From Streptomyces sp. NBC_01439 (GTDB taxonomy: Bacteria; Actinomycetota; Actinomycetes; Streptomycetales; Streptomycetaceae), in NCBI RefSeq assembly GCF_036227605.1, contig NZ_CP109487.1, positions 2,294,001-2,358,000 on the forward strand: a DNA stretch of 64,000 nucleotides, read 5' to 3'. A program made the position numbers and the translations under genes. Shown piece after piece: positions 1 through 64,000 of this stretch (position 1 is its first letter; each line of letters starts with the position of its first letter). The notes under the pieces are model-generated. The model was not told the origin of the DNA. It searched no databases and saw only the letters and a list, made by a program, of their open reading frames with translations.

Positions 1-445
1 CCTCCCAGTTCGTACCGTCGTACGTGATCTGGGTGACGCGGGTCTCCACGCCCTGGCGGACGAAGGAGTGGTTCACCTCGTCGGAGCCGATGAACTTGGA
101 GTTGGCGTCCGAGGTGGCGATCCGGTCCCAGGCGTACTCCTCGATCCGGATGCGCGCGCGCTTGATCGGCTCCTGGCTGGTGACGAACCAGCGCGCCAGG
201 TGGATGCCGAACTGCTCGGCGGACTCGATGCCGTACTCCTTGGCGAACGCGTACACCGTGTTCTTGGTGGTGTCGGTCGGAAGGCAGTTGGCGTTCGAGC
301 CGGAGTAGTGGACGTCGTCCATGTCGCCGGAGAGGGCGACCGAGACGTTCAGGTCCTTGATGTGGTGCGTGTCGCCGTCCCGCGTGATCTTGACGACGCG
401 GTTCTCTGCTTTGCCGTACTGGTTCTGGCCCAGAATCGTGGCCAT
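1..445 (-). CDS. pucL: Urate oxidase (factor-independent urate hydroxylase), C-terminus outside window
   Basis: Oxidises urate with O2 to 5-hydroxyisourate and H2O2, the first step of urate breakdown. About 148 N-terminal residues are visible of the usual ~300, and the gene runs off the left edge. The start MATILGQNQYGKAENRV and the segment LPTDTTKNTVYAFAKEYG are typical of uricases; the Lys of the first motif and the Thr-Asp of the second belong to the known catalytic set. It lies one base after the hydroxyisourate hydrolase gene as last gene of a three-gene operon that encodes the whole conversion of urate to allantoin. The H2O2 it makes is a plausible reason for the co-regulated catalase at 4353. 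Identity is sure; the missing end cannot be checked. Confidence 0.95.
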   Translation of the reverse strand, partial: MATILGQNQYGKAENRVVKITRDGDTHHIKDLNVSVALSGDMDDVHYSGSNANCLPTDTTKNTVYAFAKEYGIESAEQFGIHLARWFVTSQEPIKRARIRIEEYAWDRIATSDANSKFIGSDEVNHSFVRQGVETRVTQITYDGTNWE

Positions 446-446
446 G

Positions 447-842
447 CTAGCTCCCTCGGTAAACGGAGTAGCCGAACGGGTTGAGCAGCAGCGGTACGTG
501 GTAGTGCTCGCCCGGGTTCACCGCAAAGGTGATGGTGACCTCGGGGAAGAACGCACCGCTGTCCCTTACGCGGGGGGCGTCCTGCTGCGCCTCGGCTTGC
601 TTCTTCTCGAAGTACGTCTCGGTCTCGAAATCGAGACGCACGTGTGTGGTGCCCTCCGGCAGCGCCGGCAGGTCCTTGCAGCGCCCGTCCGCATCCGTGG
701 CGGAGCCGCCCAGGGCCGCCCACTCGCCGTGCAGACCCGTACGGGCCGACAGGGAGATGGCGACGCCCTCGGCGGGCTTGCCGATGCTGGTGTCCAGGAT
801 GTGCGTGGACACCGACGCAGTGGTCTCGGTGCTCATGGTCAC
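447..842 (-). CDS. pucM: 5-hydroxyisourate hydrolase (transthyretin-like)
   Basis: Hydrolyses 5-hydroxyisourate to OHCU, the second step after urate oxidase. The 131-residue product has the transthyretin-related layout: STHILDTSIGKPA near the N terminus, an inner RLDFETETYF segment, and the C-terminal YRGS signature that separates the hydrolase from true transthyretin. The first ATG overlaps the stop of uraD by four bases (ATGA), so translation is probably coupled. A second ATG two codons later (MSTETT) is an alternative start. Length and motifs fit the family fully. Confidence 0.95.
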   Translation of the reverse strand: MTMSTETTASVSTHILDTSIGKPAEGVAISLSARTGLHGEWAALGGSATDADGRCKDLPALPEGTTHVRLDFETETYFEKKQAEAQQDAPRVRDSGAFFPEVTITFAVNPGEHYHVPLLLNPFGYSVYRGS

Positions 843-1360
843 GCTCCTTCTGCTTCTGCGCGTTCGACGAGGCGGGTGAGGCGGATCTTGTTGATCTTGA
901 CGAGCTCGCCGCGGGCGATCTCCCGCTCCTGCTCCGGCGAGTTGTCGATCCGGACCTTGACCGCGTCGCGCATGAACTCACCGGTCGCACCGGTGGCGCA
1001 GATGAGGAAGACGTGGCCGAACTTGTCCTGGTAGGCCAGGTTCAGTTCGAGGAGCTCGTTCTTGAGCTCCTCCGAGGCACCGGCCATGCCGCGCTGCTCG
1101 CGGGCGGAGGTCGGGTCCCCCGGCTTCGGCCGGCCGATCGGCGCGTGGCCTCCCATCGCTTCGCCCAGGTCGTCCGCGGTGAGCTCCGCCATGGCGGCTT
1201 CGTTCGCGGCGAACAGGGACTCTGCGGTGGCGAAGGGGCGCTGGGCGAGCATCTTGCTCCCCCACGCCGAACTGGCGCACACCTCGTGCAGCTCGGCCGT
1301 GGCCGCGCCGTCGTCCAAGGTGTTGAACCGGGTGAGACCCGGGGTCGGACTCGAAGTCAC
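839..1360 (-). CDS. uraD: OHCU decarboxylase
   Basis: Decarboxylates 2-oxo-4-hydroxy-4-carboxy-5-ureidoimidazoline to S-allantoin. The 173-residue protein has the family's active-site segment GGHAPIG (His72), followed by SAREQRGM with the conserved Glu, and FGHVFLICATG near residue 135. It is the first gene of the operon uraD-pucM-pucL. Its promoter at 1404-1433 carries a perfect inverted repeat shared with the catalase promoter. The Streptomyces protein is of the usual size and nothing looks broken. Confidence 0.93.
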   Translation of the reverse strand: MTSSPTPGLTRFNTLDDGAATAELHEVCASSAWGSKMLAQRPFATAESLFAANEAAMAELTADDLGEAMGGHAPIGRPKPGDPTSAREQRGMAGASEELKNELLELNLAYQDKFGHVFLICATGATGEFMRDAVKVRIDNSPEQEREIARGELVKINKIRLTRLVERAEAEGA

Positions 1361-1403
1361 GGTAGGCCTCCGTGGCCTGTTGTTGCTTTGACGGGCTGCG
1401 CAT

Positions 1404-1433
1404 AGCTAACGCCCTCGACAACACGGCGTCAAC
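1404..1433 (-). promoter_or_regulatory. Promoter of the uraD-pucM-pucL operon
   Basis: On the minus strand TTGACG (1433-1428) is followed after 18 bases by TAGCTA (1409-1404). This matches a housekeeping-type -35/-10 pair and would start RNA near 1397, about 37 bases before the uraD ATG. The same arrangement, TTGACG-N18-TAGGCT, precedes catalase at 4267-4296. Confidence 0.6.
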
Positions 1434-1445
1434 ACTTTGTTGAAA
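1428..1445 (-). promoter_or_regulatory. Operator-like palindrome TCAACA-N3-TGTTGA at the uraD promoter
   Basis: The minus strand reads TTCAACAAAGTGTTGACG. Inside it TCAACA and TGTTGA are a perfect 6-bp inverted repeat around AAG. It overlaps the -35 hexamer. A copy with 17 of 18 bases identical lies at 4255-4272, also overlapping the -35, before the catalase gene. The position suits a repressor that blocks RNA polymerase. The binding protein is not known; the YheO-type regulator at 1515 is a local candidate. Confidence 0.6.
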
Positions 1446-1514
1446 CTTCCCGTACACAAAAGCCGCCGCCCGGGTGAATTGGGCGGCGGCCGGTCACCGC
1501 GAGTCAGGTGACGT

Positions 1515-1913
1515 TCACTCCTGGCTGGTCTTGCCGCCGCCCTTCGGGGTGCTGGAGTCCCTGTTCAAGTAGTTGTAGACGGTGAAGCGACTGACGCCCA
1601 GGGCGCCCGCGACCGTTTCCACGCCGTGCCGCACGGAGAAGGCGCCCCGCGCCTCCAGTATCCGCACGACGTCCTGCTTGGACTTCCGGTCGAGCTGCGC
1701 CAACGGCACGCCGTACCGGCGCTCCAGGGCGGCCAGGATGCGGTCCAGCGAGTCCGAGAGCTGCGGCAGGCGCACGGCCAGCAGGTCCTGACCCTCCCAG
1801 GTGAGCACGACGTCGTCGGGCTGCGCCAGGGCGGGGTCCATCAGCTCGCCGCCCATGGCGTCCACCAGCGGCTTGACCGCGGTGACGAAGGGATGGTCGC
1901 GGGGCTCGGTCAC
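1515..1913 (-). CDS. YheO-type helix-turn-helix regulator
   Basis: A 132-residue DNA-binding protein. The last third (about residues 75-118: DRKSKQDVVRILEARGAFSV, then VETVAGALGVSRFTVYNYLN) is a good match to the HTH_22 domain found at the C-terminal end of YheO/DauR-type regulators. The N-terminal part (FVTAVKPLVDAMGGEL) resembles a shortened PAS-like sensor. It is convergent with nothing and lies just upstream of the urate operon, in the same direction, with a four-base ATGA overlap to the preceding small gene. It is a reasonable candidate regulator of urate breakdown, but that is inferred from position only. Confidence 0.75.
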   Translation of the reverse strand: MTEPRDHPFVTAVKPLVDAMGGELMDPALAQPDDVVLTWEGQDLLAVRLPQLSDSLDRILAALERRYGVPLAQLDRKSKQDVVRILEARGAFSVRHGVETVAGALGVSRFTVYNYLNRDSSTPKGGGKTSQE

Positions 1914-2161
1914 GACACGTCCTCCCCGATCACGTTGACCTGGAGCGAGACGCGCGTGGCGCCGGCTTCCAGGGACTCGCGCAGCAGCGCTCCCACCGCG
2001 GCCAGCACCCGGTCGGCCCCACCCTCGGCGGTGTTGCCGAACGGGCCGACGTCCACCGCGTCCAGCTGGGCCTTCTGGATGACCTCGCGGGCCGCCACGG
2101 CATGGGCAGGAGCCTCTTCCAGATCGAAGGGCTCGGTCGTGAACTCCACTCTCAATCGCAC
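1910..2161 (-). CDS. Small MTH1187/YkoF-like (thiamine-binding-like) protein
   Basis: An 83-residue protein with the order FGNTAEG...VLAAVGALLRESLEAGATRVSLQVNV. This resembles the small ferredoxin-like fold of the MTH1187 / thiamine-binding family, where a Gly-Thr-x-x-Glu-Gly loop is followed by a helix and GA-x-RV. Residues that contact thiamine cannot be judged from sequence alone. Its stop overlaps the start of the YheO-type regulator, so both are probably made from one mRNA. The upstream region to 2341 is shared with the divergent hyi gene. The ligand and role are unknown. Confidence 0.65.
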   Translation of the reverse strand: MRLRVEFTTEPFDLEEAPAHAVAAREVIQKAQLDAVDVGPFGNTAEGGADRVLAAVGALLRESLEAGATRVSLQVNVIGEDVS

Positions 2162-2310
2162 GTCGTCAAGCTACCCGGGCAGCAAGGGGCTGCGCGACAG
2201 CGCCTCCTCGAGGGGTGGTGGTCGGCCGACGGGCGGGGGCGATCCTTCGGGAGTCCGCACTTGACATCGACGCAGAACCCCATGCAGTCTTCCATCAAGC
2301 AGAAAATAAC

Positions 2311-2325
2311 TTCCGCAATACGGAA
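2311..2325. promoter_or_regulatory. TTCCG-N5-CGGAA operator upstream of hyi
   Basis: TTCCGCAATACGGAA, a perfect 5-bp inverted repeat with a 5-base centre, lies 16 bases before the hyi ATG. The same 5-5-5 layout occurs at 4298-4312 (catalase leader) and 11465-11479 (gcl leader). Short palindromes of this type are typical of IclR-family regulators such as AllR, which in Streptomyces is reported to repress allantoin and glyoxylate genes. Assignment to AllR is an inference. A possible -35 TTGACA is at 2261-2266, but its -10 is unclear. Confidence 0.65.
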
Positions 2326-2341
2326 GGAGCGCACACCCCTC

Positions 2342-3175
2342 ATGGGATACACGGACCAGCGCTTCGATGTGAACCTGTCGATCCTCTTCACGGAACTCCC
2401 GCTCCTGGAGCGCCCCGCGGCCGCCGCCGCGGCGGGCTTCACGGCGGTCGAGCTGTGGTGGCCCTGGATCGAAACCCCCACCCCCGCACAGGAGGAGCTC
2501 GACGCCCTCAAGAAGGCTCTTGAGGACGCCGGCACCCAGCTGGTGGGACTGAACTTCTACGCCGGCCAGCTGCCGGGCCCGGACCGCGGCGCGGTGTCGG
2601 TGCCCGGTGCGGAGTCGGAGCGCTTCAACGCCAACATCAACGTGGCCGCGGACTTCGCGGCCTCGGTCGGCTGCAAGGCGCTGAACGCCCTCTACGGCAA
2701 CCGCGTCGAAGGCGTGGAGCCGGCCGTCCAGGACGAGCTCGCCCTGGAGAACCTGGTCGTGGCGGCCCGGGCCGCGGACCGCGTCGGCGCGATCCTCCTG
2801 ATCGAGACCCTCAACAAGCCCGAGTCGCCGCTCTACCCCCTGGTGAGCGCGCCGGCCGGCATCGAGGTCGTGGACAAGGTGAACGAGGCCACCGGCCTCG
2901 GCAACGCCAAGTTCCTGCTCGACCTGTACCACCTGGCGATGAACGATGAGGACCTCTCCGAGGTCATCGAAAAGTACGCCGCCAAGACCGGGCACGTCCA
3001 GATCGCGGACAAGCCCGGCCGCGGTGCCCCCGGCACCGGCGAGCTGCCCCTCGAGGAGCTGCTCGACCAGCTAAAGAAGGCCGGATACGAGGGCTACGTA
3101 GGCCTGGAGTACAAGGCCGCCGACGCTGCCGCTTCCTTCGCATGGCTGCCGGCCGAGGCCCGCGCCGCGAAGTAG
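2342..3175 (+). CDS. hyi: Hydroxypyruvate isomerase
   Basis: Interconverts hydroxypyruvate and tartronate semialdehyde in glyoxylate use. The 277-residue protein is a TIM-barrel sugar-isomerase-like enzyme: it starts with RFDVNLSILFTELPLLERP and has ELWWPW, LIETLNKPESP, FLLDLYHLAMN, VQIADKPGRGAPGTGE and GLEYK, which carry the metal-binding Glu, Asp, His and Glu of the family. The start at 2342 is chosen because GGAAGGAG lies 12 bases upstream and homology begins there; a longer open frame upstream has no support. It is followed by glxR in the same direction after 75 bases. Confidence 0.92.
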   Translation: MGYTDQRFDVNLSILFTELPLLERPAAAAAAGFTAVELWWPWIETPTPAQEELDALKKALEDAGTQLVGLNFYAGQLPGPDRGAVSVPGAESERFNANINVAADFAASVGCKALNALYGNRVEGVEPAVQDELALENLVVAARAADRVGAILLIETLNKPESPLYPLVSAPAGIEVVDKVNEATGLGNAKFLLDLYHLAMNDEDLSEVIEKYAAKTGHVQIADKPGRGAPGTGELPLEELLDQLKKAGYEGYVGLEYKAADAAASFAWLPAEARAAK

Positions 3176-3250
3176 GCGGACCAAGTCCGGGCGATCAGCC
3201 AGGCACCTCACGCACTTTTCGTACGAAGCATTAAGAGAAGGACCCTCATC

Positions 3251-4141
3251 ATGAGCAACCTCCCCAAGATTGCCTGGATCGGCCTCGGAATCATGGGCTC
3301 CCCCATGGCCGAGAACCTCCTGAAGGCCGGCTACTCGGTCACCGGCTTCACCCTGGAGCAGGACAAGCTGGACCGCCTGGCCGCCGCCGGCGGCACCGCG
3401 GCCGGCTCGATCGCCGCGGCCGTGGCGGACGCCGACGTCATCATCACCATGGTGCCCGCCTCCCCGCAGGTCGAGGCCATCTCCTACGGCGAGAACGGCA
3501 TCCTGGAGAACGCGAAGTCCGGCGCGCTGATCATCGACATGTCGTCGATCACCCCGCAGACCTCGATCGACCTCGCGAAGAACGCCGCCGCCAAGGGCAT
3601 CCGCGTCATCGACGCGCCGGTGTCCGGCGGCGAGGCCGGCGCCATCGAGGCCGTCCTGTCGATCATGGTGGGTGGCGAGCAGGCCGACTTCGACGAGGCC
3701 CTGCCGATCCTCGAAGCCCTCGGCAAGGTCATCGTCCTGTGCGGTCCGCACGGCTCCGGCCAGACCGTGAAGGCCGCCAACCAGCTCATCGTCGCGGTGA
3801 ACATCCAGGCGTGCGCCGAGGCCGTCGTCTTCCTCGAGAAGTCCGGCGTGAACCTCCAGGCCGCCCTGGACGTCCTCAACGGCGGTCTGGCCGGCTCCAC
3901 GGTCCTGACCCGCAAGAAGGACAACTTCCTGAACCGCGACTTCAAGCCCGGCTTCCGGATCGACCTGCACCACAAGGACATGGGCATCGTCACCGACGCC
4001 GCCCGCAACGTCGGTGCGGCCCTGCCCGTCGGTGCGGTCGTCGCCCAGCTGGTCGCCTCCCTGCGCGCCCAGGGTGACGGCGGCCTCGACCACTCGGCCC
4101 TGCTCCGTGCCGTCGAGCGCCTCTCCGGCGCTCAGATCTGA
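3251..4141 (+). CDS. glxR: 2-hydroxy-3-oxopropionate (tartronate semialdehyde) reductase
   Basis: Reduces tartronate semialdehyde to D-glycerate with NAD(P)H, after glyoxylate carboligase. The 296-residue protein belongs to the beta-hydroxyacid dehydrogenases: N-terminal dinucleotide fold GLGIMGSPMAENLLKAGY (residues 12-29), the signature DAPVSGGEAGA near residue 122, the catalytic Lys segment GSGQTVKAANQL (Lys near 174), and KDNFLNRDFKPGFRIDLHHKD towards the C terminus. AGAAGGA lies just upstream of the ATG. It probably shares an mRNA with hyi. Confidence 0.94.
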   Translation: MSNLPKIAWIGLGIMGSPMAENLLKAGYSVTGFTLEQDKLDRLAAAGGTAAGSIAAAVADADVIITMVPASPQVEAISYGENGILENAKSGALIIDMSSITPQTSIDLAKNAAAKGIRVIDAPVSGGEAGAIEAVLSIMVGGEQADFDEALPILEALGKVIVLCGPHGSGQTVKAANQLIVAVNIQACAEAVVFLEKSGVNLQAALDVLNGGLAGSTVLTRKKDNFLNRDFKPGFRIDLHHKDMGIVTDAARNVGAALPVGAVVAQLVASLRAQGDGGLDHSALLRAVERLSGAQI

Positions 4142-4254
4142 GCACTCCCCCTCTCGCGGGGGGCCCGAGTCTCCGGATGGCGCCGGTGCTGACACCTGTC
4201 CTGTCGCGCCCAAGCGCCGGCGCCGTCCGGATCACCACTCACCCTTCAACTTCG

Positions 4255-4272
4255 TTCAACAAACTGTTGACG
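4255..4272 (+). promoter_or_regulatory. Operator-like palindrome TCAACA-N3-TGTTGA at the catalase promoter
   Basis: TTCAACAAACTGTTGACG differs at one base from the site at the uraD promoter (1428-1445, read on the minus strand). The core TCAACA/TGTTGA is a perfect inverted repeat, and its right end forms the -35 hexamer TTGACG. Two genes linked only through H2O2 (urate oxidase makes it, catalase removes it) therefore share a regulator-sized site in the same position. Confidence 0.65.
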
Positions 4273-4296
4273 TTTAGTTCTCGCCGAAATTAGGCT
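4267..4296 (+). promoter_or_regulatory. Catalase promoter
   Basis: TTGACG (4267-4272), an 18-base spacer and TAGGCT (4291-4296). RNA would start near 4303, inside the TTCCG-N5-CGGAA palindrome at 4298-4312. The -35 is inside the TCAACA-N3-TGTTGA palindrome. The promoter is thus flanked by two different operator types. Confidence 0.6.
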
Positions 4297-4297
4297 G

Positions 4298-4312
4298 TTC
4301 CGCATGACGGAA
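4298..4312. promoter_or_regulatory. TTCCG-N5-CGGAA operator at the catalase start point
   Basis: TTCCGCATGACGGAA, with the same 5-5-5 layout as the sites before hyi and gcl. It begins two bases after the -10 and covers the expected transcription start, a classic repressor position. Further half-sites (TTCCG at 4319, CGGAA at 4341) follow in the leader. Confidence 0.6.
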
Positions 4313-4352
4313 GACGCTTTCCGTCAGCAGTTACCCCGTACGGAAGGTCACC

Positions 4353-5810
4353 ATGTCGAAGCGCACGCTGACGACCGAGTCCGGCGCCCCGGTCGCCGAC
4401 AATCAGAACTCCGCCACCGCCGGCGTCGGTGGCCCGCTGCTGGTCCAGGACCAGCAGCTCCTGGAGAAGCTCGCCCGCTTCAACCGCGAGCGCATCCCGG
4501 AGCGCGTGGTGCACGCCCGCGGCTCGGCCGCGTACGGCTACTTCGAGGTGACCGACGACGTCACCGCGTACACCAGCGCCGCGTTCCTGAACACGGTCGG
4601 CAAGAAGACCGAGACCTTCCTGCGGTTCTCCACCGTCGCCGACTCCCTCGGCGGCGCGGACGCGGTCCGCGACCCGCGCGGCTTCGCGCTCAAGTTCTAC
4701 ACCGAAGAGGGCAACTACGACCTCGTCGGCAACAACACCCCGGTGTTCTTCATCAAGGACCCGATCAAGTTCCCCGACTTCATCCACTCCCAGAAGCGCG
4801 ACCCCTTCACGGGCAAGCAGGAGCCGGACAACGTCTGGGACTTCTGGGCGCACGCCCCCGAGGCGACGCACCAGATCACCTGGCTCATGGGCGACCGCGG
4901 CATCCCGGCGTCGTACCGTCACATGAACGGCTACGGCTCCCACACGTACCAGTGGACGAACGAGCAGGGCGAGGCCTTCTTCGTCAAGTACCACTTCAAG
5001 ACGAACCAGGGCATCCGCAGCCTCTCGGGCGAGCAGGCCGCCGAGCTCGTCGGCAAGGACGCGAACTCGCACCAGACCGACCTGCTGCAGGCCATCGAGC
5101 GCGGTGTGAACCCCTCGTGGACCCTGTACGTGCAGATCATGCCGGCCGCCGAGGCCGCGGACTACCGATTCAACCCGTTCGACCTCACCAAGGTGTGGCC
5201 GCACGCCGACTACCCGCTGCAGCGCGTGGGCCGTCTGGTCCTCGACCGCAACCCGGACAACGTCTTCGCCGAGGTCGAGCAGTCCGCCTTCTCCCCGAAC
5301 AACTTCGTCCCGGGCATCACCGCCTCGCCGGACAAGATGCTCCAGGGCCGCCTCTTCGCGTACGCCGACGCCCAGCGCTACCGCCTCGGCGTGAACCACA
5401 CCGTGCTGCCGGTCAACGCCCCGAAGGCGACGAAGGCCGACAACTACGGCCGCGACGGCGTCATGGCGCTGCGCAACGGCTCGCGCCACGACAAGAACTA
5501 CGAGCCCAACTCGTACCGGGGTCCGGCCGAGACCGGTCTGGCGTTGGGCGCTCCGAAGGCCGTCTCCGGCTACACGGGCACCCACGAGGCCCCGGCCCAC
5601 ACCAAGGACGACGACTTCTTCCAGGCCGGTGAGCTCTACCGCCTGATGTCGGAGGCCGAGAAGCAGCGTCTGGTGGCGAACATCGCCGGCGGTCTGTCCC
5701 AGGTCACCCTGGAGGACGTCATCGAGAAGAACCTGGCTCACTTCCACGCCGCCGACGCCGACTACGGCAAGCGCCTCGAGGAGGCCGTCCGCGCCCTGCG
5801 CGACGCCTGA
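4353..5810 (+). CDS. katA: Catalase (haem, small-subunit clade)
   Basis: Breaks down H2O2 to water and O2. The 485-residue protein is of small-subunit length. Visible active-site parts are RVVHARGSAAYGYF (catalytic His54), DLVGNNTPVFF (Asn127), RFSTVADSLG (haem pocket) and RLFAYADAQRYRLG, whose Tyr337 is the proximal haem ligand. GGAAGG sits 6 bases before the ATG. It has its own promoter with two operator types, and a strong hairpin at 5829-5853 ends the transcript. Context among urate and glyoxylate genes suggests it protects the cell during urate use rather than acting as a general stress catalase. The gene symbol is by analogy. Confidence 0.95.
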   Translation: MSKRTLTTESGAPVADNQNSATAGVGGPLLVQDQQLLEKLARFNRERIPERVVHARGSAAYGYFEVTDDVTAYTSAAFLNTVGKKTETFLRFSTVADSLGGADAVRDPRGFALKFYTEEGNYDLVGNNTPVFFIKDPIKFPDFIHSQKRDPFTGKQEPDNVWDFWAHAPEATHQITWLMGDRGIPASYRHMNGYGSHTYQWTNEQGEAFFVKYHFKTNQGIRSLSGEQAAELVGKDANSHQTDLLQAIERGVNPSWTLYVQIMPAAEAADYRFNPFDLTKVWPHADYPLQRVGRLVLDRNPDNVFAEVEQSAFSPNNFVPGITASPDKMLQGRLFAYADAQRYRLGVNHTVLPVNAPKATKADNYGRDGVMALRNGSRHDKNYEPNSYRGPAETGLALGAPKAVSGYTGTHEAPAHTKDDDFFQAGELYRLMSEAEKQRLVANIAGGLSQVTLEDVIEKNLAHFHAADADYGKRLEEAVRALRDA

Positions 5811-5828
5811 GCGGATATGGATGTACCG

Positions 5829-5853
5829 GGGGCCTGACGGGAGGTCAGGCCCC
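5829..5853 (+). terminator. Rho-independent-type terminator after catalase
   Basis: GGGGCCTGAC and GTCAGGCCCC form a perfect 10-bp stem around a 5-base loop, 19 bases after the catalase stop. There is no T run, which is normal for Streptomyces. Confidence 0.75.
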
Positions 5854-6156
5854 GGGTGCTGAGCCCGACCCGTGGACCCGGATGAGGGGTGGTGCGCGGT
5901 GAGGGCAGGACGAGGACCGTGGCGGGCGTGCGAGCCAGTGCGGTGGTAATGGGTTCCGAGGCCCGTCTCTTGACCTGAGGGAGACGGTGCCGGAGTTCTC
6001 GTCGCCCGCCCGCCACGGTCCCAGCCACACCTCTTCGTACGGGGGCCGCGCACAGAGCCCCCTGCACGCGGAGGTACCCACCTCCCCACACACTCCGCCC
6101 GGCGGTGCGAACGTCCTGTCGCGCCAGCCTCGCACCGTCGGGCGGTAACCAACCAG
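5854..6156. other. Intergenic stretch without a recognisable gene
   Basis: Several frames are open because of base composition, but none has a sensible start, ribosome site and recognisable protein. I see no tRNA fold or riboswitch here. Confidence 0.5.
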
Positions 6157-6192
6157 AGCGCCGAGTCACGGACGGTCCCGTGACTCGGCGCT
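6157..6192. terminator. Strong bidirectional terminator hairpin
   Basis: AGCGCCGAGTCACGG (6157-6171) pairs perfectly with CCGTGACTCGGCGCT (6178-6192) around a 6-base loop and is followed by TT. It lies 45 bases downstream of the leftward gene at 6237-6716 and most likely ends that gene's transcript. Confidence 0.8.
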
Positions 6193-6194
6193 TT

Positions 6195-6236
6195 GTCGTG
6201 CCGGCCCGGTCGTGCCGGCCCGGTCGTGCCGGCCCG
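6195..6236 (+). repeat. Three tandem copies of a 14-bp unit
   Basis: GTCGTGCCGGCCCG is repeated three times without a mismatch and directly abuts the stop codon of the leftward gene at 6237. It lies between that stop and the terminator, so copy number would change only the 3' untranslated region. Confidence 0.85.
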
Positions 6237-6716
6237 CTACGGGCTTCCCGGCGGCACGAACGCAGGCCGCAGTGCGGGCGGCAGGTCGGACGTCCGGCCG
6301 AACACCAGGACGAGGTCCGGATTCATGAGGTCGTGTTCCGGCGTCGCGAGGAACCCCGCCGACAGCAGGAGCCCGATCAGCGCACCCTGCATGTGGAGTG
6401 CGATCGTTCCGGGCCGGCGGACGGCCGGTGCGTCACCGGGGCTTCCCGCGACGAGGGCGTCCAGGGCGGCCTGGGCCACGCCGGGGCCGCACCTCCATCC
6501 CACGGAGACGGCCGCCGAGCCCGTCTCGGCGTCGGCATCGACCATGACCACCGCACCCGCCCCGTCCGACCCGTCCGGGCCGTCGGGGCCGTCGGGGCCG
6601 TCCTCGCGGAAGGCGGGCAGGCCCGCGGTGCGCAGTGCCAGGACGACCTGGTCGGCCAGCTCGCTCCGGACGGCGAGGACCTGGTCGCTGGCGCGCGGAT
6701 ATCCGAATTCGGTCAT
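6237..6716 (-). CDS. Hypothetical protein with Asp-Gly-Pro repeat
   Basis: A 159-residue protein that I do not recognise. It begins MTEFGYPRASDQVLAVRSEL and has a short low-complexity run of DGP units (about residues 39-52), then a folded-looking part (VVMVDADAETGSAAVSVGW) and FGRTSDLPPALRPAF near the end. No signal peptide, membrane segment or catalytic motif is evident. Codon use is typical of the window. It is leftward, follows the permease gene after about 50 bases, and is ended by the strong hairpin at 6157-6192, so it may be the last gene of a two-gene unit. Confidence 0.65.
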   Translation of the reverse strand: MTEFGYPRASDQVLAVRSELADQVVLALRTAGLPAFREDGPDGPDGPDGSDGAGAVVMVDADAETGSAAVSVGWRCGPGVAQAALDALVAGSPGDAPAVRRPGTIALHMQGALIGLLLSAGFLATPEHDLMNPDLVLVFGRTSDLPPALRPAFVPPGSP

Positions 6717-6768
6717 GTCTCCCCCTCATCAGGCGCGGTCAGCTTCGCACGGGTGACGGGCCGCTCCC

Positions 6769-8274
6769 CTACCAGTCGGTGTCGGCACCGCGTTCGGTGT
6801 CCAGCGCCTCGCGGTCGAACAGCAGCGTCCCAAGAAAGAACAGCCCTCCCAGGACCAGCAGGCCGCCCACCACCACGACGGGGACCAGCGCCTCCCGCGG
6901 GGTCACGAGCACGAACAGCGCGAGCAGCGTCCAGACCAGCGCGCAGACCGCGACCGGCAGTTCGAGGCGTCCGAGGTCGAAGGCGCCCTCCCGGCGGCCC
7001 AGGCGGCGGCGTACGGCCAGGTAGAGCACGATCGTGGCCCCGTAGATGAGGGCAGGCAGGATCGTCGACGCCGTGATCAGCTCCAGCAGCGCCGCACCGG
7101 GCAGCGCCACCATCAGGACGAACCCGAGCGCGAGGATCAGCAGGGTCGCCGGGACCGGTGTCTGCGTACGGGGGTTCACCCGCCGCAGCAACCGGTGCCC
7201 GGGGAAGCGTGCGTCGCGCGACATCGCGTAGACGAGCCGCGAGCAGGAGACCATCACCACGATCCCGGCGCCGAAGAACGCGAACGAGATCGCGACCAGC
7301 AGCACCTTCTCGGCGGCCGGGCCCAGGTTCTCGCGCATGATCGCCGCGACCGGCGACCCGTCGGCGCTGATCCGCGGGACGTCCTCGATCGAGACGGTGA
7401 GCGCGATCAGGAAGAGCATGCCCAGGATTCCAGCGGCGACGACCGACCCCACGATCGCGCGCGGGACGCTGCGGTGGGGGTCCTTGGCCTCCTCGGCCAG
7501 GTTCGCGGCGGAGTCGAAGCCCACGAGGGTGGCGAGGCCCATGATCATCGCCAGCATCAGCCCGCCGCCGACCGCGAAGTAGTCGGGCGCGTGCGCGGCG
7601 ACCCCGCGCGAGGTGAGGTTGCCCGTCGAACCGTCACCCGTGACGGCCACGGCGACGAAGAGGGCGATCGCCACCACCACGACGAGCGCCACTTCCAGCC
7701 CCACCGCAGCCGAGTTGATCCAGCTGACCAGACGCGTCGAGGCGATGGCGACGACGGCCTGGACGATCAGCACCGCCAACGTGATCATGCGCGCGGTGTC
7801 CTCGTTCTCGGCGATGCCGACGAGGGGCATGAACGCCTGGCTCGCCAGCGCGTTGTCGATCGCCAGCACGGCGATCGCCAGGTAGCAGAAGGTCAGCCAG
7901 CCGAACCACCAGCCGATTCTCGTGTTGGCCAACCGGGAGGCCCACTGGTAGGAGGAGCCGCTGAGCGGAATGCGAGCCGCGAACTGGGCGACCACCAGCG
8001 CCACCAAGGTCTGCCCCACCGCGGCGATCAGCCAGAGCCAGATCCCCACCGGCCCCGCGGTTCGGAGCACTTCGTCGTAGGTCCCGAAGACGCCGACCGC
8101 CACCGAGATGAAGGCGAACGAGATCGCGAACACCTGGAAGGAGCCCAGCGTGCGCTTCAGCTCCTGCCGGTAGCCCCCGAGCTCGACGCCCGCACCGTCA
8201 CCGCCCCCACCGCTGCGGGCGCCGTCACGGCTGCCGCCCTGCTCACCCTGCCCGCCCGCCGAAACCCGCGCCAC
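6769..8274 (-). CDS. APC-superfamily amino acid permease
   Basis: A 501-residue inner-membrane transporter. About 12 hydrophobic spans follow a Gly/Ser-rich N-terminal tail of some 35 residues. Family features are FQVFAISFAFISVAVGVFGT (first span), PLSGSSYQWASRL, a central GFDSAANLAEEAKDPHRSVPRAI loop typical of the amino acid/choline/GABA permease branch, and SRDARFPGH. The substrate cannot be read from sequence. The true start may be the internal GTG at VELGGYRQELKRT, since the first ~30 residues are low complexity. It may share an mRNA with the hypothetical gene at 6237. Confidence 0.88.
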   Translation of the reverse strand: MARVSAGGQGEQGGSRDGARSGGGGDGAGVELGGYRQELKRTLGSFQVFAISFAFISVAVGVFGTYDEVLRTAGPVGIWLWLIAAVGQTLVALVVAQFAARIPLSGSSYQWASRLANTRIGWWFGWLTFCYLAIAVLAIDNALASQAFMPLVGIAENEDTARMITLAVLIVQAVVAIASTRLVSWINSAAVGLEVALVVVVAIALFVAVAVTGDGSTGNLTSRGVAAHAPDYFAVGGGLMLAMIMGLATLVGFDSAANLAEEAKDPHRSVPRAIVGSVVAAGILGMLFLIALTVSIEDVPRISADGSPVAAIMRENLGPAAEKVLLVAISFAFFGAGIVVMVSCSRLVYAMSRDARFPGHRLLRRVNPRTQTPVPATLLILALGFVLMVALPGAALLELITASTILPALIYGATIVLYLAVRRRLGRREGAFDLGRLELPVAVCALVWTLLALFVLVTPREALVPVVVVGGLLVLGGLFFLGTLLFDREALDTERGADTDW

Positions 8275-8434
8275 CCGGCCACCTCACTCTCCACCGGCCC
8301 TTCGCAGAGGCTGCGGGGCCCGCTCAGTGTCCTGCGCCGGGCCGCTCCACCCCGGCGGCTGGCGGGCGACGCTCGCGGCGGAGCCCCGAACGGACGCGCC
8401 TCACGGGGCCGGTGGGCGCTGGTTGAATGGCCAG

Positions 8435-9550
8435 ATGGATCTTCAAACCTTCCGGACGCTGCTGACGGACGAGGGCCAGAGCCTGTTGGCGGCCCTGCAA
8501 GAGGCCGGCCCGGAGGGTGGGCCGGAGTCCGCGGCGACGGCCGCCGTGCGACAGGGCCGGCCCGCCGCGTTGGTGGCGGCGGCCGAGGAGCAGGTGCGGT
8601 TGCGCGGGCTGGCCGCCGCGAAGTTCGGGGAGTTCGCCCCGCAGATGTACTTCACCCCCGACCTCGTCGAGCTCTCCTCCCACCTGACCGTGTCCGACTA
8701 CAAGCTGCACCGCGTCCTGGACGAGGTGGGCGTGGTGCTGATCGAGGCGATATGCCTGGGCAGCAGCGCCGACGCCCTCGTGCTCAGCTGGTCGCACCAC
8801 ACGACGGCCTTCGACGCCGATCCGCTGACCGTGGAGATCGCCGCGGCCAACGCGCCGGTGGTGAACGACGGGATGTTCTTCCCCCAGTGCGAGGACGCCA
8901 CCCGGTTCGGCAGCCAGGGCGAGGCCGTCTTCATCGACCTGGTGCGGCGTCCCGGGCCGGACGGGCGCCATGACCCCGAGTCGTACGATCTGCCGCTCTC
9001 CTGGGCGCTGGAGCGGGTACGCGAGACCGGCCTCGGTTGGATCCGGCTCGTGCCCGACCTCCCGCGCGGGGCCCTGCCGGGCCTCGGCCGGGCCGCCGAG
9101 GCCGAGTGGATCTCCTACGCCGGGGCCGTCCAGGAGCTGGTCCTGTGGTTCGGCCTGCACCACGAGCCCGCACCAGTCACCGTGCGCAAGGCCACCGTGC
9201 TGCCCGCCGGTGCCTCGCTCACCGCGCGCGGTCTGCCCGAGCCGTCCGTGCGGCCCCCGGGCCGCTACGTGTACGTGCCGGACCCTGCGGTGATCGGCGC
9301 GGGCCTGGTGGCCGAGGTCGCCGAGGACGTCACCGGCGGGCCCCTCGACGGCGGCGGCGCCCTCCTCACTTCCGACGAGCTGCGGCACACGCCGTTCGCC
9401 ACGGCGTACGAGGTCGTCGAGGTGCCGGAGCACGCGCGGGAACCGGCGGGGTCGGTGAAGTTCGTCGTCGCCGGGGCGGACGGCCCCGTGACGCTGAGGG
9501 CCGTTCCCGTCCCCGCGCCCGTACCCGCCCGGTCTCGGGAGGCGCCCTGA
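8435..9550 (+). CDS. THUMP-like methyltransferase homologue with degenerate SAM site
   Basis: A 371-residue protein whose flanks match an actinobacterial SAM-dependent methyltransferase family with a THUMP-like C-terminal domain: LLTDEGQSLLAAL at the start, RLRGLAAAKFGEFAPQMYFTP, AFDADPLTVEIAAANAP, AEWISYAGAVQELVLWFG and RKATVLPAGASL. In active relatives the SAM loop reads roughly DLGCGxGGD, but here the matching place is EAICLGSSAD, and the DPARR-type motif is DLVRRPG. This looks like a paralogue that has lost methyl-transfer chemistry. The start ATG at 8435 is where homology begins. The comparison is from memory of the family. Confidence 0.6.
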   Translation: MDLQTFRTLLTDEGQSLLAALQEAGPEGGPESAATAAVRQGRPAALVAAAEEQVRLRGLAAAKFGEFAPQMYFTPDLVELSSHLTVSDYKLHRVLDEVGVVLIEAICLGSSADALVLSWSHHTTAFDADPLTVEIAAANAPVVNDGMFFPQCEDATRFGSQGEAVFIDLVRRPGPDGRHDPESYDLPLSWALERVRETGLGWIRLVPDLPRGALPGLGRAAEAEWISYAGAVQELVLWFGLHHEPAPVTVRKATVLPAGASLTARGLPEPSVRPPGRYVYVPDPAVIGAGLVAEVAEDVTGGPLDGGGALLTSDELRHTPFATAYEVVEVPEHAREPAGSVKFVVAGADGPVTLRAVPVPAPVPARSREAP

Positions 9551-9588
9551 GGGACCCGCGCCCCGTTCCCCGTAGGGGTGAAGCGAAC

Positions 9589-9622
9589 GGCCCCCGCCCC
9601 TCCGGAAGGAGGGACGGGGGCC
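9589..9622. terminator. Convergent terminator hairpin between the methyltransferase homologue and gcl
   Basis: A 15-bp stem with one mismatch: GGCCCCCGCCCCTCC (9589-9603) against GGAGGGACGGGGGCC (9608-9622), with a GGAA tetraloop. It lies 22 bases beyond the gcl stop and 38 beyond the rightward gene's stop, so it can serve both. Confidence 0.8.
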
Positions 9623-9644
9623 GTCGTCGTGCTGCTGGCTCGGA

Positions 9645-11432
<1,788 letters not shown>

Positions 11433-11464
11433 CGGGTTCTCCTGCGGGTCTGACGGTCAGGCTT

Positions 11465-11479
11465 TTCCGTAATCCGGAA
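11465..11479. promoter_or_regulatory. TTCCG-N5-CGGAA operator upstream of gcl
   Basis: TTCCGTAATCCGGAA, 33 bases before the gcl start, is the third site of the set with 2311-2325 and 4298-4312. A second degenerate copy (on the minus strand TTCCG-TATAG-CAAAA) lies at 11484-11498, flanked by the inverted repeat TTTGTT/AACAAA, suggesting two adjacent dimers. Confidence 0.65.
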
Positions 11480-11699
11480 GTTTTGTTTTGCTATACGGAA
11501 CAAACTAAGTGGCGACTCCAGCGACGTCAAGGCGGTGGGGGACCTCGGAAACCACCAAAAGCCGCATCTCGGTCGGCGACTTGTACAAATCACCGATGCG
11601 CCGGCGGGAATCCCCCGGAAAAGGCGTGCGGCCTCCCCCCGGCGGTCGCCGGTGGTGGAGCATGGACCTACGCACAGCGACGGAGGGGGTCCAGGTCTC

Positions 11700-12509
11700 A
11701 TGGCGGAAGCGGTACCGGTGCGCTGCCCGGCGTGCCTGCGCGAGAACGGCTACACCGCCCCGGTCTTCCCCTGTGCCTGCGGAAGTCCGGTCCATCCCCC
11801 GCTGGACCTGGCGGCGCCGCCGGTCCCGCTGACCCATCGGACCTGGTCGGACACCTGGGTGACGGTGCGCTGCACGACGTGCGGACGGGAGAGCGAGTGG
11901 CCGCATCCCGAACTGGGCTGCGGCTCGTGCGGGACGGTGGTGCTCATCGCGGTCCACCCGCTGGAGGCGGCGGGGACCCCGGCGGATCCGGCGGGGTCGC
12001 CTCCGGAGGCCGCCCGACCGGATCCCGGCGGACCAGCGGGCGGGCCCGCGGGCGGAGGCACGGGCGGAGGCACGGGCCGGCGCCCGGCGCACATCCCGTC
12101 GCCGCCGAGCGCGCCGGTGCCGCGGCCCGCGTTCCGGCCGGTGACCATCCGTACGGCCCGCGACGCGGTGGCCACGGCCGCGCTGTACCTGCGCTGGCTC
12201 GGATTCCGGGACGTACGGCAGCCCGACGGGCGCCCGATCCCGGCGGCGACCGTGGACCTGCGGGCTCCGGGCCTGGTCGCCCAGGTGGACCCGACCACGG
12301 CGCCGGCCGGGCTGCGGGCGGTGGAGTGCGTCTGGCTGAACGGACTCACGGCCTCCGCGACCAGCGTCTACTTCGCACTCGCGGGATACACGGCGGAGGC
12401 CCGGGCCCGCGCGGACGATCTCGGCATACCACTTTTCGTCATGGACCTGACCGGCATGCCACAACCGGTCAACGACCCGGCGGACGCGCTGGTCGGCCCG
12501 GACGCGTAG
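11700..12509 (+). CDS. Zinc-ribbon protein with restriction-endonuclease-like C-terminal domain
   Basis: A 269-residue protein. The N terminus has two zinc ribbons: CPAC...CACG (residues 9-28) and CTTCG...CGSCG (about 60-81). A Pro/Gly-rich linker (about 95-140) leads to a C-terminal domain with ATAALYLRWLGFRDV, VDLRAPGLVAQVD and AVECVWLNGL. The order helix, short strands with Asp and a Gln/Val-Glu strand resembles Mrr-like PD-(D/E)XK folds, but a clear catalytic Lys is lacking, so it may bind rather than cut. The start at 11700 is chosen because the Cys-rich homology begins there; the longer frame upstream looks random. Role unknown. Confidence 0.7.
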   Translation: MAEAVPVRCPACLRENGYTAPVFPCACGSPVHPPLDLAAPPVPLTHRTWSDTWVTVRCTTCGRESEWPHPELGCGSCGTVVLIAVHPLEAAGTPADPAGSPPEAARPDPGGPAGGPAGGGTGGGTGRRPAHIPSPPSAPVPRPAFRPVTIRTARDAVATAALYLRWLGFRDVRQPDGRPIPAATVDLRAPGLVAQVDPTTAPAGLRAVECVWLNGLTASATSVYFALAGYTAEARARADDLGIPLFVMDLTGMPQPVNDPADALVGPDA

Positions 12510-12597
12510 GCCCTCCGGGAACGGGTGTCCCCGGCAGGATCGAGGAGCTACCCCCTAAGCTCGTGGGCATTGCCTACTTCCTGCCCAGGAGAGCCCG

Positions 12598-13086
12598 ATG
12601 AGCCTGTACGACATCCCGCTGACCACGCTGTCCGACGAGCCCACCAGCCTCGCCGCCCACAAGGGCAAGGCGATCCTCCTGGTGAACACCGCCTCCCAGT
12701 GCGGGCTCACCCCCCAGTACTCGGGACTGGCCCGCCTGCAGTTCGCGTACGAGGAGAAGGGCTTCACGGTCATCGGCGTGCCCTGCAACCAGTTCGGCGA
12801 GCAGGAGCCCGGCAACGCCGAGGACATCCAGACCTTCTGCTCGGCCGGCTTCGGCGTCACCTTCCCGATCCTGGAGAAGTCCGAGGTCAACGGCGAGAAC
12901 CGGCACCCCCTCTACGCGGAGCTGGTGAAGACCCCGGACGCGGACGGCGAGGCCGGGGACATCCAGTGGAACTTCGAGAAGTTCCTGATCTCCCCCGCCG
13001 GCGAGGTCGTGGCGCGTTTCCGCCCGCGCACCGAGCCGGAGGCCCCCGAGGTCATCGCCGCGATCGAGGCGCACCTGCCGGCGTAG
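12598..13086 (+). CDS. Glutathione/thiol peroxidase family protein (Cys type)
   Basis: Reduces H2O2 and organic peroxides using a thiol donor, probably thioredoxin or mycothiol since Streptomyces lacks glutathione. The 162-residue protein has NTASQCGLTPQY (peroxidatic Cys35 in place of selenocysteine), PCNQFGEQEPG with the conserved Gln, and IQWNFEKFL with Trp and Asn of the catalytic tetrad. CAGGAGAG precedes the ATG. The ISL3 unit begins 47 bases after its stop. Confidence 0.93.
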   Translation: MSLYDIPLTTLSDEPTSLAAHKGKAILLVNTASQCGLTPQYSGLARLQFAYEEKGFTVIGVPCNQFGEQEPGNAEDIQTFCSAGFGVTFPILEKSEVNGENRHPLYAELVKTPDADGEAGDIQWNFEKFLISPAGEVVARFRPRTEPEAPEVIAAIEAHLPA

Positions 13087-13133
13087 TACGCGCGTGGGTA
13101 CCCGGGTAGTACCCACGTAGTACCCGGGTTTTG

Positions 13134-13174
13134 GGTTCTGGCACAGACCTTGGGGAGCGGTCGCGGAGGGTGAC
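13134..13174 (+). repeat. Left terminal inverted repeat of the ISL3 unit
   Basis: Begins GGTTCTGGCACAGACC and pairs with 15996-16036 read on the other strand. Similarity continues weakly inward (GTTCGATT). It lies far from the transposase, beyond the HAD gene, which makes the unit longer than a simple insertion sequence. Confidence 0.75.
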
Positions 13175-13204
13175 GGTGGCGTTCGATTTATTAGGGATGA
13201 TCAC

Positions 13205-13360
13205 GAACCCCGCCAGCCCGATTGGTTGGACACCTTCACCGGTCCCCGTCTCTGCGCGGCCATCATCGGCCGCCTCGCCTTCAACGGAACCGTCATCGAA
13301 GCGGGCACCGACGCCTGCCGCCTCGACAGCACCCGCGCCCGAGCCGAACACGCAGGGGCG
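13205..13360 (+). pseudogene. IstB (IS21 helper ATPase) C-terminal fragment
   Basis: The frame through 13217-13354 reads PDWLDTFTGPRLCAAIIGRL and then AFNGTVIEAGTDACRLDSTR. This matches the last ~45 residues of IstB-type ATPases of IS21 elements (a DPRLxxAIxDRLxxNG-type helix-strand end). No ATPase core or IstA is present. It is a remnant of an older IS21 insertion, cut at its left side by the ISL3 end. Confidence 0.6.
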
Positions 13361-13415
13361 CTGATCAACTGCTTCAACGCCTGGCCGGCACCGCTGAAGA
13401 CCGGCCAGGCCGACG

Positions 13416-14054
13416 TCATCCGAGCGGGACCCGTTCTGGGGTCAAGGGCCCGGCATTCAGATGAGCTGCGATGCGCGTGACGGTCCGGGCGTTGTCCTCG
13501 AACAGATGCGCCTGCATGCCCGCCGCCTGGGCGGCCGCAACGTTGATTGCGACATCATCGATGAACAGGCAGTTTTCCGGCCGCACGTCCAAGCTGGCGC
13601 ATGCTGCCTCGAAGGCCCGCAGGTCGGGCTTCTCAACACCGATCTCGTGCGAGTAGACGATCTGCTCCACCAGTTCGTCGAAGTGGTACAGCGTCGTCTC
13701 CCGCTCCCGGGCGCCGACGAAGCTGTTGCTCAGGATGCCCAGCCTGCACCTTCCGCGCAGCCCTCGCACATAGTCGATCAGCTCCTCGTTCGGCGTCCCT
13801 AGATACTCCGCCCACAGATCAGCCATGAAGGCTTCAACCTGAGGGGCGTCGAGACCCAAACGGGCCGCCACCTGCTCGTGCACCTCTCGCTCGCTGATGC
13901 TCCCAACGCTCCCAGCCCGCCACACGTCGTGCATCCGTTCATGGACAGTGCCCAGAGGCAGCTTCAGCTGCTCTTCCCACCGTTGCACCCATCCCGTTTC
14001 CGGCGTGATCTCCAGCACGCCGCCGATGTCGAGAATGACGCAGGTCGCGGTCAC
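13416..14054 (-). CDS. HAD-superfamily hydrolase, passenger of the ISL3 unit
   Basis: A 212-residue haloacid-dehalogenase-like hydrolase: motif I VILDIGGVLE (nucleophile Asp9, with Gly in place of the second Asp), motif II LGILSNS, motif III Lys in EIGVEKPD, motif IV CLFIDDVAINVAAA. An alpha-helical cap (residues 20-85) follows motif I, as in the epoxide-hydrolase/dehalogenase-like branch. The substrate is unknown. It lies between the outer left repeat and the inner repeat of the ISL3 unit, so it seems to be cargo. Its extreme C terminus runs into IstB remnant sequence, which suggests the last few residues are not original. Confidence 0.82.
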   Translation of the reverse strand: MTATCVILDIGGVLEITPETGWVQRWEEQLKLPLGTVHERMHDVWRAGSVGSISEREVHEQVAARLGLDAPQVEAFMADLWAEYLGTPNEELIDYVRGLRGRCRLGILSNSFVGARERETTLYHFDELVEQIVYSHEIGVEKPDLRAFEAACASLDVRPENCLFIDDVAINVAAAQAAGMQAHLFEDNARTVTRIAAHLNAGPLTPERVPLG

Positions 14055-14234
14055 GCAAACTCCCCCTCTTCGTCCTGGTCTGACCAGCGAGCGCAGACCG
14101 CCCGCTCATGTGATCGACTCAGACACTGTCGTCTCTCCCTCTGGGGCGAGGTCAAGCGATCTTCGGAGCTGTGACAGTCCTGTCGCAAGCCGCCGACCCG
14201 ACTCGCCTGAATGAGCAGGTGCCTTCAAAAGCTT

Positions 14235-14273
14235 GGTCTGTCACAGGGCTTGGAGAGCCGTCCCTGAGCGTCA
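14235..14273 (+). repeat. Internal ISL3-type end
   Basis: GGTCTGTCACAGGGCTTGG and the bases after it align with the outer repeats (with one gap and several mismatches), oriented like the left end. It overlaps the transposase stop codon at 14271-14273. It may be the true left end of a simple ISL3 copy or a relic of an earlier one. Confidence 0.55.
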
Positions 14274-15861
14274 CTGGAGCAGGATCATCTTGCGGAGTAG
14301 TTCGAAGCCGGCTCGGCCATAGAGCTGCCTTTTGATCTTCTTGATGCGGTTCACGGCGCCCTCGATGCTGCCCGAGCTCCAGTCCAGGGTGAGCCCGGCT
14401 ATCACAGCGTCGAGATCCCGGAGCAGGTGAAGCGCGAAGCCAGTGAGGCCGGGCAGCTGGCTGGCGTCGACTGCGTCGATCCAGGCAAGGAGCGTGGAGC
14501 CGAGGCGGCGGGTTCATCTCGCCGAAGTCGCGGACATGTCCGGCGGCCTTGTCCAGTTCGGGGCAGCGGGCCAGGACATCCTTCAGACCGGCGTGGTCTT
14601 CGTCGGTCAGGGTCGTGGGGTGACGGGTGAGCCAGCCGGTCACCTGTCGCACCGTCGGTGTCCGCGGCGGTGCGGCGGACGGAGCCCCGCGCAATGTGGC
14701 GATGTGCGCGCGGACCATGCCGTAGGTGACGGGAGCTTGCTCGGCCACCAGCTCGCCGTGCAGTCGGGTGACGCTGGTGCATCCCTCGGCGAATCGCCGC
14801 TCCAGGTAGGGCTTGTAGGGGTCCAGTCTGCTGGGCCGGGCCCGGTTCTCGCGAATGGTGTCCTGCCAACGTGCGGCATTCGCGTACCGGAGCACGGTGT
14901 TGAGGCCCCAGCCCAGGTGCCGGGCGATCGCCCGGCGTGAGTGACCTTGGGCAAGGAGCTCGTGGACCAGGGCGTGCGCGGCCTTCTTGCGCTCAGCCCG
15001 CCGGCCGACGGGCGCCTGGTCGTCCTGCGGTCGGCCGGAAGTCAGTCCGGTGGCCTCCGGCAACATGCCGCTGGGCAACGGGTCGCGCAGGCAGTCGCGA
15101 TGGGCAGCGACACAGGTCTCCACGGCTCGGCCGAGGCCCTGCCACAGATGGAACCGGTCTGCAACCTGCAGAGCGTCGGGGGCACCGCGGCGGGCACCCT
15201 CAGCGTAGGCGCCCGCCCGGTCCCGGCAGATGATCTCAACGCCTGGGTGACGGATCAGCCACGCGGCCAGCGGCCCGGCCTCGCGCGTCGGGAGCACGTC
15301 GACCACACGATGGTCTTCGACGCTGGTCAAGACGGTGGAGTAGGTCTGGCCGCGACGGATCGCGAAGTCGTCCACGCCCAGCACACGTGGCGTGCTGAAC
15401 CGTGGATCGGGCAATGCCCTGACCCTGCGTAACAAGGTCATTCTTCCCGCGCCGAAGCCCAACTGGGCAGCCAGCCGTGCGCCGGCCCGCCCGGCCAGCG
15501 CGAGCCCTACTCGCTCCAGGGCGCGGTTGAGCCTTTTGGTGGACCGTGCATGTGGGGCGGCCAGCCCGGAGAACGGCTCGGCGAACGTCCGGCGCGGGCA
15601 GTCCGCCGCTCCGCAGATGAAGCGCCGAACCGTCAGCCGGATCACGAAGCCCTGTTCAGCGAGCGGAAGGTCCTTCAGCCTGCGCTGGTAACGGTCGTGG
15701 ACTCGGTCCGAGAAGCGGCCGCAGTCCGGACATGCAGCCCCGGCGGCGCGGCCTCTCGCCACCACCTCGACCGTGCCGAACGCGGTCGTAACCGCCTCGA
15801 CATCCACATCGTCGATCCCCTCGAACACCATCGAGTCCCAGAACGGTGCATCGGTCAGCAT
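14271..15861 (-). pseudogene. ISL3-family transposase, frameshifted
   Basis: Frame from MLTDAPFWDSMVFEGIDDV (ATG at 15861) shows the ISL3 layout: zinc finger CPDC...CGAADC (about residues 38-85), VLGVDDFAIRRGQTY with the first DDE Asp, IICRDRAGAYAEGAR with the second, VADRFHLWQGL, and an inserted HTH region. Near 14505-14515 one base too many shifts the frame: after VRDFGEM the expected end RRLGSTLLAWIDAVDASQLP and the final GSIEGAVNRIKKIKRQLYGR (with the DDE Glu) lie in another frame and stop at 14271. As read, the protein loses its catalytic Glu. A sequencing error cannot be excluded. Confidence 0.8.
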
Positions 15862-15995
15862 GACCAGCACCATCACGCCCACAACCGACCGCAGCAGCGA
15901 CAGGCAGACACCTGATGGAGCGTCATCTCTCATCGTCGGAAGACAAGGCGTACGCGGTCTCACGCGAACCCGTCTCCTCGCAATCGAACAACGGG

Positions 15996-16036
15996 GTAAC
16001 GCTCCGCGACGACTCCCCAAGATCTGTGCCAGAACC
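15996..16036 (-). repeat. Right terminal inverted repeat of the ISL3 unit
   Basis: On the minus strand it begins GGTTCTGGCACAGATC and agrees with the left repeat at 13134 at 36 of 41 positions. The transposase start lies about 135 bases inward. The bases just outside, GCGTTTTG, are the second copy of the target duplication. Confidence 0.75.
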
Positions 16037-16074
16037 GCGTTTTGAGCGCACAGGGGCCCCCGGACACTCCGTAG

Positions 16075-16126
16075 GGGCTGCTGCGCGGCTCCCCGGCGCG
16101 CTGCGCTGCGGCGCGCGCAGCAGCCC
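16075..16126 (-). terminator. Hairpin downstream of the acyl-CoA synthetase gene
   Basis: GGGCTGCTGCGCG (16075-16087) pairs perfectly over 13 bases with CGCGCAGCAGCCC (16114-16126). The 26-base loop is itself GC-rich and can fold. It lies 23 bases past the stop of the leftward gene. Confidence 0.65.
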
Positions 16127-16148
16127 GTACGCCCCGGACGCCCTGCGC

Positions 16149-17849
16149 TCAGGCCAGGTCGGCCTCGTCGTACTCCCCCGCCGACCCGGCCGCGGTGAGC
16201 TCCCGCAGCTCCACCCGGCGGATCTTGCCGGACACGGTCTTCGGGAGCTCGGCGAACTCGATGCGGCGGATCCGCTTGTACGGGGACAGCACCGCGCGGG
16301 AGTGCTCGAACAGCACCCGGGCGGTCTCCGGCCCGGGCTCCCAGCCGCCCGCGAGGGTGACGTACGCCTTCGGGACCGCGAGCCGCAGCGCGTCCGGGGC
16401 CGGAACGACGGCGGCCTCGGCCACCGCCTCGTGTTCCAGCAGGGCGCTCTCCAGCTCGAACGGGCTGATCTTGTAGTCAGAGGCCTTGAACACGTCGTCG
16501 GAGCGCCCGACGTAGGTGAGGTACCCGTCGGCGTCGCGCGCGGCGATGTCACCGGTGCGGTAGAGACCGTCCGCCACGGCCTCGGCCGTGCGCTGCGGAT
16601 CGTCGCGGTAGCCGGTCGTCACCCCGGCCGGCCGGGTGCGCAGGTCCACGCAGAGCTCCCCCTCGTCGGGGGACTCCTTGCCGGTGACCGGGTCCAGCAG
16701 GACGATCTCGTAGCCGGGGGCGGGCCGGCCCATGGAGCCGGGCTTGACGGGCACCCCGGGGAAGTTCCCGACCTGGAGGGTGGTCTCGGTCTGGCCGAAG
16801 CCGTCGCGGATGGTGACGCCCCAGGCGGCGCGGACCCGCTCGATGACCTCCGGGTTCAGCGGTTCCCCGGCGGCGACGGCCTCGCGCGGGGGCCTGGCCA
16901 GCTTGGTGAGGTCGGACTGGATCAGCATCCGCCACACGGTGGGCGGGGCACAGAACGTGGTCACGCCGTGCCGGTCCATCTCGGCCATCAGTCGCTCGGC
17001 GTCGAAGCGGGTGTAGTTGTGGACGAAGACGGTCGCTCCGGCGTTCCACGGCGCGAAGAGGTTGGACCAGGCGTGCTTGGCCCAGCCGGGCGAGGCGATG
17101 TTGAGGTGCACGTCGCCGGGGCGCAGCCCGAGCCAGTACATGGTGGAGAGGTGCCCGATGGGGTACGAGGCGTGCGTGTGCTCGACGAGCTTGGGGCGGT
17201 CGGTGGTGCCGGAGGTGAAGTAGAGCATGAGCGGGTCGGTGGCGAGGGTCTCGCCGTCCGGCGTGAAATCGCCGTCGGCGGCTGCCGTGTCCGCCAGCTC
17301 CAGCCAGCCGTCGGGGACCTGGTCCCCGACGGCGATCCGGGTGTAACCGCCCGGCACCTCGTCGAACTTGGCCGTGTCCTCGGCGCGCGCGATGACGTGG
17401 CGCACCCGGCCGCGTTCGACCCGGTCGCGCAGGTCGGCCGGGCCGAGCAGCGGGGTGGCCGGGATGACGACGGCGCGCAGCTTCATCGCGCCGAGCATCA
17501 CCTCCCACAGCTCGCGCTGGTTGCCGAGCATGACCAGGATCCGGTCGCCGGGCGCTACTCCCTGCTCGCGGAGCCAGTTGGCGGCGGCGCCCGACCGTAC
17601 GGCGAGCTCCGCGAAGGTGAGGCCCCGGCTGGTGCCGTCCTCCTCGACGATGCGCAGGGCGTCGGCGTCGTTCCCGGCGGCGATGTGGTCGAACCAGTCC
17701 AGGGCCCAGTTGAAGCGGTGGGGGCGGGGCCAGGTGAATCCGGCGCGGGCGGCCTCGTAGTCGCCGCGGCGTTCCTGCAGGAAGTCCCGGGCGGCCAGAA
17801 AACGGGCGGTGGCGTCGTCCTGTGTGCTCTCGGTCGTCATGACCGGCAT
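16149..17849 (-). CDS. Acyl-CoA synthetase (AMP-forming)
   Basis: Activates a carboxylic acid to its CoA thioester through an acyl-AMP. The 566-residue protein has the ANL-family motifs: LMLYFTSGTTDRPKLVEHTH near residue 208 (with Asp where Gly is usual), DGFGQTETTLQ, YRTGDIAARDADGYLTYVGR, the hinge DDVFKASDYKISPFELE and the C-terminal catalytic Lys in LPKTVSGKIRRVELR. The layout is nearest to medium-chain acyl- or benzoate-CoA ligases; the substrate cannot be told. GAAGG lies 7 bases before the chosen ATG; an ATG three codons later is possible. It stands alone between the ISL3 unit and a repeat tract. Confidence 0.9.
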   Translation of the reverse strand: MPVMTTESTQDDATARFLAARDFLQERRGDYEAARAGFTWPRPHRFNWALDWFDHIAAGNDADALRIVEEDGTSRGLTFAELAVRSGAAANWLREQGVAPGDRILVMLGNQRELWEVMLGAMKLRAVVIPATPLLGPADLRDRVERGRVRHVIARAEDTAKFDEVPGGYTRIAVGDQVPDGWLELADTAAADGDFTPDGETLATDPLMLYFTSGTTDRPKLVEHTHASYPIGHLSTMYWLGLRPGDVHLNIASPGWAKHAWSNLFAPWNAGATVFVHNYTRFDAERLMAEMDRHGVTTFCAPPTVWRMLIQSDLTKLARPPREAVAAGEPLNPEVIERVRAAWGVTIRDGFGQTETTLQVGNFPGVPVKPGSMGRPAPGYEIVLLDPVTGKESPDEGELCVDLRTRPAGVTTGYRDDPQRTAEAVADGLYRTGDIAARDADGYLTYVGRSDDVFKASDYKISPFELESALLEHEAVAEAAVVPAPDALRLAVPKAYVTLAGGWEPGPETARVLFEHSRAVLSPYKRIRRIEFAELPKTVSGKIRRVELRELTAAGSAGEYDEADLA

Positions 17850-17899
17850 CGTGCCGCCTTCGGTGTACGGACCACCAGTGCGGCGTCAGCCGTGAGTTG

Positions 17900-18012
17900 A
17901 CCGCCCGGGAGCGCGCGGGAGCGCCCGGGACCTCGCGGGACCGGCCCGGACCGGCCCGAACCGCCCGGGATCGCGCGGAACCGGCCCGGATCGGCCCGGA
18001 TCGGCCCGGACC
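17900..18012. repeat. Degenerate CCGGCCCGGA/CGCCCGGGA repeat tract
   Basis: About a dozen imperfect copies of a roughly 10-base GC unit (CCGGCCCGGA, CGCCCGGGA) fill the gap between two leftward genes. The tract could fold strongly and may act as a terminator for the AlkZ-like gene or as a recombination-prone spacer. Confidence 0.6.
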
Positions 18013-18028
18013 CTTCGGGGGGCGCCCG

Positions 18029-19144
18029 TCAGGGGTTGATCGCCCCGAAGCGTACGGCCGCACCACCACCCCCGTCCGCCATCCCGTCCGCCATCCCTTC
18101 CACCATCAACTCCCCTTCGGCGACGATCTCCTCCTTCGCCGCCTTCGGGACCGGGTGGAACAGCTCGACGGTGAGCGCCTGCCCTTCCAGCTTCCACAAG
18201 CCGGCGAGGAATCCGTCCACGAGCAGGGTGCAGTGGGCCTGGTTCCCGGTCCACGTGCGTCCCTTGATCTCGGGGGCGACCACGCGGGCGCGGTCGGCGT
18301 GCGAGAGCAGCAGGTTGTCGAACTCCGGGAGGAAGCGGGGCGGGGCCGGGGCGTCCGCGTCGGGGCGGGGGCCGTCCGGGAGGTCGAAGAGCTCCGCGCC
18401 GTTCTCGTCCTGGAAGACGAGGAGGCCCGGGCGCAGCCGCTCGAAGGCTTCGCGCAGCCGGGTCAGTCCGGCCCAGGTCTGCATGTCCTTGACGGAGGCG
18501 GGCCCGAAGGCTGCGAGGTAGCGCAGCACGACCTCGTCCACGGGCTGCGCCGCACCGGCGGGCTTCCCGAGCCAGGTCTCGACGGTGGTGAGCCGGACCC
18601 GGCCGCTGCGCCCCCACACCCCACGGGGGGTGACCTGGACCAGCGGCAGCCGGCAGCGGGCGGCGACGGACAGGGACTGCGGGTCGGCGTCGGGCCATTC
18701 CTTGAGCAGTTCCTCGCGGATCTCGCCCATGGTGCGCGGCTCGCTCTCGACGAAGGCGCGGGCGCGCTGCGCGAGCCGGTCCAGATCCACCCCCGCGAGC
18801 CCCTTGCGGAAGTAGGTGACCTCGCGGTCGCGGGCGGGCTGGACGAGGGGCCTCAGGGCCAGGGCGTCGTGGGCGGTGTGCGTGTGGATCGTCGACCGCA
18901 TGGTGACCATCCGGACGACCTCGCGGGACTCCATGAGCCCGGCCAGCTCGGCGGGCCGGAAGCCGGCGAGCCGGGCGTGCAACTGGAAGTAGGGCGGCTT
19001 CACGTTCTGCGCCTGCAGCCCGAGCAGGTGCGCGACTGCGTCCCCCGCGGACATCTCGGCACGGCTCAGCAGCAGTTGGCGTGCGAGCGTGGCACGGTTC
19101 AGAGCGCGGGTGCTGAGTACGGGGTGTGTCGTCCTGGAAGCCAT
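18029..19144 (-). CDS. AlkZ/YcaQ-like winged-helix DNA glycosylase family protein
   Basis: A 371-residue protein of the HTH_42 family, three winged helices in tandem, which includes DNA glycosylases that unhook alkylated bases and crosslinks. The segment LLGLQAQNVKPPYFQLHARL (about residues 41-60) contains the Gln-x-Gln catalytic motif described for AlkZ-like enzymes. Further family features are VRMVTMRSTIHTHTAHDAL and LLLSHADRARVV. The ATG at 19144 is chosen because homology begins with LSTRALNRATLARQ; the longer frame upstream is not convincing. The C-terminal tail has a repeated MADGMADGGGG. It is probably a repair protein, but activity is not proven by the motif alone. Confidence 0.72.
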   Translation of the reverse strand: MASRTTHPVLSTRALNRATLARQLLLSRAEMSAGDAVAHLLGLQAQNVKPPYFQLHARLAGFRPAELAGLMESREVVRMVTMRSTIHTHTAHDALALRPLVQPARDREVTYFRKGLAGVDLDRLAQRARAFVESEPRTMGEIREELLKEWPDADPQSLSVAARCRLPLVQVTPRGVWGRSGRVRLTTVETWLGKPAGAAQPVDEVVLRYLAAFGPASVKDMQTWAGLTRLREAFERLRPGLLVFQDENGAELFDLPDGPRPDADAPAPPRFLPEFDNLLLSHADRARVVAPEIKGRTWTGNQAHCTLLVDGFLAGLWKLEGQALTVELFHPVPKAAKEEIVAEGELMVEGMADGMADGGGGAAVRFGAINP

Positions 19145-19404
19145 GGCAGCAAAGTAGCCCCCCTTGCGGACAGCTTCCGTCCGCAACCCCGCTCGAAAGC
19201 CGACCCGCGGTGGCGCAGGGCACGGCCGGGTCGGGTCGGTTCCGGCCGCCCGGAAACATCGCCGCACAGCTGACCGAATACGGTCGGGCGCGGGCAAACG
19301 AAGTTGTCGTCAACGTCGCGGGAGTGTATTCCGAGCAGGGTCGACCGGACGCCGTCCGGGACCTCCAGGAGATCGTCGCGGCCTGCCGGGAGGCGATGAA
19401 CTGA
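19126..19404 (+). CDS. Possible small protein or gene fragment
   Basis: Only the last ~50 residues of this frame, NIAAQLTEYGRARANEVVVN followed by VAGVYSEQGRPDAVRDLQEI, look like protein: the third codon positions are GC-rich and the helical pattern is regular. The first part overlaps the opposite gene's start and looks random. No clear start codon with a ribosome site is seen before the convincing part, so it may be a remnant or a short gene starting at an internal GTG. Not recognised. Confidence 0.3.
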   Translation: MSSWKPWQQSSPPCGQLPSATPLESRPAVAQGTAGSGRFRPPGNIAAQLTEYGRARANEVVVNVAGVYSEQGRPDAVRDLQEIVAACREAMN

Positions 19405-19478
19405 CCCATGAACGGCTACGACAGGCCGGAGCGCGCCCACGTGCCGCCCTGCCGCACGCGGGGAGAAGAGGCAACACG

Positions 19479-20720
19479 GTGCCCGACGACATGGCCCGAT
19501 GGCTGAACGAGCACGCCGACCGCTTGAACACCCTGGCTCCCGGTGCGCCGGTGGCGGACCTCAAACCGCTGGGCGAGGCCCTGCGGGGGACACGGATCGT
19601 CGGTTTGGGCGAATCCACCCACGGCACGAGTGAGTTCTTCCGGCTGAAGCACCGCATCGTGGAGTTCCTGGTCCGTGAGGAGGGGTTCACCACCCTCGCC
19701 ATGGAGGCCAGCCAGTCCGCCGCCCGCGCGCTCGACGCGTACGTGCGGTACGGCACGGGCGACCCCGAACGGCTGGTCGCCCGGCTGGGCTTCTGGACCT
19801 GGCGCACCCGCGAGATGGTCGACCTCGTCGAGTGGCTGCGCGCCCACAACCGCGACCTGCCCGAAGAGCGCCGGACCCGCTTCGTGGGAACGGACCCCCA
19901 GCTCTGCGCCGACTCGGTCGAGGGCGTCGCCGCCTTCCTGTCCCGGACGGCGCCCGATCGAGCCGGGCACGTCCGCGCCTTGGACGTACTGGCCCGGGCC
20001 CGCCCGGCCTCGCTTCCGGACCCGGACCAGGCCCTGATGCGGCGCGCCGAGGAGATCGCCCGCCTCGTCGCGGACCACGCCGAGCAGTCGGGTCCCGGCC
20101 ACGACGCCGACGAGGCCCTGGAGCACGCGCGGATCCTGGTCCGCGCCGCCGACCTGGTGACCCGCCCCCTCGAAGCCTCGGTCGGCGAGGACGGCGTGTA
20201 CGCCGTGCGTGACCGCTATATGGCCGAGGCCGTCGCACGGCTCGTGGACGACGACCCCGAGGCGCGCATCATGGTCTGGGCACACAACGGGCACATCGCT
20301 AAGGGCACGTACGGAGAACAGGTGCCGGCCCTCGGTAGCAGACTCCGCGAACGGTACGGCGACGCCTACTACGCGCTGGCCCTCCTCTTCGGCAAGGGCT
20401 CCTTCCTGGCCCGCCGCGGCAACGATTACCAGGGCCGGCCGGTACGCCACCGCATCGGCACCGGCTTCCGCTCCCTGGAGGCCCGGCTCGCGCACGCCTT
20501 GCCCGGCGACTACTACGCGGACCTTCGCGCCGCGGATTCCCCTGCCGGCGCCGCGCCCTGGCTGCACGCCCCGCACGCACAGCGCAGCTTCGGCGCCAAC
20601 GTCCCGCGGTTCCTCTACCGCTTGAACACGGCCCCGCTCGTTCCGGCCGAGGACTACGACGGCATCGCGTTCGTAGCACGCTCGACCTGCTCCCACGTGC
20701 TGCCCGCGGCGGAGGACTGA
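19479..20720 (+). CDS. Erythromycin esterase family protein
   Basis: A 413-residue protein of the EreA/EreB-like superfamily. It has the conserved IVGLGESTHGTSEFFRLKHR (about residues 40-59) with the Glu and His of the active site, TLAMEASQS, RFVGTDPQ and IMVWAHNGHIAKG (a second conserved His). Only some members hydrolyse macrolides; many have unknown substrates, so resistance should not be assumed. The GTG at 19479 is preferred because GAGAAGAGG lies upstream at the right distance; the ATG four codons later is an alternative. It stands alone. Confidence 0.85.
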   Translation: MPDDMARWLNEHADRLNTLAPGAPVADLKPLGEALRGTRIVGLGESTHGTSEFFRLKHRIVEFLVREEGFTTLAMEASQSAARALDAYVRYGTGDPERLVARLGFWTWRTREMVDLVEWLRAHNRDLPEERRTRFVGTDPQLCADSVEGVAAFLSRTAPDRAGHVRALDVLARARPASLPDPDQALMRRAEEIARLVADHAEQSGPGHDADEALEHARILVRAADLVTRPLEASVGEDGVYAVRDRYMAEAVARLVDDDPEARIMVWAHNGHIAKGTYGEQVPALGSRLRERYGDAYYALALLFGKGSFLARRGNDYQGRPVRHRIGTGFRSLEARLAHALPGDYYADLRAADSPAGAAPWLHAPHAQRSFGANVPRFLYRLNTAPLVPAEDYDGIAFVARSTCSHVLPAAED

Positions 20721-20821
20721 AGCTCCTTCAGGGCCACAGGTCGAGCACGCTCGCGCCGCTACGTCGTGCAGACCTGCGCGCCGGCCGGCGCCGTACGTAG
20801 TGGCCGGCCGGGCGGAGTCGG

Positions 20822-21727
20822 CTACGACGCTCCGCACGCGGCCAGTGCGGTTCGCGCCAGTGCGCGCAGCCAGGTGTGGGCGTGGTCGCTGTCGTAACGC
20901 TGGTGCCATGACAGGTACACCGGTGCCGAGGGGAGTTCGAGAGGCAGGGGGAGCACGACCAGGCCGAGCTCGGCAACCGCGGTGCGCGTGGTGATTTCGG
21001 GGATGCTGATCACGAGGTCGGTGCCGCGCGCGAACTCCAGCGCCGCAGCTTCCGTGGGGGCGGCCGCCACCACCCGGCGGGCGAGGCCGAGCCGGGTGAG
21101 GGCGTCGTCGAGGGCATTGCTGAGGTTTCCGCGTCGCGAGACGGTGACGTGTTCGGCGGCGGCGTACTGCTGTGCGGTGACGGTTCCGGCGCGAGTAAGG
21201 GGGTGCCCCTGCCTCACGACGGCGACGAGGCGGGTCTCACCCACGTGCTCGGCGCGGATGTCCGGTGCGCTCGGGCGATTGGCGTTCGCCTCCAGATCGA
21301 CCTCGCCGCGTCGCAGTTCAGGGGTGTCGGTGCTCGATTCCGCGACGAAGCGCAGCCGCACGCCCGGTGCCTGTCCGCGTACGGCCGCGAGCAGCGCGGG
21401 GCCGCTGAGGGCGACCAGGGAATCGTGCCAGCGAAGTGTGAAGGTGCGTTCCAGCGTTGCCGGATCGAGTTCACGGCTCGGTGCCAGCACGCCCCGGACC
21501 TGCTCCAGCAGTTCGTGCACCTGTTCCCGGACGGCGATGGCGTAGGGCGTCGGGGTCATGGTGCGGCCGGTGCGCACCAGGATCTGGTCCCCGGTCGTGC
21601 GCCGGATCCGGCCCAGACTCCGGCTCATCGCGGGGGCGGTCACGTGCAGGCGTGCGGCCGCCCCGGCCACGCTGCCCTCCTCCAGCAGCGCGTCGAGCGC
21701 GGTGAGCAGATTCAAATCCAATTGCAT
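20822..21727 (-). CDS. LysR-family transcriptional regulator
   Basis: A 301-residue regulator. The winged helix-turn-helix is at residues 4-62 (LDLNLLTALDALLEEGSVAG, then AAARLHVTAPAMSRSLGRIR). A two-lobed periplasmic-binding-like effector domain follows from about residue 90. The chosen start is MQLDLNLL; earlier in-frame ATGs lie in the divergent promoter. It is divergent from the inositol-phosphatase-like gene at 21868, the usual layout for a LysR regulator and its target. The gap holds ATGCATTTGATGTTAAC, which could contain a T-N11-A site. The effector is unknown. Confidence 0.9.
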   Translation of the reverse strand: MQLDLNLLTALDALLEEGSVAGAAARLHVTAPAMSRSLGRIRRTTGDQILVRTGRTMTPTPYAIAVREQVHELLEQVRGVLAPSRELDPATLERTFTLRWHDSLVALSGPALLAAVRGQAPGVRLRFVAESSTDTPELRRGEVDLEANANRPSAPDIRAEHVGETRLVAVVRQGHPLTRAGTVTAQQYAAAEHVTVSRRGNLSNALDDALTRLGLARRVVAAAPTEAAALEFARGTDLVISIPEITTRTAVAELGLVVLPLPLELPSAPVYLSWHQRYDSDHAHTWLRALARTALAACGAS

Positions 21728-21867
21728 GGGAGTAATCCCAGCCGTGTTTGACATGCATTTGATGTTAACGGAGGGGGTGGATAGCTTCGTCATCACGGCG
21801 CAGGACGGAACGCACGGCCCGGCCCGAGATCTTCTTCAACACCCCTTGCTCAGACGGGAGTACCACC

Positions 21868-22671
21868 ATGTCCGAAACCCTTCAGACCCCTGACGCCGGC
21901 TTGCTCGATCAGACCGTGGCCGCCGTGCGCGCCGCCGGTTCGGCGCTGCGGGAGCGGTTCGGTGAGGTGGTCCGCTATCAGACCCGCGAAGAGTTGATGC
22001 GGGCGCTCACCGTCAACGACGACACGGCCCTCAACATCCTGCGCCCCCGCCTCACCAGCCTGCGCCCGGCCGCCAGTTGGGTGGAGGACGAGCTGGACGG
22101 CGGGGCGCTGCCGCCCGGTGAGTGGTGGGTCGTGGACCCGGCCGAGGGCAACGTCAACCACCTGCACGCCCTGCCCGAGTGGGCGGTGACCGCCACCCTC
22201 GTGCGCGACAACCAGCCGGTACTCACCGTGGTCCACCTGCCGCTGACCGGCCAGACCTACACCGCGCTCACCGGCGCGGGAGCCCACCTCGACGGCCGGC
22301 CCCTGCACGTCTCCCAGACCGCCGACCTCGGCCTGGGCATCGTGGCCACCAGCCAGGCCCGACCCGACGAGGACGACAACGTCGTCCGGCGCGTCGGCTC
22401 CTCGATCACCGCGATGCTCTTTGACGCACTCGTCGTCCGCACCGCCGTACCCGCCACCCTGCACCTGACGAACGTGGCCGCCGGCCGGATCGACGCCTTC
22501 TGGCAGTTCGCCGGCGCCCGCGCGGACCTACTGCCCGGCGCGCTCCTCGTCACCGAAGCCGGCGGACGCATCTCCGACGCCCAGGGCCGCCCCTGGACCC
22601 CGCAGAGCCACAGCTTCCTGGCCACCGCACCCGACATCCACGCCCAGGCCGTCGCCACCCTCTCCCGCTGA
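21868..22671 (+). CDS. Inositol monophosphatase family protein
   Basis: A 267-residue member of the lithium-sensitive phosphatase superfamily. The metal-site motif reads WWVVDPAEGNVNHLHALPEW (about residues 86-105), where relatives have WxxDPLDGTxNF; Asp is followed by Glu rather than Asp, so metal binding may differ. A conserved EDE lies upstream at about 73-75, and the C-terminal motif GARADLLPGALLVTEAGG (about 212-229) keeps the Asp. The substrate could be an inositol or sugar phosphate or a nucleotide such as PAP. It is probably controlled by the divergent LysR regulator. Confidence 0.82.
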   Translation: MSETLQTPDAGLLDQTVAAVRAAGSALRERFGEVVRYQTREELMRALTVNDDTALNILRPRLTSLRPAASWVEDELDGGALPPGEWWVVDPAEGNVNHLHALPEWAVTATLVRDNQPVLTVVHLPLTGQTYTALTGAGAHLDGRPLHVSQTADLGLGIVATSQARPDEDDNVVRRVGSSITAMLFDALVVRTAVPATLHLTNVAAGRIDAFWQFAGARADLLPGALLVTEAGGRISDAQGRPWTPQSHSFLATAPDIHAQAVATLSR

Positions 22672-22921
22672 CCGAACACCACCCCACCCGCACACACGTC
22701 GAGGAGTCTCCACCCCCCAGCCGCTTCAGCACCTCGGGTCGTTCCTCGTCCTCGAGGTCTGCGGTCCAACCCACCGCACGGAGCCGCTCACGCCCGCCGT
22801 CGAGCCCGAGCGTGGTCCCCAGGTGTTCGCCCGCCACACCGAAAGCCTCGAGCACGGCTCCGTTCTGATCGGCTTTCTCCCCCGTGGCGAACCGGAACAT
22901 CGCCTGCGGAACCCTGCGCAT
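22550..22921 (-). CDS. Short unrecognised open frame, probably a gene remnant
   Basis: Residues 1-70 (MRRVPQAMFRFATGEKADQN, then LEAFGVAGEHLGTTLGLDGG) look like real protein by codon pattern and helix content. The rest, to the stop at 22550 inside the phosphatase gene, looks random. This suggests a gene whose 3' part was lost. It borders the defence island at its left side. Function unknown. Confidence 0.35.
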   Translation of the reverse strand: MRRVPQAMFRFATGEKADQNGAVLEAFGVAGEHLGTTLGLDGGRERLRAVGWTADLEDEERPEVLKRLGGGDSSTCVRVGWCSVSGRGWRRPGRGCRVRWPGSCGSAGSRGGPGRRRCVRRLR

Positions 22922-23046
22922 ACCGTACCTACTCCCCCACTCCCCTCTTCCGCCATCCCTGCGGCACTGCGAACTCCACCGTAGGGGGCGGATCCGAAGC
23001 CCGGCCTCGATTCGCTGTCATCACTGTGACGGCTGTCATGGTGGGG

Positions 23047-26000
23047 CTACTCCGTACTTTCGAACGGATAGACGAGACTCTGCGCACCCCGGATGCCGGA
23101 GACCAGTACGTTGCCGCTCAGTCGGTAGGGCAGGTGCTTCAGCGGCTCCAGGATGATCCGTACGGTGACCGGCGCCGTTCCCTCCTCCAGGCCGGAGACG
23201 ACAACGAGGAAGAAGTCGTCGCTCGCGACCGCCCGCCGGAACTCCGCGGGCGTGAGCTGGATCGTGTCCGGCTCGGCACCGCCGTACGTCTTGAGTTCGT
23301 AGAACCGGGCCAGCTCGTCCACCGCGTCCGCGCCCAGGCCGTGCTGGGCCCTCAGGTCACGCAGCTCGGTCTCGTCCAACGCCAGTGCCGAGCGCACGAG
23401 GTCCAGCGCCACTTTCTCCTGCTCCACGGTCGTGTAGGGACGCACAGAGGTGCGCTGCTGGGGGATGGCCGAGCCGGACCGGGGCTGCGACAAACCGGAC
23501 AGGCCCCTCCTCGGGGCGGTGCCGGTCGCGGGCCCGGCCCCGGATCGCGGTGGCGTGAGGGTCCCGCCGTCCACGGCGAGACGGAGGGTGCTGGGGTCGA
23601 CCAGCCGGCGGAACACGGCGGTGGGCTGCCCGGCCGGGACCGAGGGGAACCTGCCCGGCTCGATCACGGGCGGTACGGGTCGCCGGTCGTCGGTCGTCGG
23701 CGAGGCTCCCGCAGGCGGGCGCCTTCTGGTCGCGTTCGTCCGGCCGCGTCGGTCCACTTCGTCCTGCATCCCCCTGAGTCGACGGTCACGTTCGGCTGCG
23801 GCGGCTTCCCGATCACGGCGCACCCGGTCCTCCGCGAGGCTGAGGTCCACGGCGGTACGGCCCTGCTCCGCCCGGTCGTACGCGGCAGTCCAGGCGAGGG
23901 CCGCCTCCCGGCGGTGCCCCGGGAACCGGGCGGCGATCGAGGCACCGCCCGCGGAGGGCCTGTTGACCGCCGACGGTTCGCGGACGTGCAGGGTGCCGAA
24001 GGCCCAATCGACAGCGGCGTCGACCGCCACTTCGGCCGAGGTGCCGGGCAGCTCCACCCGGCAAATCAGGTCCGGTGTCACGCTCACCGTGAGTGCCGCG
24101 AGATCCTCCCAGGAACAGTCCAGGCTGCGGGCCACCGCAGGAGCGTTGCGCTGCAGGTCCTCGCGCAGATGGGTTACGGCCGCACGGACCAGTTCCGTCG
24201 CGTCCGGATCGTGCGACGCGGCGGTCGTGCCGTGCACGTCGAGTTGCTCCGCCCCGATCCACGTGAGGCGCAGGGCGCCCGCCAGCGGTTCGAACTGCTC
24301 CAGTTCCGCTCCCGGCCGCCACACTGCGTGCTCCCGGCCCAGCCCCTCGGCGACCATGGGATCCTCGACCGCGTACACCGGCCTCTTGCTCAACCAACCC
24401 TTGCTGGTGACCAGGGGCAACCCACCCAGCCGTCCTGCCGTCAGCTCCTCCGGCCGGACGGCGGCCGGGTCGCAGAGCATCTTCAGCGTCTCCAGGACGA
24501 CCGACTGGGTGGTTCCTTCCGGAACGTCCCGGCGCCCCCTCTTGTCCTGCTGCGCCATCTCCCTGATCACCTTCACCGCGTCGTCAACGGTCGGACGGCG
24601 CGCCCCGAGCCGCGTCCAGAACGCCTCGCCACCGGGGAACGTGGGAGCGAAAGCCCGAGCCGCCCCGAACAGCGGCTCACCGATCAGGCACTCGGCTGGG
24701 GGTCGCCAGCCGGAATTCGTGAGGACCAGCCCCTCGCCCGTCGTGAAAGCACGGAGTACCTCGTTGAACGGCATGTCGCCCGACACGCCAGAAGCCGCCC
24801 TTCCGGCGACGCGCTCGGCCAGCGCCTCGTAGACGATCAGTGCGGCCGGGGCGTTCGGGCCGGCCCCGTCCTTCTCCTCACGACGGAGCCGCCGCAGGCA
24901 CTCGACGAGGTCCCAGGTACGGGCGTCGCCGACCACCTCCAACGCCCGTAGCACCTCGGTACGGCGGCGCGCCTGGTCCTGGATCTCCGGGTGCAGGAAG
25001 TACGCGTCCCCGGCCCCGTAGACGGCCACGGTGCCCGTGGTGCGGGTACGGAGCCTGAACGGGCTGGAAGGGGTGCCGCTCCGATCGTCCAGCCATGCCA
25101 CATCGCGCAGCTGCCAGAGCCAGAAAGCGGCGGTTCGCCCTCGGTGCTGCCAGGAGTGGTAGTCGAAGGCCGCGCTGACCTCGGCACGTTCGGAGAAGCG
25201 GCTCCACGAGCGGCCGAGTACGTGGAGGAGCGCGGCCGCCCTGCGCCGGCGGCGGGCGGGATCGTCATCCTTTGCGATGTCGGTCGCGACGGAGTACAGG
25301 TCGGGGCAGTCGTAGTCGTCGAGGGTGTAGGTCGCGAGGAGGGCGTCCAGGGCTTTCGTGCGGGCCTCCGGCCCCGAGGCGAGACGTGCGGGCAATCCTC
25401 CGGGACCTCGTTCGAACCGCGCGCGCTGCCCACGATGGCTACGCGGCCGTGGGGCGGTCTCCGCGCCGAGCAACCGGAGGAACCTCAGCGCCCCGATGCT
25501 GCCGCCCTGCAGCACTTTGGCGTAACGGGGCTTCAGCCATACCGGCCCGGAAGCCGCGCGGGCCGCGAAGGCGAAGCTCTCGTCGCGCTCGGCACTGTCC
25601 AGCCCGGACGGGAGATAGGCCCGGGCGGGGGCGGTCTTGACGTCCTCCCGTTCCCCGTCGACCGTGTAGCGGTGGCCCTCCAGCCGTACGGCCAGGCCGA
25701 CCCCTCTGCCCCAGGGCTCGCGTCGCTTGTCCGGCACGTGTGCGAAGCCGTCCCGCAGCAGCATGAGTTGGCTGTCCGTCAGAGGCAGGCCGACAGTGCT
25801 GCCTCCTGCGGACCCGAAGTCCGCGATCCGCCGGATCACCGCCGCCGGATCATCGTCGCCGAGCAGCACGTCCTTCTCACCGAGCCATTCCCGCACAGCC
25901 CGCGCGTCGTCGGTGTCGGCCAGAAACGCCGGATGAATCTCACGGGCAAGCCCCAGTTCGACCGCGAGCCCGCGCGGGGCCGCGGAGAACATCACTGGGG

Positions 26001-27591
26001 CCGCGCCCCGCGGGCGGTACCGCGCGCCGGAGTTGTCCACGAGCCACTCGTGTGACAGCAGGCAGACGCTCCAGCCCGCTTCGATGACTCGCGCGGCCAG
26101 TTGCACCGTCACCTGCGGTGACCGCCTCTCGTCGCCCAAGAGGCCCCTCGCGTCATACACGTCGACTCGGGCCGGCGCGCTGGCCCCGTGGTTCTCCCAG
26201 TCCGACAGCACCTCCCGCCACCGGCCGTCCGGATCACGCATCGTCTGGGGCAGCGTGGACGGCACGTCGGCCAGGCGGGCGACCTCCTCCTCCGTCACGA
26301 CGCCCTCGAGTGCTTCGTCCTCCACGGCAAGGGAGTCGAGACGGAGCGGCCCCTTCCCCGGCACCTCCAGCAGCAGCTTCGCGGACACGAGCAGTCGGGC
26401 CTGGTCGAGCAGTCGGCGCTCCAATGCGGCGCCAGGGCCTTGGGCGTCACGGACGTCCCCGGGCAGCGGAACAGCGCCCCACGCATGGACTGGGTCCTGC
26501 CTGAACTGCCACAGAATGGCCGCCGTCCACAGATCGGCCACCAGCGGAACCAGCGCGGTGTTCCACGGGGTCTCGTCGAGCTTCTGCCGACTGGCGAGCG
26601 GGTCGAACTGGGCGCTCACCCAGAGGGCCGGCCCGATCTCCTCGACCGGCAGGCCGACATGGATCCGGCCGGGACCACCGTGTCCGAGCGACAGGGCGAC
26701 GGCGATCGTGGTGGTGGGTCCGGCGGCCTTGTGGGCCCTGGCGACTCCGGTCGGGCTCGGAACTGTGGTCCGGCACACCAGCCACCGGGGGCCGGCGTCG
26801 GCACGCGCGAGATGGGTCTCGACTTCGACCGGCCCACCGGCCTCGGTCTTGAATGCGGGTCCGGGCTCCCGGGTCAGGGCGAGCCGGCGTCGGACGTCGC
26901 CCCGAGCGTCGAGGTGCGTGACACCGGCCACCCGACCAAGGAACAGCAGCGCGCCGGCCGACCAGGAGTCGAGCCACTCGTCCACCGTCTCCGCGGCGAG
27001 GACGTCCTGCTCCAGAGGAATGCGGAGCACGGTCCAGGCTTCGTCGGCGAACCAGTCCGGCACGGCGAGCGGTTCGGCGACGGAAACGTACGGGTCCCCG
27101 ATGCGGACCCTGTAGTGGCCGTTGTGCACTTCCAAGTGGGGCGAGAGGGACTGTAGGGTCATCAGTCCGATTCCGAAACGCCCCGTCGACTCGGCTTGGT
27201 CGGCCTTGCTGGACAGCCACGGCAGAGCTAGGGCCACCACGTTGGGCAGCCGTACCGGGGCGCCGTTGTGGGCGACCAGTAGGTCCCGCTCCCTAGTGAG
27301 GACGCGTACGTCGGTGGCGCCGAGGTCCTCCGCGTTCTGGACGATCTCGGACAGGCCCTGCAGCCGGTCGCTCGACAGATTGCCCGCGTGGCCCCTGGTA
27401 CGGTCGAACGCATGGCGCACCAGCCCCGGCAGGGCCGCGAACAGCGCCCCCAGGTGCTCGACCGCCGCCTCGGTCGCTGCCCGCCCCTCCGGCTCCGGTA
27501 CGTCGTCCGCCTCCCTCATTCCCTCCTGGTCGAGGAGCCGTTCGGCAAACCGGCGGGCCCGTTCCACCGCCTCTGTGCTAGGCGTCGCCAT
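23047..27591 (-). CDS. Giant sacsin-type GHKL ATPase with DUF3883 (NO VEIN) C-terminus
   Basis: A 1514-residue protein, last gene of the leftward defence operon. The N terminus is an Hsp90/sacsin-like ATPase: LQGLSEIVQNAEDLGA (Glu82, Asn86; Mg/ATP N-box), VAHNG (106-110) and TGRFGIGLMTL (136-146; G2 box). About 1,200 residues without recognisable motifs follow. A basic linker leads to a C-terminal DUF3883-like domain with FYELKTYGG (Glu1432, Lys1434) and FFLVVVSGLEEG, a PD-(D/E)XK-related fold. Similar ATPase-DUF3883 proteins occur in phage-defence contexts. Its ATG overlaps the end of the PIWI gene by 14 bases, so the two are coupled. The earlier in-frame start inside the PIWI gene is less likely. 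Confidence 0.85.
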   Translation of the reverse strand: MATPSTEAVERARRFAERLLDQEGMREADDVPEPEGRAATEAAVEHLGALFAALPGLVRHAFDRTRGHAGNLSSDRLQGLSEIVQNAEDLGATDVRVLTRERDLLVAHNGAPVRLPNVVALALPWLSSKADQAESTGRFGIGLMTLQSLSPHLEVHNGHYRVRIGDPYVSVAEPLAVPDWFADEAWTVLRIPLEQDVLAAETVDEWLDSWSAGALLFLGRVAGVTHLDARGDVRRRLALTREPGPAFKTEAGGPVEVETHLARADAGPRWLVCRTTVPSPTGVARAHKAAGPTTTIAVALSLGHGGPGRIHVGLPVEEIGPALWVSAQFDPLASRQKLDETPWNTALVPLVADLWTAAILWQFRQDPVHAWGAVPLPGDVRDAQGPGAALERRLLDQARLLVSAKLLLEVPGKGPLRLDSLAVEDEALEGVVTEEEVARLADVPSTLPQTMRDPDGRWREVLSDWENHGASAPARVDVYDARGLLGDERRSPQVTVQLAARVIEAGWSVCLLSHEWLVDNSGARYRPRGAAPVMFSAAPRGLAVELGLAREIHPAFLADTDDARAVREWLGEKDVLLGDDDPAAVIRRIADFGSAGGSTVGLPLTDSQLMLLRDGFAHVPDKRREPWGRGVGLAVRLEGHRYTVDGEREDVKTAPARAYLPSGLDSAERDESFAFAARAASGPVWLKPRYAKVLQGGSIGALRFLRLLGAETAPRPRSHRGQRARFERGPGGLPARLASGPEARTKALDALLATYTLDDYDCPDLYSVATDIAKDDDPARRRRRAAALLHVLGRSWSRFSERAEVSAAFDYHSWQHRGRTAAFWLWQLRDVAWLDDRSGTPSSPFRLRTRTTGTVAVYGAGDAYFLHPEIQDQARRRTEVLRALEVVGDARTWDLVECLRRLRREEKDGAGPNAPAALIVYEALAERVAGRAASGVSGDMPFNEVLRAFTTGEGLVLTNSGWRPPAECLIGEPLFGAARAFAPTFPGGEAFWTRLGARRPTVDDAVKVIREMAQQDKRGRRDVPEGTTQSVVLETLKMLCDPAAVRPEELTAGRLGGLPLVTSKGWLSKRPVYAVEDPMVAEGLGREHAVWRPGAELEQFEPLAGALRLTWIGAEQLDVHGTTAASHDPDATELVRAAVTHLREDLQRNAPAVARSLDCSWEDLAALTVSVTPDLICRVELPGTSAEVAVDAAVDWAFGTLHVREPSAVNRPSAGGASIAARFPGHRREAALAWTAAYDRAEQGRTAVDLSLAEDRVRRDREAAAAERDRRLRGMQDEVDRRGRTNATRRRPPAGASPTTDDRRPVPPVIEPGRFPSVPAGQPTAVFRRLVDPSTLRLAVDGGTLTPPRSGAGPATGTAPRRGLSGLSQPRSGSAIPQQRTSVRPYTTVEQEKVALDLVRSALALDETELRDLRAQHGLGADAVDELARFYELKTYGGAEPDTIQLTPAEFRRAVASDDFFLVVVSGLEEGTAPVTVRIILEPLKHLPYRLSGNVLVSGIRGAQSLVYPFESTE

Positions 27592-30457
27592 GTACCTCGT
27601 CCTCGCTGTCCTCATCCGTGTCGAAGTCGAACGTGAGCTGGCCGGAGCCGTTGCGGACGACGGGCCCCGCGACCGGTCCCGCCGTCGGGTCCACCGTCTC
27701 CTCCTCGTCGTGCGGCAGCGCGTACTCGTCCGCGAGCCGCGCCAGGTGGAGGGCGAGCGGCAAGCCGAGCACGTCCCGGTAGTCGTCCTTGCAGATGCGC
27801 TGCTGGTGGACGAACGCGGCCCATGCCTCGGGGTCGTCGCCGGGCTGGAGGCAGGCCGGGGTGAGTTCCAGGAGTTCCGGGTTCCACGCGTTCGCCGTCG
27901 GCCGGTGGGCGCTCCGGCCGACGGGGTTGACGTGAGGGGTCAGCTTCGCGTCGTCGTTCGTCAGCTTCGTCTGCGTGCTCGCCTTGTCCGCAGTGCTGTA
28001 GAAGACACGGCCGGGAGCTCCGGGCTCGTGGGGCACCCACAGTCCCATGCCGAAGCCGCCCCGCTGTTGCCCGGCGAGATCGGCCTCGCGCTCCTCCCTC
28101 TCCGCCCACCACTGTGGCGTCTCATCACGGCCGCTGTCGGCGACCCTGACGACCCTGAGGTGCTTGCCGTAAAGACCGATCCGTTGCGCAGGACCGCCGT
28201 CTAGCCCGATCCGGTCGGCCTCCAGCCCGCCGTTGGTGAGCCACGACCAGCGCTTGCGCACGTCCTGTGCGTGGGCAAGGAGCAGGGTCGGCTTACCGCG
28301 CAGGCTCGCCAGGGTCCTCCTGATGAAGGCCGCGGTGACGGCCGACTGTTGTGCCGAGGTCCTCAGGTCGCTCCCGCGCACTCGTCCGGTCAGGGTCCGC
28401 AGCAGGTCCGGGTAGGGCATCCACTCCGATGCGTCCGCGGTGCGCCCCAGGACGCACGGTGCGTCCGGGCGGAGCAGCACCGCGATCGGTGTGAACTGTG
28501 CCTTGCCCGTGGGGCCGTCGACCCGGCGCTCCACCAGGTGGAAGGCGACCTGGTTCAGTCCGGGAGGAATGCGGTCGCCGAGCGTGTGCCGGGGCACGAG
28601 GCGCATCCCGGTCTGGCGGAGCCCGTCCGCCCAGGCCGCTTCGGCCCGCAGGACGGCGTCCTTCTCGGCGTCGGCCTTGTCCATGGTGGTGTCCAGGGGC
28701 CGGATGAACTGGGTGACCAGGCCGGCGTCCGCGCACCCGAGCCTGATCGCGTGCTTGGGGTCGGTGCGCCTCGCGGGGCCCTGGAACGCTTCGCTTCCTT
28801 CCAACTCGACGAGGGCGATCCGCGCCCCGGACACCCGCGCCCGGAGGCGGACCATCGTCTCGGCCACCCGTCCGCGCCGCTCGCGGATGGCTCGGTCGTG
28901 CTCCTGTCCCGCGCGCGGTGCCGGGCCCTCCGTACCGAGAGGGGATCCCAGCTCACCGAGCGGGTGGGCGTGGAGCCGTACGGTGAGGTCCCCGGCCTCC
29001 CACACCCATGTCTCCGGTCCCTGTTCACATCGGAATTCCTTGAGACCGAGTGCGCCCTCCGCGATTGCCGCGAGCCGGTCCCGCTGGTCATCGGTCTGGT
29101 GGAGCAGGAGGCCGACGAGGTCGTCACCGTCCAGCGTCGAGGCGAGTGCCGCGCGGCGCACCCGTGCGTTCTCCGCCGCCGTCCGTTCCGTCCGTTCCAG
29201 GACGGCGGCGAGCTCTTCGGCCGTGGCGTTCTTGGGCATGGCGGGCCGCTTCGTGAGCTGCCTGACGGGCGGGCGTCCGTACCGACTCCGCCGGAGCTTC
29301 GGGGCGGGGACGAAATCGGGGGCCAACGCCCGCTCTGCCCACTCGATGAGGCGGCGGCGTTCGCTGGGCATGAGCCCGGTTCCGATGGGGTGCCTGCCCA
29401 TGGCGGCCTGATGGCCAACCGCCAGTCCGATGCCGTCCCTTCCGTGTCCCGTCCAGTGGTCGGCCTCTTTCACCAGCCGATCGACCGAAGGGAGACCGTC
29501 GAGCGCTGCAACCGCCGCGAGCATGCCGCCGGGTCCGCCCTGCCGCCAGTCCGTGGTGCCGTTGCGCCACTGCAGCATGGCTACCGACAGCCGCTGGGAT
29601 ACCGGCCCGTCCGGCACGAGCGGGTTCTCCGGCAGCAAGTAGACCGAAACGCCCTTGCGGGCGGGCATCCAGACCTTTCCGGTGACGAACCGGCGGATCC
29701 CCGCGCTGAGATGGATCCGTGGCACCGGCGAGAAGGGAACGGTGCGTACGCCGACGCGGATGGTGGCCGCGTAGTAGGACGGCTTCTGCTCGCCGCCCCT
29801 GCCCGCGGGCCGGTACTCGATCGGCGGCCACGACATCAGTTCCGCGCTGCTGTTCCCTGCGTCGTAGCCGCCACTGGCGCCGGCGACCTGGTGGAACGTG
29901 AGCTGCTGGCCACCGTGCTCGTAGGCACCTTCACGGGCGATGCGTGCGGCCAGTTCGTCGGGGAGTAGCCGGTATGCCAAACGGGCGGGCACGGCGGTGC
30001 CGCCGGGAGACGGCTGCTGCTCGATCAAGTCGACGGTGTCTGCCCGCCAGGCCAGGGTTCCGGTGTCCAAGTCACGGAAGCACTCCATGAGCAGACGCCG
30101 TGCGGCCGGGTCTTCGGGATCGCGGATGAGGCTCCTGAGCCACGTGGCGGCGTAGAGGTTGGCCACCGCGGCGGGGAGCGGCTCGGCGCAGTAGAGCCAG
30201 GGGGTGTCCGCTCCGAAGGTGGCGTTGGAGGCGACGGTGACGACGTCCGGGGCGGTGGCACGGATCAGCTGGTTGATCTCCCAGGTGGGGATGCGACGCG
30301 GACCGGACCATCGGCCCTCCGGCCGGCCGTGGTCACGCAGTCGGCCGAGCGGCTCCTCCCAGTGGGCGGGCAGCGAGAGGGTATGCCGTAGGACGGTGAA
30401 CGGCCCCTGTGCCGGATCGGGCACATACGAGGCGGTCCGGACGTGCTGGTACGCCAT
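27578..30457 (-). CDS. Prokaryotic PIWI-RE protein (Argonaute-related)
   Basis: A 959-residue protein that matches the PIWI-RE family described by Burroughs, Iyer and Aravind: a long N-terminal region (DUF3962-like) followed by a MID-like part and an RNase H-fold PIWI domain with characteristic Arg and Glu residues. Visible landmarks are AWRADTVDLIEQ (about 150), RIALVELEGSEAF (about 566), HLRVVRVADSGRDETPQWWA (about 780), and the family-typical end DVLGLPLALHLARLADEYAL (about 905) before an acidic tail. Such proteins are thought to bind a guide-target duplex or R-loop and act with the helicase and nuclease encoded just upstream. GAGGAG precedes the ATG; 62 bases separate it from the helicase gene. 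Confidence 0.8.
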   Translation of the reverse strand: MAYQHVRTASYVPDPAQGPFTVLRHTLSLPAHWEEPLGRLRDHGRPEGRWSGPRRIPTWEINQLIRATAPDVVTVASNATFGADTPWLYCAEPLPAAVANLYAATWLRSLIRDPEDPAARRLLMECFRDLDTGTLAWRADTVDLIEQQPSPGGTAVPARLAYRLLPDELAARIAREGAYEHGGQQLTFHQVAGASGGYDAGNSSAELMSWPPIEYRPAGRGGEQKPSYYAATIRVGVRTVPFSPVPRIHLSAGIRRFVTGKVWMPARKGVSVYLLPENPLVPDGPVSQRLSVAMLQWRNGTTDWRQGGPGGMLAAVAALDGLPSVDRLVKEADHWTGHGRDGIGLAVGHQAAMGRHPIGTGLMPSERRRLIEWAERALAPDFVPAPKLRRSRYGRPPVRQLTKRPAMPKNATAEELAAVLERTERTAAENARVRRAALASTLDGDDLVGLLLHQTDDQRDRLAAIAEGALGLKEFRCEQGPETWVWEAGDLTVRLHAHPLGELGSPLGTEGPAPRAGQEHDRAIRERRGRVAETMVRLRARVSGARIALVELEGSEAFQGPARRTDPKHAIRLGCADAGLVTQFIRPLDTTMDKADAEKDAVLRAEAAWADGLRQTGMRLVPRHTLGDRIPPGLNQVAFHLVERRVDGPTGKAQFTPIAVLLRPDAPCVLGRTADASEWMPYPDLLRTLTGRVRGSDLRTSAQQSAVTAAFIRRTLASLRGKPTLLLAHAQDVRKRWSWLTNGGLEADRIGLDGGPAQRIGLYGKHLRVVRVADSGRDETPQWWAEREEREADLAGQQRGGFGMGLWVPHEPGAPGRVFYSTADKASTQTKLTNDDAKLTPHVNPVGRSAHRPTANAWNPELLELTPACLQPGDDPEAWAAFVHQQRICKDDYRDVLGLPLALHLARLADEYALPHDEEETVDPTAGPVAGPVVRNGSGQLTFDFDTDEDSEDEVHGDA

Positions 30458-30519
30458 GCTGTGGGTCTCCTCAGATCGGAGGGAGGTACGAGAGCGGGAA
30501 GGGGGCGGGCAGAGCGGCC

Positions 30520-33500
30520 TCAGCCCATGCCGACCAGGGCTCGATAGAGCGGCTCGTAGAGTTCACGGACGAGCGACTTGTCGATCGGGGTGGGTTCCGG
30601 CGGGGCCTCGGCGCCGTGAACCACGACGTCGGACTCGTCGAAGTAGGGGGCCAGTACGGCGCGCATGCTCGCCAACAGACTGGTGTCCGGTGTGTCGACG
30701 GCCTCGAATCCTGCCTCGCGGGGTGAGAAGGCAGCGTCCACGAAGGCCACCCTGGCGGGTACTCCACCGCGTACGAGACGGCCGATCACCTGCCACATCA
30801 CGACCAGCTGGTCCCATGTGAAGGCGACCTTTTCCTCGTCCCGAAGGCTGGACCAGGCCAGTCGGCGGGTCAGGTACCGGTTCCACTGGCGACGGGCGCG
30901 ACTGCGGAAGCCGATGGCGGCCTGGTGCGGTGTCGCCGCCGCGAGCGTCGCCTGCGTGAAGACCCGCCCGGTGTCGCGGAGCTGGCGTACCGCCCAGTCG
31001 TTGATCGACTGGATGGCGAGGGCGATGTCGTCGGGCCGGGGGTGCGGGCGGGCCAGGAAGTAGACGCTGCCGATGGCCGCCTTGCCCGTGCTCAGCACGA
31101 TGTTGTGTCCTCGTTCGACCGCGAGCAGAGGCGCCACCAGGAGCTCACCGCCCACCTTCGCGAAGGAACGCACATCACCTCGGGTCAGGGTGCGCACAGC
31201 GGGATCCTCCGGCAGCCGGGCCCAAGCGGTATCGACGTCCGCGTCGTCCGAGACCAGCTGCACGACCCGGCCGTTCCACTCGGGCACGCCGTTGAGGTAC
31301 TCGGCCGCGCGCCGCGCTTCGTCGTAGCTGCCGACGAGCAGCAGGATGCGCCGTCGGTCCTGGTCGGGGATCTCGTCCAGCTCGGTGTCGAGCATGCTCG
31401 ACGCGCCGGGCAGGCTGCGGTCCGGGACCGCGAGCTGCCGGAGCATCTCGACGAGCGCCTGGGGCCGCTCCTGCGGACGACAGCCCGACAGCCTCAAGGG
31501 CCGCGGCCCTTCGCTCCCCGGCCAGTGGAGGAATTCCTTGCGGAACTCGGTGCCGAGGACGGCCTCGACTTCCTCGTCGCGCGGTCGGAGCACGGCCCCC
31601 ACCTCGGCGTGCAGGTGGTACCGGCTGGAGGTGCCGGCCCAGCTGGTCGCGGACATGAGCAGCACGTGGGGGGCGGGTCGGCCGTCCACCCTGCACAGGT
31701 CGCCCATCCGCATGAGGAGTTCGCGGCCCACCCCGTTGCAGTGGAAGAAGCGCAGCTCACCGCTGCGGTCGCCGTCACGCTCCGGGTCCGTGAGACGGAA
31801 CTGGAAGCCGAGGACGTTGCCCATCGGCGATTCGGGGATGACCGCCTCGTAGTCCTTGGGAGGCCTGCGGGAGAGGACGTTCGAGGCGTTCTCCAGGTGG
31901 AGTGCGGCCTCGACCCGCGGCCAAAGGATGGTCATGAAGTCGAGTCGGCTGTGGAGCGCGGCGAGGAGCAAGGTGAACTCGAAGCGCCGGGCCTGTACGT
32001 CGATCCGGTCGAGGACTCCGGAGTCGTGACCCACCACGGAGGTGAGGGCGGATCGGAGCCGTTCGCGGGTGCGGGCCCCCTGGGGGGCGTGGAGCAGTTC
32101 GAGGGTCAGGTGGACGAAGGTGTTGACCAGAGGGGTCACCTGGTCGTCGTCGCCGGTGATCTCGTGTTCGTGCAGGGGGTCGTCCCGGAAACGGAGCAAC
32201 GCCTCGTCCAGCAGCCGTGCTGCGGGCGGCGGCTGATCTCCCGCGTTCCGGCCCGGGAACCAGCTGTCGATCAGCAGGTTGTGCAGGGTGAACGCGCTGA
32301 AGTAGTCCACGCTGATCCATTGCCGTAGCTCTCCGTCCTTGACCAGGAGGGAGTAGAGCCGGTCGGTTGCGGCGCTCACGGTGTTTACGGCGTTCGTCCA
32401 GTCGTCGACGTCGCGCTCGGACAGCTGGAGGCGGCCGTCTCGGGCCATCTGCTGGAACTTGTGCACGGCGACCTCGTCGAACCAGGAGTTCGGATAGGTG
32501 CCGACGAGGGTGCTTGCCGGGGCGAACACCGTGTCGAGCTGCATCTGCACGCGGTCCGCTTCGTCGACGATGATGAGGTCGCTGAGTCGGCAGGCGAGTT
32601 CCAAGTAGCGGATCTGCTCATCGTGCTGGTGCTGGGGAACAGCACTGTGGACCAGCCCGGCGGGGGTCGCGACCCATACGCGGGCGTCGACGAGGTCCCG
32701 GGCGCCACGGTGTCTCGGGCAGCGGTTCCACAACGGGCACAGTCGCCTCTGGGGATTGGTGCGCGGCCTCCGGACTGCCGGACTCTCCGCTTCCAACAAC
32801 GGATCATCAGGGGTCTCTTCCTGGTCCACGGCCGGGTACAGCCCGAGGCACGGGGCTTCCCTGATGCCGAGGGGCCTGCGTGCCTCCATGCCCCGCAGCA
32901 CGTCCACGGGGCAGGCGCTGCTCAGGTACGCGAAGCCGGAGTGGTCGTGCCCCAACATGGTGTCGGCGCCCGCCACCGCGGCACGGCGGTGCAGCCGTCC
33001 GATGTTCCGTTCTCGCGTGGAGTGGCCGAGGACGGGTGCGGCCGGTACCCCCAGCCGGTTGAACAGCTCCACGACGGCCAGGGCTTCGGCCACGTCGCCG
33101 ACCACCAGCGTGACGCGGCGCGACGTGTGGGTGACCAGGTGGAAGGTGAGGATGTCGCGAAGTGTCGATTTGCCCGCACCGACCATGCCGACCATGTGGA
33201 GCAGCTGGTCGATCCTCAAGCGTTCGCCCCGGGCGAAGCGGCCGAGGGCCTCGTCCCGAACGAGAAGCCGGACACGGCTCAGTCGATCGCACCATCCGTT
33301 TCGGGAACCGTCGGCGGCCTCCTCGGCCCCGTCCATGGCTTCGGCGGCCGTCTCGAGTTCCCTCCAGGTGACGTCGATGGGTTCCCCGAGCCCGGCGGGC
33401 AGCGCGTCCAGGGCGTGCGACCTGGGCAGGGCACCGGGCAGCAGGTCGTCGGTGATCTGGACCGAGTGGATCCGGTCCTGGGCCCGGAAGGTGTGCTCGC

Positions 33501-33969
33501 CCGCCTCGGCGAGCGGGAGACGGCGGGTCGCGAACTCGGGCCCGGAGGTGAGCAGTTCCTCGAACACCTCGAAGCGGCGCGTCGCCCGGGCCGGTACGCG
33601 TCGGTGCGGCACCGCATCGACGCCCGCCAGGTCGTATCCGCGCAGCTGCTGCGGCACGCGCAGGTACGCCTCCAGCGCCTCTGCCCAGGCGTGTCCGCGT
33701 CTGAGGACCCACAGGTGGTGGCGTGCGCGCAGAATGCGCAGCCGCTGTTCGTCGGAGCGCACGTCCCCGAACGCCTCGCTGTAGGGGTATCCCCCGAGCA
33801 GTGGCCACACGTCGATCGCGGCGCGCGTGGGCGCCACGCTCTGCAGCAGGTACAGACCCAGCTCAACGTCGAGGAGATCGGCGGCCCGGAACGAACCGAG
33901 ACCGTCCGGCCATACGTCGGTGAGTTGGCGGGGCGAGCAACGACGGTGCCAGCCGCTGCGATCACGCAT
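30520..33969 (-). CDS. DinG/XPD-like superfamily 2 helicase of the pPIWI-RE island
   Basis: An 1149-residue helicase. After ~250 residues of a specific N-terminal domain come Walker A GMVGAGKSTL (264-269), four Cys (353, 374, 411, 417) placed between motifs I and II as in the Fe-S cluster of XPD/DinG, LIIVDEADRV (DEAD 469-472), and motif VI MWQVIGRLVRGG near residue 1075. It would unwind DNA or remove strands for the PIWI-RE protein. The start at 33969 is chosen because it overlaps the endonuclease stop by 8 bases and homology begins there; a longer frame runs into the previous gene. Confidence 0.85.
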   Translation of the reverse strand: MRDRSGWHRRCSPRQLTDVWPDGLGSFRAADLLDVELGLYLLQSVAPTRAAIDVWPLLGGYPYSEAFGDVRSDEQRLRILRARHHLWVLRRGHAWAEALEAYLRVPQQLRGYDLAGVDAVPHRRVPARATRRFEVFEELLTSGPEFATRRLPLAEAGEHTFRAQDRIHSVQITDDLLPGALPRSHALDALPAGLGEPIDVTWRELETAAEAMDGAEEAADGSRNGWCDRLSRVRLLVRDEALGRFARGERLRIDQLLHMVGMVGAGKSTLRDILTFHLVTHTSRRVTLVVGDVAEALAVVELFNRLGVPAAPVLGHSTRERNIGRLHRRAAVAGADTMLGHDHSGFAYLSSACPVDVLRGMEARRPLGIREAPCLGLYPAVDQEETPDDPLLEAESPAVRRPRTNPQRRLCPLWNRCPRHRGARDLVDARVWVATPAGLVHSAVPQHQHDEQIRYLELACRLSDLIIVDEADRVQMQLDTVFAPASTLVGTYPNSWFDEVAVHKFQQMARDGRLQLSERDVDDWTNAVNTVSAATDRLYSLLVKDGELRQWISVDYFSAFTLHNLLIDSWFPGRNAGDQPPPAARLLDEALLRFRDDPLHEHEITGDDDQVTPLVNTFVHLTLELLHAPQGARTRERLRSALTSVVGHDSGVLDRIDVQARRFEFTLLLAALHSRLDFMTILWPRVEAALHLENASNVLSRRPPKDYEAVIPESPMGNVLGFQFRLTDPERDGDRSGELRFFHCNGVGRELLMRMGDLCRVDGRPAPHVLLMSATSWAGTSSRYHLHAEVGAVLRPRDEEVEAVLGTEFRKEFLHWPGSEGPRPLRLSGCRPQERPQALVEMLRQLAVPDRSLPGASSMLDTELDEIPDQDRRRILLLVGSYDEARRAAEYLNGVPEWNGRVVQLVSDDADVDTAWARLPEDPAVRTLTRGDVRSFAKVGGELLVAPLLAVERGHNIVLSTGKAAIGSVYFLARPHPRPDDIALAIQSINDWAVRQLRDTGRVFTQATLAAATPHQAAIGFRSRARRQWNRYLTRRLAWSSLRDEEKVAFTWDQLVVMWQVIGRLVRGGVPARVAFVDAAFSPREAGFEAVDTPDTSLLASMRAVLAPYFDESDVVVHGAEAPPEPTPIDKSLVRELYEPLYRALVGMG

Positions 33970-35170
33970 GGCGGTCTCCTTCGGAGCGGGGGAACGCGAT
34001 TTCCGTCCGGCCGGCGACCCGCCCGGTGATCTGCTCGGCCACGAGACGCAGGAAGGTCCGGTCGTCGAGCAGGGTGATGCACCCCATGAGCCCCTCCGGG
34101 AGGTTCCGGCGGAACTGTCGTCCGTACGCCTCGTTCTCGCGGAACCGATAGCGGGGCACGACCACGAAGGCACGGTCGAAGGGCGGTTCGGTCCGGAACG
34201 GGGTGAGCGTGCGAGCGAGCAGGACGGGGTTGACCCGGTCCTTGACGTCCACGGCCCAGTACCGGCCACCGGGCAACGGGACGCGCAGGTCGTACGCGTC
34301 GAACTGGGGCCACATCTCGGAGTCGATTCCGAAGCGTCTTTTGAGGGCCACCCCGATGTCGTTCTCGGCCAGGCCCGGGCTGGTGACGAACATCCGCAGC
34401 GGGCGACTGAGCTGGTACAGCCCGCTGCGGTCGGAGCGTACGGGGACCGCGGTGGCGGCCGTGGCGTCACGGCGGCAGCGGTCCAGCTCACAGCGGTGAC
34501 CGCCACCGGGCAGCGGCACCATCAGGCAGCGGCAGCGGCCGCACTGCCGGTAGCCGCCGCCGTCGCTCCGATACGTGACGGGAACGGGTTCGTAGCACTG
34601 CCTGATGACGTGGTGGAGCAGAAGTCCGCACTCCGGGTCCCCACCGAGCAGCGCGAGCTCCGCTCCGGTGAGCACGGGCCGAGAGATCAGCAGGGACCGG
34701 AAGGCGGTATATGCCTCAGGCGCGCCTGCGGCCCGGCACACGGTGAGGGCCTCCAGCATGCGCTGGTTCTCGAAGATCTCGGCGGCGGGGTCCGCCGCGT
34801 CGACCTGCCATTCGAGGCAGAGTTGGTGCGGCAGCCTCGTCTGGGGATCCACGAGCGTACCGGCAGCCCCACGCGCTTCGGGAGGCAGCTTCAGCGGCCA
34901 TTGCCTCAACGGTCGTTCGCACGCCCAGCGCACCATCCCGGGGACGCTGCCGGGCGGTTCGACTTCGCTCCGCAGGCAGTGCAGGACCAGACGGTTGTAC
35001 GCGTTCTGAACCTTGGCCGGATAGACGGGGTGGGACACGCCGCGCTGCCGGGAGAGACGGACCAAGGCACTGGCGACCTCCCGGAGCAGGGATTCGTCCG
35101 ATCCCACGACGGGTCGGGGCGATGGGGCGGATCGGATGACCTCGGCACTCCGTGTGGTCTGTGTGCTCAT
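33962..35170 (-). CDS. pPIWI-RE-associated restriction endonuclease
   Basis: A 402-residue nuclease, the third member of the known pPIWI-RE three-gene island. The C-terminal PD-(D/E)XK domain has FDAYDLRVPL (Asp291/Asp294) and WAVDVKD (Asp308, Lys310). In the middle is a zinc-ribbon-like segment CGRCRCLMVPLPGGGHRCEL followed by another Cys. The N-terminal ~200 residues are helical and specific. It would cut DNA brought by the helicase and the PIWI-RE protein. Its ATG overlaps the stop of the RecB-like gene (ATGA) and its stop overlaps the helicase start, so the three are tightly coupled. Confidence 0.8.
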   Translation of the reverse strand: MSTQTTRSAEVIRSAPSPRPVVGSDESLLREVASALVRLSRQRGVSHPVYPAKVQNAYNRLVLHCLRSEVEPPGSVPGMVRWACERPLRQWPLKLPPEARGAAGTLVDPQTRLPHQLCLEWQVDAADPAAEIFENQRMLEALTVCRAAGAPEAYTAFRSLLISRPVLTGAELALLGGDPECGLLLHHVIRQCYEPVPVTYRSDGGGYRQCGRCRCLMVPLPGGGHRCELDRCRRDATAATAVPVRSDRSGLYQLSRPLRMFVTSPGLAENDIGVALKRRFGIDSEMWPQFDAYDLRVPLPGGRYWAVDVKDRVNPVLLARTLTPFRTEPPFDRAFVVVPRYRFRENEAYGRQFRRNLPEGLMGCITLLDDRTFLRLVAEQITGRVAGRTEIAFPRSEGDRHA

Positions 35171-36792
35171 GCCGCTTCCGCCGTGTCGGCCGGGGTCTGA
35201 GCGCTCGGGCACCATCGCGATACCGGACATTGGCGACAGTGCCCGCCGGGCTTCGCCTCCCACGCGCGGTCCGAGCGCCAGGGGCCGGCGTACCGACGGA
35301 GGACGGCTTCCGCCTTGGCCAGGCGCTCCGCGTCCATCAGGTCGATCACGTGGGGATCGGATCCGTCGGGACGCAGGACTTCCAACTCCACCCTCGATCC
35401 GGAGGGGTCGCCGCCCAGTTCCGCCCGGGCGAGCAGGACAACGGCGAGAGCGAGCTGCGGATACACGTCAAGGAGGTCCTTGCCGATGCGGTGCGGGGTG
35501 CGGGTCGTCTTCAGTTCGCGCCAGATCCAGGAACCGTCCTCCTGGTAGAGCAGGTCGGGCTTGACCACTACCAGGGCCTGGGCCGCCGTGTCGTGGAACA
35601 CCCGGGTCGGTTCGCACTCGACCCGCTCGATGGCCTCCGGAACCTGGAAGGGGCACGAGTCCACGTGCTGCAGGAGCATGCCGCGCCCCGTCTCCGCCTC
35701 CTCGTCCGGCACCCTCCACCGGCCGGTGGTCCAGTTCTCCCCGTACGGGGGCATGTCGTCGCGCGTACAGGGGACCGGGCCCGTGCGGCGGTGCAGCGCC
35801 TCGATCCAGCCGTGCACGGCCTGACCGAGCTTGGCCGCGTCACCGTACTCGTCGGCCTTCGGCAGGTGCAGGGAGCGCAGCAGTGATTGCGCCGGGCACG
35901 CGGCGTGGTACCTGAGGTCGCTGATGGACACCTTGCGAAGCGGCAACCTACTTGAGGGCAGGGCCAATACCCCCGGGGAGCGGGGCACGGCGCCGCACCC
36001 GGTGAACTGCTTGCAATCGAAGCAGGCGGACCCGGGGCGCTCTGGGCCGCCCCTGACCACGCTCCTCACGTGGGCGTCACCGTGGGCCTCGTAGTACGCC
36101 CTGGCCTCCTTCGCCGTTCCGTCGAACTGAACGGTCCGTGATCCGTCACCCAGGCCGACCTCAATGATCCTGATTCTCGCGACGCGCCCTGGAGGTCCCT
36201 GAATCGCGAACTCCTCGTTCCAGCGACGCGGCCACGCCGCATCGGCCCCGAACGCCGCGGTGTACGCGGCGACCGCGATCTCGCCCCGGCTCGACGTGCG
36301 TGCGTCCCCGTGTCTGAGCCTCCGGTACTCGCGCACGGTGCCGTCGGCCGACTGGTAACGGCGCCACCATGCGTAGAGCTCCCAGCGCCGACCGTTGTCC
36401 TTGTGCACCGCCCAGTACGGCCGGACGGGCACGAAGGGGTCCGGACCCCGGCTCGTGTACTGCCGCACCGCGTGCTCCACGTAGATCCGGTGCCCCTCGT
36501 GCAGGGCGGGCTGGTGGCCGCACAGCGCGTCGAGCGCCTCCTCCACCGTGGAGCCGCTGAACTCGATCCGGTCCAGCACCGCACACACAGGACCCAGCGT
36601 GAAGGTCTCGTGCTCCTCCCGCGGAAGCTGCGACGGCACCCTTGCCCGAAGGCCCGGCCGGGCCTTCGCCGCGTCGCGGGACGGGCAGCCGTGCGCCTCG
36701 TCCGTTCCCCCTCCGGTGCCCGGCCCGATCCTGACCGGCCCCTCGTTCCCCGTCATCCATTGCGGCGCACGCCACGGCGCGTCGTCGGTCAC
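35167..36792 (-). CDS. RecB/Cas4-like Fe-S nuclease with novel N-terminal domain
   Basis: A 541-residue protein, first gene of the leftward defence operon. Residues 285-541 form a PD-(D/E)XK nuclease: SISDLRYHAACPAQSLL (Cys299), LGQAVHGWI (His327), VVKPDLLY (Asp413), WRELKTT (Glu426, Lys428), YPQLALAV (Gln446), and CRQCPVSRWC (Cys519, 522, 528). Cys299 plus these three make the usual 4Fe-4S clamp. Residues 1-280 are not recognised and contain a separate CFDCKQFTGC cluster (257-266). The GTG at 36792 is chosen because GGGAGGGG lies 6 bases upstream. This gene is not part of the canonical three-gene pPIWI-RE set. Confidence 0.82.
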   Translation of the reverse strand: MTDDAPWRAPQWMTGNEGPVRIGPGTGGGTDEAHGCPSRDAAKARPGLRARVPSQLPREEHETFTLGPVCAVLDRIEFSGSTVEEALDALCGHQPALHEGHRIYVEHAVRQYTSRGPDPFVPVRPYWAVHKDNGRRWELYAWWRRYQSADGTVREYRRLRHGDARTSSRGEIAVAAYTAAFGADAAWPRRWNEEFAIQGPPGRVARIRIIEVGLGDGSRTVQFDGTAKEARAYYEAHGDAHVRSVVRGGPERPGSACFDCKQFTGCGAVPRSPGVLALPSSRLPLRKVSISDLRYHAACPAQSLLRSLHLPKADEYGDAAKLGQAVHGWIEALHRRTGPVPCTRDDMPPYGENWTTGRWRVPDEEAETGRGMLLQHVDSCPFQVPEAIERVECEPTRVFHDTAAQALVVVKPDLLYQEDGSWIWRELKTTRTPHRIGKDLLDVYPQLALAVVLLARAELGGDPSGSRVELEVLRPDGSDPHVIDLMDAERLAKAEAVLRRYAGPWRSDRAWEAKPGGHCRQCPVSRWCPSAQTPADTAEAA

Positions 36793-36879
36793 GGCTTTCC
36801 CCTCCCGGTCGAAGCACGGAGATCCACCGGCCGTCGCTAACCCCGAGGCCGTGTCGCCGAGCGTAGCGCACAACTTTGG

Positions 36880-36896
36880 AACTCCTTGGAGGAGTT
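36880..36896. promoter_or_regulatory. Palindromic operator between the two divergent defence operons
   Basis: AACTCC-TTGGA-GGAGTT is a perfect 6-bp inverted repeat with a 5-base centre. It sits inside a direct repeat of TTTGGAA (36876-36882 and 36896-36902, approximately) and touches the -35 of the rightward promoter. It lies 88 bases before the leftward GTG start, so one regulator bound here could control both operons. Confidence 0.6.
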
Positions 36897-36924
36897 TGGA
36901 AATGAAAGGAATCGGCGGTAGAGT
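36896..36924 (+). promoter_or_regulatory. Leaderless promoter of the rightward defence operon
   Basis: TTGGAA (36896-36901), exactly 17 bases, then TAGAGT (36919-36924). The first ATG is at 36931, 7 bases after the -10, so the mRNA should begin at or next to the start codon. No ribosome-binding site fits before this ATG. Leaderless mRNAs are common in Streptomyces. Confidence 0.65.
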
Positions 36925-36930
36925 GCGCCC

Positions 36931-37833
36931 ATGACGGCATCGCTGGAGGATCTCGAGGAACGCCTGTCGCGCCTTCGCGCCCTCCTGCGAGAGGCCAGAC
37001 GGGCCCGCGACAACGTGGCCACCGCCCGCATCCGCACCGAGCTCCGCGAGGCGGAAGTCGCGTGGGAGCAGGCCTTGGACGCCGAGGAGGGGGAGGTGGC
37101 AGCTCCACCTGTCTCTTCACCCTCGCCACCACTCAGTGGAACCCCGGCACCCACCCCCACCGCTGGGACCGCATCCCGGTTCCGGCCCCAGACCCACGGA
37201 AGGCAGCCCACCCACGGCGCCGTCCCGGTCCGCGAGCAGGTACACCAAGCGCTCACCCTGCTCGGTGCTCCCGCGCCGCCGAAGCTGATCTCGTCCGTGT
37301 ACGAGGCGTTCTTCACCGAACCGCTGATCGCGACGAAACTCGCTTCGCTCCGCCGCGACGAGGAGAGGTCCTTCAGCGCACAGGGCTACGCGCGCCCCTA
37401 CTACATCTGCGCCGCCCTCGCCCACGACCGGCTCACCCCCGCCCGCGGTCTCCTCGCCGTGTCCGTCTGGCCCCTGGAACGGCGCATAGTCGGTCCGCTG
37501 AGTCCGCGCACCGACTTCCTGGTCCACGCCATCGGCACTGCCGAGCAGGTCCTGCGACTCGACGCCGCCGGCTATCCCGCCTCCGATGCTGCCCGCCAAC
37601 TGCTGCGCCGTTTCGCGCTCAACATCCCCGGCGCGTACGACGACGAAGAGATCGACCCCGAGCGCGTGATCTCCGCGGCGCACACGGAGGCCTCGGTTCA
37701 CCAGGAGGCGGACGATTCACTGCGCCGCGCGGCCGCCGACCGCGCGCGTGGCCAACTCGGCGACCTGCAGCAGCTCTTCGGGGCCCCGCCCATGCACGAT
37801 GCCCTGCGCGGCTCGGCCGGCTTCACCACCTGA
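36931..37833 (+). CDS. Coiled-coil protein of the rightward defence operon
   Basis: A 300-residue protein, first gene of the four-gene divergent operon. Residues 4-52 form a charged coiled coil (LEDLEERLSRLRALLREARR). A Pro/Ser-rich linker (about 55-95) follows. Then comes a helical domain (VREQVHQALTLLGAPAPPKL, followed by ISSVYEAFFTEPLIATKLAS) that looks like a winged-helix or helical DNA-binding unit, and a C-terminal part with PRTDFLVHAIGTAEQVL. No catalytic motif is visible. It could be the regulator that binds 36880-36896 or a structural part of the system. I do not recognise the family. Translation is probably leaderless. Confidence 0.75.
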   Translation: MTASLEDLEERLSRLRALLREARRARDNVATARIRTELREAEVAWEQALDAEEGEVAAPPVSSPSPPLSGTPAPTPTAGTASRFRPQTHGRQPTHGAVPVREQVHQALTLLGAPAPPKLISSVYEAFFTEPLIATKLASLRRDEERSFSAQGYARPYYICAALAHDRLTPARGLLAVSVWPLERRIVGPLSPRTDFLVHAIGTAEQVLRLDAAGYPASDAARQLLRRFALNIPGAYDDEEIDPERVISAAHTEASVHQEADDSLRRAAADRARGQLGDLQQLFGAPPMHDALRGSAGFTT

Positions 37834-37886
37834 CCGACTGCCGGATTCCTCCGGTACCGCCACAGAATTCCGCGTAAGAAGAGAAG

Positions 37887-39011
37887 ATGCCTCCGCAGCA
37901 CCCCTCTGCCCCCTCCCCGGGAAGGCTCGCCGTCCTCCGTGGACCGCGTCCCCCACAGGAGTACACGGCACGCAAGATCACTGCCCTCACGGCCAACCCG
38001 GCGTGCGCCCGCCGCGCCGTACTCGACGCAGCGGGCGTGGACAAGGCCCTTCTTGCCCAACGCCTGGGTCATGAGCCGCGTTTCGGCCGGTCCCCCTTCG
38101 CGATTCGGCGCGAGCAGAGCTTTGAGGCCCTGGTGAAGTGGGGCGGATATGCAGAGCTCATCCGTCTGCTCCGGGAGCAGCTCGACGCCCCCGTCGAGGA
38201 AGCCGCGGTGGCGGACCTGTCCGAGGTGGGCGGCCAGACTTCGCTCGCCGTGCGAGCGGGCGAGACCCGGCGGTTCCTGACCCGACTGGCCTCCGGAGTC
38301 GACGAGCGGCTGATCCTGGACCGACCCGTGCTGACCTTGGAAGTCGCCGGCCAGACCGCCCACGTCATACCGCAGGCCCTAAGCCACCGTACGGGCGGAC
38401 AGTTCTACGTAGTGGAGATCCGCTCCTTCGCTGCCATCGACGGCCAGGCGAACCCGTCGGCGGTCGCCCAGACCACGAAACAGGCCGCGGTTTCCGTGCT
38501 CGCCCTGCGGCAGACCTTGACCGAACTCGGCCTCGATCCCTCGGTCATCGCCCACGAGTTCCTTCTCATCTGCCCGAAGGACTTCTCCAACCGTCCCTAC
38601 GGAAAGCTGATCGACCTCCGCCAGGAACTCGATGCCCTACGGTTCCAGCTGTCCCGTCTGCGCAGGGCCGACGATCTGGCGCACACCCTCTCGCTTTCCG
38701 CGACCCTCGACACCGAACGGCCGGAGGCCGAGATCGACGCCACGCTGCGCGAGTTGGAGGCCAGTTTCACCCCCGACTGCCTCTCGTTCTGCGAGATGTC
38801 CCGGTACTGCCGGGACGAGGCCACGGTCTGCGCCTCCCCCGCGCGGCTTGGCACAATGGTGCGCAGCAGCCTGCCCGGCATCGACTCCACCCGGACCGCC
38901 CTCCGCTGCCTCGACGGCACCAGCGCCCCCGGACCCGCCGAGGAAGCGGTCATCAACAGGCTGCGGGCCGCCGAACAGCTCCGCCGGCTGCGCGGGGGTG
39001 CGACCGCATGA
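37887..39011 (+). CDS. Cas4-like Fe-S nuclease homologue
   Basis: A 374-residue protein with a Cas4/AddB-type Cys pattern: Cys40 in LTANPACARRAVLD and CLSFCEMSRYCRDEATVC (Cys298, 302, 308, 315), suited to a 4Fe-4S cluster that joins the two ends of the domain. Between them FYVVEIRSF (Glu177, Arg179) sits where PD-(D/E)XK nucleases have Glu-x-Lys, and AQTTKQAAV supplies the Gln of the following helix. The Lys-to-Arg change and the lack of a clear upstream Asp mean it might bind DNA without cutting. AAGAGAAG precedes the ATG. Its stop overlaps the next start (ATGA). Confidence 0.7.
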   Translation: MPPQHPSAPSPGRLAVLRGPRPPQEYTARKITALTANPACARRAVLDAAGVDKALLAQRLGHEPRFGRSPFAIRREQSFEALVKWGGYAELIRLLREQLDAPVEEAAVADLSEVGGQTSLAVRAGETRRFLTRLASGVDERLILDRPVLTLEVAGQTAHVIPQALSHRTGGQFYVVEIRSFAAIDGQANPSAVAQTTKQAAVSVLALRQTLTELGLDPSVIAHEFLLICPKDFSNRPYGKLIDLRQELDALRFQLSRLRRADDLAHTLSLSATLDTERPEAEIDATLRELEASFTPDCLSFCEMSRYCRDEATVCASPARLGTMVRSSLPGIDSTRTALRCLDGTSAPGPAEEAVINRLRAAEQLRRLRGGATA

Positions 39012-40519
39012 ACGCCATCGCCACGGTGGCTGCCCTCCGGGCCTCCGAGTCCGGAGACGCCGAGCGGCTGACGACCGTGCGACACGTCCACCTGGACGAC
39101 GTCCCCTTCGTTCTCGTCCCGCTCACCCTCGCTGGCGAGGCCTGCGCCCCGCTGGCCGCACTCGCCGGCACGGATCCCGAACACCCGGCGCTCCTGACGG
39201 TCCGCCACCCCCATGACCAAACTGACCGATTCGACTTCGTCGAGAGCCTCGGGGACCTCCTCCTGCCCTACATAGAGGAGTGCCGCGCGGCGCCGAAGGA
39301 GCCGTACACGGTCGGGCGCGGCAAGGACAAGGAGGAGCGGGAGCGGCCCTTGCGCGCACCCCAGTTACTCGTCCCGAACGCCGGGGGGATCTCGTACATC
39401 CGACTGCTCGGCCGCCTGACCCGACTGCGCGCGACGGACGGTCCACATGCGGTCTCCCCGTCCGTACCCCTGCTCGGCAAGTGGCTGACCTGGTTCGCCG
39501 ACCGGGCCGAGTTCCCGGACTCAGGCCTGCTCCAGGCCATGACACGGTCGCTCTCCGCCCACTGGGCCACCGGGCAGAGCCCCGCTCAGGACGCGCACCT
39601 GGCTTCCCTGCTCGGCTGGATCGATCCGCCCGTCGGACGCACCGGCGCCGAGACCGCCCGGGAGCGCGAGGATCCCGCGACGTGGCCGCCCGCGGGCCCG
39701 GCAACCGACCCGGTCTTCGATCGCACGCTCGACGAGCTGATCGCGAAGTACGACAGCGCGTCAGGGCAGCGGGGGCAGGACGCCGCCGCCCGCACCATCG
39801 ACCGTGAACTCCGGGCCCAGATGCTGCCGACGTGGCAGCTGATGTGGCAGGGAATCAGTCGGCTGAGAGAGCTCCCGGCGGGGGAGCACGTCGCCCGCCG
39901 ACGGGCGTTCGACCGACAACTGTTCGGTGAGTACGCCGCCTATTTGGACGACGACGGCCGACCCCAGGCCCGCCGCGACCACGCGGTGGGAGCGGCCCGT
40001 CGCCTCGCCCGTATGGAGGAGGCCCAGGCACGGTACGACGCCGAGCGCGCGTACGACGATCCGTTGGTGATGGCGGAGTACGAGCTGACGGGAGATGCGT
40101 TCACGGGCCTCGTCACCGCTCGGGACGAGGGGCGCACCGTCCCGGGGAAGCGGCCCGGATCTCCGCTGTGGCGCCCGACCGTCACCGTGCACTGTGAGCT
40201 CCCGGTGTCCATGGCGGCCGGAACCTCGGTCAAGTGCCCGGCCAGGCCCGGACAGAAGGCCGAGATCCTTGAGGTGATGACCCACGGAGCCGGAGCCACT
40301 GTCCTGATCCAGTTGAACGGCGGCTTCGACAACAAGCGCAAGCCCCCAGCGCCTGAAGGGACCTTGGCCGACCTGGGAGAGACGGTCACTTTCACCTCTA
40401 TCGACCCGAGGACCATGCCGTCTTCGCTCCCGGCCGAAGAGGACACTCCCTGGACCCACGGCGGCCCACCGCAGCCGTACGAACCCACCGACGAGGACGC
40501 GGAAGAGGTTTGGGAATGA
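39008..40519 (+). CDS. Orphan protein of the rightward defence operon
   Basis: A 503-residue protein that I do not recognise. It starts with MNAIATVAALRASESGDAER, has GGISYIRLLGRLTRLRATDG in the first third, a helical middle (MLPTWQLMWQGISRLRELPA) and a C-terminal part (VTVHCELPVSMAAGTSVKCP, then VLIQLNGGF) that looks like a beta-barrel or nucleic-acid-binding domain. The tail is acidic. It overlaps both neighbours by ATGA, so it is likely to be made in a fixed ratio with the Cas4-like protein and the helicase and may bridge them. A longer upstream frame is a shadow of the nuclease gene. Confidence 0.72.
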   Translation: MNAIATVAALRASESGDAERLTTVRHVHLDDVPFVLVPLTLAGEACAPLAALAGTDPEHPALLTVRHPHDQTDRFDFVESLGDLLLPYIEECRAAPKEPYTVGRGKDKEERERPLRAPQLLVPNAGGISYIRLLGRLTRLRATDGPHAVSPSVPLLGKWLTWFADRAEFPDSGLLQAMTRSLSAHWATGQSPAQDAHLASLLGWIDPPVGRTGAETAREREDPATWPPAGPATDPVFDRTLDELIAKYDSASGQRGQDAAARTIDRELRAQMLPTWQLMWQGISRLRELPAGEHVARRRAFDRQLFGEYAAYLDDDGRPQARRDHAVGAARRLARMEEAQARYDAERAYDDPLVMAEYELTGDAFTGLVTARDEGRTVPGKRPGSPLWRPTVTVHCELPVSMAAGTSVKCPARPGQKAEILEVMTHGAGATVLIQLNGGFDNKRKPPAPEGTLADLGETVTFTSIDPRTMPSSLPAEEDTPWTHGGPPQPYEPTDEDAEEVWE

Positions 40520-41865
40520 CTGCCACACCGGAGGACGGCCACGACGTGTCGCCCGCCGCGCTCGCCGACCGTGCGGTCGCCGAAGTGCTGTCCGGCCTTG
40601 ATTCCGGCGCCGGGCGGGGGATCGTGGTGGACTCCCCGCCCGGCGCCGGAAAGTCCACGCTGGTGAAGCGGGCCACTGGCCACCTGACATCGGCCGGCCA
40701 TCAGGTCATGATCGTCGCGCAGACCAACGAGCAAGTTGACGACCTGGTCGACAACATCGCCCGGGAGCATCCCGATCTCCCCATCGGTCGCCTGCACGCG
40801 AGCGGGTTCGCCCTGCCCGAACGCGTGCGCCGGCACGGCAGCGTGCGCGGCAGCAACGATGCAGGCGACCTGCGCGACCTACCGGTCGTGGTCTCGACCG
40901 CCAAGAAGTGGTCGTACGTGACCCCGGAGAAGTGTCCTCCGTGGCGCTGGGCCATCGTCGACGAGGCGTACCAAATGCGATCGGACGCACTGCTCGCGAC
41001 GGCGCCCTTGTTCAGCGGCGAAGGATCGCGCGCCCTGTTCGTCGGCGACCCCGGCCAGCTGGACCCCTTCGCCACCGTCGACACCGACCGCTGGCACGGC
41101 CTGACCTGGGACCCGCTCCGCAACGCCGTCGACGTCACCCTGGCACACAACCCAGACCTGTTGCGGCTCAAACTCCCCGTCTCCTGGCGGCTGCCGGAAA
41201 TGGCGGCTCCCCTGGTGGAGAAGGCGTTCTACCCGTTCTACCCGTTCGTCTCCGGGAGTCGGGCAGGAGACCGCGTGCTCACCTACAGCACCGCTCCTCA
41301 CGGGGTGACTCCACCAGATGCTGTACTGGCACGTGCGGCCGAGTCCGGATGGGGCCTGCTGGAACTCCCCGCCCAGCACACCCTCGATGACGACCCAGAG
41401 GTCGCCGACGCCCTCGCGGACACAGCGGCCCGACTGCTGGCACGCGGGGCTCTCGTGAACGGCGAAACGCTCACTGAGTCTCGCATCGCCATCGGTGCGG
41501 CCCGCACCGTCCAGGCTGACTCGGTTCGCACGCGGCTGCACGCGCGGGGCCTTACGGGCATCACGGTGGACACCGCCAACCGCCTCCAGGGGCGCGAGTT
41601 CGACGTCACCTTGGTCTGGCATCCGCTCTCCGGCCGCCAGGACGCCTCCGCCTTCCACCTCGAGACCGGCCGCCTATGCGTCCTCCTCTCCCGCCACCGC
41701 TTCGCCTGCATCGTGGTGGCGCGGGCCGGCATCACGGATCTCCTGGACCGTCATCCCCGCAGCAGCCCCGTCTACCTCGACGTTCCGCCGAAGTTCCCGG
41801 ACGGCTGGCGGGCACACCAGGTGGTCATGGAGTACTTGGAGAGCGAAGCCCTGCCACGCCCGTGA
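40516..41865 (+). CDS. Superfamily 1 DNA/RNA helicase
   Basis: A 449-residue helicase-like ATPase with Walker A VVDSPPGAGKSTLVKRA (residues 37-53), motif Ia MIVAQTNEQVDDLV, motif II WAIVDEAYQM, motif III FVGDPGQLDPF, motif IV around PVSWRLPEM, motif V TANRLQGREFDVTLVW and motif VI VLLSRHRFACIVV. This is closest to the Dna2/Upf1-like branch of SF1. Such helicases commonly pair with Cas4-like nucleases; here the two are two genes apart in one operon. The ATG overlaps the previous stop. It is the last gene of the rightward unit. Confidence 0.88.
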   Translation: MTATPEDGHDVSPAALADRAVAEVLSGLDSGAGRGIVVDSPPGAGKSTLVKRATGHLTSAGHQVMIVAQTNEQVDDLVDNIAREHPDLPIGRLHASGFALPERVRRHGSVRGSNDAGDLRDLPVVVSTAKKWSYVTPEKCPPWRWAIVDEAYQMRSDALLATAPLFSGEGSRALFVGDPGQLDPFATVDTDRWHGLTWDPLRNAVDVTLAHNPDLLRLKLPVSWRLPEMAAPLVEKAFYPFYPFVSGSRAGDRVLTYSTAPHGVTPPDAVLARAAESGWGLLELPAQHTLDDDPEVADALADTAARLLARGALVNGETLTESRIAIGAARTVQADSVRTRLHARGLTGITVDTANRLQGREFDVTLVWHPLSGRQDASAFHLETGRLCVLLSRHRFACIVVARAGITDLLDRHPRSSPVYLDVPPKFPDGWRAHQVVMEYLESEALPRP

Positions 41866-41990
41866 AGCATAGGAGCCCTTGGCCGAGTGTTTGTGAACCT
41901 GGAGCCATAGGCTGTAAGCGAGTGGCTGACGAATGAGGCCGGCGCCCGGCCGGGAACCTTCCAGCCCCGGCACACAGGCAGGATCCCGAC

Positions 41991-42281
41991 TCAGACAGAC
42001 GCCAGGTCACCCAGAGCTCTGTGAAGGGCAACACCCGTGGATGGCGTCGCCGCAGCCAGCTTTCGCACGTCTTCGTCGGTCAAGTACCTGTAGCTCTGCG
42101 GTGGATGGAACGAGCCGGAGGCTCGAAGGGAAGCCAGCGGGACGGGCACCTCGAAGCTGACCGGTTCCTCCAGAGAGAGACCGCTGGCCCGTGTCGCTCC
42201 GCTCATGTAGTCGTCGTACTCTCGACGGCTGATGCCAGCACTCGTACCACTGGCGGTCCAGACTTCACGAGGGGTGGCCAC
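41991..42281 (-). CDS. PUA-like (ASCH/EVE-type) domain protein, probably N-terminally truncated
   Basis: A 96-residue frame: PREVWTASGTSAGISRREYD, DYMSGATRASGLSLEEPVSF and FHPPQSYRYLTDEDVRKL. The second half of ASCH/EVE-type PUA-fold domains, which bind modified bases or RNA, looks like this, with HPPQSYRYL as a strong landmark. The first strands of the domain are missing, and the frame continues upstream only for about 10 plausible residues (RPVARIASVQVATPREVW) without a start. It borders the defence island on its right side, so it may have been cut when the island arrived. Confidence 0.5.
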   Translation of the reverse strand: MATPREVWTASGTSAGISRREYDDYMSGATRASGLSLEEPVSFEVPVPLASLRASGSFHPPQSYRYLTDEDVRKLAAATPSTGVALHRALGDLASV

Positions 42282-42438
42282 CTGTACCGACGCGATCCGC
42301 GCAACGGGCCGCCGCCGCGAAACGGGCGCTCGCGGGGGCGCTCGCCTGGGTTGCCCCGGGATCGCAGGGGATGACTCGATTGGCTCGAATTGCTCGGTCG
42401 GGCGGCGGGGAGGTGGGTCCGCCGTGGCCTGGTGGCCC

Positions 42439-43803
42439 TCAGCAGTTCGGCACCCAGGCGTGCGAGCGCGGCGGGGTCGTGCTGCTCACGTTGGCTCTCG
42501 TGCGCACCTTCACGCAGCCCAGCGGCTCCTGTTGGGCCGGCTGGCCGTAGTAGACGACGTCGACCTTGGTCGCGCCCTCCGTGAGGTCGAACCCGTTGTT
42601 GAAGACCGAGCGGGGTGCGCTGCGGGCCGTCCAGGGACAGGGGGCCGGGCCGTCGATCCAGTCGGCGCTGCCGTCGACCCAGGAGCACATCTCGCCCCGA
42701 CCGTCCTCCTCCGAGAAGAAGCAGACCGCCCCGCGCCAGCACCGGTCGTACCCCAACACCCCGGCGGAGTCGCCGAGGTGGAAGAGCCCGGAGCCCCAGA
42801 CGGCGCCCAGGCCGGCGGCGAGCACCGCCGCGCCGACCGCGATCAGCGCGCGGCGCCGCCGACGCGGTACCGGAAGGGGCGGGGCCGGCGGGGCGGGCGG
42901 GGCGGCGACCGCCGCCGCCACCCGGCCCAGTAGCGACGCGGCGGTGTGCGGGGCCCGGTCCTCGTGCCTTCGGGCCAGGCAGTCGTGGACGATGTCCCGC
43001 CAGTGCTCCGGGAGTTCCGGCGACAGTCGCAGCTCCTCCTCGCCCCTTGCGTAGCGCAGTGCGGAGTCCCGGCGGGCGGCGGGGGTGCCGCCGGGCAGCG
43101 GTAGGGCGCCGGTCAGGACGACGTGGGCCAGTACGCCGAAGGCCCAGATGTCGGCCGTCGGGCGGATCTTCGTACCGCGTTCGCCGACCTCCGACCAGAG
43201 CAGGTCAGGTGGGGTGTAGTCGGGCGTCGCGAAGGCCGGTGAGTAGGCGTGGGTGCCCTCCAGCTCCGCGGCCATGTTGAAGTCGCCCAGCCGTGCCGTG
43301 CCGTCGGCCATCAGCAGGACGTTGCCCGGCTTGAGGTCGCCGTGCACCCAGCCCGCCCGGTGCAGTTGGTCGAGTCCTTCGCAGACCTGGGCGAGCAGGG
43401 CGGGCCCGGACCGTGGAACTCCGTCGACCAGCAGAGTGTCCAGGGAGCCCTGTGCCTGCTCCAGGACGAGGACGGTGGCGCCGTCGAGTTCGGGCCGGCC
43501 GGGGTCGTCGACCGTGAGCACCTCGTACAGCCGGATCAGCCGGGGCGTGCGCACCCGGCGCAGTACCTCGGTCTCGCGCTCGGCGAGCTCGACCAGGTGC
43601 CGGAGCTGGCGCGGGGTGCGGGTTCCGGTCGCCAGGACCTTGAGCGCGGCCCGGCCGGGCAGGCCGGGCTCGGGTACGGCGCGCAGGGCCGCGTAGACGC
43701 TGCCGAAGGCACCGGCTCCCAGCAGTTGCCCGACGACCCAGGGGCCGATGCGGTAGCCGGCCGGGACCCGGAGGGCGCCGAGGGGCCCGGCCCTCCCGGT
43801 CAG
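42439..43803 (-). CDS. Membrane Ser/Thr protein kinase with secreted-type Cys-rich sensor domain
   Basis: A ~454-residue kinase. Residues 1-300 are the kinase domain: VGQLLGAGAFGSVYAAL, ALKVL (ATP Lys), WVHGDLKPGNVLL (a non-RD catalytic loop) and LGDFNMAAEL, where Asn replaces the Gly of DFG. After a Pro-rich stretch there is one membrane span (about 325-350) and then an outer domain: CWRGAVCFFSEEDGRGEMC, SVFNNG, final Cys. This outer domain resembles the C-terminal domain of the peptidase at 44713. No ATG/GTG fits the start: homology begins at LGALRVPAGYRIG, and CTG at 43803 overlaps the FHA gene's stop as CTGA. The start is therefore uncertain. Confidence 0.82.
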   Translation of the reverse strand: MTGRAGPLGALRVPAGYRIGPWVVGQLLGAGAFGSVYAALRAVPEPGLPGRAALKVLATGTRTPRQLRHLVELAERETEVLRRVRTPRLIRLYEVLTVDDPGRPELDGATVLVLEQAQGSLDTLLVDGVPRSGPALLAQVCEGLDQLHRAGWVHGDLKPGNVLLMADGTARLGDFNMAAELEGTHAYSPAFATPDYTPPDLLWSEVGERGTKIRPTADIWAFGVLAHVVLTGALPLPGGTPAARRDSALRYARGEEELRLSPELPEHWRDIVHDCLARRHEDRAPHTAASLLGRVAAAVAAPPAPPAPPLPVPRRRRRALIAVGAAVLAAGLGAVWGSGLFHLGDSAGVLGYDRCWRGAVCFFSEEDGRGEMCSWVDGSADWIDGPAPCPWTARSAPRSVFNNGFDLTEGATKVDVVYYGQPAQQEPLGCVKVRTRANVSSTTPPRSHAWVPNC

Positions 43804-44630
43804 CGGGCGGTACCGGTCGGGGCGGCCGGCAGGGCCGCCAGGTCGCTCTCGCGGACGAGGTCGAAGCGCAGGGCCAGCGAGACCAGGGTCTCCTTCTTGC
43901 CGACCAGTCGCGGCCCGGGATCCACCGTCTCGGGGCCGGGCTTGAGGCGCAGTTTGACCGCGAGGTAGTCGATGTTCCACTGCACGGCGGCGCGGTTGGC
44001 CGCGGGCCAGGACGGTTTCAGCCGGTCGACCACCTGCTCGACGGTGGGCAGGGGCGCGTGCGGTGCGCCGCGCAGCCTCGGCTCGCAGAGCGCGGTGAGG
44101 ACCAGGAAGTACCGGCTGGAGCGGTCGAGCGGGAAGGGGAGTGCGGTCGGCTCCCCTTCGGGCTCCCCGTCGGCCCCGCCGGGGTCGTCGCGGTCGGCGT
44201 AGTCGTGGCGCGGTGCCCAGACGTCCAGGGTGAGCAGTTGGGAGCCGGCGGGCAGGACGAGCCGGGCGAATTCGAACGGGACCGGTGCGTCGAGGCGGCC
44301 GGGGGCGATCTTGATGTGTTCGCCGGCGCCCTCGGGGTTCTCGACCACGTACGTCGCGGAGCGGGAGAAGTTGCTGAGCGACCAGTACGTGGCCGTGGCG
44401 GTGATCTCCCCCGCCGAACGGGAGACGCCGGCGTGCGGGACGTACAGGGCGTGCGGTCCGAAGCTGCTGCCGCCGATTCCGGTGCCGGTGCCAATGCCGA
44501 TTCCGGTGCGGGTGCCGGTGCCGGTGCGGCGAAGGGGTTCACGGCCGAACCGGAGGGTCTGCCCCGGTGCCAGGCGGATCTGTGCGGCCGGGGACATGGT
44601 GGGCCCCGGAACGACGATGATGCTGTTCAC
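43800..44630 (-). CDS. FHA-domain-like protein
   Basis: A 276-residue protein. Residues 14-110 resemble a forkhead-associated domain that binds phosphothreonine: QTLRFGREPLRR, AGVSRSAGEITAT, YWSLSNFSRSATYVVEN. The usual Arg, Ser and Asn contacts appear to be present. Between the first strands is a low-complexity insert of Gly-Thr/Gly-Ile units (about residues 36-53) coded by a short GGTGCC-type repeat. The rest is helical (VEQVVDRLKPSWPAANRAAV). It starts with GTG, with AAGGAT upstream, and its stop overlaps the presumed kinase start. It is likely a partner or substrate reader of that kinase. Confidence 0.78.
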   Translation of the reverse strand: MNSIIVVPGPTMSPAAQIRLAPGQTLRFGREPLRRTGTGTRTGIGIGTGTGIGGSSFGPHALYVPHAGVSRSAGEITATATYWSLSNFSRSATYVVENPEGAGEHIKIAPGRLDAPVPFEFARLVLPAGSQLLTLDVWAPRHDYADRDDPGGADGEPEGEPTALPFPLDRSSRYFLVLTALCEPRLRGAPHAPLPTVEQVVDRLKPSWPAANRAAVQWNIDYLAVKLRLKPGPETVDPGPRLVGKKETLVSLALRFDLVRESDLAALPAAPTGTAR

Positions 44631-44712
44631 GCTGGATCCTTCCCCGAAGGTGCAGGGGAAGGTTAGCCAGCGGAATCAATCGTTCCTACAACGATGGCTC
44701 GTCTTCGGCCCT

Positions 44713-45603
44713 TCAGCACTCTCCTCGCCACTGGAAGCGCTCGATGGTCCGGCCCCCGGCGGGGAGGTTTCCGCGCCCCTCGTCCCAGCCGCGGTGCAGA
44801 CAGGCGCTGCCTCCCTCCCGGAAGTACACCTGCACGTGGTCGTAACCCGGCTGCGGCGTGCCGTTGTTGAAGAAGGACCTGCGCATCCCGCACGTGCTCC
44901 GGGGCTCGTCGACGGCGGAGCGGCAGACGGTGCCCGTGCCCTCCACCCCCGAGTAGAAGCAGACGTAGCCGAGCGGGCAGTCCTGCCAGGCGGGGGGCGG
45001 CGTGCCGGCGCAGTTGCGGCTGGTGACGGTGGGCCATTCCTTCGCGTCGCCCGTGTACTCGACCCCGTCGAAGTGGACCGGGACGCGGTGGCTCTCGTCG
45101 GTGAAGTCGCCCGAAGCCAGGTAGCGCTGCTCGTAGTGCAGGTGGGACCAGGTGGAGGCGCCCGAGGTACCGATCCGGCCGATCCGGGTGGACGGCTGGA
45201 CGGCGTCGCCCTTCTTGACGTAGGTCGCCGGGTCGTCCTTGAGGTGGTAGTACGCCGTGAACCAGCCGTTGCCGTGGTTGATCTGGATGGTGTTGCCCGA
45301 ACCGTTGGTCCAGTACGTGGCGGCCACCGTGCCGGCAGCGGACGGCAGGACGGGCAGCCCGTCGGAGCCGGTGTTGCCCTCCACCACGATGTCCAGCGCC
45401 GGGTTGTGACCCCAGGTGTTCAGCCCGCACGGGAAGGGCAGCTGGAACAGCGGCTTCCCCGCAGCAGCGGCAGGGGCAGGGGAAGGGACACGGGCGGGGG
45501 CGGGGGCAATGGACGCGGAGGCGGGCGCGGGCGCACCCGCCAGCACCAGCCCCGCCAGGCACATCAACACCGCCGCTCGCAGCCTGCTCATATGGCGCAG
45601 CAC
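44713..45603 (-). CDS. Secreted M23 (LytM-like) peptidase with Cys-rich C-terminal domain
   Basis: A 296-residue exported protein. A signal peptide (MSRLRAAVLMCLAGLVLAGA, then cleavage near ASA) is followed by a Pro/Ala linker. The M23 domain shows GHNPALDIV (first metal His/Asp), a middle INHGNGWFTAYYHLKDD and SHLHYEQRY (HLH). The C-terminal ~95 residues form a separate domain: CPLGYVCFYSGVEGTGTVC, SFFNNG, final Cys, similar to I36-type peptidase-inhibitor folds and to the outer domain of the kinase at 42439. It probably trims peptidoglycan. The start could be MLRHMSRLR or MSRLR four codons later. Confidence 0.82.
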   Translation of the reverse strand: MLRHMSRLRAAVLMCLAGLVLAGAPAPASASIAPAPARVPSPAPAAAAGKPLFQLPFPCGLNTWGHNPALDIVVEGNTGSDGLPVLPSAAGTVAATYWTNGSGNTIQINHGNGWFTAYYHLKDDPATYVKKGDAVQPSTRIGRIGTSGASTWSHLHYEQRYLASGDFTDESHRVPVHFDGVEYTGDAKEWPTVTSRNCAGTPPPAWQDCPLGYVCFYSGVEGTGTVCRSAVDEPRSTCGMRRSFFNNGTPQPGYDHVQVYFREGGSACLHRGWDEGRGNLPAGGRTIERFQWRGEC

Positions 45604-45724
45604 GTCTTCCCCTCCCGGCCCCCGTGGACGGCGCCCGGACGGGCGGTCTCCCGCGCCATGCTGGGGGACGGTGCCCGGACGGCACCACCTCGTAGCTACG
45701 AGGGTGGGGGGCGGGCGACCTTCC

Positions 45725-46390
45725 CTACGGCTCGATGAGCCCGACCCGGATCGCGTACCGGGTCAGCTCCAGCCGGTCGCGCATCCCCAGCTTCTGCAGC
45801 AGGTTGGCCCGGTGGCGCTCCACGGTCTTGGCGCTGATGACGAGAAGGTCGCCGATCTCCTTCGAGGAGTGGCCTTCCGCGACGAGCTTGAGGATCTCCT
45901 CCTCGCGCTCGGTGATCGCCCGGGCGGGCAGCGGATCGCCCTGGCGGGCCCGGTCCAGGTAGTTGCGGATGAGGGTGGTCTCGGCCCCGGGATAGATGAA
46001 GGGCTCGTCCCGGATCGCCGCCCGGCAGGCCTCGACCAGATCGCGGTCGGCGACCGACTTGGGGACGTATCCGGCCGCCCCGGCCTTGAGCGCCTCGAAG
46101 AAGTACTGCTCGTTGTCGTACATGGTCAGGATGAGGATGCGCAGCTCCGGCCGCAGCCGGGAGAGTTCCCGTGCGGCCTGCAGTCCGGTCATCCGGGGCA
46201 TGGCCACGTCGAGGACGGCGAGGTCCACCTCCCCGGTACGGGCCAGGGCGACGGCCTCCGCGCCGTCCCCGGCCTCGGCGACCACCGTCAGATCCGGCTC
46301 GGCGTCGAGGATGAGCCGGACCCCGCGCCGTACGAGGGCGTGGTCGTCGGCAAGCAGGACGCGGGTCGGCGTACGTTCCGGGGTGGTCAA
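45725..46390 (-). CDS. NarL/LuxR-type response regulator
   Basis: A 221-residue response regulator. The receiver domain (residues 9-125) has VLLADDHALVRRG, the phospho-acceptor Asp in VDLAVLDVAMPRMTG and Lys in GYVPKSV. The C-terminal LuxR-type helix-turn-helix is LTEREEEILKLVAEGHSSKE (about 155-174) with AKTVERHRANLLQKLG. Its start overlaps the stop of the sensor kinase gene by four bases, giving a standard two-component pair. The regulon is not evident; it may include the neighbouring secreted peptidase. Confidence 0.95.
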   Translation of the reverse strand: MTTPERTPTRVLLADDHALVRRGVRLILDAEPDLTVVAEAGDGAEAVALARTGEVDLAVLDVAMPRMTGLQAARELSRLRPELRILILTMYDNEQYFFEALKAGAAGYVPKSVADRDLVEACRAAIRDEPFIYPGAETTLIRNYLDRARQGDPLPARAITEREEEILKLVAEGHSSKEIGDLLVISAKTVERHRANLLQKLGMRDRLELTRYAIRVGLIEP

Positions 46391-47361
46391 GGGTTTCCCT
46401 CCGTGGTCGCGGCGGCGGCGGTGGTGACGGCGGGTACGTCCAGCCGTACGTCGGTGCCGCCCTGCGGGCCGCTCCCGATGGCGAGGTCCGCACCGATCAG
46501 CAGGGCCCGTTCCCGCATGCCCTGGATCCCCGCGCCCTCACCGGCGGGGCCGATGCCCCGGCCGTCGTCCCGCACCAGCAGGCGGACCGCTCCGCCGGGC
46601 CGGGCCGACAGGTGCACCTCGACCTCCCTCGCGCCCGCGTGCCGGGCGGCGTTGGTCAGGGCCTCCTGGGCTACCCGGTAGACGACGAGTTCGGCCGCTT
46701 CGTCCAGCGGGGGCACCCGGGGGCCGATGACGTGCCGCACGGTCAGCGACCCGCTGGTGAACTCGGCCGTCAGCGCGCGCACGGCACTGTGCAGCCCGAG
46801 TTCCTCCAGGACCCCCGGCCGCAGCCTGCGGGCGATGCGGCGGATCTCGTCCAGGCTGGTGCGGGTCGTCTCCTGCACCTGGCGCAGCTCCTCCCGCAAG
46901 GGGGCCGGGGCGCGGTCGGCAGCGTGCTTGAGCTGGAGCAGGACCGCGGTGAGGGTCTGGCCGACCTCGTCGTGGAGTTCCTGGGCGATGCGCCGCCGTT
47001 CGGCTTCCTGCGCGGAGAGGGCGCGGGCGCTGCTGCCGGCCCGTTCGGCCTCCAGCCGGCCCAGCATGGCGTTGAAGGAGGTGGTCAGCTCGGCCACTTC
47101 GGCAGGGCCCTCCACCCGGACCCGGCCGCCTGGGCGCAGCAGGTCGACCGCGCTCATGGCGCGGGTCAGCCTGCCGAGCGGTGCCAGACCGATCCGGAGC
47201 AGGGCGGCGTTGGCGATCAGCATGGCGGCCAGGCCGGCGAGCAGCACCACGGCCTCGCCGAAGAGGACCGGGGTGGAGACGGTGACCGGGCCGAACAGCA
47301 GCAGGACGGCGGTGACGAGGACGGCCGCGTTGAGCAGGAAGATCCGCCAGTACAGCGACAC
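46387..47361 (-). CDS. Sensor histidine kinase (HisKA_3 type)
   Basis: A 324-residue membrane sensor kinase. Two N-terminal membrane spans (about 7-28 and 33-52) have almost no loop between them, so sensing is probably within the membrane. A HAMP-like region (LAPLGRLTRAMSAVDLLRPG) and coiled coil follow, then the phospho-acceptor His in RRRIAQELHDEVGQTLTAVL (about 145-164), and the ATPase domain with VAQEALTNAARHA (N-box), RDDGRGIG and GIQGMRERALLIG. The partner is the overlapping response regulator. The stimulus is unknown. Confidence 0.94.
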   Translation of the reverse strand: MSLYWRIFLLNAAVLVTAVLLLFGPVTVSTPVLFGEAVVLLAGLAAMLIANAALLRIGLAPLGRLTRAMSAVDLLRPGGRVRVEGPAEVAELTTSFNAMLGRLEAERAGSSARALSAQEAERRRIAQELHDEVGQTLTAVLLQLKHAADRAPAPLREELRQVQETTRTSLDEIRRIARRLRPGVLEELGLHSAVRALTAEFTSGSLTVRHVIGPRVPPLDEAAELVVYRVAQEALTNAARHAGAREVEVHLSARPGGAVRLLVRDDGRGIGPAGEGAGIQGMRERALLIGADLAIGSGPQGGTDVRLDVPAVTTAAAATTEGNP

Positions 47362-47636
47362 GGGCGTCCCTCGCTCGTTCCGGGATCCGCCGCTCCGGCG
47401 GATCGTTTGCTTCCACTATCCCCGCCGATACGCTCCCGCACCTGCGGTGACCTGCGGTGGGACCGGTGTCCCCGCTTCACCCTGTCGTCCGCCGGGGCTC
47501 TTGTCCATCCGTGCTGACACCCATATGCCGCCCCCTGTGCGAGGTGGCACCATGAGCCCGCGCAGCAGCCGGATCCTGCCGTCCGCCCGAGCTGCGCCGC
47601 ACCACCGTCGAACACGAAGCAAGGGGGGACAGAGCT

Positions 47637-48122
47637 GTGCCTGCTCCACGGATGAGCGCCACGCCACTGCCCGGCATCGGGGTCCAGTACGACCTCACCA
47701 CCCGCGAGCGGCGCCACCTGTCGGTGATCGCGCACCGCGACGGCACCCGTACGGTGAACCTCTACCGCGCGGACGATCCTGACGCGTGCGCCCAGTCGCT
47801 GCACCTGTCCGGGGCCGAGGCCACCTCGCTGATCGACGCCCTGATGCCCGCGCACCACAGCCCCAACCTCCTGCACACGACCGACCTCGGGCTGGTCGCC
47901 GAGCGCATCGAGCTGTCCGCGCACTCGTACTGGAACGGCCGGCTGCTGGGCGAGACCCGGATGCGGACGGAGACCGGCGTCTCGATCGTGGCGGTCCTGC
48001 GGCGGGCCGAGGCCCGCCCCTCCCCCGCTCCCGACTTCCGCCTCGCCGGCGGGGACACGCTCATCGTGATCGGCACCCGCGAGGGCGTCGACGCGGCCGC
48101 CTCCATACTCGGACGGGAGTGA
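47637..48122 (+). CDS. Regulatory subunit of a cation/proton antiporter (RCK_C type)
   Basis: A 161-residue cytoplasmic protein. The C-terminal ~80 residues are a TrkA-C (RCK_C) domain: ERIELSAHSYWNGRLLGETR, GVSIVAVLR, FRLAGGDTLIVIGTREGV. The N-terminal part (LPGIGVQYDLTTRERRHLSV) is typical of KhtT/CpeA-like subunits that gate a K+/H+ antiporter; relatives in Streptomyces are reported to bind c-di-AMP. The GTG at 47637 has GGGGG 8 bases upstream; an ATG five codons later is possible. Six bases separate it from the antiporter gene. Confidence 0.88.
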   Translation: MPAPRMSATPLPGIGVQYDLTTRERRHLSVIAHRDGTRTVNLYRADDPDACAQSLHLSGAEATSLIDALMPAHHSPNLLHTTDLGLVAERIELSAHSYWNGRLLGETRMRTETGVSIVAVLRRAEARPSPAPDFRLAGGDTLIVIGTREGVDAAASILGRE

Positions 48123-48128
48123 TCGCCT

Positions 48129-49385
48129 GTGCACTCTGCTCTCTTCCTGATCGAGTTCGGTGCGATCATCCTGGGCCTGGGTCTGCTGGGCAGGCTCGCC
48201 GGGCGCTTCCGCTTCTCCCCGATCCCCCTGTACCTGCTGGCCGGTCTCGCCTTCGGCACGGGCGGGCTGCTGCCCATGGGCGCGAGCGAGGAGTTCGTGG
48301 CGATCGGCGCCGAGATCGGCGTCATCTTGCTGCTGCTGATGCTGGGGCTGGAGTACACGGCCACCGACCTCGTCTCCAACCTCAAGACCCAGTACCCGGC
48401 CGGGCTGGTCGACTTCACCCTCAACGCCGTACCCGGCGCGGTCGCCGCGCTGCTCATGGGCTGGGGTCCGGTGGCCGCCGTGGTCCTGGCGGGGGTCACC
48501 TGGATCTCGTCCTCGGGCGTCATCGCCAAGGTGATGGGGGACCTCGGGCGGCTCGGCAACCGCGAGACCCCGGTCATCCTCAGCGTCCTGGTGCTGGAAG
48601 ACCTGGCCATGGCCGTCTACCTGCCGATCATCACCGCGCTGCTGGCCGGGGTCGGTCTCGCGGCGGGCAGCCTGACCCTGGCGATCGCGCTCGGCGTGGC
48701 GGGCGCGGTGCTGTTCGTCGCCGTCCGCTACGGCCGGCTCATCTCCCGGTTCGTCTCCAGCGACGACCCGGAGAAGCTGCTCCTCGTCGTTCTGGGCCTG
48801 ACCCTGCTGGTCGCGGGCATCGCCCAGCAGCTACAGGTGTCGGCCGCGGTCGGAGCGTTCCTGGTCGGCATCGCCCTGTCCGGTGAGGTGGCCGAGGGTA
48901 CGCACACCCTGCTCAGCCCGCTCCGGGACCTGTTCGCGGCGGTGTTCTTCGTCTTCTTCGGCCTGCACACCGACCCGGCCAGCATCCCGCCCGTACTGCT
49001 GCCGGCGCTCGCGCTCGCCCTGGTCACCGCCGGCACGAAGATCGCCACCGGGTACTGGGCCGCGAAGCGCGCCGGGGTCGGGGTCAAGGGCCGCTGGCGG
49101 GCCGGCGGAACCCTCGTTGCCCGCGGGGAGTTCTCGATCGTCATCGCCGGTCTCGCCGTCACCGCCGGCATCGAACCGGCCCTCGGGCCGCTGGCCACCG
49201 CCTACGTGCTGATCCTCGTGGTGATCGGTCCGCTCACCGCCCGCTACACCGAGCCGCTGGCCGCCCGGTTCCGGGGGCGGCGCACCGTGAAGACCCCGCT
49301 GCTCGCGGCCGTACCCTCTCCCGCACGGTCCCCGGAGGCCGTCGCGGAGCCGGCTCCCGACCAGGATCCCGCCGGGCGGCCGTAA
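48129..49385 (+). CDS. CPA2-type monovalent cation/proton antiporter
   Basis: A 418-residue inner-membrane transporter of the KefB/KhtU type with about 12 hydrophobic spans. It starts HSALFLIEFGAIILGLGLLG and has the conserved segments ILLLLMLGLEYTATDL, TWISSSGVIAKVMGDLGRLG and RGEFSIVIAGLAVTAG. There is no C-terminal TrkA-N domain; the regulatory part is the separate subunit encoded just upstream. Together they should export K+ in exchange for protons. The start is GTG with GGAGTG upstream. Confidence 0.92.
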   Translation: MHSALFLIEFGAIILGLGLLGRLAGRFRFSPIPLYLLAGLAFGTGGLLPMGASEEFVAIGAEIGVILLLLMLGLEYTATDLVSNLKTQYPAGLVDFTLNAVPGAVAALLMGWGPVAAVVLAGVTWISSSGVIAKVMGDLGRLGNRETPVILSVLVLEDLAMAVYLPIITALLAGVGLAAGSLTLAIALGVAGAVLFVAVRYGRLISRFVSSDDPEKLLLVVLGLTLLVAGIAQQLQVSAAVGAFLVGIALSGEVAEGTHTLLSPLRDLFAAVFFVFFGLHTDPASIPPVLLPALALALVTAGTKIATGYWAAKRAGVGVKGRWRAGGTLVARGEFSIVIAGLAVTAGIEPALGPLATAYVLILVVIGPLTARYTEPLAARFRGRRTVKTPLLAAVPSPARSPEAVAEPAPDQDPAGRP

Positions 49386-49397
49386 ACGACCCGGCGG

Positions 49398-49688
49398 TCA
49401 GGGCGGGGCCATCGGCTTCGCCCTGCGGGCCGTACGGGGCTCCGCGCCGAAGCGGTTCACCGCCAGCGCGGCCACGACCAGCCCGGCCGCGAACACCAGG
49501 CCGTTGGGCAGGGTGGCCCCGGCCACGGTGCACCAGACCCCCAGGACGACGGCCAGCCAGGCGCCGGCCCTGCGGTGTGCACGGGGTCGGCGCGGGCGTC
49601 GCGCGCCGCGGCCCCGGGCGGGTGGCGGACACCGGTACCCGGCCGGGGATCCGGGACGGGTGGTCCTCGCTCCGTCGGATCGCGGCAT
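49398..49688 (-). CDS. Small membrane protein
   Basis: A 96-residue protein with a basic, Pro/Arg-rich N-terminal third, two hydrophobic spans (AGAWLAVVLGVWCTVAGATL and NGLVFAAGLVVAALAVNRFG) and a short basic tail. It has no enzyme motif. The gene is convergent with the antiporter gene, 12 bases from its stop. The first 35 residues may not be real, because a later start would leave just the two spans. Confidence 0.55.
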   Translation of the reverse strand: MPRSDGARTTRPGSPAGYRCPPPARGRGARRPRRPRAHRRAGAWLAVVLGVWCTVAGATLPNGLVFAAGLVVAALAVNRFGAEPRTARRAKPMAPP

Positions 49689-49985
49689 GGCCCCGCTCCT
49701 TTCGGTCCGCTCCTCGTCGACGCACCTGGGACGCAGGGATGTTCACCGGTCCGGGAGGCGGGCGTGCCGCGAAGCTGCGGCGCCGCCGTGCGGGCGTGCC
49801 GCGCGGCGTCCGTCGCGGGCGGTCACGCGCCCCGGACCCCGCGGCCGGCAGGCCGGCGGGCGTACGGGGCTCCGCGGCCCGCGGCGCCTCCCGGCGGTGG
49901 CCGGGCAGGGACCATGCGGACACCCCCAGCATCGCCCGGCCCACCGCCACCGCACATCGGGGCCGGCACCCATCTTCCGCACCGG
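49689..49985. other. Intergenic stretch without a recognisable gene
   Basis: Open frames here are short and without ribosome sites. It separates the antiporter region from the end of the hydrogenase cluster. I see no clear terminator for hypE. Confidence 0.5.
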
Positions 49986-51047
49986 TCAGCAGATGCGCGG
50001 CAGCTGCTCCCCGATGGGCAGGTCGACCACGCGGGTGCCGCCGAGGGCGGTGCGGGCCACGACCAGGCCCGGGTGGGCGTCGACGGCCTCACCGATCACC
50101 GTCGCGCGGCGGCCCAGCGGATGGGCGCGCATGGCGTCGAGGACGGCGTCGGCGTGCTCGCGGGGCACGAAGGCGACCAACTTGCCCTCGTTGGCCACGT
50201 AGAGCGGGTCGAGCCCGAGGATCGCGCAGGCGTTCGCGACAGCCGCGGGGACCGGGACGCGGCCCTCGTGGATCACGACACCGGTGCCCGAAGCGGCCGC
50301 GATCTCGTTCAGGGAGGCCGCCAGGCCGCCCCGGGTGGGGTCGCGCAGGACGTGGAGGTCCGGGGCGACCTCGAGCATGCTCCGGACGAGTCCGCCCAGG
50401 GCCGCGCAGTCGCTCTGGACGTCCACGCCGAACTCGAGTCCCTCCCGGACGCTCATGATCGCCACGCCGTGGAGCCCGATCTCACCGCTGACGATGACGA
50501 CGTCTCCGGGGACGACGCGCTGCGGGCGCAGGTCCACCCCGTCGGGGATGACGCCGATGCCCGCGGTGTTGATGTAGATACCGTCCCCGTGGCCCGCTTC
50601 CACGACCTTGGTGTCGCCGGTCGCGACCTCCACGCCCGCGGCGCGCGCGGCCGCGCCCATGGCCTCGGCCACGCGCGCCACCACCGGCATCTCGACGCCC
50701 TCCTCCAGGATGAACCCGCAGGACAGGTACGCCGCTTCGGCTCCGCTCATGGCCAGGTCGTTGACCGTGCCGTTGACCGCGAGGTCGCCGATGGAGCCGC
50801 CGGGGAAGAACAGCGGCCGCACCACGTAGGAGTCGGTGGAGAAGGCCAGCCGGACCCCGCCCAGGGAGAGCGCCGCGGAGTCCCCGAGCTGGGCGAGCAC
50901 GTCACCGCCGAAGGCCGGGGCGAAGAGGTGCTGGACCAGCTCGGCGGAGAGTGCGCCCCCGCCGCCGTGGCCCATCACCACGCGGGGGCGGTCGCGCAGC
51001 GGGGCCGGGCAGGTCCAGCCGGTGATGTCGAGTGCGGTGTCAGACAA
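49986..51047 (-). CDS. hypE: Carbamoyl dehydratase HypE
   Basis: With HypF it makes the cyanide ligands of the [NiFe] site: HypE's C-terminal thiol carries the carbamoyl group and is dehydrated with ATP. The 353-residue protein has the PurM/AIRS-type start [58 protein letters not shown] and the essential C-terminal PRIC. The start appears to be TTG at 51047, overlapping the hypD stop by 8 bases. It is the last gene of the cluster. Confidence 0.95.
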
Positions 51048-52209
51048 CGGGGCTCGCCTCCAGCGGGGCGCTCGCAGCGGTCGGGGCGGTCGCGGCCGTC
51101 TTGGCAGCGGGCACGGTTCCCAGCTCCAGCCGCCGGTAGAGGTAGTACGCGGCGCAGGCGCCCTCGCTGGAGACCATGGTGGCGCCGAGCGGGCTGCGCG
51201 GGGTGCACAGCGTGCCGAAGGCCTCGCACTCGTGCGGTTTCAGCAGCCCCTGGAGCACCTCGCCGCTGCGGCACTCGGCCGGTTCACGGGTGTTGATGCC
51301 GGTGACCGAGAAGCGGTGTTCGGCATCGAAGTCCCGGTAGCGCTCCGACAGCCGCCAGCCGCTGTCGGGGATCACTCCGATGCCCCGCCAGGCCCGGTCG
51401 GTGACCTCGAAGACGTCCTCCAGCATGGCGAGGGCGGCCGGGTTGCCCTCGGGGCGCACGGCGCGCGCGTAGGCGTTGTCGACGGTGTGCTCGCCGCGCT
51501 CCAGCTGCCGTACGGCCCGTCGTACGCCCTCCAGGATGTCCAGCGGTTCGAAGCCCGTCACCACGATCGGCACCCGGTGGCGCGCGGCCAATTCGGGGTA
51601 CTCGCGCACGCCCATCACGCTGCACACGTGTCCGGCGGCGAGGAAGCCCTGGACCCGGCAGCTCGGCGACTGCATGATCGCCTCGATCGCCGGGGGCACC
51701 CGGACGTGGGAGACCAGCAGGCTGAAGTTGGGGATGTCCAGCTTCTTCGCCTGGTGGACGGTCATGGCGTTGGGCGGCGCCGTGGTCTCGAAGCCGATGC
51801 CGAAGAAGACCACCTGGTGCTTCGGGTTCTCCTGGGCGATCCGCAGGGCGTCGAGCGGGGAGTAGACGACGCGTACGTCGCCTCCCTCGCTGCGCACCTG
51901 GAACAGGTCGCGGCCGGTCCCGGGCACCCGGAGCATGTCCCCGAAGGAACAGAAGATCACATCGGGGCGGGAGGCGATCTCCAACGCCTTGTCGATGACC
52001 TCCAACGGGGTGACGCACACCGGACAGCCCGGTCCGTGAATCAACTCCACTTGTTCCGGCAGCAGTTGATCGATCCCGTGCCGGATGATGGTGTGGGTCT
52101 GACCGCCGCACACCTCCATCAGGGCCCAGGGGCGGGTCACGGTGGCGTGGATGTCGTCCAGCAGCCGGCGGGCGAGGGCCGGGTCCTGGAACTCCTCGAT
52201 GTACTTCAC
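51040..52209 (-). CDS. hypD: Hydrogenase maturation factor HypD
   Basis: Fe-S scaffold on which, with HypC, the Fe(CN)2CO unit is built. The 389-residue protein carries the family's Cys motifs: [16 protein letters not shown] (about 33-48), [11 protein letters not shown] (about 61-71), [11 protein letters not shown] and [12 protein letters not shown]. The C-terminal region has the Cys of the 4Fe-4S cluster ([30 protein letters not shown]). The GTG at 52209 overlaps the hypC stop (GTGA) and AGGAGGAAG lies upstream. A much longer frame reaching into hypF on the same strand is a shadow. Confidence 0.95.
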
Positions 52210-52565
52210 GGCTGGACTTCCTCCTGCGGTGCGGCGAGGGCGGGCGCGGGTCCGGGTTCGAGGTCGGGATCGTGGGCGAAGGGCCAGGGGTCGCCGCCGG
52301 CCGCGGCGGCCTGCTCCCACGGGTCGCCGAACTCCTCCTGCAGCATCCCGAGTTGCGCGAAGAGTTCGAGGGTCTGCTTGGCCGACTCCTCGTCGAGGCG
52401 CTGGAGGGCGAAGCCCACGTGGACGATGGCGTACTCGCCCACCTGGAGGTCCGGTAGGTACTCCAGGCACACCTCCTTCTGCACACCGCCGAAGTCGACG
52501 GTGGCCATGCGGGTGCCGTCCTTCTCCCCGATGTCGAGCACTCTGCCGGGCACCGCCAAGCACAT
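52206..52565 (-). CDS. hypC: Hydrogenase maturation chaperone HypC
   Basis: Small chaperone that shuttles the Fe(CN)2CO unit from HypD to the large subunit precursor. The 119-residue protein has the diagnostic N terminus MCLAVPGRV, whose Cys2 binds iron, and [20 protein letters not shown] with the conserved HVGFA. The C-terminal ~40 residues (Pro/Ala-rich, acidic) are longer than in the usual ~80-residue HypC. It starts 36 bases after the hypF stop. Confidence 0.95.
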
Positions 52566-52601
52566 GGGCTTCTCCTTGCTGTGTGTGTGTCAGGGGGCGT
52601 G

Positions 52602-54926
52602 TCAGGGGGTGTGGTGCGCGGCGGCCACCATGAGCTGGCCGAGGGCCAGCCCGCCGTCGTTCGGGGGGACCCGGCCGTGCCGCAGGACGGTGAATCCGGC
52701 GGAGCCGAGGCGCCGGGCGCACGCCGAGGACAGCAGGGTGTTGGCGAAGACCCCGCCGGTCAGGGCGACGGTGTCCAGGCCGTGCCGCTCGCGCGCGAGC
52801 GCGCAGAGCGTGGCGACGAGGGCGGCGACACCGGTGTGGAAGCGGGCCGCGATCAGCGCCGGGTCCGTGCCGGCGCGGACGTCGGCCACCACGGCGGCCA
52901 GCACGGGCGCCGGATCGGCGGTGACCGGCCCGCCGTCGGGGCCCGGCGCCTCGTGCAGGCCGAAGGCGTAGCCGGGTCCGGGATCGGCTCCGCCCGCGCC
53001 CAGGGCCGCGCCCTCCAGCTCGATGGCGGCCTGCGCCTCGTAGCCGGCCAGGTGGCAGATGCCGGCGAGGGAGGAGACGGCGTCGAAGAGGCGGCCCATG
53101 CTGGAGGTCGGGACGCAGTTCAGGCCCCGCTCCAACTGGCGCTCCAGCACCGCGAATTCTTCCGGCGGGCAAGCGGCCGTGCAGGGCAGATCCGGGGTCC
53201 GGTCGATGCCCGCGGCCCGCAGATGGGACAGCGCCATGCGGTACGGGCGGTGCACGGCCGCGTCGCCGCCCGGCAGCGGCACGTAGGCGAGGTGGGCGAA
53301 CCGGGTGAACCCGGCGTAGTCGGCGAGGAGGACCTCGCCGCCCCACACGGCGCCGTCGTCGCCGTAGCCGGTGCCGTCGAAGGCGACCCCGATGACCGGG
53401 CGGCCGGCGCCCCGGCCGTGTTCCGCCAGGGCGGAGGCGATGTGCGCGTGGTGGTGCTGGACGCGGACGAGCGGCCGGGTGCCCGCGGCGCGCTCCGCCC
53501 ACCGGGTGGAGCGGTAGCCGGGGTGCCGGTCGGCGGCGAGGAGCACGGGGGCGACGCCGGTGATGGACTCCAGCTGCCGCTCGGCGCCTTCGAGGGCGTA
53601 CTGGGTGGCGAGGTCGTCCATGTCGCCGATGTGGGCGGACAGCCAGGCCCGGCGCCCTTCGCCGAGGCAGAAGGTGTTCTTCAGGTCCCCGCCCGCGGCG
53701 AGGCTCGCGGGGACGGGCACCGGCAGGGTCAACGGGAGCGGGGCGTATCCGCGCGAGCGGCGTACGGTCAGCGTCTCCCCGTCGCACACCCGCACCACGG
53801 AGTCATCGCACGGCACGTGGATGGGGCGGTCGTGCGTGAGCCATCCGTCGGCGAGGTCGGCGAGCCGTTCCAGGGCCTCGTCGTCGTCGGTGACGATGGG
53901 CTCCCCCGCGAGGTTCCCGCTGGTCATGACGAGCAGCCGGGGGCCCGGGGGATCCCCGGGCAGGCCGAGCAGCAGGTGGTGGACGGGGGTGTACGGGAGC
54001 ATCACGCCGAGGTCGGGAGCGCCGGGGGCGACCCCGTCCGGGCCGCCCGCACCGGCACGCCGGCGGAGCAGCACGATGGGCCGTACGCCGCCGGTGAGGA
54101 GGGCGCGTTCCTCCGGGCCGATGTGTGCGAACCGTTCGACGTCTGCGAGGTCGCAGGCCATCAGGGCGAAGGGCTTGTCCCCGCGCGCCTTGCGCCGGCG
54201 CAGCTCGGCCACCGCGCCCGCGTCGGTGGCGTCGCAGGCCAGGTGGTAGCCGCCCAGGCCCTTGACAGCGAGGATCGCCCCGGCCACCAGGAGCCGCCGG
54301 GCCCCGGCCACCGGGTCGGCGCCGGCGCGCTCGCGGGGCGGCCGCCCCGTGAGCAGCCTGAGGCGGGGACCGCAGGACGGGCAGGCGACCGGCTGGGCGT
54401 GGAAGCGGCGGTCGGCCGGGTCCCCGTACTCGCGGGCGCAGTCGGGACACATGGGGAACGGGGCCATCGTGGTGTGGGTGCGGTCGTACGGCAGCCCGGT
54501 GACGATGGTGAACCGCGGCCCGCAATGGGTGCAGGTGATGAAGGGGTGCCGGTGGCGCCGGTCGGCCGGGTCGGCCAGTTCGGCGAGGCAGTCGGTGCAG
54601 GTGGCCACGTCCGGGGAGACCAGCGTGCGGGCGGGGCCGCCGGTCCGGGAGGCGATGATGGTGAATCCGGTGCCGCCCGCGACGGGGACCTCCCGGTGCT
54701 CGACGGCGTCGACGACGGCCAGCGGGGGTGCGTCCGCCGCGAGCCGTTCGCAGAACCGCGACACCGCCGCCGGGGCGCCCTCGACCTCCGCGACGACGCC
54801 CTCGGGGGTGTTGGTGACGTGCCCGGCCAGGCCCAGTCCGGTCGCACGGGTGTAGACGTAGGGCCGGAAGCCGACGCCCTGGACCACGCCCCGGACCGTG
54901 ACCCGGCGCCGCTGCACCGCCTCCAT
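52602..54926 (-). CDS. hypF: Carbamoyltransferase HypF
   Basis: Uses carbamoyl phosphate and ATP to carbamoylate HypE. The 774-residue protein has the four known modules: acylphosphatase-like ([20 protein letters not shown], residues 6-25), two zinc fingers ([35 protein letters not shown]; about 110-190), YrdC-like ([15 protein letters not shown]) and Kae1-like with the iron-site [16 protein letters not shown] (about 490). All catalytic motifs look intact. Its start overlaps the hypB stop by one base (TGATG). Confidence 0.95.
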
Positions 54927-55879
54927 CAGCGGGTCTGCGCGACCGTGTGGACGTGCGGGTGATCGTGGTCATGACCGTGACCGTGGTCGTGGTCGTGGTC
55001 GTGGTCCGCGTCGTGGTCGTGCTCGTGCTCGTGGTCAAGGTCCGCGTCGTGGTCGTGCTCGTGCTCGTGGTCAAGGTCCGCGTCGTGCTCGTGGTCGTGG
55101 TCGTGACCGGGCTCGTGAGCATGGCCCTGGACGTAGCCGTGCTCGTGGCCGTGGCCGTGTTCGTTGCCGTGGCCGTGTTCGTGCGCCTGCTGCTGACGGG
55201 CCATCACCGGTGTGTGCGTCCCGGTGCCCGCCCCGGCGGCCAGCGCCCGGTCGAGCAGGACGCCCAGGCCCGCACCCGCGCGCGCCGAGGTGAGCACCAC
55301 CTCCACACCGGGATTGACCTGCTCGACGTTGGCGCGGAAGGCGGCCTCGTCGAACTCGACGGCCCGCGCGATGTCGGTCTTGGTGACCACCACCAGTTGG
55401 GCCAGTCCGAAGGCGGTCGGATACTTCAGCGGCTTGTCCTCGCCCTCGGTCACCGAGGCGAGCACCACCCGCAGCGATTCCCCCAGGTCGTAGCCGGCCG
55501 GGCAGACCAGGTTGCCCACGTTCTCCACGAAGAGCAGCCGGGTGTCCTCGGGGAGCCAGCCGTCCAGGTGCCGGCCGAGCATCGCGGCCTCCAGGTGGCA
55601 GAGCCCGTCGGTGAGGACCTGCTTGACCGGTACGCCCGAACGGGCCAGCCGCAGCGCGTCGTTCTCGGTGGCCAGGTCGGCCGTCAACGCGGCCACGGGT
55701 ACGCCCCGCTCCCGCGCGAGGAGCAGTTCGCGCTCCAGCAGCGCCGTCTTGCCGCTGCCGGGGCTGGAGAGCAGGTTGACCACCGTCGTGCCGCGGGCGG
55801 TGAGTTCGGTGCGCAGGACCTGGGCGGTGGCGTCGTTCTTGGCGAGCACCGCCTGCCGCAGATCGACCATTCGACACAT
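54926..55879 (-). CDS. hypB: HypB GTPase with C-terminal His-rich nickel-storage tail
   Basis: GTP-dependent nickel insertion protein. The 317-residue product has Walker A LLSSPGSGKTALLE (residues 36-49), the metal site GLCHLEAAM (Cys94, His95) plus LVCPAGYDLGE (Cys126), and VVVTKTDIA for guanine. Residues 231-311 contain about 31 His alternating with Asp, Glu and Gly, including two perfect copies of a 12-residue unit. Where HypBs have such a nickel-binding run it is normally at the N terminus; here the N terminus is short and the run sits at the very end. It lies four bases after hypA and overlaps hypF. Confidence 0.94.
   Translation of the reverse strand: MCRMVDLRQAVLAKNDATAQVLRTELTARGTTVVNLLSSPGSGKTALLERELLLARERGVPVAALTADLATENDALRLARSGVPVKQVLTDGLCHLEAAMLGRHLDGWLPEDTRLLFVENVGNLVCPAGYDLGESLRVVLASVTEGEDKPLKYPTAFGLAQLVVVTKTDIARAVEFDEAAFRANVEQVNPGVEVVLTSARAGAGLGVLLDRALAAGAGTGTHTPVMARQQQAHEHGHGNEHGHGHEHGYVQGHAHEPGHDHDHEHDADLDHEHEHDHDADLDHEHEHDHDADHDHDHDHGHGHDHDHPHVHTVAQTR
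55010..55081 (+). repeat. Two perfect 36-bp tandem repeats inside hypB
   Basis: Positions 55010-55045 and 55046-55081 are identical. On the coding strand they give two copies of the residues DADLDHEHEHDH (phase approximate), within the His-rich tail. Being a multiple of three, copy-number change would lengthen or shorten the tail without breaking the frame. Confidence 0.9.
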
Positions 55880-55882
55880 GGT

Positions 55883-56278
55883 TCAGGCCTCCTCGGAAAT
55901 CGGTTCGCGGGTGGGTGCACCGGCGGAGCCGTCTTCCCAGTGCACGCTGAGGATCTCCAGCTCACGGCCCGAGAGCAGTTCCACTTCGGTGGCCCTGCCG
56001 CATCCGGGGCAGCACAGTTCGGGGGGCATGCCCACCGCCCAGGTGCCGGGGCAGGAGCCGCAGCGGGCGCGGGCCGTCACCGGCTCCGTGACGAGTTCGG
56101 CGCCTTCGAGGACCGTTCCGGCGCAGGCCAGTTCGAAACAGAAGGCCAGGGCGTCGGGGACCACCCCCGCCAGCTCACCGACCCGCAGCCGTACGGAGGT
56201 GACGGCCTGTGCGCCGCCCGACCGGGCCGCCTCTTCCACCTGGCCCACGACGGCCATGGCGATCGACATCTCGTGCAT
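55883..56278 (-). CDS. hypA: Nickel metallochaperone HypA
   Basis: Delivers nickel together with HypB. The 131-residue protein begins MHEMSIAMAVVGQVEEAARS with the nickel-binding His2, has VRLRVGELAGVVPDALAFCF and the zinc site RCGSC...CCPGCGR (about 72-94). The C-terminal tail is about 15 residues longer than usual. First of the hypABFCDE block; a 180-base gap before it (56279-56460) separates it from the 34-residue gene and might hold a secondary promoter. Confidence 0.94.
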   Translation of the reverse strand: MHEMSIAMAVVGQVEEAARSGGAQAVTSVRLRVGELAGVVPDALAFCFELACAGTVLEGAELVTEPVTARARCGSCPGTWAVGMPPELCCPGCGRATEVELLSGRELEILSVHWEDGSAGAPTREPISEEA

Positions 56279-56460
56279 CGGACTCCGTCCTGCCGGGGCT
56301 CATTGAACCGGCGGGACGGAGTCCGTGCGGTCGGGCACGCCGGTGCGCGGTGCGCCCCGTACGCCATTCGGGCGCGCGGGTATCGACCCGTGCCCGGGGC
56401 CGGCCCCGGGGCGCTCCCATGGCCGCTCCCATGGCTGCCTCGGGGCCTCCCGGGGTGGTG

Positions 56461-56565
56461 TCACATCCGGCGCATGCGCAGGTAGCGCCGGAGGTCGGGG
56501 AGGATCTGCAGCAGGACGGCGGTGGCGGCGGCGGCCGCGGCCCCGACGACGAAGACCTTCTTCAC
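56461..56565 (-). CDS. 34-residue membrane-type small protein of the hydrogenase operon
   Basis: Starts GTG at 56565, overlapping the protease stop by four bases (GTGA), with AGGAG 6 bases upstream, and ends at 56461. The product has a two-Lys N terminus, a single hydrophobic helix (VFVVGAAAAAATAVLLQIL, residues 4-22) and a strongly basic tail (RRYLRMRR). This fits a small single-span membrane protein of a kind I recall near Streptomyces genes as DUF6893. It is too short for most gene finders. It could tether part of the hydrogenase or its maturation machinery to the membrane; that is a guess. Confidence 0.75.
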   Translation of the reverse strand: MKKVFVVGAAAAAATAVLLQILPDLRRYLRMRRM

Positions 56566-57107
56566 GGTGTTCTCCTCAGTTCGCGGCCGGGCCGGTCGGT
56601 TTCGTCGTGGGTCCGGCCGTGGATCAGGTCCAGGGCCGTGCGTACGGCCTCCGGTACGGCGGCGGCCACGGGTGCGCTCAGTCCGATGCCCTCCTCGGTG
56701 CCGGCCGGTTCGCAGCCGAGCACCAGCGTGCGCCGCGGTGGGGTGGCTCCGGTCCCGGCGCACAGGGTGTCCAGCAGCGCGAGGACGGCGTCGGGGGACA
56801 TGTGGTGGCCGTCGAGGACGGGCGGCGGTGCCGGGGCGCCGGCCGGGCCGGCGCCCGCTCCGTCGTCGGCCTCGATCAGGTAGAGGGTGCCCGGCTCGCC
56901 ACCGCGTGCGGTGGCGTCGACCAGCAGGAGCGTGTCGTAGCCGTCGAGGAGCTGGTAGGCGAGGTGGACGCCGCGCACGCCGAAGTCCACCACCTCGACC
57001 CCGTCGGGCAGGGGGTGCTCGGCCAGCGCCCGGACGGTCTCGACTCCGAAGCCGTCGTCGCCGAGGAAGACGTTGCCGATGCCCGCGATCAGGACCCGCT
57101 CGTTCAC
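56562..57107 (-). CDS. Hydrogenase maturation endopeptidase
   Basis: Removes the C-terminal tail of the large subunit after nickel is inserted. The 181-residue protein has the HyaD/HupD-family start VLIAGIGNVFLGDDGFGVET (Asp/Glu nickel ligand near residue 17), VDFGVRGVHLAYQLLDGYDT with a second Asp nearby, VDATARGGEPGTLYLIE, and DGHHMSP with the His ligand. An acidic, Ala/Pro-rich insert lies between. Its target would be the VHMY site of the large subunit at 60445. It overlaps both neighbours. Confidence 0.9.
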   Translation of the reverse strand: MNERVLIAGIGNVFLGDDGFGVETVRALAEHPLPDGVEVVDFGVRGVHLAYQLLDGYDTLLLVDATARGGEPGTLYLIEADDGAGAGPAGAPAPPPVLDGHHMSPDAVLALLDTLCAGTGATPPRRTLVLGCEPAGTEEGIGLSAPVAAAVPEAVRTALDLIHGRTHDETDRPGRELRRTP

Positions 57108-58546
57108 GCGTCCTCCAGGGGGGTGACCTCGTCGGGCTGGAAGTAGAGGAACCTGCCCTGTTCCCGCCGGATGTCCGCGCCCGGGTCGTCCTCCACGGTG
57201 ACAGCGAGGTGCACTCCCCCGTCGACGTCGTGCAGGACGGCCTCGACCAGCGCGGTACGACCCTGCAGGAACAGGTCCTGGGCGTCGGTGCGGCGCAGTC
57301 CGGGGCGGAGCAGGACGCGGCTGCCGGGGCCCACCGGGGCGCCGTCGACGGCGATCCGGTCACGGGCCGGGTCCGCGGGGTCCGCCCGGGCCGGGTCCCA
57401 CCAGGGGGTGTCGGGCCGGAACACCGCCTCTTCGGAAGTGAGTTCGGGGAGTTCGGGGAGTTCGGTGAGCAGTGGCGGCTGCTCCGGGCCAATGACCTCC
57501 CGCAGGGCGCGCACCGCGCCGTGCAGCCGCTCCAGCACCTCGGGGGGCATCGAGTCGGCGAGGTCGATCACGGCGGCCGCCCGCGGATCGGTGCCGCGGG
57601 CCTCGCGCTTCTCCTGCTCGGTCAGGGCGGCCGTGCGCAGGGCGAGGATCTCGTCGATCTCGAGGGCGTCGTACATGGCGCCCGCGCTCTCGGGGGCGAT
57701 GGCCGGGTGGTCCTCCAGGATGATCGGGGAGGACAGGACCACGTCGGCGCGGCCCGGTTCGCCCGCGAGCACCGGCCAGGTGTGGCGGTTCTCGCAGGCG
57801 GCCACCGCCTGCCTGGCCCATTCGGGCGGGTCGGTCATGGACAGGAACGATCCGCGGTCCAGGCCCAGCAGCAGGTGGGCGGCGACCAGCGAGCGGGGCA
57901 GGGCGGCCGCGCGGTCCGCGGGTCCCGACCCACCGGGCGGGGTCCACGGGCTGGTGTTCTCCACCACGGCCCGGAGCCGGAGCACGCGGTAGGCGCCGGG
58001 GAGTTCGGTGGCGTGCACCCGCAGTACCCCCTCGATCTCCTCGGTGCGGCGCACCAGGCGGCCCACCGTGCGCCCGTCGGCATCGAGGACGGGCTCGGGG
58101 TCGACGCGGGCGGGGCGGCGGAAGGGGAAGGTGACGCCGTCATCGCCCAACAGTTCGGCAACGGGGACGCTCACCTCGACCCGTTCCTCGGCGCCCTCGT
58201 CCCAAGGCACGAGGACCCGGTCGGCCATGTGCAGTTCGGCGACCTCCGTGAAGCCGCCGCCGTCCGTGGCCCGTTGGACCGTACGCCGCTGCGCGTGCAG
58301 GAAGCGCAGCTCCAGGGCGAGCGTGGCCGCGCCGCGCGGTTCCATCAGGATCTCGGTCTGCTGGAGGACGTGCTCCTCGTGCGCGCGGCCCCAGGCCGGG
58401 GGCACGAGGACGCCGAACTGCCAGCGCAGCCGGTTCTTCGCGGCCGAGGCCCGGTACGGGTAGAGCACGTACCCCTCCAGCAGGACCGCGTCGGCCACCT
58501 GCCGGGCGACCGCGAAGCGGGAGTCGGGGGTGGTCGTCGTGGTCAC
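57104..58546 (-). CDS. Uncharacterised hydrogenase-cluster protein (480 residues)
   Basis: I do not recognise a named domain. The protein is conserved, to my knowledge, in group 1h hydrogenase clusters. It begins with a helical, strand-rich part (ADAVLLEGYVLYPYRASAAK, then NRLRWQFGVLVPPAW) and has LVAAHLLLGLDRGSFLSMTD with PPEWARQAVAACENRHTWPV in the middle, and a C-terminal beta-rich domain (GSRVLLRPGLRRTDAQDLFL, ending in DPGADIRREQGRFLYFQPDE). The last part resembles a small SH3-like barrel. The GTG start overlaps the DUF6084 stop (GTGA). No signal peptide is present, so it is cytosolic. Confidence 0.82.
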   Translation of the reverse strand: MTTTTTPDSRFAVARQVADAVLLEGYVLYPYRASAAKNRLRWQFGVLVPPAWGRAHEEHVLQQTEILMEPRGAATLALELRFLHAQRRTVQRATDGGGFTEVAELHMADRVLVPWDEGAEERVEVSVPVAELLGDDGVTFPFRRPARVDPEPVLDADGRTVGRLVRRTEEIEGVLRVHATELPGAYRVLRLRAVVENTSPWTPPGGSGPADRAAALPRSLVAAHLLLGLDRGSFLSMTDPPEWARQAVAACENRHTWPVLAGEPGRADVVLSSPIILEDHPAIAPESAGAMYDALEIDEILALRTAALTEQEKREARGTDPRAAAVIDLADSMPPEVLERLHGAVRALREVIGPEQPPLLTELPELPELTSEEAVFRPDTPWWDPARADPADPARDRIAVDGAPVGPGSRVLLRPGLRRTDAQDLFLQGRTALVEAVLHDVDGGVHLAVTVEDDPGADIRREQGRFLYFQPDEVTPLEDA

Positions 58547-59238
58547 GGGGCCGCCCTCTCGGTGAGGCGCGGCAGAAGGGCGCCCAGCCGGACGGGCCCG
58601 GGCGGTTGCGGCGGGGCGGCCGCGTCGAGCAGGGCCCGTACGGTCGCCTCCCACGAGGCGAGGGCGTGGCGGGAGCGGAAGGCGAGCAGCTCGTCCATGG
58701 TGTCGCGGGGCAGCCGCAGCCAGCCGCAGCCGGGGAAGTGCTGTTCGATCATTTCGCGCCACACGGCCACGGGCATCCGGTACGCGGCTTCGCGGTCCCA
58801 GGGCACCGGCTCGACGCGGAAGCCGGCGTCACCGGTGAAGGCGGTGCCGGAGAACAGCATCAGCAGCGGTACCTCGCCGTCCGTCAGGGCTTCGAAGTAC
58901 CGGGTGGCGGCGATGTCCATGTCGTAGGTGCAGGGCACGACCAGATCGGTCTCGGTCTCCCCGGTGAAGCTCGGCACCATGACGGAGACCTGCGCGAACT
59001 GCAGGGGCTGGAGGGTGTTGCCCCACCGGGAGCGTTCGCCGAACAGGTCCGCGAGCCCTTCCGCCTCGGCGGGGCCGTAGCCGCGCCGGGCCGGTTCGAT
59101 GCGGATCTGGCAGCGCAGGGCGATGGCGTGCACCCGGGCGCCCCCGGCCGCGGTGATCCGCAGCCGGAAGACGAGGGTGGGACCGGCGGCGTACGCGTCG
59201 GCGCGCACCCCGGTACAGGTGAAGGCGAATTCCGTCAT
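58543..59238 (-). CDS. DUF6084-type hydrogenase accessory protein
   Basis: A 231-residue protein that starts MTEFAFTCTGVRADAYAAGP and has VHAIALRCQIRIEPARRGYG, LFGERSRWGNTLQPLQFAQV, a beta-rich middle and a C-terminal FPGCGWLRLPRDTMDELLAF. This matches, as I recall, the DUF6084 family found only beside group 1h hydrogenases. Its role is unknown. Start ATG 59238 overlaps the DUF5947 stop and the family homology begins there; a much longer frame upstream is a shadow. Confidence 0.8.
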   Translation of the reverse strand: MTEFAFTCTGVRADAYAAGPTLVFRLRITAAGGARVHAIALRCQIRIEPARRGYGPAEAEGLADLFGERSRWGNTLQPLQFAQVSVMVPSFTGETETDLVVPCTYDMDIAATRYFEALTDGEVPLLMLFSGTAFTGDAGFRVEPVPWDREAAYRMPVAVWREMIEQHFPGCGWLRLPRDTMDELLAFRSRHALASWEATVRALLDAAAPPQPPGPVRLGALLPRLTERAAP

Positions 59239-59918
59239 CGGATCCCGTCCTCGCCCTCGTCCTCGTCCGCCGTCCGGGGCAGGGCCCTGGCCCGTCGTTC
59301 GACCTGCTCGAAGAAGGTCTTCAGGGCGGCCCGGGCCTCCGCCCCGCCGTCGAAGCCCTGCCACAGCAGCCGCATCCGCCCCACCAGCTCGTAGCAGATG
59401 TCGATCGGCACCAGGTAGCAGTCGGTGCGGTCCTGCGTGCGGCGCAGCAGCAGCGCCTCGACGTCGGGTTCGAGGAGCGCGGCCAGCCGGCCGCTGCCGA
59501 GCACGGTCTGCCAGGTCTCGGGGTCGAGTTCGCTCTCGGTGGCCCCGGCCGGACTCGGGTAGAGGGCGACCAGCCGGTCGAGGGCGGCGTTGCGGAAGAA
59601 GAACGCGACGCCGACCGGGATCTGGAGGAGTTCCCACGCGCCGTCGTCGAGCCGGTGGTCGGGGTCGGTGAGGTAGCGGTCCGGTACGGCCCGTAGGCGT
59701 CCGGTGCCCGCTCCGGGCCGGTCGAACAGCAGGGCGCAGGCGGTGCACGCGCAGATCAGCGCGCGCTGTTCGGTCTGCACCAGGTGGCGGTGGCCGTCCG
59801 GGGACACGGCGACCCCGCACAGTTCGCAGGTCTCGGGCCGGGGCGGGCGCGGGCCCGCGAACCGGCGCAGCCCGCGCGGGGCGCGCGGGCCGTCGTGGAG
59901 GAGACCGGGCCCGCTCAC
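59235..59918 (-). CDS. DUF5947-type hydrogenase accessory protein (Cys-rich, possible electron or metal protein)
   Basis: A 227-residue protein with CELCGVAVSPDGHRHLVQTE followed by ALICACTACALLFD (about residues 32-66), a zinc- or iron-type Cys2-Cys3 arrangement (CxxC and CxCxxC), then GAWELLQIPVGVAFFFRN, PSPAGATESELDPETW and DCYLVPIDICYELVGRMRLL. It matches the DUF5947 family linked to group 1h hydrogenases. The metal centre could be rubredoxin-like and take part in electron transfer or in assembly; unproven. The GTG start overlaps the NifU-like stop. Confidence 0.8.
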   Translation of the reverse strand: MSGPGLLHDGPRAPRGLRRFAGPRPPRPETCELCGVAVSPDGHRHLVQTEQRALICACTACALLFDRPGAGTGRLRAVPDRYLTDPDHRLDDGAWELLQIPVGVAFFFRNAALDRLVALYPSPAGATESELDPETWQTVLGSGRLAALLEPDVEALLLRRTQDRTDCYLVPIDICYELVGRMRLLWQGFDGGAEARAALKTFFEQVERRARALPRTADEDEGEDGIR

Positions 59919-60448
59919 GGCACCCGCGCCGGGCTCGGGGGCCGGGTGCCGATCTGCAGGAGGGCGGGGGCGGGGGCCGCGGCCGGCTCCCGCTCCACGC
60001 TCGTCACCTCGGGGGCGAAGCAGGCCAGGGTGTCCTCGAGGGTCCGCCCGGCGTCGCCGTGGCTGCCGGAGCCCGAGCCGCAGCCGCAGCCGGTGGGGGC
60101 CGCGGCGGGGCGCAGCCGTAGGACACCGGTGTCCGCGTCGAAGCCGAGGAGTTCCACCGGTTCGCCGTGGGCGGCCAGGGCGCGGGCGATGCGGGTGTGC
60201 ACGTCCTCGGGGTGCAGGCCGTGCAGGGAGAGCAGGCTCGCCACGAGTTCGTCGTCGTAGGCGGCCTCGAGCGGGCCCTCCCCGACCTTCTCGACGATCC
60301 GGGCGAGCCCGGCGCCGTAGAAGTCCATGAGGACGCGCACCAGTTCTTCCGCCGCCGCGCACGCCGCCCGGTCGCCGGTGGCGGCGAGCCGGTCGAGGAC
60401 CTCCTCGACCCGGCGCCCGGCCTGGACGCCGTCGATCGTGGCGCTCAT
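59915..60448 (-). CDS. NifU-like protein
   Basis: A 177-residue protein of the NifU C-terminal-domain type: EELVRVLMDFYGAGLARIVE and SLLSLHGLHPEDVHTRIARA. Typical NifU scaffolds have a Cys-x-x-Cys; here the closest is a GCGCGSGSGS run near residue 123, so Fe-S scaffold activity is uncertain. It lies directly after the large subunit gene with an ATGA overlap and probably helps assemble the Fe-S clusters of the small subunit. Confidence 0.8.
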   Translation of the reverse strand: MSATIDGVQAGRRVEEVLDRLAATGDRAACAAAEELVRVLMDFYGAGLARIVEKVGEGPLEAAYDDELVASLLSLHGLHPEDVHTRIARALAAHGEPVELLGFDADTGVLRLRPAAAPTGCGCGSGSGSHGDAGRTLEDTLACFAPEVTSVEREPAAAPAPALLQIGTRPPSPARVP

Positions 60449-62229
60449 CCGCCCAGTCCGCTCAGGCCGGTGGGCACGTGCATCGTCTTGACCGTTTTGC
60501 CGCCGCCCACGTACATGTGGACTCCGCAGGGCAGACAGGGGTCGAAGCTGCGGACCGCGCGCATGATGTCGATGCCCTTGAAGTTCTCCGGGGCGTTCTC
60601 CTCGAAGATCGGGGTGTTCTGCACGGCGTCCTCGTAGGGGCCGGGCGTGCCGAAGGTGTCGCGGGTGCTGGCGTTCCACGGGGTCGGCGGGTAGGGGTGG
60701 TAGTTGGCGATCTTCCCGTCGCGGATCACCATGTGGTGCGAGAGCACGCCCCGCACGGCCTCGGTGAAGCCGACGCCCAACCCTTCGTCCGGGACCTCGA
60801 ACTTCTCCCAGGTCTGGGTGCGCCCGGCACGGACCTCGGCGAGGCCCTTCTCGGCGCAGTGCAGGGCGATGGCGGCCGCGTAGGCCTGGAAGTAGGTGCG
60901 CGCGCGGTTGCGTTCCAGCGCGTTGCTCCACTTCGGGATCTTCCACTCGAAGCGGGTCTCGGGCTTGGTCATCGTGCGCGGCAGGGTGATCACGACGCTG
61001 TTGCCGGTGGCCTGCACGTAGTCGGTGTGGACCAGGCCCGACAGGGCGGTGGACCACAGGCGGGCGATGGGGCCGCCGCCGGTGTCCAGGGCCAGGTGGT
61101 CCTTGCCGTCGAACCAGCGGGGGGACATGACCCAGCTGTACTTGTCGTCGAAGTTGCGCTTCTGCGGGGCCGGGATGGTGTGCTGGTTCCACGGGTGGCG
61201 CGGGTCGACCGGATTGCCGAGCGGGTCGTGGGTGACGAACTGCTCCTGTCCCTGCCAGTCGTCGTAGTACGAGCTGCCGAGCAGGATGCGGATGCCGAGG
61301 TTGATCTCGGTGAGGTCGTTGGTGACCAGCTTGCCGTCCACCACCACGCCCGGGGTGACGAACATCTTCCGTCCCCAGTCGGTCATGTTGGCGTACGTGA
61401 AGTCGCAGTACTCGGGGTCGTTGAGGGCGCCCCAGCAGCCGAGCAGGACGCGGCGGCGACCGACCTCCTCGTAGCCGGGCAGGGCCTCGTAGAAGAAGTC
61501 GAACAGGTCGTCGTGGAGGGGGACGACCTTCTTCATGAACTCGCAGTACCGCATGAGGCGGCTCATGTAGTCCGTGAAGAGCTGGACGGAGGCGATGGTG
61601 CCGACGCCGCCCGGGTAGAGGGTGGAGGGGTGCACGTGGCGGCCCTCCATCAGGCAGAACATCTCACGCGTGTAGCGGGAGACCTGGAGCGCCTCGCGGT
61701 AGAACTCGCCCTCGATGGGGTTGAGGGAGCGCATGATGTCGGCGATGGTCTTGTAGCCGTGCTCGCCGGCGTGCGGGGCCGGGGTGCGCTCGGCGAGCTC
61801 CAGGACGCCCGGGTTGGTCTCGCGGACCATCTTCTCGCAGTAGTCGACCCCGACCAGGTTCTCCTGGAAGATGTTGTGGTCGAACATGTACTCCGCGGAC
61901 TCGCCCAGGTTGATGATCCACTCGGCGAGGTGGGGCGGCTTCACCCCGTAGGCCATGTTCTGCGCGTACACCGAGCAGGTGGCGTGGTTGTCACCGCAGA
62001 TGCCGCAGATGCGGCTGGTGATGAAGTGCGCGTCGCGGGGGTCCTTGCCGCGCATGAAGACGCTGTAGCCGCGGAAGACCGACGAGGTGCTGTAGCACTC
62101 CGCGACCCGCTTCTGCTTAAAGTCGATCTTCGTGTGGATGCCGAGACTGCCCACGATCCGGGTGATCGGATCCCAGGCCATCTCCACCAAGCCGCTGCCG
62201 TCTGCGGCCGCCTTCGTCTGCGGTGTCAT
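60445..62229 (-). CDS. hhyL: [NiFe] hydrogenase large subunit, group 1h (high-affinity) type
   Basis: Carries the NiFe(CN)2CO site where H2 is split. The 594-residue precursor has the L1 motif SRICGICGDNHATCS (Cys75, Cys78) and the L2 motif DPCLPCGVHMY (Cys565, Cys568, His571), with a 23-residue tail after His571 that the protease at 56562 should remove. The form of these motifs and the accessory genes match the actinobacterial high-affinity enzymes that oxidise atmospheric H2 during starvation and in spores. It pairs with the small subunit 73 bases upstream. Confidence 0.95.
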   Translation of the reverse strand: MTPQTKAAADGSGLVEMAWDPITRIVGSLGIHTKIDFKQKRVAECYSTSSVFRGYSVFMRGKDPRDAHFITSRICGICGDNHATCSVYAQNMAYGVKPPHLAEWIINLGESAEYMFDHNIFQENLVGVDYCEKMVRETNPGVLELAERTPAPHAGEHGYKTIADIMRSLNPIEGEFYREALQVSRYTREMFCLMEGRHVHPSTLYPGGVGTIASVQLFTDYMSRLMRYCEFMKKVVPLHDDLFDFFYEALPGYEEVGRRRVLLGCWGALNDPEYCDFTYANMTDWGRKMFVTPGVVVDGKLVTNDLTEINLGIRILLGSSYYDDWQGQEQFVTHDPLGNPVDPRHPWNQHTIPAPQKRNFDDKYSWVMSPRWFDGKDHLALDTGGGPIARLWSTALSGLVHTDYVQATGNSVVITLPRTMTKPETRFEWKIPKWSNALERNRARTYFQAYAAAIALHCAEKGLAEVRAGRTQTWEKFEVPDEGLGVGFTEAVRGVLSHHMVIRDGKIANYHPYPPTPWNASTRDTFGTPGPYEDAVQNTPIFEENAPENFKGIDIMRAVRSFDPCLPCGVHMYVGGGKTVKTMHVPTGLSGLGG

Positions 62230-62302
62230 CGTTTCTGCCGTGACCCTTCTTCGGTGCGGAGAGCTGGAGTTGGGGGGTGTTTCCGCGGGATCCCGGGAGC
62301 CG

Positions 62303-63367
<1,065 letters not shown>

Positions 63368-63438
63368 GGGACGGCTCCTCGGGGAGGTGATCGGGAAGGG
63401 GCGCGGGGAGGCGGCCTGCCTCGCCCACACCTTTCTTG

Positions 63439-64000
63439 CTAACAGCAGTCCGGTCCGGGCGCCGCGTCAGGTGCGGCCAGTCCAGTGACGGCGCGCGGCC
63501 TGACGGCCGACCCGCTCAGGTGGAGCGGGGTGGCGGCCGGGCGCTCCTTGCGGACGAAGGCGCGGCGCAGGGCGTGGTAGGGGGCGTCGGGGTCGAAGAA
63601 GGTCCGCCGCATCAGGGCCAGCTCGGCCCGGCGGTGGTCGGCCAGCGGCCGCCGGGCCTCGTCGCGCTCGCGCGCGGCCTTCTTGCCGGCGATCCGGGAG
63701 GCGGTGGCGGGCAGGGCGGCGAGGCGGAGCGCGAGGCCCTCGGTCTCGCGGGCGAAGTCCCCGGGCGGGCAGGGGACCGTACGGTCGACCAGTCCGAGCC
63801 CCTGGGCGGCGGCGGCGCTCAGCGGCAGGGCCTCGGTGGTGAGGCGGTCCGCGAGTGCGGGGCCCACGCGGCGGGGCAGGGTGTACGTCCAGTACTCGGA
63901 GCCGTGCAGGCCCATCAGGCGGTAGTGCGGGTTCAGGACGACGCCCGAGCGGCACCAGACCTCGTCGGCGGCGAGGGCGAGCATGGCACCGCCGGCGGCG
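63439..64000 (-). CDS. hypX: HypX/HoxX, C-terminal part (CO-ligand synthesis), N-terminus outside window
   Basis: The visible ~186 residues match the C-terminal enoyl-CoA hydratase-like half of HypX: LALAADEVWCRSGVVLNPHY, GSEYWTYTLPRRVGPALADR, and the end FFDPDAPYHALRRAFVRKER. Full HypX also has a formyl-tetrahydrofolate-binding half and converts formyl groups to the CO ligand of the active site under air. GSEYWTYTLPRR separates it from ordinary enoyl-CoA hydratases. Its place directly before the small subunit gene supports this. The 5' part lies beyond the right edge. A plain hydratase is the less likely alternative. Confidence 0.85.
   Translation of the reverse strand, partial: AAGGAMLALAADEVWCRSGVVLNPHYRLMGLHGSEYWTYTLPRRVGPALADRLTTEALPLSAAAAQGLGLVDRTVPCPPGDFARETEGLALRLAALPATASRIAGKKAARERDEARRPLADHRRAELALMRRTFFDPDAPYHALRRAFVRKERPAATPLHLSGSAVRPRAVTGLAAPDAAPGPDCC

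Follow-up and report, generated by a model that had tools for sequence, protein, structure and literature searches.

The locus described here raises the question of how a PIWI-RE protein selects the DNA that it attacks while sparing the cell that carries it; to our knowledge, the role of PIWI-RE proteins is not settled, nor is any means known by which they spare the host. In the window, by which we mean the whole stretch of 64,000 nucleotides that was analysed, nine genes in two divergent groups lie between positions 23047 and 41865, as the original prediction had described, but the unit that is conserved comprises eight of them. These features are as follows.

23047..27591, minus strand: TmtA-family sacsin-type ATPase (PDLC03968 TmtA, 1680 bits over 12-1521; NF047352)
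27578..30457, minus strand: pPIWI-RE with X, MID and RNase H-like domains (PF13111, PF18157, PF13032; PprPIWI, 530.7 bits)
30520..33969, minus strand: PprDinG, Z domain and DinG-type helicase (PF18155; PprDinG, 785 bits)
33962..35170, minus strand: PprRE, Y domain and REase (PF18156, PF18154, PprRE)
35167..36792, minus strand: PprPDDEXK, Fe-S RecB/AddB-like PD-(D/E)XK nuclease, first gene of its operon (PF12705, 72.7 bits; PprPDDEXK, 325.8 bits)
36793..36930, no strand: divergent control region of 138 bp, with a TTGG array of 10-bp period at 36876-36899, adjoining O6
36931..37833, plus strand: O6, first gene of the quartet, an open reading frame of unknown fold
37887..39011, plus strand: O7, nuclease fold of Cas4/Exo5/Dna2 type with four cysteines kept and the active site lost (model pLDDT 81.5; Foldseek, VIA)
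39008..40519, plus strand: O8, tentatively likened in its N-terminal part to an exonuclease-type domain of the kind seen in B-family polymerases and in its C-terminal beta-barrel to domain 1B of UPF1-type helicases
40516..41865, plus strand: O9, SF1 (UPF1/Dna2-type) helicase core, motifs intact (PF13086, PF13087)

The PIWI-RE operon and its TmtA neighbour

The families proposed for the five leftward genes were all matched, including the sacsin-type P-loop of the TmtA-family protein, in which the DUF3883 domain that had also been proposed was undetected. In the operon itself, pPIWI-RE matches PF13032 at 237.7 bits, and conserved R and E columns, as counted in our own alignment, are seen among 51 aligned proteins. 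The Fe-S nuclease had been placed outside the described PIWI-RE set, but PADLOC already lists it as PprPDDEXK; its gene was found by tblastn in all 18 distinct PIWI-linked loci, and the residues D413/E426/K428 and C299/C519/C522/C528 are retained in 34 of 34 aligned rows. The four-gene Ppr core as a whole is already in PADLOC.

Tight ATGA-type overlaps had been taken as a sign of one machine. With our own gene starts, five of the seven within-operon junctions do overlap (by 4 bases for PprPDDEXK/PprRE and 8 bases for PprRE/PprDinG), but only three of the seven are of the 4-base ATGA type, and gaps of 62 and 53 bases separate PprDinG from pPIWI-RE and O6 from O7, respectively. A control region common to both operons is borne out by the 138 bp between the two starts. 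Upstream of O6, three or four TTGG motifs at an exact 10-bp period are present in 21 of the 22 PIWI-linked rows (18 distinct loci), while at least three at that period occurred in 0 of 4,400 single-base shuffles.

The sacsin-type protein is a full-length match to the TmtA profile, which we take to denote the Tiamat system. Its gene adjoins the PIWI gene only in the window and in the sister locus L171, and the nine-gene version of one machine was therefore dropped; what stands of that claim is that, within one clade, both operons are conserved as a single unit. TmtA lies away from PIWI-RE in 10 of the 11 genomes that carry it whole or in two pieces, and we judge the protein to be an add-on outside the eight-gene unit.

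Linkage and limits of the eight-gene unit

The Ppr operon and the divergent O6-O9 quartet occur together in 18 distinct Streptomyces loci, all belonging to one quartet clade, and pairwise distances correlate across the two operons with r of 0.90-0.98 (153 pairs, 18 loci). The original prediction would have been refuted by the two operons lying apart in most genomes, and here the result is divided. Of 352 O6 relatives in the contigs searched, the best 80 were kept as loci; 16 of these 80 are linked to PIWI-RE and 64 have no PIWI-RE operon, some of them being cut by contig ends. Likewise, 22 intact four-gene PIWI-RE operons are without the quartet, yet the pair is retained within one clade, two members of which have no adjacent PIWI gene. 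Of 249 Streptomycetaceae genomes surveyed, 243 have an O8 relative, while a PIWI-linked quartet copy is present in at least six, and the five closest other quartets among the matches listed are all PIWI-RE-linked as well. These data support the view that the rightward genes in the window are an extra, diverged copy of the quartet. Elsewhere, 12 of the 80 kept loci pair the quartet with SbcD-SbcC, in either of two arrangements, which fits a role in DNA-end processing, and non-PIWI quartets also adjoin trypsin-TPR and SMC-like genes. Other defence-type genes adjoin the PIWI-linked quartet unit. In the titles, abstract starts and passages that were searched, with subscription papers and preprints outside the scope, no literature on the quartet was found.

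Beyond O9, some loci have one of at least three gene sets unrelated to each other and others have none, and this change of gene sets points to a boundary of the unit there. The left and right flanks were each sought in 61 genomes for an empty insertion site and were never side by side among the matches listed. Whether the kinase gene at 42439-43980 might replace the PIWI-RE kinase described below was weighed, and the idea was set aside, as its match is weak (85 bits) and it has an Inhibitor_I36 domain; the gene that follows it also has this domain.

A quartet with a lost nuclease site in the slot of a methyltransferase and kinase

A Cas4-like identity had been proposed for O7, and this holds by fold, a RecB-type PD-(D/E)XK fold being present in the predicted structure (Foldseek, VIA), while the window copy has no match among Pfam or NCBIfam families; one relative, L051, matches PDDEXK_1 below the threshold. 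The window copy reads Q-E-R where the catalytic D-E-K would be, and the D-ExK site is lost in all 18 distinct PIWI-linked copies, in each of which K has become R and D or E is gone. This is in contrast to O7 rows outside the PIWI-linked set, where 62 of 76 are still D-E-K, and to the nearest non-PIWI outgroup quartets (L039, L040/L173, L041), all of which retain it, the L040 copy being from Kitasatospora. The nuclease-like parts originally envisaged, up to three or four in number, therefore include one with no active site in any PIWI-linked copy. Four Fe-S-type cysteines are nevertheless present in 22 of 22 PIWI-linked rows and may hold a cluster. The last rightward gene is an SF1 helicase as predicted, since O9 matches AAA_11/AAA_12, and its GAGKST and VDEAYQ motifs are retained in 22 of 22 PIWI-linked rows. 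When O6, O7 and O9 were searched by sequence against solved structures, no useful relative emerged; O8 gave no significant match by Foldseek alone, and its similarity to the UPF1-type 1B beta-barrel is a weak match. No model of PADLOC matched O6, O7 or the O8 frame, and O9 had weak partial matches only. Going by fold and family matches, O7-O8-O9 appears to resemble a split Dna2, the share of O8 in this likeness coming from the weak match.

In the 22 four-gene operons outside the clade, which were drawn from 66 of 74 REase matches and exclude L123 with its interrupted nuclease gene, the slot filled here by the quartet has a kinase in 21 and an adenine methyltransferase of a shared family in 19; a methyltransferase adjacent to L097 was left out of the 19 because it belongs to a full type I R-M set. 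In the DinG tree, the clade (support 0.953) lies among the lineages with methyltransferase and kinase. At the six loci of the clade that the survey of 249 genomes yielded, the slot-family methyltransferase is absent, and so is the kinase save for the weak match in the window; no methyltransferase or protein-kinase family was matched in O6-O9, and PF01555, PF02384 and PF00145 have no match inside the window, with matches elsewhere in the same genome. A fully methylase-free system was also considered, but it is weakened by a different methyltransferase (R-M-like) set that follows O9 in 11 of the 18 PIWI-linked loci. All 11 are among the 13 loci of the other subclade, and no such set was seen after O9 in the window and its four nearest loci.

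Possible mechanisms and comparison with known systems

From sequence, the locus is likely to be a variant of PIWI-RE restriction in which a helicase whose nuclease is dead supplies the DNA. That it forms a lineage-specific eight-gene DNA-restriction system is the reading that we favour, tentatively and at somewhat less than an even chance. In such a system, O7-O8-O9, with O6, would work as a Dna2-like DNA translocase that has become unable to cut on its own; the quartet would unwind incoming or replicating foreign DNA and pass it to the PIWI-RE/DinG/REase complex, cutting having been taken over by the operon's own Fe-S nuclease. In the window subclade, where no methyltransferase was seen beside the unit, the DNA structure that is entered (ends, forks or R-loops) may decide between self and foreign, while in the other subclade the neighbouring methyltransferase set may mark self. 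A broader possibility, which we consider rather unlikely, is that PIWI-RE systems carry exchangeable self/non-self cassettes, most four-gene systems having an adenine methyltransferase and kinase and this lineage a Dna2-like helicase with a dead nuclease and cutting shifted to the Fe-S nuclease, so that the window subclade would be a composite, end-entering and methylation-independent machine.

It is quite possible, though doubtful, that these are neighbouring defence modules, with a stand-alone quartet and selection on the island instead of on a joint machine. The many quartets that lack PIWI, some of them cut by contig ends, their other partners (SbcD-SbcC, trypsin-TPR and SMC-like genes), the R-M-like sets after O9 and the two clade members without adjacent PIWI are all consistent with this, and flanks common to close relatives mean that recent descent may account for some of the conservation. 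Against such independence, the eight genes stay together while the sets after O9 change, the loss of the O7 site falls together with the PIWI-linked clade, the nearest outgroups being intact, and the family methyltransferase/kinase pair is missing in the clade. The position of the quartet in the kinase and methyltransferase slot could alternatively mean that it inhibits or licenses the nuclease operon, with dead O7 as a decoy or inhibitor subunit and the methyltransferase/kinase pair perhaps doing likewise; loss of catalysis with retention of four cysteines suggests a binding role for O7, but this explanation is unlikely given that O6-O9 match neither of the two enzyme families and that the O9 helicase motifs tested are intact. 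A role in DNA repair or replication, where PIWI-RE and the quartet would aid replication termini or broken ends, would suit the near-universal O8 relatives in the family, the SbcD-SbcC pairing and the cell-division effect of a PsPIWI-RE mutant mentioned in passages of PMC10991935. This seems very improbable, however, as the PIWI-linked copy is extra and patchy and other defence-type genes adjoin it.

What is new in the eight-gene restriction reading is the split-Dna2-like set O7-O9, the loss of the O7 site in PIWI-linked copies and the methyltransferase/kinase slot of related operons. The window operon matches all four profiles of the PADLOC Ppr set (PprPIWI, PprDinG, PprRE and PprPDDEXK), and its sacsin-type protein is like that of Tiamat along its full length and differs in its site next to PIWI-RE. 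O7 shares the fold and four cysteines of Cas4/Exo5/Dna2 nucleases, including the Argonaute-associated Cas4 ACE1 (PDB 9iac), from which its PIWI-linked copies differ in having lost the catalytic residues, and O7-O9 differ from Dna2-type enzymes in that helicase and nuclease are separate genes. Mre11-Rad50 (SbcD-SbcC), a partner of other quartets, is absent from the window unit. Text matches to 'PIWI-RE' in PMC7641849 read 'Piwi-related' in the passages concerned and are irrelevant. The closest described system is the three-gene pPIWI-RE island of Burroughs et al. (2013; PMC3702460), which has the same order of REase, DinG and pPIWI-RE and the same X, MID, RNase H, Y and Z domains. In the sections consulted, the REase comes first and no quartet is described, whereas in the window PprPDDEXK stands ahead of the REase and the operon is joined by a divergent quartet. 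Those sections also describe a REase gene with no associated methylase gene, unlike most of the four-gene operons examined here in this bacterial family, which travel with a methyltransferase of a shared family and a kinase. In one lineage, a helicase quartet fills that place and a Cas4-type nuclease is kept with its active site lost, and these contrasts provide testable statements on how PIWI-RE picks the DNA that it attacks.

Gene layout and the leftward core

The original prediction of nine genes in two divergent groups at 23047-41865 was borne out by a custom codon-usage gene caller applied to the entire window, whose source genome is a single contig of 9.58 Mb.

From 36792, minus strand, in order: PDDEXK nuclease, RE, DinG, PIWI-RE, sacsin-type protein
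From 36931, plus strand, in order: O6, O7, O8, O9
36876-36899: TTGG array of three copies, upstream of O6
42439-45603, minus strand: Ser/Thr kinase and M23 peptidase genes that converge on O9; both carry an Inhibitor_I36 domain

The tight ATGA-type overlaps that had been described stood in part: genes overlap at five of seven junctions, three of these being the 4-base ATGA, and two junctions are gapped (DinG-PIWI, 62 bases; O6-O7, 53 bases). The window O8 shares 96% identity with a Streptomyces virginiae protein. The kinase and peptidase pair was judged to have no relation to the island.

The leftward four-gene core is already known; PADLOC models cover PDDEXK, RE, DinG and PIWI, and the REase-DinG-PIWI triad is described in Burroughs et al. 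(2013; PMC3702460). The sacsin-type protein, a full-length TmtA-family member, had been counted into a single nine-gene unit, which had to be given up, as the conserved unit comprises eight genes. TmtA matches of at least 1,300 bits occur in 9 of 249 Streptomycetaceae genomes, the window's among them, with TmtA split into two pieces in two further genomes, and compared with the PF18154 REase places of these 249 genomes only the window's TmtA adjoins a PIWI-RE operon. Among named relatives of the island the nearest, from Streptomyces sp. rh34 (L171), has TmtA as well, located at the end of the examined stretch. The window's genome carries a second PIWI-RE operon, apparently of the three-gene type, at about 1457267-1465000 (L142).

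The quartet and its linkage to PIWI-RE

An O8 relative is present in 243 of 249 Streptomycetaceae genomes; the five core copies examined (L048-L052) are O7-O8-O9 trios with no O6 match, and the window quartet is an extra copy. The plain O6-O7-O8-O9 arrangement is found in many other actinobacteria. When the neighbourhoods of the best 80 of 352 O6 relatives in genome_contigs were analysed, a PIWI-RE operon was divergent to O6 in 16, all titled Streptomyces; with the window and L033 these make 18 distinct loci (L034-L037 are four repeat rows of the same loci), and the PDDEXK nuclease gene was found by tblastn in all 18, including those in which the gene caller had overlooked it. SbcD-SbcC, identified by Pfam and NCBIfam names from one pair (L044), lies beside the quartet in 12 of the best 80, divergent in five (L185, L186, L189, L193, L202) and downstream in the same direction in seven (L183, L184, L188, L192, L200, L203, L229); L044-L047 carry the pairing as well. 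O6-O9 with SbcD-SbcC (Mre11-Rad50-like), in either arrangement, may possibly form a six-gene end-processing or defence set.

The main rival explanation is that quartet and PIWI-RE operon are independent modules that happen to be neighbours. Genes past PIWI and past O9 vary among the PIWI-linked loci, with flanks partly common to close relatives: on the PIWI side of six survey loci TmtA or other genes come next, and L150 and L152 have at least four genes in common there.

Genes past O9 in PIWI-linked loci (some loci have two handles)
L145, L146: type III-like set (ResIII helicase, methyltransferase, UvrD-PDDEXK), O9 direction
L156, L157, L164, L165, L174: type III-like set
L144: Snf2 and methyltransferase, O9 direction
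L155, L167, L168: Snf2-type set
L147: Hma set, O9 direction
L159, L160: Hma set; L166, weak match
L143: PD-Lambda-1 gene, opposite direction
Window: kinase
L161, L170: no methyltransferase-type set found in the 18-locus comparison
Window's subclade (window, L171, L153, L158, L033): likewise none found in that comparison

At least three unrelated gene sets thus occupy one site after O9 while all eight genes persist, and a methyltransferase-bearing set, of three kinds, directly follows O9 in 11 of the 18 loci. Pairwise distances of O6-O9 correlate with those of PIWI, DinG and RE at r 0.90-0.98 (18 loci, host phylogeny ignored). In a joined O8+O9 tree of 94 rows, certain loci being present twice, one clade takes in every PIWI-linked copy. 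The clade also includes L162 (at a contig edge), L169 and L038/L163, in none of which the examined stretch shows a PIWI operon; about 24 kb away, the L038/L163 genome holds a PIWI-RE operon of the kinase type. With every PIWI-linked copy confined to a single clade that has few PIWI-less members, a single origin of the linkage, then retained with one or two losses, is most likely. The eight genes are a conserved unit.

Three or four TTGG copies with an exact 10-bp period lie upstream of O6 in 21 of 22 PIWI-linked rows; only L165, whose O6 start is apparently miscalled, lacks them. None of 4,400 shuffles had three or more phased copies. Since the array also occurs in 6 of 71 other rows (L038, L163, L043, L154, L162, L169), it is a property of the quartet lineage. 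Immediately ahead of the O6 start, most loci of the other subclade carry TTGGCA and TAAGCT separated by 17 bases, a layout that would resemble the promoter of a leaderless transcript and from which the window differs.

A methyltransferase and kinase in the same slot

PF18154 matches 74 places in 63 of the 249 genomes. Among the 66 places examined, window included, 6 hold the eight-gene unit and 22 others an intact PDDEXK-type operon, excluding L123, a PIWI-RE locus with an interrupted nuclease gene. Within 20-kb stretches, these 22 operons without the quartet have a Ser/Thr kinase in 21 cases and, in 19, an N6 adenine methyltransferase from a single family (L083-L094, L096, L098-L100, L103, L105, L108; 18 by profile, L103 by tblastn), occupying the adjacent one or two genes and identified by Pfam names for a portion and by similarity for the remainder. 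L097 carries a full type I R-M set in place of the pair, and L095 and L122 the kinase alone. In the examined stretches of the six eight-gene survey loci the family methyltransferase was not found, and the slot-type kinase gave a single weak match, to the window's envelope-type kinase; other methyltransferases are located after O9 in four of the six.

Distances of methyltransferase and kinase follow those of PIWI (r 0.95 and 0.91; 18 loci with both, host phylogeny ignored), with 0 of 2,000 permutations as high. Because the midpoint-rooted DinG tree nests the eight-gene clade (printed support 0.953; sister L097, 1.0) among methyltransferase and kinase lineages, the simpler reading is that the quartet took the place of the pair. 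Quartet and pair are exchanged for one another between related operons.

Eight PIWI-RE loci without a PDDEXK gene (L113, L114, L118, L124, L127, L130, L140, L141) have a type I-like adenine methyltransferase in the examined stretch, and another such operon (L112) has a weak SbcC/SbcD-like pair close by. A conserved gene of 459-481 aa directly follows PIWI in L103, L105 and L108; the L105 copy had no match in Pfam or PADLOC.

Proposed function and relation to known systems

O7 lacks its active site, while the helicase motifs and the partner nuclease are intact. We tentatively favour, at a little short of an even chance, a PIWI-RE restriction system of eight-gene form in which the quartet would feed the nuclease complex: it would enter and unwind DNA and pass the unwound DNA to the PIWI-RE nucleases. 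Self might be spared via methylation where methyltransferase sets follow O9, or via DNA structure in the window's subclade. A bolder proposal, which we consider rather unlikely, is that the slot holds exchangeable self/non-self cassettes, a Dna2-like helicase with a dead nuclease replacing methyltransferase and kinase and acting independently of methylation in the window's subclade. Both were rated lower because of the methyltransferase sets found after O9.

We place the eight-gene unit inside the PIWI-RE systems rather than apart from them. The PDDEXK-type operons seen here, with their family methyltransferase and kinase, differ from the island of Burroughs et al. (2013; PMC3702460), in whose relevant passages the REase gene is without an associated methylase gene.
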